The notes beneath the pieces are model-generated. The model was not told where the DNA came from. It saw nothing but the letters and a program-made list of their open reading frames with translations, and made no database searches. This document shows positions 1-64,000 of a stretch of 64,000 nucleotides of DNA, piece after piece. A program made the translations under genes and the position numbers. Each line of letters begins with the position of its first letter. Within the stretch, counting starts at the first letter, position 1. The DNA comes from Rugalucina vietnamica (taxonomy: Eukaryota > Mollusca > Bivalvia > Lucinida > Lucinidae): contig OZ024872.1 in NCBI GenBank assembly GCA_964017185.1, positions 59,141,817-59,205,816 on the forward strand, in the 5' to 3' direction.

Positions 1-227
1 GGTGTTGAATCTTTGTGCTGTTTGCACCTTATGTACGTTTTCATATTTCAAGTTCGGGTAACTGAGTGGCCACCTGTTGGATAATAACTGATCACTCGGC
101 TTACGATATGTTTTCTAAGTATAAGTTACCTAAGTGTTAATTAAGTTTTTTTTCCCCACCTTTGGTTTTGAAGTGGGAATTTCTTTCTGATTGCCCCATT
201 TCCTGATAATTGCCTTCTTTTTACCTT
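1..227 (+). repeat. Old 3' part of dispersed family R
   Basis: Diverged copy of the commonest interspersed family in this window, here called family R. It contains the family landmarks in order: a TGTGCTGTTTGCACCTTATG-like stretch, the CACTCGGCTTACGATATGTT block, a TTTTGAAGTGGGAATTTCTT block and a 3' end close to TTGCC..TTACCTTTTT. Younger copies end in CTTGTACCTT. The copy is cut by the window start. No coding potential was seen. Confidence 0.6.
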
Positions 228-703
228 TTTCAATATTCCTCATGGCGTTTCTTCAATACTGACCAAAATTTCGTTAACCTCAAAACACAAAAAGACAGCA
301 CCTTTCACAAAGTAGATGTAATTCTGTGTACGGTAGCCAGCCGACACCACAACTGAGGTTGTGACATCTAACCTACCTTTATTCCAAGGCGGTTCTGCTG
401 TTTTTAATAGCTATCACGTTGTCTGTTCGTTTTGTCTCTCTCTCTGTCATCATCGCTATATTTTGTGTTGATTCTAGTCGAAAAACGTACTTGCTGGGAA
501 AGAGTTTGCCATCTTGCTCTTCCTACGTCTTTTAATATTTAGTGATTTGTATTGCAATTCCATTCCCGCCTGGTGTTTATCTCGGTCGGGGTTCTAAAAA
601 CTGGATAGACTCCTGGTCTTTCCACCCTTACTTTGTTTGGCAGAAAGAATGTTTTGTGTGCATGTTAGAAATCGAAACCAAAGCTTATTGTGTACTTTCG
701 AGC
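228..703. other. Unique non-coding stretch
   Basis: AT-rich sequence without a convincing ORF, splice-site pair or recognised repeat. The open frame running through 542-892 is mostly the SINE that follows and is not taken as a gene. Confidence 0.5.
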
Positions 704-707
704 AAAA

Positions 708-989
708 CATTGCAAGCGGCCCCCGTGGCCGAGCGGTTAAGAGCGCTGTTTCTTAATCACTCGATCATCTCACCGCTGTGTCTGATGTGGGTTCGAGCCC
801 CGCTCTGGCCACATGTGAGACAAGCCAAGTTCTGCTCGCGGGTGTGCCAGGTGGTTTTTCTCGGGGTTCTCCCGTTTTCGCCCACCTACTGATTGGCCCG
901 TGCTGAAATAACCTTGAAAGGGCCGTAAAACTGAATTAAAACAAAACCAACAACAACAAAAAAAAAAAAAAAAAAAAAAAACATTGCAA
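708..989 (+). mobile_element. Intact tRNA-derived SINE with target duplication
   Basis: The body (716-980) begins with a tRNA-like head of the Ser/Leu type. A pol III A box (TGGCCGAGCGG, 726-736) and a B box (GGTTCGAGCCC, 790-800) are present at normal spacing. The unrelated body ends GCTGAAATAACCTTGAAAGG and is followed by an A-rich tail to 980. The nine-base duplication ACATTGCAA lies immediately before (707-715) and after (981-989), as expected of LINE-driven retrotransposition. Intact boxes, tail and target duplication suggest a fairly recent insertion. It cannot be a functional tRNA gene because of the poor acceptor pairing and the fused body. A 5'-truncated relative lies at 24281-24440. 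Confidence 0.9.
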
Positions 990-1558
990 TTGTCTTGCCC
1001 ATTATGATATACTGTTTAGACTTTCAATAAGCTACTATTATAGTTAGTTCACACGTGGTGTGTGGCATGATTTATATATTCGGAGCGTCGGCTTTAATTA
1101 TGAATAAGTTTTTTATTGAAAGCCAGGACCCCGAGTATTTATGCGAGATAAGGACATCTCTCATATGACTGTGGAAGATAGTTTTTATGACCTGAGGTTT
1201 CCATGCATAATTTATTATGGTATCGTTTTGCCTGATTCAGAAAGGAGAGAAAAGGTAGGCTAAAGCCGGGGCAATATGACAATATTTTTAAATATATACA
1301 ACGTTAAAACTCCAAAGATATTTTGCAGTACGAATTTGGGGAAAATAGTAAAGATGATTTTAGTTGCCCCTACTCGTACATGTAATTCGTAATGTGCAGA
1401 ATTCAAATTGGGGGGTATCTTAACCGATTTGACTAAACGAAAACACTTTACTACTTTTTAACGAAAAGGTTTTCTTCGTCTGTCGAGTCTGTGTATTGCT
1501 TTGCCCAAGACTCCGTCGGTAGTTTGTGTGGTGCTTGATGTATAACTCCTGTTTCATA
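990..1558. other. Unique non-coding stretch
   Basis: No gene, RNA or repeat recognised. Short AT-rich runs only. Confidence 0.4.
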
Positions 1559-1808
1559 ACGAAAACTTGCCCATGTAATATACAGAGATTTTTTTTAGCT
1601 TTAAAAATTGAAAATTTTCAGCTGAAAAAGTTTGATATGTTTCTTATTTTTGCTCAAAACATAGATTGTGTGTACACGTTAGAACCGCCTCGCCGAGGCG
1701 GTTCTAACGAGTACCCACAATCTATGTTTTGGAGCAAAAATAAGAAAAATAGGTATACCCTTGCATACCCCAGTTTTACTATATAAAAGTGGGGTTTGAC
1801 GGGGTATT
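1559..1808. mobile_element. Palindromic MITE, copy 1
   Basis: About 250 bp dominated by a near-perfect 106-bp palindrome (1641-1746) whose centre reads GAACCGCCTCG/CCGAGGCGGTTC. The same sequence, inverted, lies at 24490-24733, and homology starts at ACGAAAACTT and ends near a CCCC..GGGG mini-hairpin around TTTTACTATATAAA. Two copies with the same limits show that it is mobile. No ORF of its own, so non-autonomous. The superfamily is not recognised and no target duplication could be fixed. Confidence 0.7.
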
Positions 1809-3149
1809 CTTTACACGGACATGTTTGCCTGATGTATAAGCAAATACTACAGCCTAATTAAGAATGCACTACTTATAATTGGAAGGCATGGCAATATACT
1901 AATTATGTCAAGTATTCAATCAACAACACTTCTTTGTGTTGCGGCCACTGATTGGCACTTGGTTTTCCACTACGATGCTCTACCCTAGATGTGGCATGGG
2001 AACGAAACTTACGTTGTTTACATTATTTGCGGTAGCTCATAATCTTGAACCGATTGTGCATTTCTTCGGCATTAGTCCATAAGGTACTTGTTGAGCTGGA
2101 TAGTTCTGCTGGCGAACTTTGGCACAAAATACATTATGTATGTCAAATGTGTGCTATCAATCATCTTAAATTCTCATTTATCTGCTCATTTGTCAGCTTC
2201 TCAATAATACATTCAGCTGAAATATGCTGACCAGTGATTATGACATTCTTTCTGCTACTGGCCTCGTGATTAATAGTATTTGTAAGAAACGGAAGTTCCA
2301 TGCCAAAACAAAAAGGCTCATCAAAATAAGCATTCAATATAATACACACTCTGCATGCCAAAACCGATATTGACCAACACCGTAATAGTAAAGCTAACTC
2401 CGATGGGTATAATATACGCCTGAGGCACATTATAGAATATTTGTCAGCACTGAATAGTTCAAGAGGGTATTTACTTGCATTGATGAGTTATGGTAGTAAG
2501 ATGTCCATCTCACTAAAATGTTTTGTTAATAAAATGTTCAAAATATACCAAATATAAGCGTGTTTCAGTTCTATAAATGTCAGAGAATGATCGTTTTTTT
2601 TTTTTTAATGCGCAATGGCAACCACTACATTCGTATAGAAACACGATGGTAGCTGGTTCAAGAAGGCCGTTGTGTTAAAGTATATTTTCATTAATTTATC
2701 AAACGTTCGGACATCATTTTTGAGCAACAAGATCAATACTATGGAAAGATATAGAATTAAAGAAACTGGGGCGAAGTGCGTGTTTTCCAACTTATTTTGA
2801 CAATTTTTTAATAAAATCACTGGCTATTTTTCCCCCGCCCGTAGGCTATATCCTCGGAGTTAGCTAGCTCACTCCGGCGTTGGTCAAATGTCGGTTCTTG
2901 GTATGCAGAGTGTGATAATAGCTCATTAAGTGGACACTCCTATGGACCAACTCACTTTCCAACTGCTCTGTTCGTTGCAACAAAATCAAGGTTTAGACTC
3001 TTACGGGCGAGTTTTAAACGATGTATTCTTTAAAACTAAACCGCAATACGAACCTTATTTTGATCAAATATATTGACTATTTACATCAGTCTCTCAATGA
3101 AACAATTAATTTACTCAGTTTGGAAATATGTTTTTGTGTGTATCCAAAT
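1809..3149. other. Unique left flank of the array, no gene seen
   Basis: About 1.3 kb without recognisable coding exons. Small open frames (for example 2045-2230 and the minus-strand frame 2605-2820) lack protein-like composition and splice context. Homology to the macro-unit begins abruptly near 3145-3150. Confidence 0.5.
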
Positions 3150-4350
3150 ATCTAGGAAACCTTAGTGCAATAAAAATCAATCGAACTTAGTTTCCAACAA
3201 GGCAAGTCAGACCTATCTGTCACATTTCATCAGCTAAACGAGAACATGCACTAGAGGATAATTAAATGAGAATAAGACGGAAATTGAAACAAATTCTGGC
3301 AAATGAGTTCATTCGATCTATATAATTTGACTTGAAGAATCAGACAGTTTAGTTACATCACATGAGTACTGTTTTTAGGGAAAGCTCATATAGACAATGA
3401 TAAAGGTATAATCAGAATTTAACAAATGCGAGCAGCGAAATGAATGTGTCGCATAACCCAAAGGTCCTTTCATGGTCATTGTGCCAAAATATATCTCGTC
3501 CTTACTACATAGCTGAGAAGTAAAGTGTCGTCATGTAGCTTGAAATTGTTCGTGACTCGTCGCACATTTCCAGACATTTAGGAATAGGCCCTGAAGCTAT
3601 AAACTCTTTTATCCATTCTAAATGGATATTCAAACTGCTCAGAAAACTGAAACCATAAAAACGGTAAACAATGCAGATTTTGATTTGCAAAGCCTGTAAT
3701 TTATGCTTGCTGGTGATAAATTTTAGAATTCCAGCTGGTATTTGGTTCACATTTTAACAACCAATAGCAGATTAGAGTTTAGTCGCAGCTAAGTTGAGCA
3801 TGAAAAAAGTTTGATTACATCTAGACATTATGCAACAATCTGCAAATGGGAATTCATTTAATGGCGTCAAGAAACGACGAAGCTATTACCTCTGTTAGCT
3901 ATGGCGGTAATGCTGTTCTCAATATTTCAAATTTGGCATAATTCTAGTTAATGAAAAAGTTATTATCGAAAAAGTAACCTTTTTTGTTGATGAAATTGTC
4001 CATTCTCAAGGGGTATTTAATTAAATATTCATTTGATCACTCATTTATCTAATATATTTTCATCAATATTGCAGCGAGCATTTGTTATTAGATCAACTAT
4101 TATGAACAATATTTCTCTCTTGACATCATGGGTGTGCGTAAATCATTTGCCTTAAGCTTTCTCTAAATATTGCTTTGAAGAAAAGAGGATATGTACACTT
4201 AGTATCCAAAGCTCGAAATTAATCTAATGATCTTAAATCTTGTCATGTACCATCAGGGACTAGAGAACTAAAATGCGTAATACAAATTATGACTGTGTTG
4301 ACCTTGAGTAAATTTACGACAAGGTCAACTTTAGTCGCCTATTTATTTGA

Positions 4351-5511
4351 ACACTCCTACATCCATCGCCTAAAAACGGCTCCAATGGAGCTGACTGAGC
4401 CTGTAATAAATCTGAGAAAATATCTTGTAGCTTTCAATTTTTATCATCATTATCAGCAGACTGTGAAAAGAGCAATTAACAGTCTCCAGATGTCGGATAT
4501 CAGATTTCTACAGGTTTTTTTTGTTCAGTTTTCTCTTGCTCTTGGTCCATTTTGTGTTAGAAGCTAGTGGGTACTTATACATATGGGTACTCAAAATTGG
4601 GGTTATTCAAAATTGGATAGCACTTTTAAAATTTTTGAAACTATTTTCTCAAATTTTGGGCAGTTGAAATTTGTGGTCTTCAAATTTGTTAGTACCCAAA
4701 TAAAATAAACATGTGGGTACTCAAAAAGTGGATATAATGAAATATCAAATCTTGTAGGCACCCAGAATTAGTGACAAATAATAAGATATAGATATTTTAG
4801 AGATGTTAAGGTACTCGAAATATTCAATGAGTCTTCAAGTTTGAGTGTATTCAAAATAAGTGGGTATTCAAAGTGCATATAAATATGTGTTGATATTGAA
4901 ATGTTGGAAACTAATCTTGTCGTTACACAAAGCATGGACAAATTATCTTTGTCTTTACTATAAAAGTGCTCACAAAATTCAAAATTGCATAAAATTGTGG
5001 GTATTCAGATTATGCTTGTTCATGAAATTTCGAGTCAAGACTTGAAACATTAGTACGAAATTGTTGTAGTCTTGGGGTACTCATAAGATCATTAGTGTTT
5101 ATTTGTACATGTATTCGTAAATTGTAGAATTTCATGCTGTGGTGGGTACTCAACATGTGGGTACCTAAAATAATTTAATAAAACTGCACAAAGTGTACAC
5201 ATGCATATGTATTGAAATTCTCAATATTGAAAAAAGCCACCTTTAATTCTATATAGACTCAGATCAGCATTTCATTTATTCTAACCAGGCACTGCATCCA
5301 CTGTTTAATTTTGAAAAAAAGTCGAAATCAGAGGGAAATGGTATATTAAAGTTTCATCTAATTATTCTTGAAACAAACAGGTGGCTGCAACCAAGGAGTT
5401 TATCTCTGCTGCAAAAGCAATTATCTTTTTTCTAAGAATTTATTGTGACAAGCTAAATGATTAAGAAAAAACAGCAAAAACTCTGAAAACTGGCGATGGA
5501 TGTAGGAGTGT
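4351..5511. mobile_element. 1.16-kb DNA transposon-like insert, perfect 20-bp TIRs
   Basis: The ends are perfect inverted repeats: ACACTCCTACATCCATCGCC at 4351-4370 and its complement at 5492-5511. The other units run straight through this point (for example CCTATGCATCTACAGTAAATGGGG in two halves near 14567), so it is an insertion specific to unit 1. GA flanks both ends; TGA can be read if the ends are shifted by one base, so the target duplication is uncertain. The interior is AT-rich with no ORF above 61 codons wholly inside it. It holds a recurring motif, GTGGGTACTCAAAA and variants, near 4566, 4583, 4713, 4859, 4997, 5073, 5141 and 5156. Non-autonomous; superfamily not recognised. Confidence 0.85.
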
Positions 5512-8440
5512 GAATGGGGAAACAGATACCAGATCTCTGGTGAGCGTTTACAAGACCATTTGATATTCCGTTATAAATCCCTTGGTGGGATCACGAAGGT
5601 AGGTTTTTATATGATAGATTGGTTTCAGAATATCAAAGGTTCTCGTCTTTTTACAGCTATTTTATACCAATTGATATCGATTTTAACATGCCCAGGATAA
5701 CTTATCAATCATGCTTGTCCGAATTATCATTAAAATTCTGTCCAGTAAATGATAGCAATCACAGGTTTATTGCAAAATAAATTATCGAATCAACGGTTTC
5801 AGTATGTTCACAGTTGGTCAGAATTATATATGAAGATTTATGTTTAGCTTTTGATAAATAATTCTTGATGTATTTTACAACTGACCAATTTTGATTTTGA
5901 CCTTTTTGCAAAGGTCACCATTGTTTTTTATAGTTTGTTTATTTTTTCCTGTGTAAAATATTTAAATATCAAATGAATAAAGCTATAAATCACTAACAAC
6001 TAATGAACTACCTCTTGTCACTGTCTTGTAATTTTTGTTTCGTCCGATTCTACGGTGAAATATTTTTTTGACTCCAAATATATTTATTTATTACAAGCCA
6101 CATGCAGCCACATTTATTTCGGTCTCATACTTTATTATACTATCATATTTTGTCTCAAAGTAAGAAATGGAACCTGTTTACCTGCGTGAACCTTTAACGG
6201 GTCCTTTCCTGACAACGAGTGTCATACAAATCCATTATTCGTGAAACAAAAATGTATTTTGTTTTCCAACTAAGTTAAATTTAGGAACGTTTTAACCGTT
6301 TGAGATGCCCATGCGAAATTTATTTCCTGATTGCTAGGAGCGATATAATAATTTAGTGCCTGTATCTCTCACTAATCAAGACAGTATCTAATGTTATATC
6401 AGGCCAGTCTTTGAGCTTTGTTTGTTCCAGAGAACTGTATTTGTAAACAATGCAACGTATTACTGAAACACAAGAGTCGTATATAACATTGCATGTTTCA
6501 GTTTGTCCCAGAAACAGAAAAGATTTCACATGATTATACATACTTGACCTGAGGTACAATACAGATACAGTTGATAAAGAACATGATTCTAAGGTAACGT
6601 TGTCTTAAAGGCTAATTGAGAGCAGTTATTAGGTACTTGGTAGACAGGTGAACATGGAAAACAACAGGATTACTAGGAAAATCAGGATTGATATTTTGTA
6701 ATGTCTACTTCTAGACTACACAGGTGTAAATTATTGAAAAATTGCAGCAAAAATGTCTGGCTTTCACTGCCAGTTTTGTAAAGGGTCACTGATGAAGGTT
6801 CATTACCCGAAATTGTACAATATGGCCCATCTTCTCGCTTTGAATGTTTTACTGCTTCCAAAGGATCTAACAATTATTTTTTATTTGTAGTTTGGGGTCT
6901 TCTTGGATTATAAACATGTAGCTTTGAACAATGACCATTCCCATAACGTACTTTGTTGTAAATAGTACTTATACAATTTTGACTTGAGCGGGTTGAATGA
7001 AGCTCGTGAAGCTTTTATTGTACTTGATGCTGTTGTCAACTGAGCAATTAATAACTATTTACATGTTCTCAAAGTTGCGAAGATTAAGTGTACCTGCTGT
7101 TGCAAGCTTCTCTGACTAAATGCAACAGCAATGCACAAGAATTTGGAAAATTAATGACTTCTTAACATCCGATAACCTTCATCATGTTCATAGATCTGAA
7201 GTAAGTTTTATAATCTTACCTTCGTCTTTGATTGGATCTTATCTTGCCTACCTCTTAAATATGCAATTAACCTTTTACTCAGAAATAATGATGGATCTAC
7301 TACATCGTACATATATTAATGGCAATTAAAGAAAGATTTTGGTTCTAGACATATCTTTTAGCTGATTTCTTGAAGTGATTTACATTGTATTGTGTCGATG
7401 GCATGTCATTTGTCACATCAAGTTTTAATTATCGCTATCGCATGACCAAGACATCTTAATCTGCTTCTTTAACGGACTGAAGAATTTAAAATGAAATGTA
7501 TTCATAAATGTAACACTTACATTTGCCTACCCTGAATAGGTTATAGCTACAATAAGACAAGCCAGTTTCTTATCAAACCATGGCCAGTACCGCCTCTGCG
7601 AACACAAATCTTCAAGCATAGGCAATGGTCCGCTCAATGTATGCTTAAATTTAGCAATACTTTACAGAGCTTAATTTAGAATGGAATGTATTGATATATC
7701 AAAGAATATAATCTATAATCTGATATAATAGCTTAATGCTTCTTAAATCTCTGCGATCAGAAGACAGAAAAATGTTATACCAGGTGATAACTTAAGGACT
7801 CTACGAAGACACACCGCTTATTGGAAAATAGCTGCTCACTCGGCTTACGATATGTTCTCATAGTATAAATACCTGATTGTCTATTCAGTTTTCCTAAACT
7901 GATTTTTGGAGTGGGAATAGCTTTCTGATTGTGCCATTTCCGATCGATTGCCTACTTTTACCTTCAGTTTGTTGTTGCCTGATTGCTCAGGACTGAGGCG
8001 GGAAACAATGGTTATTGCAAATAATTGATTAGCTGATACATTGCATTGATAAAGCTCTATGTTTTCAGATATCTCAAATCTTTTGTAACTAGTAGTCTGT
8101 CATTTGGAATATTCTTTCCTTGATTATGTTTTGTTCTTGACATTATACATTGTCTTTATATGCTCGATATGTGGGCCAAGAATTCGAAATATATATCTTA
8201 TATATTATATCTTTGTTCTAATTATTCAATGTTTTGGTGTTGAATTTTTGTGCTGTTTACACCTTATATACTTCGTCATATATTTATTCAAGTTTGGGTA
8301 ACTGAGTGGTTACCTATTGAGAAAAAGCTGCTCATTCGGCTTACGATATGTTCTCTTAGTATAAGTACCTGATTGTCAATTTAGTGTTTTCCCACCTCGG
8401 TTTTTGGAGTGGGAATTTCTTTCGGATTGCACTATTTTCA

Positions 8441-9085
8441 TCATTGCTCTTACGAATATGAAATTCGTCACTAAGAGATGATGCATAGTATAAACATATA
8501 CCACGTCTCTGATGGGATTTGAACCCCTGTACAGAAATGCAATGCACTAACCACTGAGCCAACTAGTCGGTTTCCTGACGCTGTATGTCAGAGACTGTAC
8601 TATTGACTGAATAGCTGTACTATTTATAGAAGCTACGCATCATGTGATCTACCAACTCGACCTTTTCAACCACGGCAAATAATCTCGAATGAATGAAGAT
8701 GCAATGGGACATAACAGCCCCATTTCGAGAAAGTAATCATTTATGTTTAAGAGAACGTCATTTTATGAATTTATGACTCATCTGGTCCATTTCCGACGAG
8801 CCCATATGTTAAGAATATGAAACTCATAATTAAAGAGATGATGGATAGTTTGAAAAATATCCCCCGTCCCCGATGGGATTCGAACCCCAGGACCCCCTGG
8901 ACTAAAATCCCATGCTCTAACTACTGAGCAAAAGAGTCGACTCCCTTACGCAATATGTCAACAATTGTACTATCGATTGAATAGCTGTGCTACTTATAGA
9001 AGCTGCTCATCATGTGATCTGCCAATCCGACATTTCCAACCACGGCAGATAATCTAGAATGAATGAAGATGCAATGGGACGTAAC
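8441..9085 (-). repeat. Paired tRNA-like SINE modules, unit 1
   Basis: Two successive modules of roughly 300 bp. On the minus strand each has a tRNA-like head: in the first, an A box GTTGGCTCAGTGG (8557-8569) and a B box GGTTCAAATCC (8516-8526). In the second the B box reads GGTTCGAATCC near 8882. Each is followed on the minus strand by a shared body reaching TTCATATTCGTAAGAG or its equivalent. The doublet occurs in every unit, so it predates the array. Diverged and probably dead. Confidence 0.6.
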
Positions 9086-9280
9086 ATTGCCTACTTTCAT
9101 TGATGAAATGTACTTTTCCGTATATGTCCTACTGTGAATGTTCTAACTTTAATGCACTAGTAAGCAAGATGGATGAGTCAAACATTCTTAAAACGACCAC
9201 AGTATATTGCAATGCAATTAAAACAAATGCGAAGCCTACCTTTGGGACCGTAAAGTCAATTTAAAAATAAAACTATCTAT

Positions 9281-9724
9281 GGTTAAGAAATAGATCAGCT
9301 CTAGCAGTGAATTGTTGAGTAATAATTCACTGTTTGGAGGTCAGTTGTAAAGAAGATCAAATCTTCTTACAACTGACCGACAAACAGTGAATTATTACTC
9401 AACAATTCACGCACTTGAGCTGATCTATTTCGATTCTAACACACAATAAACGGAATAAATGTTGCTGAAACCGTCGATATCGTTCAGCTTTCCGCCATTG
9501 CATTGCAGATATCCCGCCAAATATTTGACTGTAATGCTGGTATTTACACACACTTATTACGTTTGTTGTGCGCTAAAACGACGTTTCACCGTCTAACGCT
9601 GCTTTGTGGGATAGCTGACGTCACAAATGCCGCAAAATAACGTCACGCTTATTCGCCCAGTGAAATTGTTGCACAATATAACACGTTTTTTACCATTGGC
9701 TGTATAGGCGAGGTGTGTTAGAAT
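9281..9724. mobile_element. Foldback insertion in unit 1
   Basis: The other units read CTATCTATGCTTGCAAACAA here. Unit 1 has 444 extra bases between CTATCTATG and GCAAACAA. The left third is a large hairpin with 71-nt arms (9287-9357 and 9361-9431) around a 3-nt loop. The rest is bounded by TTCTAACACAC (about 9435) and GTGTGTTAGAAT (9713-9724), a 12-bp inverted pair. This looks like a foldback or MITE, perhaps with one element nested at the edge of another. No coding capacity. Confidence 0.75.
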
Positions 9725-9975
9725 TGCAAACAATCTTCAGCGAATGCTCTTTAGAAACGGCTTACATTTGATTTATGGTAATAGAATAATGTCAGACGTA
9801 TTTCGTAATAATTCAGCATTGAGACAATATACCACACTTTAAGAGTCCCAGCAGATAGTTTTGTAGAATTCTGCATACAATATTCATACACCACACTCCT
9901 TATGGCGGCAACAGGCCTAAGCATTTTCACCAAGTTCAGTTAGGCTGCCTGAATGGGCATATAAATGGTGGTTAA

Positions 9976-10192
9976 CTCATATAAGCCCGGCGTTCCCTTT
10001 TGTGGGACATAGGCAAACAGTATAGCCCGAAATGTGACGCCGCAGAACGCGGCGTCCCATCTGGGGCTATTCTGTTTGCGCAGAGAAATTTCATCGAAAA
10101 ATAAAATAAAAAAACCATTCCTGATGTCCTTTAAAATGAAAGTGGACTCACACAATTGACAGCGATGGGAGAATCCATTCGTCAAATATGGG
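9976..10192. mobile_element. TTAA-flanked MITE, unit 1
   Basis: A 217-bp insert flanked by TTAA on both sides (9972-9975 and 10193-10196). The empty site GGTGGTTAACATACA is intact in units 3 and 4. The ends are short inverted repeats, CTCATAT and ATATGGG. Inside are nested inverted repeats around CGCCGCAGAACGCGGCG and AGCCC..GGGGCT. TTAA targets are typical of piggyBac and Kolobok superfamilies; CCC-like termini slightly favour piggyBac (inference). Unit 5 has the same insert at 58356-58567. Confidence 0.75.
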
Positions 10193-10584
10193 TTAACATA
10201 CAGACATTAATCTTTGTCATCCTAACATGCGTAGGTCACTAAAGAGAAGTGTAAACATTCTTGTGCTAGTCGTCTTTATGTTTGGGTGATTTCGTGGGCC
10301 TCTATTTATATATCTATTTCTAAACATTTAGATCTAATAAAATTAAAACTGAGATCCTCTAGGAGCAGTGAACATATTATGAGAAAGTGGATGGGCCATA
10401 CCGCGGTTTCGGCTACTTAAGCCTCTTCAGATACCATATGAATTTTACATGTAGCCAAAGACAATAACTGTAGTTTTGCATCGATTTAAATTTTTGTTTA
10501 AAGTTTTGAAGTAGTACTTGACTTGCAAACTGTACATTTACCCAATCATTCGAGTTTGTTAGAGCAAAATTGTTATAAAATAGC

Positions 10585-10720
10585 ATGGGTTTCTCAGCCG
10601 AGTGGATGATAGATGTTTCCAAGCGATCGATCTGCAATGTCTAAGAAAATAGTTGCCTGATGAAAGATTTACTCAGGTAAATCTGTGAAAATCATCTTTT
10701 CAATTCCATTGTTATTAGCG
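10585..10720. repeat. Sub-repeat E1, unit 1
   Basis: Contains GCCGAGTGGATGATAGATGT and TTTCCAAGCGATCGATC. It is paralogous to 12112-12245 about 1.5 kb away in the same unit. The pair is present in all five units, so an internal duplication preceded array formation. Confidence 0.6.
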
Positions 10721-11054
10721 GTTATATCTCTGAGTACATCTCAGCTGTTTGACAACTAGGTGTCGATTTAATGGCTCGTTTGATTCCACTGAAAACCAGC
10801 AAACTTTGCTGTCATGATCATATTGGCAAGAAACTGTAAAAAATATGTAATGGTCAGGACATTATACAAGCAGTTACTTACACAGAGAGAGCATATCGTA
10901 GGCCACAGCAAGCTATTTCCCACTATGTGGCCATTCAATTACTCGGACATAGCTAAATATAAGAGAGCGTATATAAATGGTGCAAACAGCGCAAAAAGTC
11001 AAATACAAAATAAAAAATAGGACCTTGACAGAAGTGCCACTTTGGAACGGTCAG

Positions 11055-11372
11055 TTATAATATTAAATGACAGCCCGTATGCTGTAACTGATTATTTTGT
11101 AACTGTTTGAAAGACTGATCAAGAAATTTGTTACATTGAAATGGACCAAAACCATATGCAGTTATTGTAAAAGTAAAGGACATCAACGTTAAAAGTAATG
11201 TAAGTGCCACAAGAATACCAATGGTTCTCATACGACACATACCAGGAAAACACAATGTCAATGCAGACACATTGTCATGAAATTCAGCTTTGTAAATGCG
11301 TTGGTTCAGGTCCGTAGTTGACTTTATAATGTGGCATGCAGAAAACAGGATGTACTTTAAAGGAAACACCAA
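11055..11372 (-). pseudogene. Membrane-segment-like open frame, decayed in siblings
   Basis: A 105-codon minus-strand frame with a hydrophobic stretch (ILVALTLLLTLMSFTFTI) after a polar N-terminal part (RIYKAEFHDN). The corresponding parts of units 2, 4 and 5 (29544-29744, 49830-50024, 59478-59726) keep pieces of the same peptide, but units 2 and 5 have small length changes that shift frame and unit 3 is also disrupted. It could be an exon of a former multi-span membrane protein, or chance openness in an AT-rich repeat. No family recognised and no convincing splice pair found. Confidence 0.2.
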
Positions 11373-11514
11373 ATATCATGGAATGTGACTATATATTCAA
11401 AATGAATAACAATTCGCATTATCTAATCTGATGAGTTGCAGTATCAACGACTTGCGCTAGAATTATATTGATGGTTGATATATGTTTAATAAGCATTTGT
11501 ACTGCTTTGTGGTA

Positions 11515-11900
11515 CAAGCCGGGGTTTTATAGCGACGCAGTAGAGTGCAGGCCTAGCACGCAAGAGGCCCTGGTTTGATCCTGTCAGGTCGAAATGTGAT
11601 TGGCATTGTTTTCACTTGTAACATTTGGCGCCCAACGTAAAATGACCCATCCAATGGCTAGCATCTTCCGTGTGGAAGATACTTGGAATATTTAAAAGAG
11701 ATTCTAAATCTAAAATCAAGGGGGATATGTAAAAGTGCTATGCATAATATACACTTGTAACCCTAAACCGGTTTTATAGCCACGCGGTAGAATGCAGGCC
11801 TACACGTAGCACACAAGAGATCCTTCACGGGCAAAAGGTGATAAAAGTTTTTCACCTGTTACACAATCAATGAAAATTTATCATGCACTTTCGTCCTTTT
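11515..11900 (+). repeat. Two tRNA-Ala-like SINE relics, unit 1
   Basis: Near 11520-11585 and 11765-11840 the sequence follows a tRNA plan: TATAGCGACGCAGTAGAGTG as a damaged A-box arm, CCTAGCACGCAAGAGG resembling the anticodon arm of tRNA-Ala(AGC), and GGTTTGATCC as a B-box-like element. The pair recurs in every unit (about 29990-30345, 38655-38990, 50290-50620, 59855-60240). Between them lies TTTGGCGCCCAACGT (11624-11638). Too degenerate to be tRNA genes; best read as old SINE heads. Confidence 0.5.
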
Positions 11901-12111
11901 ACAGCAACTGAGCTGATGTATATACCATACAAGAATTTTCAAGATTTAAAATACTAAATAAAGTATGTGATACTGTCCTGTCACAACAAAGCTTGTGTTA
12001 TGTGTATGCTTACAATTGTGATAGAAGTAATTCGTGGTTGTCGTATATAGTACGATATACCAAAATCACCCGTATGCTTGTGGGTGCAAAATTATGATCT
12101 AAAGTAGCAAA

Positions 12112-12245
12112 GCTTGCTCAGCCGAGTAGATAATAGACGTTTCCAAGCGACCGATCTGCACTGTCTAATATAATAGTTACCTGAAAGGTTTCCAACGGTA
12201 AGATTAGGAAAATCATTTCTTCAAATATCATAATTGAGCATTTTT
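12112..12245. repeat. Sub-repeat E2, unit 1
   Basis: Paralogue of 10585-10720. In units 3 and 4 this copy is interrupted by a MITE; here, in unit 2 and in unit 5 it is the empty site. Confidence 0.6.
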
Positions 12246-13620
12246 CTCTTGATTGTAGTTATTCGTCGAAAATAGTGTATACACCTCCACAAAGGACAAC
12301 CGGTCGTGGGGCTTTGATATCAAACGTTAGTTGCACTTTTCGGCTACTTCCATGGCGCTGCTAATATGACAACAGTAAAAGCTAAATAATATTGAGATAG
12401 CTTGCTCGACGCCTATCTTGAGTGTACAAAGATGACTTAGAAGAGTGAGGTGGCTCATATAATGGAGATAACCGCTTTTGTAGTTATTCGCTGTTTGGAA
12501 CAATAAATAATATTCATCACAGCTGGAAGCCGAAGCAGAAATGACATGCGGATAATTAGTGTTATACTCCATCGATGTTTATAACTGTCTAATTTCTTAC
12601 AGATGGCTCGGGCTTTATACACTGTGTTGACCCCAACTTTAAGGTACACATTTTGGCTAGTTGGATCCGGAGAATTCCCGTCAGTTTGTCAATACATGTA
12701 TGTTTTATAATATTTTTGCTTCTTTACCTACATCTCGAATAAATTGTCATCTTTTATTATTCTAAGCAGCACCTGACTTTCAGTAACTTGTCCACCAACT
12801 TTTAGGATACACGCTTATTTTCTATATTTCCGTTAAAAGTGTTTAATGGTGTTTTCAAACTACTTAAATTGAAACATAAATTCTTTTGAAAAAAAATGGA
12901 GCGCCTCAATATCTAGAAAACCTACGAAAAAATCAATCGAACTTACTTTCAAACAAGGCAAGTCAGACCTATCTGTCACATTTCATCAGCTGAACGAGAA
13001 CATGCACTAGAGGATAATTAAATGAGAATAAGACGGAAATTGAAACAAATTCTGGCAAATGAGTTCATTCGATCTATATGATTTGACTTGAAGAGAAAGA
13101 ATCAGACAGTTTGGTTACATAACGTGACTACTGTTTTCATGGAAAGCTCATATAGACAATGTTAAAGGTATAATCAGAATTTAACAAATGCAAGTGGACA
13201 AATGAATATGTCACATCACCCAAAGGCCAAAGACCCTTTTATGGACAAACAAGGTTACATTGTGCCAAATTATATCGTGTCCTTAGTACATAGCTGAGAA
13301 GTAAAGTGTCGTCATGTAGCTTGAAATTGTTCGTGAGCAGACATTTAGGAATTGGCCTTGAAGCTATTAACTATTTTATTCATTCTCAACGGATATTCAA
13401 ACTGTCCATAAAATTGAAACAATAAAAAAATGGTAAACAATGCAGATTTTGATTTCCAAAGCCTGTTATTTATCATTTCATGCTTGCTGGTGATAAATGT
13501 TAAAATGCAAGGGGTTTGGTTCACATTTTAACATTAATGAGCAGATAAGTCAAAGCGCAGTTGAGCATGAAAAAAGTTTGATAACATCTAGACATTATGC
13601 ACCAATTCGCAAACGGGGAT

Positions 13621-13880
13621 TTTCTAAGAAATAAAAAAGAACAGTTTAGGTTTAGATTCATTTTCTAACCAACGTTCCACACATTTGGCCCCATTTAGAT
13701 AATACTAGTCTTTGTATCGACTACCCTGTTGAAAGATACAAAATTACAGTTATTCTCTTTAGCTCCATGTTGCCAAATCTATAGCGTCACGAAGAAGGCT
13801 TAAGTAGCCGAAACCGCGGTATGGCCCATTCCTTTTCTCATTATGTTCACTGCTCTTAAAGGACCAATTTATTTTTATTC
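13621..13880. repeat. 260-bp block inverted relative to a block downstream
   Basis: Present in units 2, 3 (32193-32450) and 5 (52659-52915), absent from units 1 and 4. It contains CTTAAGTAGCCGAAACCGCG followed by GTATGGCCCATTCC. The same sequence occurs on the opposite strand in the right half of units 1, 2 and 5 (about 10352-10480, 28776-28910, 58709-58850) and in part in units 3 and 4. Likely a dispersed short element inserted twice in opposite orientation; ends not resolved. Confidence 0.55.
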
Positions 13881-14277
13881 TTCATTATATGACGTCACGA
13901 AACGACGACGTTATTACCACTGTTTTACCGTTATGACGGTAATGCTGTTCTCAATAAAATGCTTGTTAATGAAATTACTAGTATCGAAAAATTAACTTTT
14001 ATGTTGATGAAATTGTCCACTCTCAAGGGGCATTTAATTAAATATTCGCTTGATCACTCATTTCTCTAATATATTATCATCAATACTGCAGCCAGCATTT
14101 GTTATTAGAGTAACTATTATGAACAAAATATCTCTCTTGACAACATTGGTGTTCGAAGAACATTTGCCTTAGGCTTTCTGGAGAAAAGAAGATATATACA
14201 CTTAGTATCCAAAGCTCGAAATTAATCCTATGATCTTAAAGCTTGTCATGTGCCATCAGGGACTAGAATACTAAATT

Positions 14278-14512
14278 GAGCCGCCGCATGGGAAAACCAA
14301 CAATCTACATAGGCGAAAACAAAGGCGCAGATCATTTTCGCAGTAACTGCGAAGCTGATCGGCGCCTTTGTTTTCGCTACACGGATAGTACAATCCCTCG
14401 ACTTTCTAAAGCCAAAAATTTCCAGCGTCTAGCCATATTCTGTGACTGTACAGCCCTGTTTGTGTCGGACCTGGTCGGAACCAAAATTGTTGGTTTTCTC
14501 ACACACAGGCTT
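14278..14512. mobile_element. 235-bp MITE (family M), unit 2
   Basis: The ends are inverted repeats: GAGCCGCCGCATGGGAAAAC at left, and GTTGGTTTTCTCACACACAG with GGCT at right. Flanked by AATT on both sides (14274-14277, 14513-14516). The centre has a strong hairpin (ATTTTCGCAGTAACTGCGAA region). Units 1 and 4 lack it. The 87-codon open frame across it is not conserved as protein in the related insertion at 50893 and is taken as incidental. Non-autonomous DNA transposon; a four-base AT-rich target is the only clue to superfamily. Confidence 0.85.
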
Positions 14513-15536
14513 AATTATGACTGTGGTGACCTTGAGTAAATTTACGGCAAGGTCAACTTCAGTCGCCTATGCATCTACAGTAAATGGGGAAACAGATACC
14601 TTATCATAGGTGAGCGTTTACAAGACCATTTGGTTGTTCCGTTTAGTCGTCTTCTGCTGTTATACATCCCTTGGTGGGATCATAAATGCAGAAAGGTAGG
14701 TTTTTATATGTTAAATTGGTTTCAGAATATCGAACGTGCTTATCTTTTACAGCTATTTTATACCAATTGATATCGATTTTAACATGCCAAAAGGATTAAC
14801 TTATCAAGGTTTGTCCGAATTATCATGAAAATTCTGTCCAATAAATGATAGCAATCACAGGTTTATTGCAAAATAAATTATCGAATCGTCAGTTTCAGTA
14901 TATTCACAGTTGGTCAGAATCAAATATGAATATTTATGTTTAGCTTTTGATAAATCCTTGACATTTTTACAACTGCACGATTTTAATTTTGACCTTGTTG
15001 CAAAGGTAATATTTTTTTTTATTTTTTATTTTTTTTTTTTTGTTTTATCCTGTTTTGAAGATTTTAATATGAAACGAATAAGGCTATAAATCATAAACAA
15101 CTAATGAACTTTTGTCACCGTCTTGGTTTTTTTCGTCCGGTTCTACGGTGAAATATTTCTTTGACTCCAAATATATTTATTTATTACAAGCCACATGTAT
15201 CTTACAAGCTTAAACTCTCATGGATACTAATAATTATTGTTGTCCAATTATTTCGGTCTCTTACTTTATTACACTCTCATAATTTGCCTCTAAGTAAGAA
15301 ATGGTACCTGTTTACCTGTGTGAACGTTTAACAGGTTTTTCCACAAGGAGACTCATACAAATCCATTTCTTGTTTTCCAAGTAAGTTTAATTTAGGAACG
15401 TTTTTATCGTATGAGATATCCATGCGCAATTTATTTCCTGATTGCAAGGAGCGACATAATAGTTTAATGCCTTTATCTCTCACTTATCAAGACAGTATAT
15501 AACCAGTCTTTGAGCTTTGTTTGTCAAGAGAGCTGT

Positions 15537-15792
15537 GCTCTGTATTTGCCAACCATTTCAGTGACAGGGTTGTGAATGCATGGAACTCCCTGTCTGAGAA
15601 TGTAGTTAATGCACCATCTCTCAACTCATTCAAGAATCTACTAAACAAGCACTGGCATGGGCACCCCAGCATATTTCAAGCGAGATACTACCAAGCAGGT
15701 CCCAACACCAGAGTGGGAACAAATCGAAAACCACCTAAAGAAGTCTGATGCTTACCATGTTGCCGAGAACAGGTAAAAATACAGGTAAAATA
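15537..15792 (+). pseudogene. LINE reverse-transcriptase C-terminal relic, unit 2
   Basis: Translates to the standard tail of CR1/L2/Jockey-type LINE ORF2, with the FSDRVVNAWNSLSENVVNAP signature and SFKNLLNKHW following. This is only the last 60 or so codons plus a short 3' tail ending in two AGGTAAAAATACAGGTAAAA-like repeats. Unit 1 shows the empty site (GAGAACTGTATTTGTAAACAATG near 6431), so it is a 5'-truncated insertion copied with the array into units 2, 3 and 5. The reverse-transcriptase core and endonuclease are absent, so it is dead. Confidence 0.8.
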
Positions 15793-16208
15793 AACAATGC
15801 AACGTGTTACTAAACAACAAGAGTTGTATATAACATTGCATAGACTAAATTTTTCAGTTTGTCCCAGAAACAAAAAGGATTGTACATAATTACACAAACC
15901 TGATATTCATTTATGTCTCTCCCAATAAATTTACACATAATTCCAGGAATATTTGAAAATAAAAAGCATCAAACCTAGTGCAAATTATGCGAGGAGCTGA
16001 TAAAAAAGTATTCAAAGGGTTCAGTCACAGATAGTGTAGTGTTGAAATGTTCTTAAATTAAATATATGAAATGAACGATATTCCTCATAGCCAATATGCG
16101 AAAGCAAAAATTTCCCAGAATAAAATCAACAAGTCAACATTTAGATAAGAGCATTTGTTGAATTGTGCAGGAAACCTGATGCTTTGGGATCCCCCGAAAA
16201 AAAGAGAA

Positions 16209-16252
16209 ACACACACACACACACACACGCACGCACGCACGCGCGCGCGCGT
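16209..16252. repeat. (AC)n(ACGC)n(GC)n microsatellite
   Basis: Alternating purine-pyrimidine run of ACAC, then ACGC repeats, then GCGC. Such runs can adopt Z-DNA. The sibling units have only short A-rich sequence here, so it expanded in unit 2. Confidence 0.9.
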
Positions 16253-17244
16253 TTTCTACAGAACTTATATACGTTCGATTACAATGCACTGTATGTTTAT
16301 CTTAGTATGATAAAACATTTTGTAGGTACGATAGATACAGGATACAGTTCATACAGAACATGGTTCTAAGGTAACATTGTCTTAAAGGCTAATTGATATC
16401 AGTTATTAGGTAATTGGTAGACAGGTGAACATGGAAGACAACATGATTACTGGCATGACCAGAATTAATATTTTGTAATGTGTACTTTGTAGTTTAGGGT
16501 CTTCTTGGATGACAAACATGTAGCCACAGTGACCATTCCAATAACGTATTTTGTTGTAAACAGTACTTATACAATTTTTACTTAAGCGTGTTGAATGAAG
16601 CTCGTGAAGCTTTTATTGTACTTGGTGCAGCTGTCAAGCAATTAAAGAATATTAACACAATATCAAAATTGCGAATATTAAGTGTACTTACTGTTGCATC
16701 TGACTAAATGCAACAACAATACATATGAATTTGGGAAATTAATGACTTCTTAACATCCGATAACTTTCATCATGTTCACAGACCTGAAGTAAGTTCTATA
16801 ATCTTACCTTCGTCTTTGATTGAATCTTATCTTGCCTACATCTAAAATAATTAACCTTTTACTCCGAAATAATGATGGATATACTACTTTGTACATATAT
16901 TAATGACAATTAAAGAAAGATTTTGCCTCTAGACATATCTTTCAGCTGATTTCTTGAAGAGATTTACATTGTAATGTGTCTGAATATATGATGCGATGGC
17001 ATGTCGTTTGCCACAGCAAGTTTTAAATATCGCATGGCCAAGTCATCTTAATCTGCTGTTATCATTTCATAAATGTAACCCATTACATTTGCCCTACCCT
17101 GCATTGGTTATAGCTACAAAAAAGACAAGCCAGTTTTCATCAAATCATACATGTAGCAAGTACCGCCTCTGCGAACACAAATCTTCAAGCATAGGTCTGT
17201 TTCCCCACAATGTAGGTGTAAATTTAGCAATACTATACAAATTG

Positions 17245-17755
17245 AAGTGTAATGATTTTTCGCTGACGTCAAACGTAAAGTGCTCAAATCTCAGAAGCAA
17301 TTTCGATTACAGCGACAAAACGTATAAGAATCTTATGCTAGTTCCATGCCTACATATTGTGTTTGAAAAGTTTTGAATTTGTTTCAGTTTTACACACAAA
17401 AATTTAAGTTCTTTTAATAAACGTTAAACTGACGTAAATACCACGTTTTTAATGCAAATGAAAGTCAACCAGCAGAATTAGTTTGGATTTTTGTGTTTCT
17501 TTCCAGAAATCATGTTTGACCTGAAGAATTTGTTTCGTTCCCATTGACCGATTATGCAATTTATTTTATGTTGAATTTTTTGGTAACGCTTGAAATCATA
17601 CTGTATGACGTTAATCACGGACACTAGCATTTCGAGTTTGGTATGGAAGTTAAGCAGACTGATTGTACTTTTCATTTCAACAAATATTTTTGGGAAAATC
17701 CTGTTATATGAGAGAAAGAATCGATAATACAAGTGTTGCGTTTTTTAAAAGTCCG
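17245..17755. other. Unit-2-specific replacement sequence
   Basis: Between AAATTTAGCAATACTATACA (about 17220) and TACCTGACTGTCAATTAAGT (about 17769) unit 2 departs from its siblings. About 510 bp of unrelated sequence takes the place of some 700 bp that in the other units holds old family-R copies. No ORF with protein character and no inverted ends seen. Confidence 0.5.
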
Positions 17756-17845
17756 TGAGTATATATATACCTGACTGTCAATTAAGTGTTTTCCACCTCG
17801 GTTTTTGGAGTGGGAATTTCTTTCTGATGGCACCATTTCAATAAT

Positions 17846-18055
17846 TGCTCTTAGTACGGATATGAAATATGTAACTAAGAGATGATGCATAGTATAAAAG
17901 ATATCCCACGTCCCTGATTGGATTCGAACGCAAGACCCCCTTGACAGAAATGCAATGCTCTAACCAGTGAGCCAACGAGTCGTGTCAGAGACTGTAATAT
18001 CAACTGAATAGCTGTGCTATATATAGAAGCTATATGATCTGCATGTGATCTGCAA
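17846..18055 (-). repeat. tRNA-like SINE module, unit 2 (first, interrupted)
   Basis: Same module as in unit 1, with a minus-strand A box GTTGGCTCACTGG. It is interrupted at about 18055 by the composite block; its remainder resumes near 20275. Confidence 0.6.
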
Positions 18056-19377
18056 AGTAAGAATAGAGGGACCAGGAATCGATGCAGTTATATATAAAGT
18101 CCCAACATAGACAGCGGGTGGGTAAGAAAATACATAAAACACAACAAAACATTTTCCGACAACACACCCGAAGAGCAGAATGACTAGCTCTTTCCCAACA
18201 AGGTAGCCATCCGGCTAAGTTTCAACAGGAACGAAAGGGAACGAGTACGACAGAGAGGTAAGCACAATAAACAGTAGTATAATGAAGATAAACCACTTTT
18301 CCTGGGAAACCGATTATCGTTCCAACATGCAGGGGACAAGTATGATGAAGACAAACCACTCTATCTGGGACACAACTTAACGGTTTTACCGGGCACAACG
18401 CCGAAAACCACTTCTCTTGGGGACGTTCTCAAATTCATAAAGAAGGAAAATTACATAAAAAACCAGAATAGTGTTCAACTGGCGAACACATCCAACAAAT
18501 CTTTTGATAAAACCAAGCCAAAATCCCAACCAAATACACCGGAAAAATACAGCGATTTTCATTATCATTAACAAAAACCATTTTCACTGGGACAGCGCAA
18601 TTACCATATCTATCAGTAAAGCGAAAATGCACCATCGACTACCAAAAACGGATCAGAATAAAAAAATAAACCAAGATCTCTACAGGCTTACAAATGTTGC
18701 TGCATATAAAGCCAAAATCCTCGACCCAAAGATACTAGGCGGGAAGGAGAGCGTTCCCACTGGTTCATCAAGATGATAATTCACGAAACTAAACAAGAGC
18801 GCAACAAGAAAGGCAGCAATTCGACCATATTAAGTAAAAACACCCCGACGAGCACAACAGACAGACAAACGGACAAAACACGCAACATGAATATGAATAT
18901 CAATAGAACCGCCTTGGAACGGTCATTATTAATTAACTACATTAATATTAGTATTTGTATGACCAAATCAGCCCACATCATACGGATGACAAACTGGGCC
19001 AATACGAGAATAACTGGGCCAATACGAGAAAAACAAGGCCAATACAGAAAAACAAGGCCAATATGAAAATGACGTCATTCGACGTTCTTTTTCAAAAGAA
19101 AATGGCAGCCATGTTTTCCTCCGTTTCGCCGCTTCAAAACTGCAGTTGTATTTATAACAAAAAACTTACACTGCAGTTGCATTTATAGAAGTAGAAATAA
19201 TCGTCAACAGTTATCGCTAATAAAAAGGAAAAACGGAATTCAGACTACAAGCTTGGTTTATTTTGTATCTAGATCTAGTCAATCTTATATGAAAACACAA
19301 GGTTTGTAGGCTTTTTACTCCGGCTCACCAAGTCTCAAAGGCGTTTGTTGACTTTGTTTTATCTTATGAAATGTTAT

Positions 19378-19421
19378 ATTTATTTATTTATCTATTTATT
19401 TATTTATTTATTTATTTATTA
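19378..19421. repeat. (TTTA)n microsatellite
   Basis: About ten copies of TTTA with one TCTA interruption, within the composite block. Confidence 0.9.
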
Positions 19422-19742
19422 CATTAGGCTAGCTAAATAGTTAAAATACATTATGTTATTATGTTCATTGGCCTTCTTCCTCTTCAAGTGTTGACTCGCT
19501 ATCACGAATTTCGCAGTGTTTCGATGAGACTGGATCATACTGTGGCCTGCATTCGAGATTTTATCAGAAAATTCTCTGTAGTTTATAGGCCTCTACTCGT
19601 GGCTTCAGTGTTTAAAGCAGAAGAAGACGGTTGTTATATTTTTTGTGCATGTACATGCATGTGTCTCATATTTTTATCCATTGCGTTGTGCACTTTGTCA
19701 AAGAGCACAATTCAAATAGAAAAGTTAATTAATAAAATTGTC

Positions 19743-19873
19743 ATTAATCAAGTAATTTCGTATTGGCCAAGTTACAGGTCCTCGGCCAGCTGTATTGGCC
19801 CTCGGCTCCGCCTCGGGCCAATATAGCAGACCTCGGACCTGTAACTGGGCCAATACGAAATTACTTGATTAAT
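19743..19873. repeat. 131-bp palindrome
   Basis: Left arm begins ATTAATCAAGTAATTTCGTA; the right arm is its complement ending GAAATTACTTGATTAAT. The first 39 positions differ once, and the arms diverge toward a TCCGCC centre. GGGCCAATACGAG-type words inside also occur tandemly at 19014-19060, so this is probably one end of a mobile element with ATTAAT at its border. Confidence 0.8.
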
Positions 19874-20435
19874 AACATTATAGTAACGAATTACTGGGGG
19901 GCTTAAATCGATTTTACAGAGCTCTAAATCTCGCCCTTGTCTGTTGATATTTATCACAGAAATAAACGTTCGATTTAACCAAAAGCTTCCATATCTAGTT
20001 TTAGTGACGTCACTTGCGTACATTGTATTTATATAGTAAGATATATAAGTAGTTTCTTTAATTTGAACAATATCGTATGCGAAATTATAATGTAACTGAA
20101 CGGTAATAAATCGGAAATTGATTAATAGTTAAAATACAAGCGCAAGCACCGAGGTACACCAAAAACGAGGACAACAGTAATATAAACACTGGAATGCTTT
20201 TGTTTAAATCCCGGTGGACCCGACTAGACACAAGAGTTTTAGCCAGTTGTCCAAACTCAAGGTCAGGTCCCTCTCGTTTGTAAGACGGAAACCCGACCTT
20301 TCAAACTACGGCGGATAATCTCAAATGAATGAAGATGCAATGGGACATACCACCCCCCATTTCGAGAAAGTAATCATTTATGATTATGAGAAAGTCATTT
20401 AATGAATTTATGACTCATCTGGTCCATTTCCGACG

Positions 20436-20700
20436 AGCCCCAATGTTAAGAATATGAACTTGATAATTATAGAGATGATGGATAGTTTGAAAAATATCTC
20501 AGGTCCCTGATGGGAACACAGGACCCACTGGACAGAAAGAGAATGCACTGAGCCAAAGAGTCGATTGTGTTATCAATTGTATAACTGTGCTACTTATAGA
20601 AGCGAAGCTACATGTACGAAGCTCTTGTGATCTGCCAACCCGACATTGACAGCCACGGCAGATAATCTTGAATGAATGAAGATGCAATGGGACTTGCATT
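20436..20700 (-). repeat. tRNA-like SINE module, unit 2 (second)
   Basis: Equivalent of the second module of the pair in the other units. The tRNA-like part is more damaged: the region that should hold the minus-strand B box has lost several bases. Confidence 0.5.
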
Positions 20701-21359
20701 GATGAAATGTACTTTTCCATTTTTGTCCTTCTGTGATTGTCCTCCTAACTTTAATGCACTAGTAAGCAAGATGGATGAGTCAAACATTCTTGAAACGACC
20801 GTGGTATACTGCAATTCAATGATGCAATTAAAAACAAATGCGAAGCCTACCTTTGGGACCGTAAAGTCAATTTCAATAAAACTATCTATGCTTGCAAACA
20901 ATCTTCAGAGAATGCTCTTTAGAAATTACATACATTTGATTTATGGTAATAGAATGATGTCAGACGTATTTCATAATAATTCAGCATCGAGACAATATAG
21001 TTTTGTAGAATTCTGCATACAATATTAAGAGAGCCTGCCACATACCATTGAGCTTTAAGTGGAAACATCAAAATTTCATTTTTGATTGATACTTTACCAT
21101 TTGGTAGAACTTATCAAGGTATGAAACTTTGTAAAAGCGTTTCGATTTTTTCCTTCAACTTTTGCCATAAAACCCCAAAAATGGTTTCCATGGCAATCTG
21201 TAGGAATCTCAGACTCAAAAACTGCAAAAATTACCAAAATCAAACACCCATCAGCTAATGAACTTCATTAGTTTGACATATAAGGCTTCATTTATACAAC
21301 AGACCAGCCCCAGACCAATTGTATAAACCAAAGTTTAGTTTCCAAAAGTATGGGCATTG

Positions 21360-21373
21360 GTTGCTATGGTAAC
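21360..21373. promoter_or_regulatory. X-box (RFX-type) palindrome, left part of 7.5-kb element
   Basis: GTTGCTATGGTAAC matches the known RFX-factor X-box half-site arrangement GTNRCC/RGYAAC closely. Function is inference only; the motif recurs as half-sites (CATAGCAACCA) through 21725-22590. Confidence 0.4.
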
Positions 21374-21611
21374 CTAAAAATGCATACTAGTTGTTCATTT
21401 GCGATATTGTGTTTTACTACACTAACAAATGAGCTTACCCTATCTAAAGTACACTACTCTGGGACAAGTGTAATATCACATTTAAACGGGCTTGCATAGT
21501 CTAATTAAAAAAGAAATAAAATTGGTTAGCAATTCATAAACTAAAAAAATATTTAATTTTGAAAAATGGCAATTTTTCAAAATTGTTAAAAATAAACATA
21601 TTACCTGATTG

Positions 21612-22270
21612 TTATTGTTTAAATATTTTAGAAGGAAGTAGATGCAAATAAATCTGATATAATAGCCAAATATGTTGCTGCATGTTTCATTTTATCCTCA
21701 GAAACATAGAACTGCTGCAAAGTCTCCATAGCAACCAGATTTTGCATAGCAACCAGTACTTTTAAATAACGAAAATGGCTATCTACTTAGGTTTTCTATC
21801 TATATGTGTAGATTTAACCTCAAAAAGTCATCAGGTATGGTTCTCATGTATTGCCACATATGACTTAGGCTGCCATGAAATAAAGACATGGTGAAAAAAT
21901 CACCATAGCAACCATTTTTGAGATAACTGACATTTTATAAAATAGGCAAATTTGTTATTGTTTATATATTTTAGAAGGAAGTGGACGCAAATAAGTCTGA
22001 TTTAATAGTCTTATTGGTTGCTGCATGTTTCATGTTATCCCCACAAACATAGAACTGCTGCAAAATCTCCATAGCAACCAAATTTCGCCTAGCAACCAGT
22101 ACTTTGACAAAATGGCTATCTACCCTGCTTTTCAATTTTTGTGTTTAGTTTTGACTTCAAAAAGTCATCACGCATGGGTCTCCAGTATTACCACATATGA
22201 CTTAGGCTACCATGAAATAAAGACACAGTGAAAAATCATCATAGCAACCATTTTTGCACAAAATGGTCAG
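21612..22270. repeat. Tandem 341-bp repeat, two diverged copies
   Basis: TTTTAGAAGGAAGTAGATGC (21627) recurs as TTTTAGAAGGAAGTGGACGC at 21968. The following blocks (AACATAGAACTGCTGCAAA, CTCCATAGCAACCA, CACATATGACTTAGGCT, CATGAAATAAAGACA) repeat in the same order. A weaker third copy may follow to about 22600. The 68-codon frame at 22025-22231 lies within it and is not matched in the first copy. Confidence 0.8.
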
Positions 22271-22477
22271 CATTTTCAAAGATAGACATATTTAGTAACA
22301 TTGTGAATCTTCCTATTTCCCGGTGATCAGCATTCAATATTTACACGAGTAGACATTTTTGACATTGTATGCACCAATACAGTGATGCAAAAAGCACAGC
22401 AACCATTTCTGCATGACAACAGAAATATTGAAATTGGCAATATTTTGCCTTTTTGAGGACTTTTTATGTATAAATGC

Positions 22478-22514
22478 ATGGACCCACCATGCATGGACCC
22501 ACCATGCAGACAAT
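22478..22514. repeat. Short tandem duplication
   Basis: GCATGGACCCACCAT occurs twice in a row, followed by a partial third copy. Confidence 0.8.
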
Positions 22515-22599
22515 AATAAAATGTATTAACATGCCTGACATTGTAAGCCCTGAACAGTTAGAATTATGCTAAATTTACCATAGCAACTAATTTTTGCAT

Positions 22600-23660
22600 T
22601 GTAACACATTTTTTTAAATTTGAAGGCACCATAAACCTGACTGTTGCTTTCAATTACCTACATGTATTCTAATGATATTGGTCACCCACTGTGTATTCTA
22701 CGAAGACTTGTGTGACATGAAGACAAACTTATCCTAAGACCTGTGTCATTTCACTGTAATTATTCTGACAAATAACTACTATTAAAAAAATACCCACCAG
22801 TAGCATCATACCATATTCACTCCATTTATTAAAATAACATATCCTAATTAGAAAAAAAATCAATCGAGCATTTTATGTTTTAGGAAATATGAGGCTTGAC
22901 TGCAGTTTATCTGCTAAGATTTCCAACGGTTGGGCCTAAACTAGCTTTGGTGCTAAAAGAGTGAATAGTATGTTATGAATTGCAAGTTTAAATTTCTAAT
23001 TTTTGCTATGGGAAAGCACTAAATAAGACAAAATAATGGTTTCTTTTCCATTTTTTCTATCATGTTTGCTTTTAAAACTTCAAAGTCATTAAACATCAAA
23101 CCAAGTAGCAGACTGGAACTTTTCCATCATTTTTATATAACTATAATAAGACAGGGTACACATAGTTCTCCAAGCAACATGATAAAATGCCCATGTCATT
23201 TATTTAAATTGGGGTGCTTATAGGTATACAGAATAGTCTTGCTTATTGTAATATCCACAATTAGTGGTGCGAGTAAAACTAATAAGCATTCACAAGCAAT
23301 TCACTTGAAAACTGCTAATTTTAAAGCATTAAAGGTATATGTACATGTATATTGCATGGGCATGCCATCATAAATATTATTTGCACCTCCTTTCAGTTTT
23401 CATGCCAAGTAGATTTAAATTTAATTAATGTATCACCAATCTGAATTATTTTATCTTAATAAATTAAAGCCCTGCCATCCAATTTAATAGCTCTGAATAC
23501 TGTAATTCTTATTCATATGGAAGTGACAAGTCTATCCGAGAGATTACACTTGTTTGTATCATTACAGTATCATTCAATTCTGATGACAGTCTCTAGTTCT
23601 CAAACACTATTTTCACTCTAGTGCAACATCACTGTTCTAGTATCTTTGTTTCTGGGCCAG
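22600..23660. other. Interior of 7.5-kb element, nothing recognised
   Basis: AT-rich, with no exon-like segment, no repeat shared with the rest of the window and no structural RNA recognised. Confidence 0.4.
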
Positions 23661-23666
23661 TGTTAC

Positions 23667-23807
23667 CATCTCCTTAGCAGCTCAAAGCTCATGAATGCAT
23701 TTCCCATCAGATGATATGTTGTAACTTGAATGAATGCAATCTCAAAGGCAACAGACCTTTCGTGGCAGAGTTTTAGCAATTGGTATACCTGTATCGACAT
23801 TTCATTT
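23667..23807 (-). CDS. Exon-like open segment, minus strand
   Basis: On the minus strand a good acceptor (TTGTCTTTGTTTCAG) precedes an open 141-nt segment ending at a usable donor (GTAACA). The length is exactly 47 codons, so the flanking phases match. Read through, the frame stops four bases after the donor, so it could also be a terminal exon. The peptide includes VYQLLKLCHERSVAFEIAF and then YHLMGNAFMSFELLRRW. The LMGNAF pattern is faintly reminiscent of a tetratricopeptide helix pair, but I do not claim the family. It lies inside the 7.5-kb element, so it may be captured host sequence. A single exon without partners is weak evidence. Confidence 0.3.
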
Positions 23808-24253
23808 CTGAAACAAAGACAAATACATGACATTACAAAACACAAGGTATACAAAACACAAGGTAGAAAAAATGTCAACTTCAGATAGCAAAGTTAATTT
23901 ATATAATATGTCAAATTTAATATTAATTGAACAAGAACAAAACAATGGAAACTTCCACTGTCAATGGAATGGGTAAAAAACCTTTGCATCCTGAGAAAAA
24001 ATAGGCCTAAAAAGATATGTGTGTTTTTGATTGCATGACATTTAACAATAGTGTTGACAGGAAGGAAATCTTTTTTTATTTTTAACATGGAGGAAAACTA
24101 GTCAGAAAACAAAATGGCTGACAGGAAAAAAAAAAATTTAGAAATCCTTTTAAACTGACTGAGTACAGGATGCAGTGTGCGCAGTTAAAAGTGACTGCTT
24201 TTTTACCCCTGGTTGGATAATAAGACCCTAAAGTGATTGTTTTTCAGTATTGT

Positions 24254-24280
24254 CTAATGCACCAGTCATTTGTAAAGAGG
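24254..24280. mobile_element. Orphan inverted-repeat end of MITE family P
   Basis: TGCACCAGTCATTTGTAA (from 24258) equals the end of the MITE at 27009-27316 and is preceded by TAA. The other end is not visible; the SINE that follows inserted just inside it. Confidence 0.5.
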
Positions 24281-24440
24281 TTCGAGTCCCACATGGGGCA
24301 CATGTGAGACAAGCCAAGTTCTGCTTGCGGGTGTGCCAGGTGTTTTTTTTCTCAGGGTTCCCCTGTTTTCGCCTCACTTACTGATTGACTCGTCTCATAT
24401 GAGCTGAAATAACCTTGAAAGGGACGTTAAACTGAAAAAA
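24281..24440 (+). mobile_element. 5'-truncated SINE with 11-bp target duplication
   Basis: Starts inside the B box (TTCGAGTCCC) and continues with the body of the SINE at 716-980 (ACATGTGAGACAAGCCAAGT, then GAAATAACCTTGAAAGGGAC) and an A-run. TTGTAAAGAGG flanks it at 24270-24280 and 24441-24451. The A-box half is missing, so it cannot be transcribed from its own promoter. Nested in the 7.5-kb element. Confidence 0.9.
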
Positions 24441-24489
24441 TTGTAAAGAGGAGGTTGGGGACAGTTATCAGGAAAACGTATCCATGGAA

Positions 24490-24733
24490 TGTATACCCCC
24501 TTAAACCCCACCTTTATATAGTAAAACTGGGGTATACAAGGGTATACCTATTTTCCATCCAAAACACAGATTGTGGGTCCTCGTAAGAACCGCCTCAGCG
24601 AGGCGGTTCAAATGTGTACCCACAATCAATTTTTTGAGCATAAATATTAAAAGTATCATTTTTTTTCCAGTGAAAATTTTCATTTTTTACAGCTAAAAAA
24701 ATCTCTATGTTGCATGAGAAAGTTTTCGTAATG
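24490..24733. mobile_element. Palindromic MITE, copy 2 (inverted)
   Basis: Reverse-orientation copy of 1559-1808. The centre reads GAACCGCCTCAGCGAGGCGGTTC, with an ATACCCCCTTAAACCCCACC start and an AAGTTTTCGTAATGA end. Diverged from copy 1, so neither is very young. Confidence 0.7.
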
Positions 24734-24739
24734 ATTATC

Positions 24740-27000
24740 TCCACTATTTGGGGTAATTATCTGTAATTTATATGTGAAGACAATAGTACAATAAAAACAG
24801 AACCAAATGCAGGGAAAAATTAGCCATGGTTACCAGGTTACAGCTTACAAATGATGGGGGCACAATTCATGACACTTCTTGGGGAAAACATTCATGTGTA
24901 CAGTAGTTTCAACTAGGTGGTTTTACTTACCATAAAAAAATTTGAACCCATGGCATGCTTGTGTGGCAGGGTGTCTTGGGGTTTAACAAAGTGGGTTCAT
25001 CTTGTTATTCAACACTTGAAGCTTTCCAAACAAAGTATGGAACTACAGTCTATTATTCATCACTTGGGAGGTTTTCAATCAAAGTATAGAAATGACTGCA
25101 TCTGGTAGATCTAATCACAGGCCCTGAAATCCTGAAATGATAACAATGCATTTTCAAATATTGTTACATCATTTATTGCCTCCCCCACAGTATCTCAATG
25201 ATATACAGCAAAGTAGAGCATATATAAAAAAAGACACTGTGTGAGCCCAAACTGCAGCATTGTGTGTGACACAATGATGCACAATGGCACTTTGTGTAAA
25301 ACACAAAACACACAAAATACTTAGTGTAAAATGAAATATACACCTTATGTACATGTATATCTAAATTACAATGATACAATGCAAAACATAAATTCGGCTA
25401 CTTAAATTTACTTACAAAAGTATTGCCTTATAACATGCAATGCAATCAAAGATGGCCCATATGCAAAAGTACATTCACACTTCACAGTAAAATAAAACAG
25501 ACAATATTACCGTACAAATATACAAAAAAAAAAAAAAAATGTTTACAAAATAAATAGGTGTTTCAATCTCTGGGACACAATGTAGTGAATTTTAAAATCA
25601 TAAGTGACAAAAATGTAATACCGTATTCTGTCTAATTACTAGTAATTAGCGCACATGCTCCAATAATCCCACACCCTTGTTATTTCCAAAATGCGTAAGT
25701 GCACACTGCTCAACTAGCATGTTAGTATAAATTTACACAAATTTTACATATACATATTATATTTAAACATGAACATTAATGATCAAACCCTGTTTTGCAC
25801 CGAATGGAACACTTAAATTTATTATCAATGAAATTTTTGACATGGTTACTATAGCAGTTTATGTGTGGTTTTGGTTCATAGTGTGCGCTAATTAGAACAA
25901 TATTTCATTTGTTATTCTCAAATGTTAAGCACACTGTACGCTAATTAGAACAAATACAGTACATGTATTTGGCTTACCAGATAATACCGGATTGAAAGGC
26001 CCTAAAATCGCCATCTCTCTCACTGTAAGTCTGTCACACTTGAAACTGTTAAAATAAAAACATAGTTCTGTATCATGCAGGCATATATTAGTTGAAGCAT
26101 ACTGTACTAAAAATGAGAGTTAGAAAACTGTCATCTTTGCGTGAGAGATTTCGCAAATTTTTGAATCTTATTCTCAGACAAGAATGACTGTCACAAAACT
26201 AGAACTTGCTAGATGTTTGTTTTAACTGGAGTTTCATTCTTTTAAATATTAGATTTGAAATTCAATTTTTACCACATTGATGCAAAAAGTGGGGAACCAC
26301 AATTATCATTTCCACTGCACTGTTTTGACCAGGAATTGGCTGTGCAATTTACTGAGCACCGTCGAATAGGTCTTAAGAGTCATTTAACAATTTGTATTAT
26401 TGTCAAATATTGATTACTGTAATGTTAGTGAAATAACTCTGAAACATACAATAACATATAAATACAACTGCATTTTGTACAACTACAATTGCAACTGCAT
26501 TGCCCCTAAATGTGGAAATACACTGAAATAAACATGCTTTTAAAAGAAACAGGCAGAATCAGAAATTAAGTATGACCCCTGGACACGAAAACAATGTGGA
26601 ATAAAAGCACCCCTATATGAGCCACAATGCGAGAAAACCAGTCTTCGGGGTTTCTGACCTGTCCAGTTTCTGACCAGTTACTGCACAGCTGATCCAGTTA
26701 CTACACAGCTGATCTGCAGCTTTGTTTTCGTATCTATAGGCAAAAATCTGTGTTCTCATGATGCAGCTCATATAATTAAAATGCAAAGACAGGTCTTAAG
26801 TACCCGGGTCCCCTTAGGGCCTAAACAAGGAGACAGATCTTAAATTTAACATGCACCCTTTGTACTCAAAAAATTAAGTATTTGTTTGCCTTTTCTGCAA
26901 TGTTTGTAACAAGCATGATCTATTCAAAAAGTTATGTAAAGACCACTGCAAGGAATTTCTTTAGTTGGTACTATGAGACCCTCATGGCAGGTTTGGTTGT
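24740..27000. other. Interior of 7.5-kb element, no gene recognised
   Basis: 2.3 kb of mostly AT-rich sequence. Notable only for a short tandem CCAGTTACTGCACAGCTGAT (26682-26722) and several GCTAATTAG-type words (25640-25950). The small minus-strand frames at 25169-25379 are cysteine- and histidine-rich by chance of a CA-rich strand. Confidence 0.4.
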
Positions 27001-27008
27001 CAATGTTA

Positions 27009-27316
27009 TGCACCAGTCATTTGTAACCACTGCCCCCCCCCCCATCTACGGGGAAGGGTGGGGGATAGCCGGGCTAAAGTGCAGGGCAATTAATTTTCGA
27101 GTGTCCTCTCAGTGCAGGGGAAATGACAGGGTTTTGACATTAGGATCCTTACCCCAGAGATATTTTCTATTGCAAAGGCGAGGCAAAGAGCAAAGTTTTG
27201 ACCTCCAGTTCGTCTCCTGGGGGGTGGGGCTCATAGCAGGGCAATGAAAGCTGCAAAGTCATAATCCCCGCCCTTCCCCATAGGTGGGGGAACAGTGGTT
27301 ACAAATGACTGGTGCA
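27009..27316. mobile_element. 308-bp MITE (family P), PIF/Harbinger-like target
   Basis: Inverted ends TGCACCAGTCATTTGTAACC at 27009 and the complement ending at 27316. TTA on each side (27006-27008, 27317-27319) is a three-base duplication of the TWA type known for PIF/Harbinger elements. The interior is G/C-rich and is itself partly palindromic (CCCCCATCTACGGGG..CCCCATAGGTGGGGG). Part of a 121-codon open frame overlaps it and is not regarded as a gene. Confidence 0.85.
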
Positions 27317-27382
27317 TTACTCAGGCTTTGTAACTCTTATTAATTACCACTTTTGATTTAAAAAAAGCTAATACTTGTTTTT

Positions 27383-27383
<1 letters not shown>

Positions 27384-27426
<43 letters not shown>

Positions 27427-27578
27427 GTTTACTGAGTCGATCAATTTCTGACCATTACCTCAGGAGCTGTGGAAATGTGACTTGCTCAAGCCCACAACTA
27501 AAGGCGCCCTGGCTGATGACTGACCGGGACCTCTGGGACAGGAGTCAACCACTCTACCCCTGCGCCAGTCCGCTCCAA
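27384..27578 (-). mobile_element. CORE-like tRNA-derived SINE, antisense
   Basis: On the minus strand: a tRNA-like head (GGCGCAGGGGTAGAGTGGTT), then a stretch GGGCTTGAGCAAGTCAC matching the conserved core of CORE/MIR-type SINEs as I know it, then a 40-base A tail (the T run at 27384-27423). Target duplication not fixed. Confidence 0.65.
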
Positions 27579-27910
27579 CATAAATAATAATAAATGATAA
27601 AATGTAGTATTATTTTGAAATGTCAAACATCTAAGGTTATTTAAAGCTTCTCGTGACTGATTGCCAAAATTGAACTAAAAAATCTGGTGCATTTTGATCA
27701 GGTAAATTCTCAAGATTCAATCTGAATTTGACTTTTCTGAAGTATCAGAAGCCAGAAAAGCCAAAATGTGTCAGTGATCTCAACCTACCATGTATTCAAA
27801 TACAGCTCAAACATGAGAATGTTGCTTCAAACAGTGGATTCTATCATTTTCTGCATGCCAATTACTTAATCAGTCATTTTTCGCATGTTTAAAATCATTT
27901 CCTTGTTCAG

Positions 27911-28039
27911 GAATCCATATTGACAAATGGGCTGTTCGTGTTTTTCATTTGAAGAGTTCCTCCAAGGGAGATAATATTCCTGGTAAAAAGCTGGCAAAAC
28001 TAGCAAACTTCCCAGAATTGAGCACCTCTTATTGGGACA
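27911..28039 (+). CDS. Exon-like open segment, plus strand
   Basis: A good acceptor (ATTTCCTTGTTCAG, ending 27910) precedes 129 nt that are open in one frame. They end at a strong donor (GTATGT, 28040). The length is exactly 43 codons and the phases match. The peptide contains IHIDKWAVRVFHLK and then KKLAKLANFPELSTSYWD, with ordinary protein-like composition in an AT-rich setting. If not spliced, the frame stops at 28050-28052. No family recognised. It lies 500 bp inside the right end of the 7.5-kb element, on the opposite strand to the other exon-like segment, so both need not belong to one gene. Confidence 0.3.
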
Positions 28040-28387
28040 GTATGTAATTTGCTAACCATTTTTATTTTAAATTTCAATAACACAACATGTCCATGTTTGA
28101 ATCACATAGTCGGTTTATACCAAAACAGTGTACTTTAGCTACAGAAAAGCTCCAAACTGGGCTCATATCAGCAATTTTTAACAGCCATAAATCAAGGTTT
28201 TGCACCCAGCAAATCTTACCTTTTGCATACTGGGTACTGATTTCACTTTGTAGTCATTCTTTTATTCCTTTCAGCTTAAACTGCCAGGAAAGTGTGGCAG
28301 AAAACTGCTTGATATACATAGGACAGAGATTCCAAATGACCCACTACCAAATTATTGAAAATGTGTCAATTTTGAACTTTGATGGCC

Positions 28388-28401
28388 GTTGCCATGGTAA
28401 C
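28388..28401. promoter_or_regulatory. X-box (RFX-type) palindrome, right part of 7.5-kb element
   Basis: GTTGCCATGGTAAC, a near-ideal X-box, inside the wider near-palindrome CCGTTGCCATGGTAACGG. It lies about 140 bp from the element's right end, as the left one lies about 330 bp from the left end. Confidence 0.4.
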
Positions 28402-31400
28402 GGTTTGGTATTCAGCCAAAAAATCAAGGATCCGTACTTGATTCCATGAAGTAAATTTGCTGTAGCAATTTAAAGAAAATCTGTGATTTTGCACATTCCA
28501 TCATTCCATTGACGAAGCTCGATGGTTTGTGGCAGGCTCTCTTAATACACCACACTCCTTATGGCGGCAACAGGCCTTCGCATTTTCACCAAGTTCAGTA
28601 AGGCTACCTGAATGGGTAAAAATATAAATGGTGGTTAAGATACAAACACGAATCTTCGTCTTGACTTTAAAGAGAAGTGCAAATATTCTTGTGCCAGTCG
28701 TCTTTATGTTTGGGTGATTTCGTAGACCTCCAATTATATATCTATTTCTACACATTTAGATCTAATAAAAATTAAAACTGAGATCCTCTAGGAGCAGTGA
28801 ACATACTGTGAGAAAGGGGATGGGCCATACGACGATTTCGGCTACTTAAGCCTCTTCAGATACCCTATAACTTTTACAACATGTAGCCAAAGACAATAAC
28901 TGTAATGTTGCATCGATTTTTTTTTAAGTTTTGAAGTCGTCCTGGACATGCGAACTGTACATTTACCCAATCATTCAAGTTTGTTAGTGCAAAATTGTTA
29001 TTTAAAATAGCATTGATTGCTCAGCCGAGTGGATGATACATGTTTCCAGGCGATCGATCAGCAATGTCTAAGAAAATAGTTGCCTGACGAAAGGTTTACT
29101 CAGGTATATCTGGGACAATCATCTCTTCAATTCCATTATCATTAGCGATAACATCTCTGAATACATCTTCACTGTTTGACAACTGGGTGTCGACTTAATG
29201 TCTCGTTTGATTCCACTGGAAACCAGCAAAATTTGCTGTATTGATCACATTGGCAAGAAAATGTAAAAATATGTAATGACCAGGACGTGATACAATCAGA
29301 ACGAATGTCAGGATGTAGGAAAAATTGAAAATCAGTTACTTACACAGAGAGAGCATATCGTAAGCCACAGAACGCTTTTCCCCACTATGTGGCCACTCAA
29401 TTACCCGGACATTAATAGATATAAAACAGCGTATATAAATGGTGCAAACAGCACAAAAACAACAAGACAAAAAATAGGACATTGACAGAAGTGCCACCTT
29501 GGAACGGTCAGTTATATAAAATTACAGCTCTTATGCGGTTCATCTATTGATTATTTTGTAACTGTTTGAAAGAATGAACAAGAAATGTGTTGTATTGAAA
29601 TGGACCATAACCATATGCAATTATTGTAAAGATAAAGGACAACAACGTTAAAAGTAGTGTAAGTGCTACAAGAATATCAAAGGCCATCATAGGACACATA
29701 TCAAGAAAACACAATGTCAGTGCAGACTGCAGACACATTGTCATGAAATTCAGCTTTGTTAATGCGTTGGTTCAGATCCGTAGTTGACTTTATAATGTGG
29801 CATGCGGAAAACAGGATGTACGTTAAATGAAACACCAACAACATGGAATATTACTATATATTCAAAATAAATAACAATTCGCATTATCTAGTCTGATCAG
29901 TTACAGTATCAGCGACTTGCGCTAGAATTATATTGGCGGTTGGTACATGTACTGTATAATAAGCATTTGTATTGCTTTGCGGTGCAAACCGGGGTTTTTA
30001 CAGCGACGCGGTAGAGTACAGGCCTAGCACGCAATATGCCCTGGTTTGATCCTCAGTCAGGTCAAAATGTGATTGGCATTATTTCACTTGTAGTATTTGG
30101 TGCGCAATATGACCCATCCGATGACTCCGACCACATACGTGTGGAAGATACAATGGAGAATAGAGATTCTAAATCTAAAATCGAGGAGGATATGATGTAG
30201 TGCTATGCATAAAATATACTTGTACCGCTAAATCGGTTTTTATAGCCACGCGGTATAATGCAGGTCTAGCACGCAAGAGGTCCTGCACGGACAAAAGGTG
30301 ATAAAAGTTTTTCACCTGTTACAAAATAAAAATTTATCCTGAACTGTCGTCCTTTTACAGCATCTGAGCTGAAGCATATACCATACAAGAATTTTCAAGA
30401 TTTCAAATACTTAATAAAGAAGTCGATACTGTCCTGTCACAACAAATCTTGTGTTATGCCTATGCTTACATGTGTGATATAAGTAATTTGTGGTTGTCAT
30501 ATATATTATATACAATATACCAAATCATCCGCATGCTTGTGGGTGCAAAATTATAATTTCAAGTAGCAAGGCTTGCTCAGCCGAGTAGATGATAGATGTT
30601 TCCAAGCGATCGATCAGCACTGCCTAAGAAAATACGTACCTGATGAAAGGTTTTCTAACGTAAGACTTGGAAAATCATCATTTCTTCAAATATCATAATC
30701 GAGACTTTTCTTGTGATTGTAGTTATTTGTCGAAAATATACTCCTCCACAAAAGGACAGCTAGTCGTGGGGGGTTTGATTTCAAACCTTAGTTACACTAT
30801 TCGTTACCTCTATAGCGCATAGCGCTGCCAATATGACAACAGTGAATGTTAGTCAATATTGAGATAGCTCTTGAGCGTACAGAGATGACACTTAGAGTGA
30901 GATGGCTCATATAATGGCGCTAACCGCTTTTGTAGCTGTTCGCTGTTTGGAACAATAAATAATATTCATCACAGCTGGAAGCCGACGAAACTGTTCGTTT
31001 ATGACGATTGCAGAAATGACATGCGGATAAACTATAGGTAAAATGTGATACGACAGTTTATATGCTTAGTGTTATACTCATTCGTTGTTAATAACTGTAT
31101 AATTTCTCACAGATGGCTCGAGCTTTAGACACTGTGTTGATCCCAATTTTAAGGTACACAATTTGGCTGGTTTGGTCCGGCGCTTTCCCATCAGTTCGTC
31201 AATACATGTATGTTTATTATACTTTATTTATAATATTTAGCTTCTTCATCTCCATCTCGAATAAATGAACATCGTTTATTATTCTAAGGAGCACTTGACT
31301 TTCAGTGACTTGTCCACTTTTAGGGTATCAAAACACACTGTGTTGCAAACATACTTATTTTCTATATTAGTGTGCAAGCAAGAAATTTTAAAGTGTTTAA

Positions 31401-32864
31401 TGGTGTTTTCAATCTTTTTAATAAATTCGTTTGAAAACAAAAAACTAGAAAACATACGAGCAATGAAAATCAATCGAACTTACTTTCCAACAAGGCAAGT
31501 CAGACCTATCTGTCACATTTCATCAGCTGAACGAGAACATGCACTAGAGGATAATTAAATGAGAATAAGACGGAAATTGAAACTAATTCTGGCAAATGAG
31601 TTCATGCGATCTATATAATTTGACTTGAAGAGAAAGAATCAGACAGTTTGGTTACATCACGTGACTACTGTTTTCACGGAAAGCTCACACAGACAATGAT
31701 AAAGGTATAATCAGAATTTAACAAATGCAAGTGGACAAATGAATATGTCACATCACCCAAAGGCCAAATGCCCTTTTTATGGACAAAAAAGGGGACATTG
31801 TGCCAAATTATACCGTGTCCTTAGTACATAGCTGAGAAGTAAAGTCAGTGAAGTGTCGTCCTGTAGCTTGAAATTGTTCGTTACTCGTCACACATTTCCA
31901 GACATTTAGGAATTGGCCTTGAAGCTATAAACTCTTTTATTCATTCTCAACAGATATCCAAATTGTCCATAAAATTGAAACAATAAAAAAAAAAAGGTAT
32001 ACAATGCAGATTTTGATTTCCAAAGCCTGTTAATTATCAATTCATGCTTGCTGGTGATAAATGTTAAAATGCCAGGGATTTGGTTCACATTTTAACATTT
32101 ATGAGCAGATTAGAGTTTAGTCACAGCTCAGTTGAGCATGAAAAAAGTAGTTTGATAACATCTAGACATTATGCACCAATCTGCAAACGGGGATTTTCTA
32201 AGAATTCAAAAAACAGTTTAGGTTTAGATTCATTTTCTAACCAACATTCAACACATTTGACCCCATTTAGATTATACTAGTATTTGTATCGACTACCCTG
32301 TTGAAAGGTACAAAATAACAGTTATTCTCTTTGGCTCCATGTTGCCAAATCTATAGCGACACTAAGAAGGCTTAAGTAGCCGAAACCGCGGTATGGCCCA
32401 TTTCTTTTCTCATTATGTTCACTGCTCTTAAAGGACCAATTTATTTTTATTCCTCATTGTATGACGTCAAGAAACGACGACGCTATTACCACTGTTTTAC
32501 CGTTATGCGGTAAATAAATGCTGTTCTCAATAAAATGCTTGTTAAAGAAATTATCGAAAAAAAAATAACCGTTTTGTTGACGAAATTGTCCACTCTCAAG
32601 GGGTATTTAATTAAATATTCATTTGATCACTCATTTATCTAATATATTATCATCAATACTGCAGTCAACATTTGTTATTAAATCAACTATTATGAATAAA
32701 ATATCTCTCTTGACAACATTGGTGTTCGAAGAACATTTGCCTTATGCTTTCTCTAAATCTTGTTTTGAAGAAAAGAAGATATATACACTCAGTATCCAAA
32801 GCTCGAAATTAATCCTATGACCTTGAAGCTTGTCATATGCCATCATGGTCTAAAATACTAAATT

Positions 32865-33099
32865 GAGCCGCCGCATGGGAAAATCAACAATCTACATAGG
32901 CGAAAACAAAGGCGCAGATCATTTTCGCAGTGACTGCGAAGCTGATCAGCGCCTTTGTTTTCGCTACACGCATAGTACAATCCCTGAACTTTCTAAAGCC
33001 AAACATTTCCAGCGTCTAGCCATATTCTGTGATTGTAAAGCCCTGTTTGTGTCGGACCTGGTCGGAACCCAAATTGTTGGTTTTCTCACACACAGGCTC
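32865..33099. mobile_element. 235-bp MITE (family M), unit 3
   Basis: Same insertion as in unit 2, at the same place, with AATT on both sides (32861-32864, 33100-33103). Inherited by duplication and not an independent event. Confidence 0.85.
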
Positions 33100-33594
33100 A
33101 ATTATGACTGTGGCGACCTTGAGTAAATTTACGGTAAGGTCAACTTCAGTCGCCTATGCATCTACAGTAAATGGGGAAACAGATACCAGATCCCAGGTGA
33201 GCGATTACAATACCCTTGGTTGTTCCGTTTAGTCCTCTTCTGCTATTATACATCCCTTGGTGGGATCACAAATACAGAAAGGTAGGTTTTTATATGTTAA
33301 ATTGGTTTCAGAATATCAAACGTGCTAATCTTTTAAAGCTATTTTATACCAATTGATATCGATTTAAACATGCCAAAAGGATTAACTTATCAATGTTTGT
33401 CCGAATTATCATGAAAATTCTGTCCAATAAATGATAGCAATCACAGGTTTATTACAAAATAAATTATCGAATCGTCAGTTTCAGTATATTCACAGTTGGT
33501 CAGAATCAAATATGAATATTTATGTTTAGCTTTTGATAAATCCTTGACATTTTTACACATGCACGATTTTGATTTTGACCTTGTTGCAAAGGTA

Positions 33595-33629
<35 letters not shown>

Positions 33630-34130
33630 TTTAATTTGTTTTTGTTTTATCCTGTTTTGAAGGTTTTAGTATGAAACGAATAAGGCTATAAATTATAAAC
33701 AACTAATGAACTAACTTTTGTCACCGTCTTGGTTTTTTTCGTCGTGAAATATTTCTTTGACTCCAAATATATTTATTTATTACAAGCCACATGTATCTTA
33801 CAAGCTTAAATTATCATGGATACTAATTATTATTGTTTTTCAATTATTTCGGTCTCTTACTTTATTACACTATCATATTTTGCCTCTGAATAAGAAATGG
33901 TACCTGTTTACCTGTGTGAACGTTTAACAGGTTTTTCGACAACGAGACTCATACAAATCCATATCTTGTTTTCCAAGTAAGTTTAATTTAGGAACGTTTT
34001 TATCGTTTGAGATATCCAAGCGCAGTTTATTTCCTGATTGCTAAGAGCGACATAATAGTTTAATGCCTTTATCTCTCACTGATTAAGACAGTATATAACC
34101 AGTCTTTGAGCTTTGTTTGTCAAGAGAACT

Positions 34131-34386
34131 GTACACTGTATGTGCCAACCATTTCAGTGACAGGGTTGTGAATGTATGGAACTCCCTATCTGAGAATGTA
34201 CTAAATGCACCATGTCTCAAATCATTCAAGAATCTACTAAACAAGCACTGGCATGGGCACCCCAGCAAACTTCAAGCAAGATACTACCAAGCAGGTCCCA
34301 ACACCAGATAGGGAACAAATCGAAAACCACCTGAAGAAGTTTGATGCTTACCATAATGCCGAGTACAGGTAAAAATACAGGTAAAA
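34131..34386 (+). pseudogene. LINE reverse-transcriptase C-terminal relic, unit 3
   Basis: Same relic as 15537-15792; translates NHFSDRVVNVWNSLSENV. The shared position shows a single insertion before duplication. Only the extreme C-terminus is present. Confidence 0.75.
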
Positions 34387-36269
34387 TAAACAATGCAACG
34401 TGTTACTAAAAAACAAGAGTTGTATATAACATTGCATACACTAATTTTTTCAGTTTGTCACAGAAACAAAAAGGAGTGTACATAATATTAATTTATGTCT
34501 CTCCCAATAAATCTACACATAATTCCAGGAATATTTGAAAATAAAAATCATAAAACCTAGTGCAAATTATGCGAGGAGCTGATAAAAAATTTATTCAAAG
34601 GGTTCAGTGATAGTGTAGTGATGAAATGTTCTTAAATTAAATACTTAAAATGAAAAATGATCCTCGTAGCCAATATGGCGAAAGCAAAAATTTTCCAGAT
34701 TAAAATCAACAAGTCAACATTTCAGATAAGAGCATTTGTTGAATTGTGCAATATACATGTATCTGTTGCTTTGGGGTCCCCCGCAAAAAAGAGAAGAAAA
34801 AAAATTCACGACAGAACTTATACGTTCGATTACAATGCATTGCATGTGTTTCTTAGTATGATAAAACATTTGCAGGTACGATAGATACAAGATACAGTTG
34901 ATAAAGAACATGATTCTAAGGTAACGTTGTCTAAAAGGCTAATTGAGAGCAGTTATTAGGTAATTGGTAGACAGGTGAACATGGAAAACAACATGATTAC
35001 TGGCATAATCAGAATTGATATTTTGTAATGTGTACTTTGTAGTTCAGGGTCTCCTTTGATTACAAACATGTAGTTTTAAACAATAACTATTCCAATAACG
35101 TATTTTGTTGTGAATAGTACTTGTACAATTTTGTTTTAAGCAGGTTGAATGAATCTCGTGAAGCTTTTATTGTACTTGATGCAGCTGTCAAGCAATTTAA
35201 GACTATTGACATGTCATCAAATTTGCAAATATTAAGTGTACCTACTGTTGCAGTTGCGCGCTTCTCTGACTAAATTCAACAACAATGTACAAGAATTTGG
35301 GAAATTAATGACAACATCCGATAACCTTCATCATGTTTATAGACCTGAAGTAAGTTTTATAACCTTACTTTCGTCTTTGATTGGATCTTATCTTGCCTAC
35401 ATCTTAAATATGCAATTAACCTTTTACTCAGAGATAATGATGAATCTACTACATTTTACATATATGAATGACGATTAAAGAAAGATTTTGCTTCTAGATA
35501 TATTTTTTTGCTGATTTCTTGAAGTGATTTACATTGTATTGTGTCTGAATATGTTATGCGATGGCATGCCGTTTGTCACATAAAGTTCTACCTATCGCTA
35601 TCGCATTGCCAAGTGATCTTAACCTACTTATTTAACAGACTGAAGAATTTAAAATGTTTTCACTTCATAATTGTAACACTTACATTTTCCCTACCCTGCA
35701 TTGGTTGAAGCTACATGTACAATAAGACAAAAACCAGTTTCTTATCAAATTATGGCCAGTACCGCCTCTGCGAACACAAATCTTCAAGCATCGGCGTTGG
35801 TCCCCTACAATATAGGCTTAAATTTAGCAATGCTATACAGAGCCAAATTTAGTTTGGAATGTATTGATATTTCAAAGAATATATAATCTGATATGATAGC
35901 TTAATGCTTCTTAACTCTCTGCGATCAGTAGATAGAAAAATGTTATAGCAAGAAAACCTTGTCTAATGATAACTGAAGAACTCTACGAATGTTTCTGAAA
36001 CTGAAGACACACCGCCTTTTTGGAAATAGCTGCTCACTCGGCTTACGATATGGATATGTTCTCCTAGTATAAACACCTAATTGTTCTAATTGTTAAATGT
36101 TTTGGTGCTGATTTTTGTGTTTTTTACACCTTCGTCATAAGTTCGGGTAACTGAGTGATCACCTATTGGGAAATAGCTGCTCCATCGGCTTACGATACAT
36201 GTATGGTCTCTTAGTAGATGTACCTGATTGTCAAAGTGTTTTCCAATCTCGGTTTTTGGAGTGGGAATT

Positions 36270-36895
36270 TCTTTCTGAAATTCGTAACTAAGACATGAAA
36301 TATCCCACGTCCCTGATTGTATTCGAACCTAAGACCCCCTGGACCGAAACACAATGCTCTAACCACTGAACCAACAAGCGGACTTCCTGACGCAGTATGT
36401 CTAAGACTGCACTATTGACTGAATAACTGTGCTATTTATAGACCTTTCTTAAGTTCGGGTTAGTGAGTAGACCTTTTCAACCACGGCAGATAATCTCGAA
36501 TGAATGAAGATGCAATGGGGCATTACATCCCTATTTCGAGAAAGTAATCATTTATGATCACCAAACAGTCATTTATGACTTTATGACTCATTTAGTCCAT
36601 TTCCGACGTGCCCCCCTCTTACAAATATAAAATTCATAATTAAAGACATCATGAATAGTTTCAAAAATATCTCACGTCCCTGATAGGATTCAAACCCAGG
36701 ACCCCCTGGACTAAAATCCAATTCTCTAACCACTTAGCCAAAGAGTCGACTCCCTGGCGCAATATGTCAGCGATTGTTCTATGGATTGAATAGCTGTGCT
36801 ACTTATAGAAGCTTCGCATCATGTGATCTGCCAATCCGACAATTCCAACCACGACAGAAAATCTCGAATGAATGAAGATGCAATGGGACATAACA
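36270..36895 (-). repeat. Paired tRNA-like SINE modules, unit 3
   Basis: Two modules with minus-strand B-box words GGTTCGAATAC and GGTTTGAATCC, more decayed than in unit 1; the first has lost part of its body. Confidence 0.5.
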
Positions 36896-36908
36896 TTACC
36901 TACTTTCA

Positions 36909-37148
36909 TTGATGAAATGTACTTTTCCATTTTTGTCCTACTGTGAATGTTCTTACTTTAATGCACTAGTAAGCAAGATGGATGAGTCAAAAATTCATGA
37001 AACGACCGCGGTATATTGCAATGGAATTAAAAACAAATGCGAAGTCTACCTTTGGGACTGTAAAGTCAATTTAAATAAAACTATCTATGTTTGCAAACAA
37101 TCTTCAGCGAATGCTCTTCAGAAATGGCTTACATTTGATCTATGGTAA
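36909..37148 (+). other. Small open frame within unit block, probably not a gene
   Basis: A 79-codon frame including SKMDESKIHETTAVYCNGIK. Parts of it recur in units 2 and 5, but units 1 and 2 shift frame between MDESN and the downstream part. Protein-level constraint is therefore not apparent. Listed only because the peptide looks less random than most. Confidence 0.15.
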
Positions 37149-39255
37149 TAGAATAACGTCAGACATATTTCGTAATAATTCAGCATCGAGACAATATACC
37201 GCACTTAACGAGTCCCAGCAGATAGTTTTGTAGAATTCTGCATACAATATTCATACACCACTCTCCTTGTGGAGTCAACAGGCCTAAGCATTTTCACCAA
37301 GTTCAGTTAGCCTGCCTGAATGGGTAATAATACAAATGGTGGTTAACATACAAACATGACTCTTTGTCATCCTATCATGCGTAGGACACTAAAGAGAAAT
37401 GTAAATATTCTTTTGCTAGTCGTCTTTATATTTGAGCGATTATATATCTATTTCTAAACATTTAGATTTAATAAGAATTAAAACTAAGATCCTCTGGGAG
37501 CAGTTTCGGCTACTTAAGCCTCTTCAGTTACCGTATAATTATTACAACATGTAGCCAAAGACAATAACTGTAAGTTTGCATCGATTTCTTTTTTTTTTTC
37601 AAAATTTTGAAGTCGTCCTGGACATGCAAACTCTACATTTATCCAATCATTCAAGTTTGTTAGTGCAAAATTGTTATTTAAAATAGCATGGATTGCTCAT
37701 CCGATCGGATGATGTTTCCAAGCGATCGATCAGATCAGCAATGTCTAAGAAAATAGTTGCCTGAGGAAAGGTTTACTCAGGTATATCTGAGAAAATTATT
37801 TCTTCAATTCCATTATTATCAGTGGTTACATCTCTGAGTACATCTTCGCTTTTTCACAACTGGGTGTCGACTTAATGGCTCGAAAGATTCCACAGAAAAC
37901 CAGCAAAATTTGCTGTTTTGATCACTTTTGCAAGAAAAGGTAAAATATGAAATGATCAGGACATGATACAATCAGAACGAATGTCCCGAGGTAGGAAAAA
38001 TGACAAGCAGTTACTTACACAGATAGAGCATAGTGTAAACCACAGCAAGCTATTTCCCACTATGTGGCCACACAATTACTCGGACATTACTAAATATAAG
38101 ACAGTATTAAATGGTGCAAACAGCACAAAAAGTCAACAACAAGACAAAGAAAATAAGACCTTGACAAAAGTGCCACCTTGTAACGGTCAGTAATATAAAA
38201 TTACAGCTCGTATACGGTTTATCTATTGATTATTTTGTAACTGTATGAAAGAACAAACAAGACATTTGTTATGTTGAAATAGACCGTAACCATATGCAAT
38301 TATTGTAAAAATAAAGGACAACAACGTTACAAGTATTGTAAGTGCTACAACATGAGAGTACCAATAGTTATCATACAACACATATCAGGAATACACAATG
38401 TCAATGCAGACACATTGTCATGAAATTCAGCTTTGTAAATGCGTTGGTTCAGGTCCGTAGTTGACTTCATAATGTGACATGAAGAAAACAGGATGTACGA
38501 GGTTATAGGAAACACCTACAACATGGAATGTGACTATACGAGTATTCAAAATAAATATCAATTCGCATTATTTAGTCTGATGAGCTGCAGTATCCGCGAC
38601 TTGGGCTAGAAATATATTTGTGGTTGGTATATGTTTAATGAGCACTTGTATTGCTTTGCGGTACAAGCCGGGTTTTAAAGCGACGTGGTAGGATGCAGGA
38701 CTAGCACGCAAGTCCTGGTTTGATCCTCAGTCAGGTCAAAAGGTGATTGACACTTTTTTCACTTACGCCCAACGTAATATGACCCAACCGACGACTCGCA
38801 CCACATCCGTATGGAAGAATATTAAATAGAGATTATAACTATAGTAGTGCTATGCATAGTATACACTTTCTATAGGCACGCAGAAAAGTGCAGGCCTAGC
38901 ACATAAGAGGTCCTGCACGGGCAAAAGGTGATTAAGTTTTTCACCAGTTACAGAATTAATGAAAAATTATCCTGCACTGTCGTTCTTTTACAGCAACTGA
39001 ATTTAAGTATATACCATGCAAGAATTCTCAAGATTTCAAATACTTAATAAAGTATGTGGTGTCACAACAAATCGTGTATCATGCTTATGCTTACATGTGT
39101 GATATAAGCAATATGTGGTTGTCATATACAGTGCGATATATCAAATCATACGTAGGCTTGTGGATGCAAAATTATGATTTAAAGAAGAAAAGGCTTGCTC
39201 AGCCAAGTAGATGATAAATGTTTCCAAGCGATCGATCAGCACTGTCTAAGAAAAT

Positions 39256-39454
39256 GAGCCGCCTCATGGGAAAACCAACAATCTGCATAGGCGAAAAGAA
39301 AGACGCGCCATTGTTTTCGCTACTCGGATAGTACAATTCCTCTTCTACTTAAATACGAAATTTCAAGCTTCTAGCTGTTTTCTGTGCTTGTACAGGCCGG
39401 TTTGTGTCGGACCTGTTCGGAAACCACATTGTTGGTTTTCCCACGAGGCGGCTC
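39256..39454. mobile_element. MITE family M, second site, internally deleted, unit 3
   Basis: The ends are GAGCCGCCTCATGGGAAAAC and GTTTTCCCACGAGGCGGCTC's partner orientation (GGTTTTCCCACGAGGCGGCTC region ending 39454). AAAT flanks both sides. Compared with unit 4 (50893-51126) about 35 bp covering the central hairpin is missing. Loss of a hairpin centre is a common replication-slippage product. Confidence 0.8.
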
Positions 39455-40469
39455 AAATAGTTACCTGATGAAACGTTTCCTAACGTAAGACTGGGAAAAT
39501 CATTTCTTCAAATATCATAATTTAGCCTTTTCTCGTGATTGTAATTATTCGTCGAAAATATAAAAAGGACAGTCGTGGAGGTTTGATATCAAACGTTAGT
39601 TGCACTTTTCGGCTACTTCCATGGAGCTGCTAATATGACAACATTGAATGCTAAATAATAGTGAGATAGCTTGCTCGACGCTTATCTTGAGTGTACAAAG
39701 ATGACTCTTAGAGTGAAGTGGCTGTTATACTGGTGATAACCGCTTTTGTAGCTCTTCGCTGTTTGGTACAATAAATAATAATCATCGCAATTGGAAGCCG
39801 ATGAAACGGTCCATTTATGATGATTGCAGAAATCACATGCGAATAAACTATAGCTAAGATGTGATACGACAGTTTATATGCTTTATACTCAATCGTTGTT
39901 AATAACTCTAATTTCTCACCGATGGCTCGGGCTTTAGACACTGTATTGACCCAACTATAAGGTACACAATTTGACTGGTTTGGTCCGGAGTTTTCCCATT
40001 ATTTTGTCAATACATGTATGTTTTATAATATTTTGCTTCTTCATCTCCATCTCGAATACATGAACATCGTTTATTGTTCTTAGCAGCTTTTGACTTTCAG
40101 TTACTTGTCCACATTTAGGGTATCAAAACACACTATGTTGAAAACATACTTATTTTCTTTATTTCCGTGAAAGCAAGACATTTTAAAGTGTTTAACAGTG
40201 TTTTCAATCTTTTTAATAAATTCGTTTGAAAAAAAAATAATAGAAAACCTACGAGCAATGAAAATCAATCGAACTTACTTTCCAACAAGGAAAGTCAGAC
40301 CTATCTGTCACATTTCATCAGCTGAACGAGAACATGCACTAGAGGATAATTAAATGAGAATAAGACGGAAATTGAAACAAATTTTGGCAAATGAGTTCAT
40401 TCGATCTATATAATTTGACTTGAAGAGAAAGAATCAGACAGTTTGGTAACATCACGTGATTACTGTTTT

Positions 40470-42010
40470 TAGCTCACCTGAGCCGAAGGCTCATAGGTGA
40501 GCTTATAGTATACCCATGCTCCGGCGTCCGTCCGTCCGTCGTCCACAATTTCAAAGATCTCTTCTCTGAAACCGCTGGGCCGATTGTTCTCATATTACAC
40601 ATACACCATCTACAGGTAGGGGAAAAGAATAATTGTTTGTTTTTTTTGTTGTTTTGATTAGATAAGAACTCTGGTTGCTATGGCAACTTATGCTTCCCAT
40701 AGACTTATAATGGAAAAAAGTGAAAATTGCCAGTTTTTGCTGTCTTGTTGGAGATATTTGATATTTGCTTTTGCAGAAATGTTTATTGAGTAGTCCTCTA
40801 CGTTTCATATGACTTTTGTCCTAACAGTGGCCTCTACATAATTTGTGTTTTTTATTCCAGGCGGATAAGAACTCTGGTTGCTATGGCTACTTAAAGTTTC
40901 CATAGAGTTATAATGGGAACAGTTGAAATTGACTATTTTTGCGGTCCAATAGCAGATATTTGAATTTTGTTTTTGTAGAAATGTTTATTGAGTAGTGCTC
41001 GACGTTTATTGTTACTTTTGTCCTAATCCTTTATTTTGATTGGTTGTTGGGACCCCATACAGGGCAAAATTTAGAAAAACATTCAAAATTCTTCTCCTCA
41101 GAAACTGTCATAGGGGTGAAGCCTGTACTCTGTATACTTGTTCCTGACAGTAGCCTCTACATAATTTGTGTTTTTATTCCAGTCGGATAAGAACTCTGGT
41201 TGCTATGGTAACTTAAAGTTTCCATAGACTTATAATGGGAAGAGTGGAAATTAGCTATTTTTTGAAAACTATTGCAGCCTGAGATCTGGAAAGTGGTAGA
41301 TGCAAACAACTAATGGATTAGATGAAGGTATATGATTTATTTAGGTCAAGGTCATCTCTTGACCTTGGCCGGTCTGTCGTCCATACACACTTTTCAAAGA
41401 TTTTTTTTCTCTGAAACCACTTAACCAATCAAAGCCAAATTTTATATGAAGCATCTATAGGAATTTGGAACCAATATGTATATAAATAATATAGGTCACA
41501 TGACCAAGATGGTCGCCATGCCCATATATGGTAAAACCCTTAAAATATCTTTTTTCTTTAGAACCGGTGAACCGATTTCAACGAAACTTTGTATGAAGTA
41601 TGGATGACTCAAGTACTACAATGTATATATAAATCATGAGCCTGTGGTGACCTTGACCTATTTTATGGCAAGGTCAACATAGGTCGTCAATGCATTTGAA
41701 TGGGTAAAACTTTTAAAATGTCATTTAAAGTGAAAGTCTTGCAGGAAATAGGCAATATGACTGAATATTAATGATTCTGAAAAAAAAAATGGACCCCAGG
41801 GGCTAATCTGCTTTTAAAATGTTATTTGAAGGGGAAAACAAGCATGAAATTGGCAAATTGACGAAATATTGATTATTCTGAAAAAAAGAAAGTGGCCTAA
41901 AGGCTTCATCTGCCCCTGCACTGGGGTTAAATACCATAACATTCAAATATGTTTATTGGTTTATGAAGCGGATCTCAGGTGAGCGTTTACAGGACCATTG
42001 GTCCTCTGGT
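40470..42010. mobile_element. 1.54-kb hairpin-ended element, no target duplication
   Basis: Units 2, 3 and 5 read TACTGTTTTCATGG or nearly so; unit 4 has 1,541 bp between TACTGTTTT and CATGG with no visible duplication. The left end is a hairpin, AGCTCACCTGAGCC/GGCTCATAGGTGAGCT (40471-40503), followed by CGTCCGTCCGTCCGTCGTCC. The right end has CTCAGGTGAGCG and the small palindrome AGGACCATTGGTCCT. The middle has three direct modules, each with AACTCTGGTTGCTATGG and CCATAGA..TATAATGG (40665, 40870, 41191). No ORF above 72 codons. Hairpin ends and absent target duplication recall Helitron-like behaviour, but the terminal bases do not fit the classical TC..CTRR rule. Older fragments of the same family (AGGTGAGCGTTTACAAGACC, for example about 5540 and 14609) are built into every unit. 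Confidence 0.75.
40673..40686. promoter_or_regulatory. X-box-like motif in 1.54-kb element (first of three)
   Basis: GTTGCTATGGCAAC; the other two are GTTGCTATGGCTAC (40877-40890) and GTTGCTATGGTAAC (41199-41212). These are RFX-type palindromes at equivalent places in the three internal modules. Confidence 0.4.
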
Positions 42011-42176
42011 CATGGAAAGCTCATATAGACAATGATAAAGGTATAATCAGAATTTAACAAATGCAAGTGGACAAATTAATGTGTCCCATTACCCAAAGGC
42101 CCTTTCATGGACATTGTGCCAAAGTATATCTCGTCCTTAGTACATAGATGAGAAGTATAGTGTCGTCATGTTGCTA

Positions 42177-42277
42177 AGAACCTGATTTGACTTTGGTTTT
42201 TTCCCCCTCGGTTTTTGGAGTGGGAATCTTTTTCTTTTCTGATTGCGCCTTTTCCTGATATTTGCCTACTTGTACCT
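42177..42277 (+). mobile_element. Family R, 5'-truncated (about 100 bp)
   Basis: From CCTGATTTGACTTTGG to the family 3' end CTACTTGTACCTT. The empty site in unit 3 reads GTAGCTTGAAATTGTTCG. A second, inverted copy follows 120 bp later. Confidence 0.75.
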
Positions 42278-42395
42278 TGGAATCGTTCGTGACTCGTCAC
42301 ACATTTCCAGACATTGCGGTATTGGCCCTGAAGCTATAAACTCTTTTATTCATTCTCGGATATTCAAACTGCCCATAAAACTGAAACAATAAAAA

Positions 42396-42898
42396 GGTAC
42401 AAGTAGGCAAAGATCAGGAAAAAGCGCAGTCAGAGAAAGATTCCCACTCCAAAAACCGAGGTGGGAAAAAACCAAACTAACAATCAGGTACTTATACCAT
42501 AAAAACATTTCGTAAGCCGAATGAGCAGCTATTTTCCCAATAGGTGGCCACTTAGTTACCTTATTTTAACTAAAAATATAAAAAACATACATAAGGCGCC
42601 AACAGCACAAAATATTTTAAATACCAAGACATGAAACAAAGAGAACCACCACAGAAGTATCGACTTGGAACGATCAGTAATACAAAGTTACTGGCGGGTT
42701 TAAATCGGTTTTACATGGCCATAACCTCCCCCTCAGCTTCTGCAGTGGTTCATAACATTTAGCCAGCTATTCGGTCTTCGTGGTGAATCTCTAACTAGTC
42801 AATGAATCATCAAGAACAAACAAATAATTCATGATAAACATCCTGATGAATCAAATACCAGGACACACAGATTCAGTAAGCTGCCCGACGATGGAGAT
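42396..42898 (-). mobile_element. Family R, about 500 bp, inverted
   Basis: Reads GGTACAAGTAGGCAAAGATC at its left and is truncated at GACGATGGAGA, inserted into the run before TAAACAATGCAG of the unit. Contains the GCAGCTATTTTCCCAATAGG and GTATCGACTTGGAACGATC family blocks. No ORF. Confidence 0.8.
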
Positions 42899-43406
42899 AA
42901 ACAATGCAGTTTTTTAATTCCAAAGCCTGTTATTGAACATTTCATGCTTGCTGGTGATAAATGTTAAAACTCCATCAGGTATTTGGTTCGTATTTTTAAC
43001 AATTAATAGCAGATCAGAGTCAAGTCGCAGTTAAGTTGAGCATGAAAAAAAATTGTTAACATCTGGACATTACGTACCAATCTGCAAATGGGTTTTTTTT
43101 ATTGTATGACGTCAAGAGCGACGATGCTATTACCTCTGTATTACCGTTATGACGGTATTGCTGTTCTCAATAGTTCAAACTGTGCAAAATGCTAGAGTTA
43201 ATGAAATTATCGAAAACGTAACCTTTTTGTTGATGAGATGAAATTGTCCACTCTCAAGGGGTATTTAATTAAATATTCATTTGATCACTCATTTATCTAA
43301 TATATTATAATCAATATTGCAGCGGACATTTGTTATTAGATCAATTATTATGAACAAAATATCTCTCTTTACATCACTGGTGTGCGTAGATCATTTGTCG
43401 TAGGCT

Positions 43407-43438
43407 GATCGTTGCCTGATCGTTGCCTACTTGTACCT
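43407..43438 (+). mobile_element. Family R micro-copy (32 bp)
   Basis: An extra 32 bases, including GATCGTTGCCTACTTGTACC, interrupt a site that is continuous in units 1, 2, 3 and 5. Only the last part of family R is present, with GATCGTTGCCT doubled. Confidence 0.7.
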
Positions 43439-44295
43439 TTCTCTAAATCTTGTTTTGAAAAAAATATATATATTCAATTAGTATCCAAAGCACGAACTTA
43501 ATCCTATGATTTTAAGCTTGTCATGTTCCATCAGGGACTAGAGTACTAAAATGCGTATATAATGCGTATATAAATCAAGACTGTGATCACCTTGAGTAAA
43601 TATATAAGGTCACTTTTAGTCGACTATGCATCTAAATAGGTAAACAATTACAAGATCTCACGTGTGCGTTTACAAGACCAGTGGTTATTCCGTACCGTCG
43701 TCTTCTGCTGTTACACATCACTTGGTGGGATCACAAAGGTAGGTTTTTATATGATAGATTGGTTTCAGAATATCAAACGTGCTCATCTTACAGCCACTTT
43801 ATGACATTTTGATATCGATTTTAACATGCCAAAAGCATAACTTATCAATGTTTGTCCGAATTATCAAGAAGATTATGTCCAATAAATTATAACAATCAGA
43901 GGTTTATTGCAAAATAAATTGTCGAATCGTCAGTTTCAGTATATTCGCAGTTGGTCAGAATCAAATATGATTTATGTTTAGCTTTTGATAAATCCTTGAC
44001 ATTTTAACTGCTCAATTTTGATTTTGACCTTGTTGCAAAGGTCAATTTGTTTCCCTGTTTTCCTGTTTAAAAGATTTTAATATCAAACGAATAAGGCTAT
44101 AAATCATTAACAATTAATGAACTACCTCTTGACACTGTTTCGTCCGATTCTACGGTGAAATATTTTTTTGACTCCAAAGACAAGCCACATGTAGCTTACA
44201 AGCTTAAATTCTCACGGGTTCTAATTTCGGTCCGTTTATTTCGGTCACATACTTTATTACACACTCATATTTTGCCTCAAAGTAAGAAATTGAAA

Positions 44296-44463
44296 GGTAC
44301 AAGTAGGCAACGATCAGGAAAAGGCGCAATCAGAATGAATTCCCCCCCCCCCACACACACACACACAAAACAAAAAAAAAACGAGGTGGGAAAAAACAAA
44401 TTGATAAGTAGGTACTTTTACTTATAGAACATATCGTAAGCCGAATGGGCAGCTATTTCCCAG
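44296..44463 (-). mobile_element. Family R, inverted, truncated, with microsatellite
   Basis: Starts GGTACAAGTAGGCAACGATC after GAAATTGAAA of the unit. It carries a C-run and (AC)n (44342-44367) in place of the usual CACTCCAAAAACC and ends near GGGCAGCTATTTCCCAG. Confidence 0.75.
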
Positions 44464-44712
44464 AAAAGTTGAAGAAAATGGTGTGTGAAAATGAAGTTCA
44501 ACAGATTGATAGTTCTCATGACTTGTCTGATGTACACTATCAATGTGCATCCAAATATACAATATCAGAAAAAAAATCTGCAACCGTTTAGGAGATATTC
44601 AACTAAATAAATACCGGAAGTTCAAAAAAGCAAAATGTTAGCAGCGAACATCCTTAATTTAGGATTTTTTTTTACCATCTGAGATATCCATGCGTAATTT
44701 ATTTCCTGATTA

Positions 44713-45118
44713 GAACCACAACAGAAGTATCGCCTTGGAACGATCAGTAATATAAAATTACTGGGTGTGGGGTGGTGGGGCTCAAACCGATTTTAGAGGC
44801 ACCTAACCTCAGCCGGTTTAAGCCTCCAAGTGATTTTATATTGTTGATCGTTCCAATGCGATACGTCTGTTGTGGATCCATTTGTTTTATGTTTTGGAGT
44901 CGAATTTTTGTGCTATTTGTACGTTCTGTGCGTTTTCGTATTTTTGTTTTAGTTCGGGAAATTGAGTGACCGCCTATTGGGAAATAGCTGCTGACTCGGC
45001 TTACGATGTTTTCTAAGTCCAAGTTCCTAATTGTCAATTTAGTTTTTCTATCCTCGATTTTTGGAGTGGGAATTTCTTTCTGATTGCGCCTTTTCTTGAT
45101 CATTGCCTACTTGTACCT
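44713..45118 (+). mobile_element. Family R with inverted 5' part
   Basis: The right 290 bp are in plus orientation down to CATTGCCTACTTGTACCTT. The left 100 bp (GAACCACAACAGAAGTATCG and following) are the same family region in minus orientation, so the two parts form a foldback. A 5' inversion of this type is known for LINE-driven retrotransposition (twin priming). Flanks show that the surrounding unit lost about 1.2-1.9 kb here. Confidence 0.7.
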
Positions 45119-45307
45119 TTTTACTACTTATGCGTTCGATAACAATGCACTGCATGTGTTTCTTAGTATGATAAAATATTTGTAGGTACACGACACAGTT
45201 GATAAAGAACATGATTCCCAGGTAACGTTGTCTTAAAGGCTAAATGAAAGCAGTTATAAGGTAATTGGTAGACAGGTGAACATGGAAAGCAACATGATTA
45301 CTATATA

Positions 45308-46343
45308 CACACTGAACAAAAGTTATAAGAGGCCACCTCATATTTTTTCTTCTAGTTCAGAAAGTAAATTAAGATCAATTAAAATTCATGATCAAATAAA
45401 TAAACCAATGTCTAACAGTGGCTCTGAGAGTGCCTGCATTCCAAAATGCGTGATATGTCTCACGCAGTCGAAGCATGAGTAAAGGTACCCTCTTTTCGAA
45501 AATCACACTTTATTATCATCAAATTAAATGTCATATTATGACGTTGTGTTTTACATTTCAATTTATTTGAAATTGCTACTGACTAACATGATGCAAGATA
45601 AAATTAAGTCAGATGTGTTACTGCAATAAGAATCTTCGTTTCTGTTTTGTACATGCAAGAAGACAGCAACATGAATAACATGAATTCAGCTTTTTGTATG
45701 CAAGTTGCATACAAACTTTGTTAATCTCTGGTTGCATTATTATTAGCAGTATGGAATTGAAATTTTCAGCGAGTATTAAGGTCTAATACTAGACTCTGAT
45801 AAACTTTGAAAATTTAAAAAATCGTCCATAAATTTCGTTATTTTGTTCGTTAAAAATTGGCATTGAAACCGGAAGTGTGCGTCAGCCGTGACCTGTTTGT
45901 CCTCGAAAATAGTCTAAAATAGCTCACTCGGGTTATATCTCTCATTTCCAGGCTTCATCAAGTGAATTTAATAGTGATTAACATGTTTAAGAGGCACTTT
46001 AATGAATTTTTCAAAAAATCTCAAATTAGCGATTTTAAAAATGCGCAGAAAGTCGAGAAAATTCGAATGTTTGATGTTTTTCCAAGCCGGAAGGGCCCCT
46101 TTGATGACACCCGCTCATAATTTCAATTAATGTCGTGCTTTATCAATTTTTTTTATTAAAAAACATTGATTTTTGCATTTTTACTCCAAAATCGCGTTGA
46201 GTGAAGGAAAATTATTTCTGAACACTTTGGAACTGTACTTACTTGAAAGACACGTCTTTAGACTAAAATTCGTGCAATTTTGAACATGGCTTAGTTACAA
46301 AAAATGAGTTTGAAAAGTGGCCTCTTATAACTTATTTTCAGTG
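45308..46343. mobile_element. 1.04-kb TA-flanked element with about 27-bp TIRs
   Basis: The inverted ends contain AGTTATAAGAGGCCAC at left (from about 45321) and GTGGCCTCTTATAACTT at right, with outermost CACTGAA/TTCAGTG. TA lies on both sides (45306-45307, 46344-46345). The empty site ATTACTGGCATAATCAGAA is intact in units 2 and 3. A TA target and CACTG-type ends fit the Tc1/mariner superfamily. No frame encodes a DDE/D transposase, so it is non-autonomous. Confidence 0.85.
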
Positions 46344-47544
46344 TAATCAGAAATGATATTTTGTAATGTCTACTTTGTAGTTTAGGGTCTTCTTGGATTA
46401 CAAACATGCAGCCACAGAGACAATGACCATCCCCATAACGTATATTGTTGTAAACAGTACTTAATAATGCAAGTTTGACTTAGCGGATTGAATTAATATC
46501 GTGAACTTGATGCAGCAGTCAATCAATTCAAGATCAAAATCGCGAATATTCAGTGTACCTACTGTTGCAGTTGCGCGCTTCTCTGACTAACTACAACAGC
46601 AATGCACAAAAATTTGGGAAACTAATGACATCTAAAAATCTGATAACCTTCATCATGTTCATAGACCTGAAGTAAGTTTTATAATCTTACTTTCGTCTTT
46701 GATTGAATCTAATCTTGCCTACATCTTAAATATGAAATTAACCTCAGAGATAATGATGAATCTACTACATTTTACACATATATGAATGGCAATTCAAGAA
46801 AGATTTTGCTTCTATATAATATTATATTCTTTTAGCTGATTTCTTGAAATGATTTACATTGTATTGTGTTTGAATATGTGATGCGATTGCATGTCTAGCT
46901 ATCGCTATCGCATTGCCAAGTCATCTTATCACTTCATAAATGTAACACTGACATTTGCCCTACCCTGCATTGGTTGAAGCTACAATAAGAAAAAAAAAAA
47001 CAGTTTCTTATCAAATCATGGCCAGTACCGCATCTGCGAACACAAATCTTCAAGCATAGGCGTTGGTCCCCGACACTGTAGGCTTAAATTTAGCAATGCT
47101 ATACAGAACCAAATTTAGTTTGGAATGTATTGATATTTCAAAGAATATAATCTATAATCTGATATAATGCTTCTTAACTCTCTGCGATCAGTAGATAGAA
47201 AAATGTTATAGCCAGCAAACCTTGTCTAATGATAACTGAAGAACTCTACGAATGTTTCTGAAACTGAAGACACACCGCCTATTGGGAAATAGCTGCTCAC
47301 TCGGCTTACGATATGTTCTCTTAGTATAAATACCTGATTTTTCTAATTGTTAAAAGTTTTGGTGTTGATTTTTTGTGTTGTTTACACCTTTGTCATAAGT
47401 TCGGGTAACTGAGTGGTTACCTATTGGGAAATAGCTGCTCACTCAGCTTACGATATGTTCTCTTAGTATAGTATACATGTATGTACCTGATTGACAATTA
47501 TGTGTTTTCCAATCTCGGGTTTTGGAGAGGGAATTTCTTTCTGA

Positions 47545-48195
47545 TTGCTCTTACGAATATGAATATGAATAACTAAGAGATGAAAATATCCCACGTCCCT
47601 CATTGTATTCGAACCTAAGACACTCTGGACAGAAATACAATGCTCTAACCACTGAACCAACGAGTGGACTCCCTGACGCAGTATGTCAGAGACTGTTCTA
47701 TTGACTGAATAGCTGTGCTTTTTATAGACCTTACTTAAGTTCGGGTAACTGAGTAGACCTTTTCAACCACGGCAGATAATTTCGAATGAATGAAGGTGCA
47801 ATGGGACATAACACCCCCCCCCCATTTCAAGAAAGTAATTATTTATGATTACCAGAAAGTCATCTATGACTTTATGACTCATTTAGTCCATTTCCGAAGA
47901 GTCCCTCTCTTACGAATATGAAATTCATAATTAAAGAGATGATGGATAGTTAAAAAATGTCACACGTCCCTGAAAGGATTCAAACCCAGAACCGCCTGGA
48001 CTAAAAGCCAATGCTCTAACCACTGAGCTAAAGAGTCGACTCCCTGACGCAATATGTCAGCGATTGTACTATGGATTGAATAGCTGTGCTACTTTTAGTA
48101 GCTACGCATCATGTGATCTGCAAATCCGACATTTCCAACCGCGGCAGATAATCTAGAATGATGTGAAGACACAATGGGACATAACGTTGCCTACT
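47545..48195 (-). repeat. Paired tRNA-like SINE modules, unit 4
   Basis: Two modules as in unit 1, with minus-strand A-box-like GTTCAGTGGTTAGAGC and B-box-like GGTTTGAATCC. Decayed. Confidence 0.5.
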
Positions 48196-48861
48196 TTCAT
48201 TGATGAAATGTACTTTTCCATTTTTTTGTCCTACTATGATTGTTCTAACTTTAATGCACTAGTAAGCAAGCATTCTTGAAACGACCGCGGTACATGTATA
48301 TTGCAATGCAATTAAAAACAAATGCGAAGCCTATCTTTGGGACCGTATAGTCAACTTAAATAAAACTATCTACTCTTGCAAACAATCTTCAGCGAATGCT
48401 CTTCAGAAATTGCTTACATTTGATTTATGGTAATAGAATAATGTCAGACGTATTTCGTAATAATTCAGCATTGAGACAATATACCATACTTTACGAGTCC
48501 CAGCAGATAGTTTTGTAGAATTCTGCATACAATATTCATACACCACACTCCTTATGGTGGCAACATGCCTAAGCATTTTCACCAAGTTCAGTTAGGCTGC
48601 CTGAATGGGTAATAATATAAATGGTGAATAACATACAAACATGACTCTTTGTCATCCTAACATGCGTAGGACACTCAAGAGAAATGTAAATATTCTTGTG
48701 CTAGTCGTCTTTATGTTTGAGTGATTATATATCTATTTCTAAACATTTAGATTTAATAAAAATTAAAACTGAGGCTACTTAAGCCTCTTCAGTTACCGTA
48801 TAATTATTACAACATGTAACCCAAGACAATAACTGTAAGTTTGCATCGATTTCATTTTTTC

Positions 48862-48992
48862 AAGCCCGCCAGTAACTTTGTGTTACTGATCGTTCCAAGT
48901 CGATAGTTTAAGCCCGCCAGTAACTTTGTGTTACTGATCGTTCCAAGTCGATACTTCTGTGGTGGTTCTTTTTGTTTTATGTCTTGGTGTTT

Positions 48993-49029
<37 letters not shown>

Positions 49030-49240
49030 TGCTGTTGGCGCCTTATGTATGTTTTCATATTTTTAGTTAAGTTAAGGTAACTCAGTGGCCACCTATTGGG
49101 AAAATAGCTGCCCATTCGGCTTACGATTGTTTCATGGTAAAAGTACCTGATTGTTAGTTTGGTTTTTTCCCACCTCGGTTTTTGGAGTGGGAATCTTTTT
49201 CTGATTGCGCCTTTTCCTGATCTTTGCCTACTTGTACCTT
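48862..49240 (+). mobile_element. Family R, about 380 bp, with T-run
   Basis: Inserted in the T-rich tract before CAAAATTTTGAAGTCGTCC. Unit 3 shows the uninterrupted tract. The first 48 bp (AAGCCCGCCAGTAACTTTGT and following) are present twice in tandem. A long T-run (48997-49028) replaces a short one. Ends TTGCCTACTTGTACC; TTTTC may be the target duplication. Confidence 0.8.
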
Positions 49241-50892
49241 TTCAAAATTTTGAAGTCGTCCTGGACATGCAAACTCTACATTTATCCAATCATTCAAGTT
49301 CATTAGTACAAAATTGTAACTTAAAATAGCATGGATTGCTCATCCGAGTGGATGATGTTTCCAAGCGATCGATCAGATCAGCAATGTATAAGAACATAGT
49401 TGCCTGAGGAAAGGTTTACTCAGGTATATCTGAGAAAATTATTTCTTCAATTCCATTATTATCAGTGGTTACATCTCTGAGTACATCTTCGCTTTTTTAC
49501 AACTGGGTGTCGACTTAATGGCTCGTTTGATTCCACTGAAAACCAGCAAAATTTGCTGTTTTGATCACTTTTGCAAGAAAAGGTAAAAATATGAAATGGT
49601 CAGGACATGATACAATCATAACGAATGTCCCGAGGTAGGAAAAATGACAAGCAGTTGCTTACACAGACAGAGCATAGTGTAAACCGCAGCAAGCTATTTC
49701 CCACTATGTGGCCACACAATTACTCGGACATTACTAAATATAAGACAGCGTATTAAATGGTGCAAACAGCACGAAAAGTCAACAAGACAAAGAAAATAAG
49801 ACCTTGACAAAAGTACCACCTTAAAACGGTCAGTAATATAAAATTACAGCTCGTATACGGTTCATCTTTTGGTTACTTTGTAACTGTATGAAAGAACAAA
49901 CAAGTGATTCGTTATGTTGAAATGGACCGTAACCATATGCAATTATTGTAAAAATAAAGGACAACAACGTTACAAGTAGTGTAAGTGCTACAACATGAGA
50001 ATACCAATGGTTATCATACAACACATATCAGGAATACACAATGTCAATGCAGACACATTGTCATGAAATTCGGCTTTGTAAATGCGTTGGTTCAGGTCCG
50101 TAGTTGACTTTATAATGTGACATGAAGAAAACAGGATGTACGTTAAAGGAAACACCTACAACATGGAATGTGACTATATATTCAAAATAAACATCAGTTC
50201 GCATTATCTAGTCTGATGAGTTGCAGTATCCGCGACTTGCGTTAGAATTATATTGGCGGTTGGTATATGTTTAATGAGCACTCATATTGCTTTGCGGTAC
50301 AAGCCGCGTTTTTAAAGCGACGTGGTAGGATGCAGGCCTAGCGCGCAAGTCCTGGTTTGATCCTCAGTCAGGTCAAAAGGTGATTGACACTTTTTTCACT
50401 TGCGCCCAACGTAATATGACCCAACCGACGACTCGCACCACATCCGTATGGAAGAATATTAGATAGAGATTATAAATGTAGTAGTGCTATGCATAATATA
50501 CACTTTCTATAGGCACGAAGAAAAGTGCAGGCCTAGCACATAAGAGGTCCTGCACGGGCAAAAGGTGATTAAGTTTTTCACCAGTTACAGAATTAATGAA
50601 AAATTATCCTGCACTGTCGTTCTTTTACAGCAACTGAATTTAAGTATATACCATGCAAGAATTCTCAAGATTTCAAATACTTAATTAAGTATGTGGTGTC
50701 ACAACAAATCGTGTATCATGCTTATGCTTACATGTGTGATATAAGCAATATGTGGTTGTCATATATAGTACGATAAATCAAATCATCCGTAGGCTTGTGC
50801 GTGCAAAATTATGATTAAAAGAAGAAAATGCTTGCTCAGCCAAGTAGATGATATATGTTTCCAAGCGATCGATCAGCACTGTCTAAGAAAAT

Positions 50893-51126
50893 GAGCCGCC
50901 TCATGGGAAAACCAACAATCTGCATAGGCGAAAACAAAGACGCAGATCAGCTTCGCGGTAACCGCGAAGCTGATCAGCACCTTTGTTTTCGCTACTCGGA
51001 CAGTACAATTCCTCTTCTACTTAAATACGAAATTTCAAGCTTCTAGCTGTTTTCTGTGCTTGTACAGGTCGGTTTATGTCGGACCTGTTCGGAAACCACA
51101 TTGTTGGTTTTCCCACGAGGCGGCTC
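50893..51126. mobile_element. MITE family M, second site, full length, unit 4
   Basis: Perfect-looking ends GAGCCGCCTCATGGG and CCCACGAGGCGGCTC, AAAT on both sides (50889-50892, 51127-51130), and a central 35-bp palindrome around GCTTCGCGGTAACCGCGAAG. The empty site CTAAGAAAATA(G/C)TTACCTG-like is seen in unit 2. Compared with the first-site copies it is better preserved and thus probably younger. Confidence 0.9.
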
Positions 51127-53316
51127 AAATAGTTACCTGATGAAACGTTTCCTAGCGTAAAACTGGGTAAATCGTCAAATATCATAATTCAGCCTTTTCT
51201 CGTGATTGTAATTATTCGTCGAAAATATAAAAAGGACAGCTAGTCGTGGAGGTTTGATATCAAACGTTAGTTGCACTTTTCGGCTACTTCCATGTTGCTG
51301 CCAATATGACAACAGTGAAGGCTAAATAATATTGAGATAGCTTGCTCGACGCTTATCTTGAGTGTACAATTATGCCTCTTAGAGTGAGGTGACCCATATG
51401 CAGGTGATAACCGCTTTTGTAGCTGTTCGCTGTTTTGTACAATAAATAATATTCATCGCAACTGGAAGCCGATGAAACGGTTCGCTTATGACGAATGCGG
51501 AAATGACATGCGGATTAACTATGACTAAAATGTGATACTATAGTCTGTATGCTTAGTGTTTTGCTCAATAGTGGTTCATAACTGTAATTTCTCACAGGTG
51601 GCTCAGGCTTTAGACACTGTATTGACCCCAATTTTAAGGTGGCTGGGTCCGGAGCATTCCCGTATGTCAATACATGTATGTTTAATTATAGTTTTGCTTA
51701 TTTATCTACATCGCGAATAAATGATCATCTTTTGTTATTCTAAGCAGCACTTGACTTTCAGTGACTTGTCCACATTTAGGATATCAAAACACACTGTGTT
51801 GCAAACATACTTATTTTCTATATTCCTGTGAAAGCAAGAAATTTTAAAGTGTTTAATGGTGTTTTCAATCTATTTAATACATTCGTTTGAAAACAAACAA
51901 AAAAGCATTTGGAACGCACCAATATCTAGAAAATCTATGAGCAATGAAAATCAATCAAACTTACTTTCCAACAAGGCAAGTCAGACATATCTGTCACATT
52001 TCATCAGCTGAACGAGAACATGCACTGGGGGATAATTAAATGAGAATAAGACGGAAATTGAAACAAATTTTGGCAAATGAGTTCATTCGATCTATATAAT
52101 TTGACTTGAAGAGAAAGAATCAGACAGTTTGGTTACATCACGTGACTACTGTTTTCACGGAAAGCTCATACAGACAATGATAAAGGTATAATCAGAATTT
52201 AACAAATGCAAGTGGACAAATGAATATGTCACATCACCCAAAGGCCAAATGCCCTTTTTATGGACAAAAAAAGGGGACATTGTGCCAAATTATATCGTAT
52301 CCTTAGTACATAGCTGAGAAGTAAAGTGTCGTCCTGTAGCTTGAAATTGTTCGTTACTCGTCACACATTTCCAGACATTTAGGAATTGGCCTTGAAGCTA
52401 TAAACTATTTTATTCATTGTCAACGGATATTCAAACTGTCCATAAAATTGAAACAATAAAAAAGGTAAACAATGCAGATTTTGATTTCCAAAGCCTGTTA
52501 ATTATCATTTCATGCTTGCTAGTGATAAATGTTAAAATGCCAGGGATTTGGTTCACATTTTAACATTTATGAGCAGATAAGAGTTTAGTCACAGCTCAGT
52601 TGAGCATGAAAAAAGTTTGGTAACATCTAGACATTATGCACCAATCTGCAAACGGGGATTTTCTAAGAATTCAAAAAAACAGTTTAGGTTTAGATTCATT
52701 TTCTAACCAACGTTCAACACATCTGACCCCATTTAGATTATACTAGCATTTGTATCGACCACCCTGTTGAAAAATACAAAATAACAGTTATTCTCTTTGG
52801 CTCCATGTTGCCAAATTTATAGCGACACTAAGAAGGCTTAAGTAGCCGAAACCGCGGTATGGCCCATTCCTTTTCTCATTATGTTCACTGCTCTTAAAGG
52901 ACCAATTTATTTTTATTCCTCATTGTATGACGTCAAACAACGACGACGCTATTACCACTGTTTTACCGTTATGACGGTAATGATGTTCTCAATAAAATGC
53001 TAGTTAATGAAATGATCGAAAAAATAACCTTTTTGTTGATAAAATTGTCCACTCTCAAGGGGTATTTAATTAAATATTCATTTGATCACTCAGTTATCTA
53101 ATATATTATCAGCAATACTGCAGCCAGCGTTTGTTATTAGATCAACTATTATGAACAAAATATCTCTCTTGACAACATTGGTGTTCGAAGAACATTTGCC
53201 TTATGCTTTCTCTAAATCCTGTTTTGGAGAAAAGAAGATATATACACTTAGTATCCAAAGCTCGAAATTTATCCTATGATCTTGTCATGTTCCATCAGGG
53301 ACTAAAATACTAAATT

Positions 53317-53551
53317 GAGCCGCCACATGGGAAAATCAACAATCTACATAGGCGAAAACAAAGGCGCAGATCATTTTCGCAGTAACTGCGAAGCTGATCA
53401 GCGTCTTTGTTTTCGCTACACGGATAGTACAATTCCTCAACTTTCTAAAGCCAAACATTTCCAGCGTCTAGCCATATTCTGTGACTGTACAGCCCTGTTT
53501 GTGTCGGACCTGGTCGGAACCCAAATTGTTGGTTTTCTCACACACAGGCTC
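53317..53551. mobile_element. 235-bp MITE (family M), unit 5
   Basis: Third copy of the shared first-site insertion, with AATT at both borders. Differs from unit 3 at only a few positions by eye. Confidence 0.85.
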
Positions 53552-54146
53552 AATTATGACTGTGGTGACCTTGAGTAAATTTACGGCAAGGTCAACTTCA
53601 GTCGCCTATGCATCTACAGTAAATAGGGGAAACAGATACCAGATCCCAGGTGAGCGATTACAAGACCATTGGTTGTTCCGTTTAGTCCTCTTCTGCTGTT
53701 ATACAGCCCTTGGTGGGATCACAAATGCAGAAAGGTAGGTTTTTATATGTTAAATTGGTTTCAGAATATCAAACGTGCTAATCTTTTACAGCTATTTTAT
53801 ACCAATTGATATCGATTTAAACATGCCAAAAGGATTAACTTATCAATGTTTGTCCGAATTATCATGAAAATTCTGTCTAATAAATGATAGCAATCACAGG
53901 TTTATTGCAAAATAAATTGTCGAATCGTCAGTTTCAGTATATTCACAGTTGGTCAGAATCAAATATGAATATTTATGTTTAGCTTTTGATAAATCCTTGA
54001 CATTTTTACAACTGCACGATTTTGATTTTGACCTTGTTGCAAAGGTAACATTTTTTTCTATTTTTGTTTTATCCTGTTTTGAAGATTTTAATATGAAATG
54101 AATAAGGCTATAAATCATAAACAACTAATGAACTAACTTTTGTTCT

Positions 54147-54184
<38 letters not shown>

Positions 54185-54557
54185 TTCGGTTCTACGGTGA
54201 AATATTTCTTTGACTCCAAGTGTATCTTACAAGCTTAAATTCTCATGGATACTAATAATTATTGTTTTCCAAGTACAGTCTCGTACTTTATTACACTATC
54301 ATATTTTGCCTCTAAGTAAGAAATGGTACCTGTTTACCTGTGTGAACGTTTAACAGGTTTTTCCACAACGAGACTCATACAAATCCATTTCTTGTTTTCC
54401 AAGTAAGTTTAATTTAGAAACGTTTTTACCGTATGATATATCCATGCGCAATTTATTTCCTGATTGCTAGGAGCGACATAATAGTTTAATGGCTTTATCT
54501 CTTACTGATCAAGACAGTATCTAACCAGTCTTTGAGCTTTGTTTGTCAAGAGAACTG

Positions 54558-54796
54558 TACACTGTATTTGCCAACCATTTCTATGACAGGGTTGTGAAAG
54601 CATGGAACTCCACCATGCACCATCTCTCAACTCATTCAAGAATCTACTAAACAAGCACTGGCATGGGCACCCAAGCAAATTTCAAGCAAGATACTACCAA
54701 GCAGGTCCCAACACCAGAGGGCGAATTAATCGAAAAGCTCCTAATGAAGTCTGATGCTTACCATGTTGCCGAGTATAGGTAAAAATACAGGTAAAA
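54558..54796 (+). pseudogene. LINE reverse-transcriptase C-terminal relic, unit 5
   Basis: As in units 2 and 3, but about 20 bp shorter in the middle: the segment coding LSENV is missing between CATGGAACTCC and ACCATGCACC. The coding frame is therefore further decayed. Confidence 0.7.
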
Positions 54797-56639
54797 TAAA
54801 CAATGCAACGTGTTACTAAAACAAGAGTTGTATATAACATTGCATAGACTCATTTTTTTTCAGTTTGTCCCAGAAACAAAAAGGATTGTACATGATTACA
54901 CAAACTTGATATTCATTTATGTCTCTTTCGATAAATCTACACATAATTCCAGGAATATTTGAAAATAAAAAGCACCAAACCTAGTGCAAATTATGCGAGG
55001 AGCTGATAAAAAATTTATTCAAAGGGTTCAGTCAGAGGTAGTGCAGTGCTGAAATGTTCTTAAATTAAATACTTAAAACGAACAATGATCCTCGCAGTCA
55101 ATATGGCGAAAGCAAACATTTTCCAGATTAAAATCAACAAGTCAACATTTCAGAATAGAGTATACATGTATCTGATGCTTTGGGATCCCCCGCAAAAAAG
55201 AGAAGAAAAAAGTTTACGACAGAACTTATACGTTCGATTACAATGCATTGCGTGTGTTTCTTAGTATGATAAAACATTTGCAGGTACGATAGACACAAGA
55301 TACAGTTGATAAAGAACATGATTCTAAGGTAACGTTGTCTAACAGGCTAACTGAGAGCAGTTATTAGGTAATTGTAGACAGGTGAACATGGAAAACAACA
55401 TGATTACTGGCATAATCAGATTGATATTTTGTAATGTGTACTTTGTAGTTTAAGGTCTTCTTGGATTACAAACATGTAGTTTTAAACAATAACTATTCCA
55501 ATAACGTATTTTGTTGTAAATAGTACTTGTATAATTTTGTCTTAAGCGGGTTGAATGAAGCTCGTGAAGCTTTTATTGTACTTGATGCAGCTGTCAAGCA
55601 ATTAAAGACTATTGACATGTTTTCAAATTTGCGAATATTAAGTGTACCTACTGTTGCAGTTGCACGCTTCTCTGACTAAATGCAACAACAATGCACAAGA
55701 TTTTGGGAAATTAATGACTTCTTAACATCCGATAATCTTCGTCATGTTTATAGACCTGAAGTAAGTTTTATAATCTTACCTTCGTCTTTGATTGGATCTT
55801 ATCTTGCCTACATCTTAAATATGCAATTAACCTTTTACTCAGAGATAATGATGAATCTACTACATTGTACATATATGAATGACGATTACAGAAAGATTTT
55901 GCTTCTAGATATATTCTTTTAGCTGATTTCTTAAAGTGATTTACATTGTATTGTGTCTGAATATGTGATGCGATGGTATGTCGTTTGTCACATTAAGTGT
56001 CAACTATCGCATTGCCAAATTATCTTAACCTACTTATTTAACAGACTGAAGAATTTAAAATGTTATAATTTCATAAATGTAACACTTACATTTGCCCTAC
56101 CCTGCATTGGTTGAAGCTACAATATGACAAAAGACGGTTTCTAATCAAATCATGGCCGGTACCGCCTCTGCGAACACCAATCTTCAAGCATAGGCGTTGG
56201 TCCCCGACAATGTAGGCTTAAATTTAGAAATGCTATACAGAGCCAAATTCAGTTTGGAATGTATTGATATTTCAAAGAATATAATCTATAATCTGATATA
56301 ATGGCTTAATGCTTCTTAATTCTCTGCGATCAGTAGATAGAAAAATGTTATAGCAAGCAAACCTTGTCTAATGATAACTGAAGAACTCTACGAATGTTTC
56401 TGAAACTGAAGACACACCGCCTATTGGGAAATAGCTGCTCACTCGGCTTACGATATGGATATGTTCTCCTAGTATAAATACCTAATTGTTCTAATTGTTA
56501 AATGTTTTGGTGTAACTGAAGGTCACCTATTGGGCAATAGCTGCTGACTCGGCTTACGATGTGTTCTCTTAGTATATGTACCTGATTGTCAATTATGTGT
56601 TTTCCATTTTCGGTTTTTGGAGAGGGAATTTATTTCTGA

Positions 56640-57275
56640 TTGCTCTTACGAATATGAAATTCGTAACTAAGAGATGAAAATATCCTACGTCCCTGATTGT
56701 ATTCGAACCTAAGACCGAAATACAATGCTCTAACCACTGAACCAACGAGTGGACTCTCTGACGTAGTATGTCAGTGACTGTACTACCGACTGAATAGCCG
56801 TGCTATTTATATCCATTTTCTTAAGTTCGGGTAACTGAGCAGACCTTTTCAACCATGCGGCTAATTTCGAATGAATGAAGATGCAATGGGACATAACACC
56901 CCCCCCCCCCATTTCGAAAAAGTAATCATTTATGATCACTAGAAAATCGTTTATGACTTTATGACTCATTTAGTCCATTTCCGACGAGCCCCTCTCTTAC
57001 GAATATGAAATTCATAATTAAAGAGATGATGGATAGTTTGAAAAAATATCTTACGTCCCTGATAGGATTCAAACCAAGGACCCCCTGGACTAAAATCCAA
57101 TGCTCTAACCACTGAGCCAAAACGTAGACCCCCTGACGCAATATGTCAGCGATTGTACTATGGATTGAATAACTGTGCTACTTATAGAAGCTACGAATCA
57201 TGTGATCTGCCAATCTGATATTTCCAACCACGGCAGATAATCTAGAATGAATGAAGATGCAATGTGACATAACGT
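56640..57275 (-). repeat. Paired tRNA-like SINE modules, unit 5
   Basis: Two modules in minus orientation separated by a C-run (56900-56911). The second keeps a B-box word GGTTTGAATCC and an A-box-like GGCTCAGTGGTTAGAGC. Confidence 0.5.
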
Positions 57276-57467
57276 TGCCTACTTTCATTGATGAAATGTA
57301 CTTTTCCATTTATGTTCTAACTTTAATGCACTAGTAAGCAAGATGGATGAGTCAAACATTCTTGAAATGACCGCGGTATATTGCAATGCAATTAAAAACA
57401 AATGCGAAGTCTACCTTTGGGACCGTAAAGTCAATTTAAATAAAACTATCTATGCTTACAAAAAAAA

Positions 57468-58124
57468 GGTACAAGTAGGCAAAGATCAGGAAAAGGCGCA
57501 ATCAGAAAAAGATTCCCACTCCAAAAACCGAGGTGGGAAAAAACCAAACTAACAATCAGGTACTTATACCATGAAAACATTTCGTAAGCCGAATGAGCAG
57601 CTATTTTCCCAATAGGTGGCCACTCAGTTACCTTAACTTAACTAAAAATATGAAAACATACATAAGGCGCCAACAGCACAAAATATTTTAAACACCAAGA
57701 CATAAAACAAAAAGAACCACCACAGAAGTATCGACTTGGAACGAACAGTAACACAAAGTTACTGGCGGGTTCAAATCGATTTTACATGGCCATAACCTCA
57801 CCCTCAGCTTCTGCAGTGGTTCATAACATTTAGTTAGTTCTTCGGTCCTCGTGGTGAATCTCTAACTAGTAAATGAATCATCAAGAACAAACAAATAAAT
57901 CATGATAAACATCCTGATGAATCAAAAACCAGGACTCACAGATTGAGTAAGCTGCCCGACGATGGAGATCCCTGGGCGCCGAATAACTTACTAACTCCGG
58001 AGCAAAAGAAACACATCAGTTGGACCCCGGTGGGCCAAGCAACAGACAAGAAGCTCCGGCCCCAACCAACTAAAATGAATAGCTTTAAGTCGGGGCCATC
58101 ATAGAGTCTGACGCCCGACCCACC
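57468..58124 (-). mobile_element. Family R, longest complete copy (657 bp)
   Basis: Minus orientation. The 3' end (at left) is GGTACAAGTAGGCAAAGATC and the 5' end (at right) is GCGTCGGG-type: in plus sense GACGCCCGACCCACC at 58124. The same 5' limit, GGTGGGTCGGGCGTC, starts the copy at 61775, so this is probably the true 5' end. Inserted into TATGCTT(G)CAAACAATCTTCAG of the unit; the target duplication is unclear (ACAA possible). No A/B boxes of pol III type and no ORF above 69 codons. Confidence 0.8.
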
Positions 58125-58355
58125 ACAATCTTCAGCGAATGCTCTTCAGAATTGGCTTACATTTGATTTATGGTAATAGAATAATGTCAGACGTATTTCG
58201 TAATAATTCAGCATTGAGACAATATACCACAGTTTACGAGTCCAAGCAGATTGTTTTGTAGAATTCTGCATACAATATTTATACACAACACTTCTTATGG
58301 CGGCAACAGGCCACGTTCAGTTAGTCTGCCTGAATAAATATATATAAGTAGTTCA

Positions 58356-58567
58356 CTAGTATAAGCCCGGTGTCCCTTTTGTGGCACATAGGCAAACAGT
58401 ATAGCCCCAGATGTGACGTCGCAGAACGCGGCGTCCCATCTGTGTCTATTCTGTTTGCACAGTGAAATTTCATAGACAAATGAGATAAAAAATAAAAATC
58501 ACCCTGATGTCCTAAAATTGAAAGTGGACTCACCCAATTGATAACGATGGGAGAATCCATTCGTCAA
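58356..58567. mobile_element. TTAA-type MITE, unit 5
   Basis: Same insertion as 9976-10192, more eroded at its right border; the left flank is now TTCA. Shared only with unit 1. Confidence 0.65.
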
Positions 58568-61274
58568 ACTTTAATCTTTGTCATCCTAACATGTGTAGGA
58601 CACTAAAGAGAAGTGTAAATATTCTTGTGCTAGTCGTCTTTATGTTTTCGTGGGCCTCCATTTATATATCTATTTCTAAACATTTATATCTAATAAAATC
58701 AAAACTGAGATCCTCTAGGAGCAGTGAACATATTATGAGAAAAGGGGTGGGCCACACCGCGGTTTCGGCTACTTAAGCCTCTTCAGATACCCTATAAATT
58801 TTACAACATGTAGCCAAAGACAATAACTGTAATTTTGCATCGATTTTAATTTTTTATTTAAAGTTTTGAAGTAGTACTGGACATGCAAACTGTACATTTA
58901 CCCAATCATTCGAGTTTGTTAGCGCAAAATTGTTATTTAAAATAGCACGGATTGCTCAGCCGAGTGGATGATAGATGTTTCCAAGCGATCGATCAGCAAT
59001 GTCTAAGAAAATAGTTGCCTGATGAAAGATTTACTCAGGTATATCTGTGAAAATCATCTTTTCAATTCCATTGTTATTAGCGATTACATCTCTGAGTACA
59101 TCAACTGGGTGTCGACTTAATGGTTAATTTGATTCCACTGAAAACCAGCAAAATTTGCTGTCATGATCACATTGGCAAGAAAATGTAAAAAATATGTAAT
59201 GGTCAGGACATAATACAATCAGTTACTAACACACAGAGAACATATCGTAAGCCGCAGCAAGCTATTACCCACTATGTGGCCACTCAATTACTCGGACATA
59301 GCTAAATATAAGACAGCGTATATAAATGGTGCAAACAGCGCAAAAAGTCAAATACAAAACAAAACATAGGACCTTGACAGAAGTGCCACCTTGGAACGGT
59401 CAGTAATATAAAATGACAAATCGTATTTTGTTCCTGATTATTATCTAACTGATTGAAAAGAACAATCAAGAGATGTTTCACTTAATTGTACCATAACCAT
59501 ATGCAGTTATTGTAAAAATAAAGGACATCAACGTTAAAAATAATATATTAAGTGCGTCAAGAATACCAATGGTTCTCATACGACATATACCAGGAAAACA
59601 CAATATCAATGCAGACAAATTGTCATGAAATTCAGCTTTGTAAATGCGTTGGTTTAGATCCATAGTTGACTTTATAATCTGGAATGCAGAAAACGTGATG
59701 TAGTTTAAAGGAAACAGCAACAACATGGAATGTGACTATATATTCAAAATAAATAACGATTCGCATTATCTAGTCTGATGAGTTGCTGTATCAGCGACTT
59801 GCGCTATAATTATATTGATGGTGGATATATGTTTAATAAGCATTGGTACTGCTTTGCGGTACAAGCCGGATTTTTAAAGCGACGCAGTAGAGTACAGGCC
59901 TAGCACGCAAGAGGCTCTGGTTTGATCCTCAGTCAGGTCGAAATGTAATTGGCATTGTTTTCACTTGTAACATTTGGCGCCCAACGTAAAATGACCCATC
60001 CGATGACTAGGACCACATCCGTGTGGAAGATACGTGGAATATTTAATAGAGATTCTAAATCTAAAACCGAGGGGGATATGTAACAGTGCTATGCAAAATA
60101 TACTCTTGGAACCCTAAATTGGTTTTTATAGCCACGCGGTAGAATGTAGGCCTACACATAGCATGCAAGAGATCCTTCACGGGCAAAAGGTGATAAAAGT
60201 TTTTCACCTGTTACAGAATCAATGAAAATTTATCCTGCACTTTCGTCCTTTTACAACAACTGAACTGAAGTATATACGAAACAAGAATTTTGAAGATTTC
60301 AAATACTAAATAAAGTGTGCGATACTGTCCTGTCACAACAAATCTTGTGTTATGTGTATGCTTACATGTGTGGTATAAGTAATTCGGGGTTGTCGTATAT
60401 AGTATGATATACCAAAATCATCCGTATGCTTGTTGGTGTAAAATTATGATCTAAAGTAGCAATGCTTGCTCAGCCGAGTAGATGATAGACGTTTCCAAGC
60501 GACCGATCTGCACTGTCTAAGATAATAGTTACCTGATGAAAGAAAAATCATTTCTTCAAATATCATAACTGGCCATATTTTCTCGTGATTGTAGTAATTC
60601 GTCGAAAATAGTGTAAACACCTCCACAAAGGACCGGGCGGGGCCGTGGGGCTTTGATATCAAACGTTAGTTGCACTTTTCGGCTACTTCCATGGCGCTGC
60701 TAATATGACAACAGTAAAAGCTAAATAATATTGAGATAGCTTGCTCGACACCTATCTTGAGTGTACAAAGATGACCCTTAGAGTGAGGTGGCTCATATAA
60801 TGGAGGGAGATAACCGCTTTTGTAGCTATTCGCTGTTTGGAACAATAAATAATATTCATCACAGCTGGAAGCCAACGAAAGCGGTCGTTTATGACGATTG
60901 CAGAAATGACATGCGGATAATTAGTGTTATACTCATTCGATGTTAATAACTGTCTAATTTCTTACAGATGGCTCGGGCTTTAGACACTGTGTTGACCCCA
61001 ACTTTAAGGTACACATTTTGGCTACTTGGGTCCGGACCTTCCCGTCAGTTTGCCAATACATGTATGTTTTATAATATTTTTGCGCCATAACCTACATCTC
61101 GAATAAATGGTCATTTTTTATTATTCTAAGCAGCACTTGACTTTCAGTAACTTGTCCACCAACTTTTAGGATACATGCTTATTTTCTATATTTCCGTGAA
61201 AAGTGTTTAATGGTGTTTTCAAACTACTTAATAAATTCGTTTGAAAAAAAAGAGAAAAAAGTGGAGCGCCTCAA

Positions 61275-61490
61275 TATCTAGAAAACCTACGAGCAATGAA
61301 AATCAATCGAACTTACTTTCCAACAAGGGAAGTCAGACCTATCTGTCACATTTCATCAGCTGAACGAGAACATGCACTAGAGGATAATTAAATGAGAATA
61401 AGACGGAAATTGAAACAAATTCTGGCAAATGAGTTCATTCGATCTATATAATTTGACTTGAAGAGAACGAATAAGACAGTTTGGTTACAT
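61275..61490. repeat. Truncated sixth unit, right edge of array
   Basis: The first 215 bp of a further unit (AATATCTAGAAAACCTACGA to GACAGTTTGGTTACATCA). Homology then stops abruptly. Together with the edge at about 3150 this gives the array 5 full units plus about 2 per cent of another. Confidence 0.85.
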
Positions 61491-61774
61491 CATCTGGCTG
61501 CTGTCCTTAGTTTGGAATACTAAGACTGATCTATCCAATTTGAGAAATAGAAGACACTTTTAAGTGAGGGCCTTTCGGAACCTGAATTTTATGGTGACTT
61601 GGTTTACAAATTAAAGAAACTTAAAGGAATAAATGATTTTTCTCTTCAGTTCGGAAAAATCATAACACGTTACAGACGTATAGGTTATAACTTGAATGTT
61701 ATGCGACAGTCTGCATGCTTAGTTTTTAACCCAATCATGGTTGATAACTATGCTGCCTTCTTTAATTGCACGCC
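61491..61774. other. Unique right flank, no gene recognised
   Basis: A 71-codon plus-strand frame spans 61599-61814 but runs into the following repeat. No splice context. Confidence 0.4.
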
Positions 61775-62217
61775 GGTGGGTCGGGCGTCAGACTCTATGA
61801 TGGCCCCGACTTAAAGCTATTCATTTTAGTTGGTTGGGGCCGGAGCTTCTTGTCTGTTGCTTGGCCCACCGGGGTCCAACTGGTGTTTTTCTTTTGCTCC
61901 GGAGTTAGTAGGTTATTCGGCGCCCAGGGATCTCCATCGTCGGGCAGCTTACTCAATCTGTGAGTCCTGGTTTTTGATTCATCAGGATGTTTATCATGAT
62001 TTATTTGTTTGTTCTTGATGATTCATTGACTAGTTAGAGATTCACCACGAGGACCGAAGAACTAACTAAATGTTGTGAACCACTGCAGAAGCTGAGGGTG
62101 AGGTTAGGTACCTGTAAAACCGGTTTAAGCCCGCCAGTAACTTTGTGTTACTGATCGTTCCAAGTCGATACTTCTGTAGTGGTTCTTTTTGTTTTATGTC
62201 TTGGTGTTTAAAATTTT
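61775..62217 (+). mobile_element. Family R, 5'-complete, 3'-truncated
   Basis: Begins GGTGGGTCGGGCGTCAGACT and runs through GGCCCACCGGGGTCC, GGCGCCCAGGGATCTCC and CCACTGCAGAAGCTGAGGG to GGTGTTTAAAATTTTG, where similarity to the other copies ends. The rare case of a kept 5' end with a lost 3' end. Confidence 0.8.
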
Positions 62218-62346
62218 GACCCTTAAAAATCACTTGAATAGTTGATTCAAAGCATTTTAAGTATCTTTTAATGGATGGAACCACAATGCCAAAACATTAA
62301 ATTTTCAAGCATCAATTTTAAGGAGGAACATGATAAAGCCAGCCAC

Positions 62347-62600
62347 TGAAAAGCTTTCAAATTTTACAAGAAAAAATTAAGGGCCCTGAAACCCCAATTA
62401 AATTAGTATACAAAAAATAAGGGCCATGAAAAGCTTTCAATTTTTACAAGAAAAAAATTAAGGGCCCTGAAACCACAATTAAAAAAGTATACAAAAAAAA
62501 GCTTTCAAATTTTACAAGAAAACAATAAGGGCCCTGAAATTACAACTAAAATAGTGTACAAAAAATAAGGGCCATGAAAAACTTTCAAATTTTACTATGC
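62347..62600. repeat. Minisatellite, periods 68-80 bp
   Basis: AAGCTTTCAA-type starts lie at 62351, 62431, 62499 and 62579. Each is followed by ATTTTACAAGAAAA and TAAGGGCCCTGAAA, and by GTATACAAAAAATAAGGGCC in the longer units. About 3.2 copies. Confidence 0.9.
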
Positions 62601-62940
62601 AAGGTTTCACACTCATGGCTATCACTGATGCAGAGAAAACCAAACTTCGACGTAACTTCGACGTAAAAATTAACAAAGTCAATGGACCGTGAAATATAGG
62701 CCAAGGGCACTGGGCCAAGGTGCATGCTTGCGTGCTTGAAGGGTATGTCAAGGACAATTACTATGCAAGGTTTCACAGTCACAGCTATCACTAATGCAGA
62801 GAAAACAAAAACTTCGATGTAAATGTCATATTTCGACGTAAATGTTGACGGACGGACGAACGAACGAACGAACGGACGAACGTACGGACGGACGGAAATT
62901 TGGACTCCTATATCGCACCCTGCTATAAGCAGGTGCGATA
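62592..62940. repeat. 166-bp direct duplication plus (GACG/GAAC)n
   Basis: TTACTATGCAAGGTTTCACA-like starts at 62592 and 62758, each followed by GCTATCACT.ATGCAGAGAAAA and a TTCGACGTAA word. Then a GACG/GAAC tetranucleotide run (62845-62896) and the hairpin CACCCTGCTATAAGCAGGTG. The combination has the look of one end of a DNA transposon with a variable microsatellite. Confidence 0.7.
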
Positions 62941-63412
62941 AAAAAAATCAAGCGCGTTTGAAATTCGATATTTTGATCAAATGTTTTGAAAAGTATGTTA
63001 CTTTTTGCGACAATATAATGTTAGTTTACATACATGTGGCTCTCTAAATGCTTACCCGCAGTTAAAATTTCAGTCGTTTTCACCGAACTTCCGCTTCATT
63101 GAAAAAGGTTTCTCTTAGTCATACAATACAGGCTAAGGCAAACATTTAGAAGTTGACAGTCCAAAACTTTACTACAGTTTACGGCGTCAATATATTTTTT
63201 TGCAATTTGCTGCAACCCCGATTTTAATTTTGGAACATTCTTGAAGTTTTGCCAAATTTCTGGCAAAGTGTAAGGTGCTTTACTTTTCATGGACAGTATT
63301 CTGTACAACTGCGTTTTAGACAGTGTTATCTATTTGGAAGAGGGTTTGACACATTTCACGTGCAGCCAAGCCCGAAATTTTACTGATGAAACAAATTTCT
63401 TATTGAGCCAGA
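62941..63412. other. Unique stretch with one protein-like minus frame
   Basis: The minus-strand frame 63096-63308 (70 codons) contains SKAPYTLPEIWQNFKNV and LKSGLQQIAKKYIDAV, less random than most frames here. No reliable splice sites in phase were found; a GTAAGC donor lies beyond its stop. Possibly a decayed exon; not called as a gene. Confidence 0.3.
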
Positions 63413-63496
63413 ATGGCCACCGTTTTGGGCTACTTATTCATGTTGTTGGCTATGGCAGCCCAAGTTAGTCTGACTGACTTGAAAACTCAATTCTGA
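63413..63496 (+). CDS. Short signal-peptide-like ORF
   Basis: 27 codons from an ATG in acceptable context (CAGAATGG). The first 17 residues, MATVLGYLFMLLAMAAQ, look like a secretion signal with an n-region, hydrophobic core and small residues before a possible cleavage point. A plausible donor, GTTAGT, follows CCCAA after that point, so this could be the first coding exon of a secreted protein continuing beyond the window. Equally it may be chance. The frame, if unspliced, ends TDLKTQF and stop. No TATA-like box stands out upstream. Confidence 0.25.
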   Translation: MATVLGYLFMLLAMAAQVSLTDLKTQF

Positions 63497-63558
63497 TTCA
63501 CGAGAAGCAATCAGAAAATGATTGAATGTCGTTTTAAGAAAAACAGTGACCATAAAAA

Positions 63559-63829
63559 GGTACAAGTAGGCAAAGATCAGGAAAAGGCGCAATCAGAAAA
63601 AGATTCCCACTCCAAAAACCGAGGTGGGAAAAAGCCAAACTAACAATCAGGTACTTATACCATGAAACATACCGTAAGCCGAATGAGCAGCTATTTTCCC
63701 AATAGGTGGCCACTCAGTTACCTTAACTTAACTAAAAAGATGAAAACATACATAAGGCGCCAACAGCACAAAATTTCTTTTTAAACACCAAGACATAAAA
63801 CAAAAAGAACCACCACACAGAAGTATCGA
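63559..63829 (-). mobile_element. Family R, 5'-truncated, inverted
   Basis: Starts GGTACAAGTAGGCAAAGATC after CATAAAAA and runs to ACAGAAGTATCGA, then unrelated sequence. Very similar to the left 270 bp of 57468-58124, so a young copy outside the array. Confidence 0.85.
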
Positions 63830-64000
63830 AGAAGTTTTTAAAGGAGTAAAAAGAGTTTTCATCACCACATACTCTTGCGATTTTTTGTTTATGGGTACTC
63901 CTGATTGACACAGAAAAACATACGTTTGCGGGTTCGGAAAGTTATGGATTTCAGTCTGCTAGTAGGAGACGTGTCAGTCTTTGATTCCTGAAAATTTGAA
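63830..64000. other. Unique sequence to window end
   Basis: No feature recognised in the last 170 bases. Confidence 0.4.

Follow-up and report, generated by a model that had tools for sequence, protein, structure and literature searches.

The window analysed here is the whole 64,000-nucleotide stretch C4:59141817-59205816 of the Rugalucina vietnamica genome (1.09 Gb, 47 contigs). We also examined flanks of 100 kb and a further 20 kb on each side; coordinates that are negative or above 64000 extend the window numbering into these flanks. GC content was 32–39% (per 2 kb), and the window held 16 stop-to-stop open reading frames (ORFs) of at least 100 aa. As the first-pass annotation had proposed, it contains a head-to-tail tandem array of a non-satellite macro-unit, with five collinear units (A–E) running from 3147 to 61272 (Table 1). 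The anchors given in that annotation, at about 3150, 12911, 31443, 40239, 51923 and 61275, agree with our unit starts, which were taken from BLAST boundaries. Self-comparison of the window produced long same-strand matches at the spacing expected from it, with units of 8.8–18.5 kb. Direct self-matches of at least 150 bases numbered 141 (78.7 kb in sum, with each pair of units counted on its own) and inverted ones 25 (5.4 kb); each of three dinucleotide shuffles of the window gave none of this length.

Table 1. Positions of units, cores, tail elements and older related pieces, in window numbering.
Feature	Position	Strand	Details
Unit A	3147..12907	+	9.8 kb; private insertions 4343-5509, 6711-6883, 7884-8211, 9286-9723
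Unit B	12908..31437	+	18.5 kb; private insertions 17240-17757, 18033-20289, 21027-27373, 27430-28541
Unit C	31438..40234	+	8.8 kb; no private insertion of at least 150 bases; nearest to the plain unit
Unit D	40235..51920	+	11.7 kb; private insertions 40473-42009, 42400-42894, 44295-44653, 44712-45125, 45304-46343, 49037-49238
Unit E	51921..61272	+	9.4 kb; private insertion 57463-58124, a dispersed repeat
Unit F, start	61273..64000	+	older sixth unit; extends past the window to ~73508
Core A	3147..3378	+	TATATAA at 3319, initiator-like TCAGAC at 3340; spacing 23
Core B	12908..13134	+	TATATGA at 13075, TCAGAC at 13102; spacing 29
Core C	31440..31671	+	TATATAA at 31612, TCAGAC at 31639; spacing 29
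Core D	40241..40472	+	TATATAA at 40407, TCAGAC at 40434; spacing 29; private insertion directly after
Core E	51921..52152	+	TATATAA at 52093, TCAGAC at 52120; spacing 29
Core F	61273..61504	+	TATATAA at 61445, TAAGAC at 61472; spacing 29
Tail element, unit A	12467-12540		counterpart of E
Tail element, unit B	30919-31002		counterpart of E
Tail element, unit C	39735-39818		counterpart of E
Tail element, unit D	51406-51489		counterpart of E
Tail element, unit E	60809..60892	+	conserved, carries AATAAA
Older piece, unit tail part	-96055 to -94079		
Older piece, unit head part	~-75.0 to -70.55 kb		inverted
Older piece, unit tail part	109151-112488		
Older piece, unit tail part	122748-124980		
Older piece, part of core	153881-153933		far copy

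Chained on unit E, the other units aligned over 7818 (A), 8097 (B), 8379 (C) and 7095 (D) columns, with mean identities of 86.4, 86.7, 88.5 and 85.4%, respectively. Global pairwise identity across the ten unit pairs ranged from 80.5% (B-D) to 91.4% (C-E), so that the units are indeed similar, while the earlier estimate of nine of ten bases alike is slightly high for most pairs. Stretches of at least 150 bases found in one unit only, the private insertions already remarked on, numbered four in A, four in B, none in C, six in D and one in E, and account for most of the differences in unit length. Macrosatellites are defined by a kilobase unit in tandem, in many nearly identical copies whose number differs from one individual to another. 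The array shares the kilobase unit in tandem, but not the near-identity, having five to six units at 80–91% identity. As adjacent, collinear, same-strand copies of a long stretch, the units form a tandem segmental duplication.

The nearest neighbour of a unit shifts along its length. Over the first 3.2 kb, units B, C and E form one group (93–97%), whereas at 58.3–60.7 kb (unit E numbering) C is closest to D (95–97%) and A is closest to E (90–93%, and 95% in the last block). The units are thus mosaics and exchanged sequence after they had formed; either crossing-over or gene conversion may have been responsible. For part of one unit A insertion (4348-5000), other chromosomes carry copies that match it at up to 99% identity (40 of 1367 candidates scored); the insertion is therefore considerably younger than the duplication.

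The array continues past 61490, where the first-pass annotation had closed it with a sixth fragment. Units A, C, D and E each chain in order, with 7–8 matches, to 61273-73508; the piece at 61273-61492 is therefore the head of a diverged sixth unit, F, which runs on outside the window and is collinear to ~73.5 kb. Its informative links are the core, 64394-65366, 71888-72163 and 73194-73508; of the others, those at 63540-63829 and 68127-68494 fall in a family of dispersed repeats, and unit B's weak link at 73995-74158 probably reflects a repeat as well. Where aligned outside repeats, the body of unit F is ~65–88% alike. Older relatives of the unit flank the array on both sides, all of them in the same 250 kb. 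Genome-wide searches with four single-copy stretches taken from the unit gave 9, 6, 11 and 14 matches, every one of them at C4:59.046-59.265 Mb, and the stretches queried are thus confined to one place. Unit stretches that hold repeats also matched elsewhere in the genome. Only the best candidates were scored in the genome-wide searches, and very common words were skipped. The array is a genuine and old tandem duplication, local in extent, in which no protein gene was recognised.

Every unit opens with a core of ~185 bp, which varies less than any other part of the unit. In an alignment from which two long insertions in units B and D were excluded, leaving 6328 columns with all five units A–E, 17 of the 187 core columns were variable, compared with 27% of the 6141 others. 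Of 1229 sliding windows, just 16 were as low in variability as the core; all of the 12 lowest, those listed, overlap it. Identity of the core was 95–98% in all 21 pairs formed by units A–F and the inverted older copy, and the inverted copy equals the A–F consensus over 153 consecutive bases, although its body is only 60–76% alike where alignable. Among the young units alone the distinction is smaller, with 0.86–0.90 of columns invariant in the core and nearly as many, 0.84–0.86, at ~57.3–58.2 and 58.6–58.85 kb of unit E. A 24-place pattern drawn from the core, with at most two mismatches, had eight matches in the genome, all within C4:59.07-59.30 Mb, and its reversed control had one. Any base was allowed at two places of the pattern to accommodate differences in the far copy, at ~153.9 kb, and it is in part for this reason that the far copy matches; it aligns to the core over 54 bases at 80%, and retains only those ~54 core bases, without the TATA box. 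No reading frame emerged in the core, where a tblastx comparison of old and young copies found all six frames about equally similar and interrupted by stops (best 60 of 1691 rows), and folding found no RNA structure in it. Among these paralogous copies, the core is thus a conserved non-coding element, preserved far above its surroundings and with no coding frame.

The core also has the layout of a TATA-type core promoter, with a TATA box ~30 bases before an initiator-like site. The spacing is 29 bases in five of the six window copies; in unit A, six bases are missing between the two sites. Unit F and the inverted copy have TAAGAC in place of the initiator-like motif, and so lack its TCA. By itself TATATAA is common, with 47 occurrences in the window. 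Other core sequences resemble what we take to be putative homeodomain and E-box sites. Towards the other end of the unit lies a tail element whose AATAAA is invariant in the nine copies aligned; in unit E it lies 8.7 kb past the initiator-like site. Since the unit thus lies between a TATA-type start and a polyadenylation-like end, we propose that it may be a non-coding transcription unit. The first-pass annotation had stated that no gene explains the amplification. We likewise found no coding gene, but the statement overlooked the promoter-like core at each unit start.

The account we favour, with moderate confidence, is that a non-coding and probably transcribed module was duplicated in tandem, locally and long ago, and that a promoter-like or enhancer-like element in it has been preserved. 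The module, of ~8.8 kb, would have given rise to copies side by side, which exchanged sequence through unequal crossing-over or gene conversion and then diverged and accumulated repeats. Each copy would have retained at its start the core, acting as a TATA-type promoter-like or enhancer-promoter-like element, and selection would preserve this regulatory element while most of the body drifts. The module itself would most likely be a non-coding transcription unit with the AATAAA-bearing element near its end. Promoter function of the core and transcription of the module are what the motif layout suggests.

We take seriously, while doubting it, the possibility of a neutral segmental tandem duplication with nothing functional in it, in which the cores are alike because crossing-over or conversion at a preferred place of exchange homogenises them. 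The mosaic units show that exchange took place, the array starts where a core starts and its well-conserved part stops where a core ends, and there is no coding or RNA-structure signal, all of which such a history would accommodate. However, the switch in nearest neighbour lies at ~57–58 kb of unit E, away from the cores, and the differences between cores each occur in one copy and do not form shared tracts. Both unit F and the inverted copy, 66–74 kb away, are also as near the consensus as the young copies are, and the far copy keeps a short motif amid decayed surroundings. We infer that selection, rather than conversion, probably underlies the conservation of the core, although gene conversion between copies could mimic constraint there. 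More tentatively, and in our judgement doubtfully, the array might be a tandemly amplified cis-regulatory module, with at least six TATA-bearing elements of ~150–185 bp that would each drive a non-coding transcript, and with the element, and perhaps the copy number, under selection.

It is unlikely that the units are instead the remains of a tandem protein-coding cluster, whether as small-exon pseudogenes or as very short peptide genes. Several segments of the old copies are better conserved than their surroundings, some of them followed by a GGTA donor-like site, and one segment is open in both unit B (118 codons) and unit F (138 codons). These two ORFs were dropped as a candidate conserved gene, as their frame is broken in the other units. 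Stop-free ORFs with at most one frame break in other units numbered 48 of 705, a share similar to that in the controls (31–38 of 557–626). Nor was coding-like substitution any commoner than in controls. Among ORFs of 30 codons or more, the scope of the coding test, the nonsynonymous/synonymous ratio was below 0.4 in 2.7% of 705, compared with 3.0% of 626 in the reversed alignment and 2.9–5.6% in three column shuffles; exons smaller than 30 codons are possible in the unit. A Pfam search of all 139 ORFs of at least 33 aa in unit C gave nothing credible (two families, E 0.0055 and 0.006, one ORF each). Together with the equal similarity of the six frames between old and young copies, these results argue against a protein-coding cluster, in which the frame would be kept between copies; here, for ORFs of 30 codons or more, it was not.

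The neighbourhood is rich in repeats. We extended the Pfam scan to 99 ORFs, comprising 89 of the 252 ORFs of at least 80 aa in 20 flanking loci and 10 window ORFs, and found reverse transcriptase, integrase, DDE and other mobile-element domains, as well as SCAN, Dam and zinc-finger domains and one C-type lectin. The matches of the flank ORFs scanned were mostly to mobile-element proteins. A further 29 distinct ORFs placed the lectin and some of the domains, and added nothing new for the array. The C-type lectin ORF lies on the minus strand at ~-87.4 to -86.3 kb, and the inverted core lies ~15.5 kb upstream of it on the same strand. A second lectin copy, 93% identical, is found in the opposite orientation at C4:59024208-59025323; the DNA examined around that copy contained no core. 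We do not favour the inverted core as a promoter of the lectin.

A cluster of small structured RNAs, such as microRNAs, with the tail element as hairpin precursor, is very unlikely. The tail element of unit E does fold better than shuffled sequence (z -3.0 on the plus strand and -4.1 on the minus strand), and its hairpin pairs better than slid controls, as any structure derived from E should. Across the nine copies, however, 85.6% of cells pair, a value reached in 151 of 500 column shuffles, and only one of 29 pairs is changed on both sides. Conservation is higher in the loop (19 of 24) than in the 3' arm (11 of 24), several copies fold otherwise, a ranking of shared folds over 1918 windows does not place the element among its best 14, and Rfam gave no microRNA match at the gathering score. 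We therefore rejected the hairpin as a feature of the family on the shuffles, the loop conservation, the divergent folds and the shared-fold ranking; a microRNA cluster would have a hairpin in all copies with arms better conserved than the loop, and this was not the pattern found. Repeated insertion of a mobile element carrying the core is highly improbable, for despite the many repeats in this part of the genome, neither the core nor three other stretches occur outside a 250-kb region, the core sits at the same place in each unit, and whole bodies are collinear. An assembly artefact of collapsed or repeated haplotypes is scarcely credible, as the first-pass annotation had also held, given units 9–20% apart, insertions private to single units, mosaic units and a grading into older collinear copies.

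The preferred reading, of a duplicated non-coding module with a preserved regulatory element, has partial parallels elsewhere. In the human 1q23.3 tDNA macro-repeat, tRNA genes and a 24-bp CTCF site are reported to be all that is conserved between human and mouse (PMC4041453). The two arrays are alike in that a short element is preserved while the bodies drift, the human one in units of 7.3 kb. At 1q23.3 each allele has 9–43 units, which are GC-rich and contain tRNA genes, and CTCF binding has been shown there (PMC4041453), in contrast to the six diverged AT-rich units here. Rfam gave no tRNA model match in our array. Among predicted tandem arrays in Arabidopsis, 465 of 1,741 are without an annotated element (PMC3464658), as ours is, and an array of this kind is therefore ordinary; the orphan units there average ~1.1 kb, compared with ~8.8 kb without insertions, and a strongly conserved core, here. 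DXZ4, FIRRE and ICCE are also large tandem repeats for which cis- and trans-regulatory roles are discussed rather than a protein (PMC6985041). They are, however, mammalian X-linked loci with chromatin data. A literature search judged by titles and the starts of abstracts found no paper on this array, and a 12-letter DNA word returned only an unrelated match.

Thus, the array is ordinary in kind, and the near-invariant promoter-like core in every array copy is its unusual, testable part. Copies of different ages in one place provide a natural conservation screen, in which the bodies have become barely alignable while the ~185-bp core has hardly altered. Should the core prove to be a promoter or enhancer, the locus would offer a test of whether regulatory sequence by itself is enough to maintain a tandem array that has no protein gene. 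Should it instead owe its uniformity only to recombination, the locus would be an example of conversion mimicking constraint.

Each unit of the array carries one pair of related segments, which is an older internal duplication; the pair in unit E is listed in the table. In most copies a GGTA donor-like site follows these segments. Another part of the unit (window 59828–60108) has many genome matches at about 77% identity and contains what we take, by eye, to be tRNA-like promoter boxes. It is probably a SINE that was in place before the units were duplicated.

Coordinates of the paired features (C4, contig OZ024872.1; L010, a flank locus outside the window)
Feature	Location	Strand	Remarks
Related segment, first of pair	window 58864-59065		unit E; counterparts in other units
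Related segment, second of pair	window 60410-60560		unit E; counterparts in other units
C-type lectin ORF	L010:2573-3697	-	
C-type lectin ORF, second copy	C4:59024208-59025323	+	
SECIS_1 match (Rfam)	window 58043-58110	-	39 bits, gathering 35
SECIS_1 match (Rfam)	window 61789-61856	+	39 bits, gathering 35

Both SECIS_1 matches are enclosed by copies of a dispersed repeat of about 660 bp, and would represent either a chance fold or a SECIS-like element borne by that repeat. Window 53354–53414 and 50888–51116 are pieces of one short repeat, of which the flanks hold many copies. The former folds as a hairpin, where Rfam miRNA matches were sub-threshold, and the repeat there is probably an inverted-repeat transposon.

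The two C-type lectin ORFs, which share 93% identity, lie to the left of the array, about 30 kb from each other and in opposite orientations; the block that was duplicated with them spans about 2 kb.

Where clear alignment of the array sets in (window 3147), a core, the conserved promoter-like element, starts; where it gives out (61492–61504), another core ends. This may reflect exchange between cores, or merely decay of the body of unit F, the older sixth unit.
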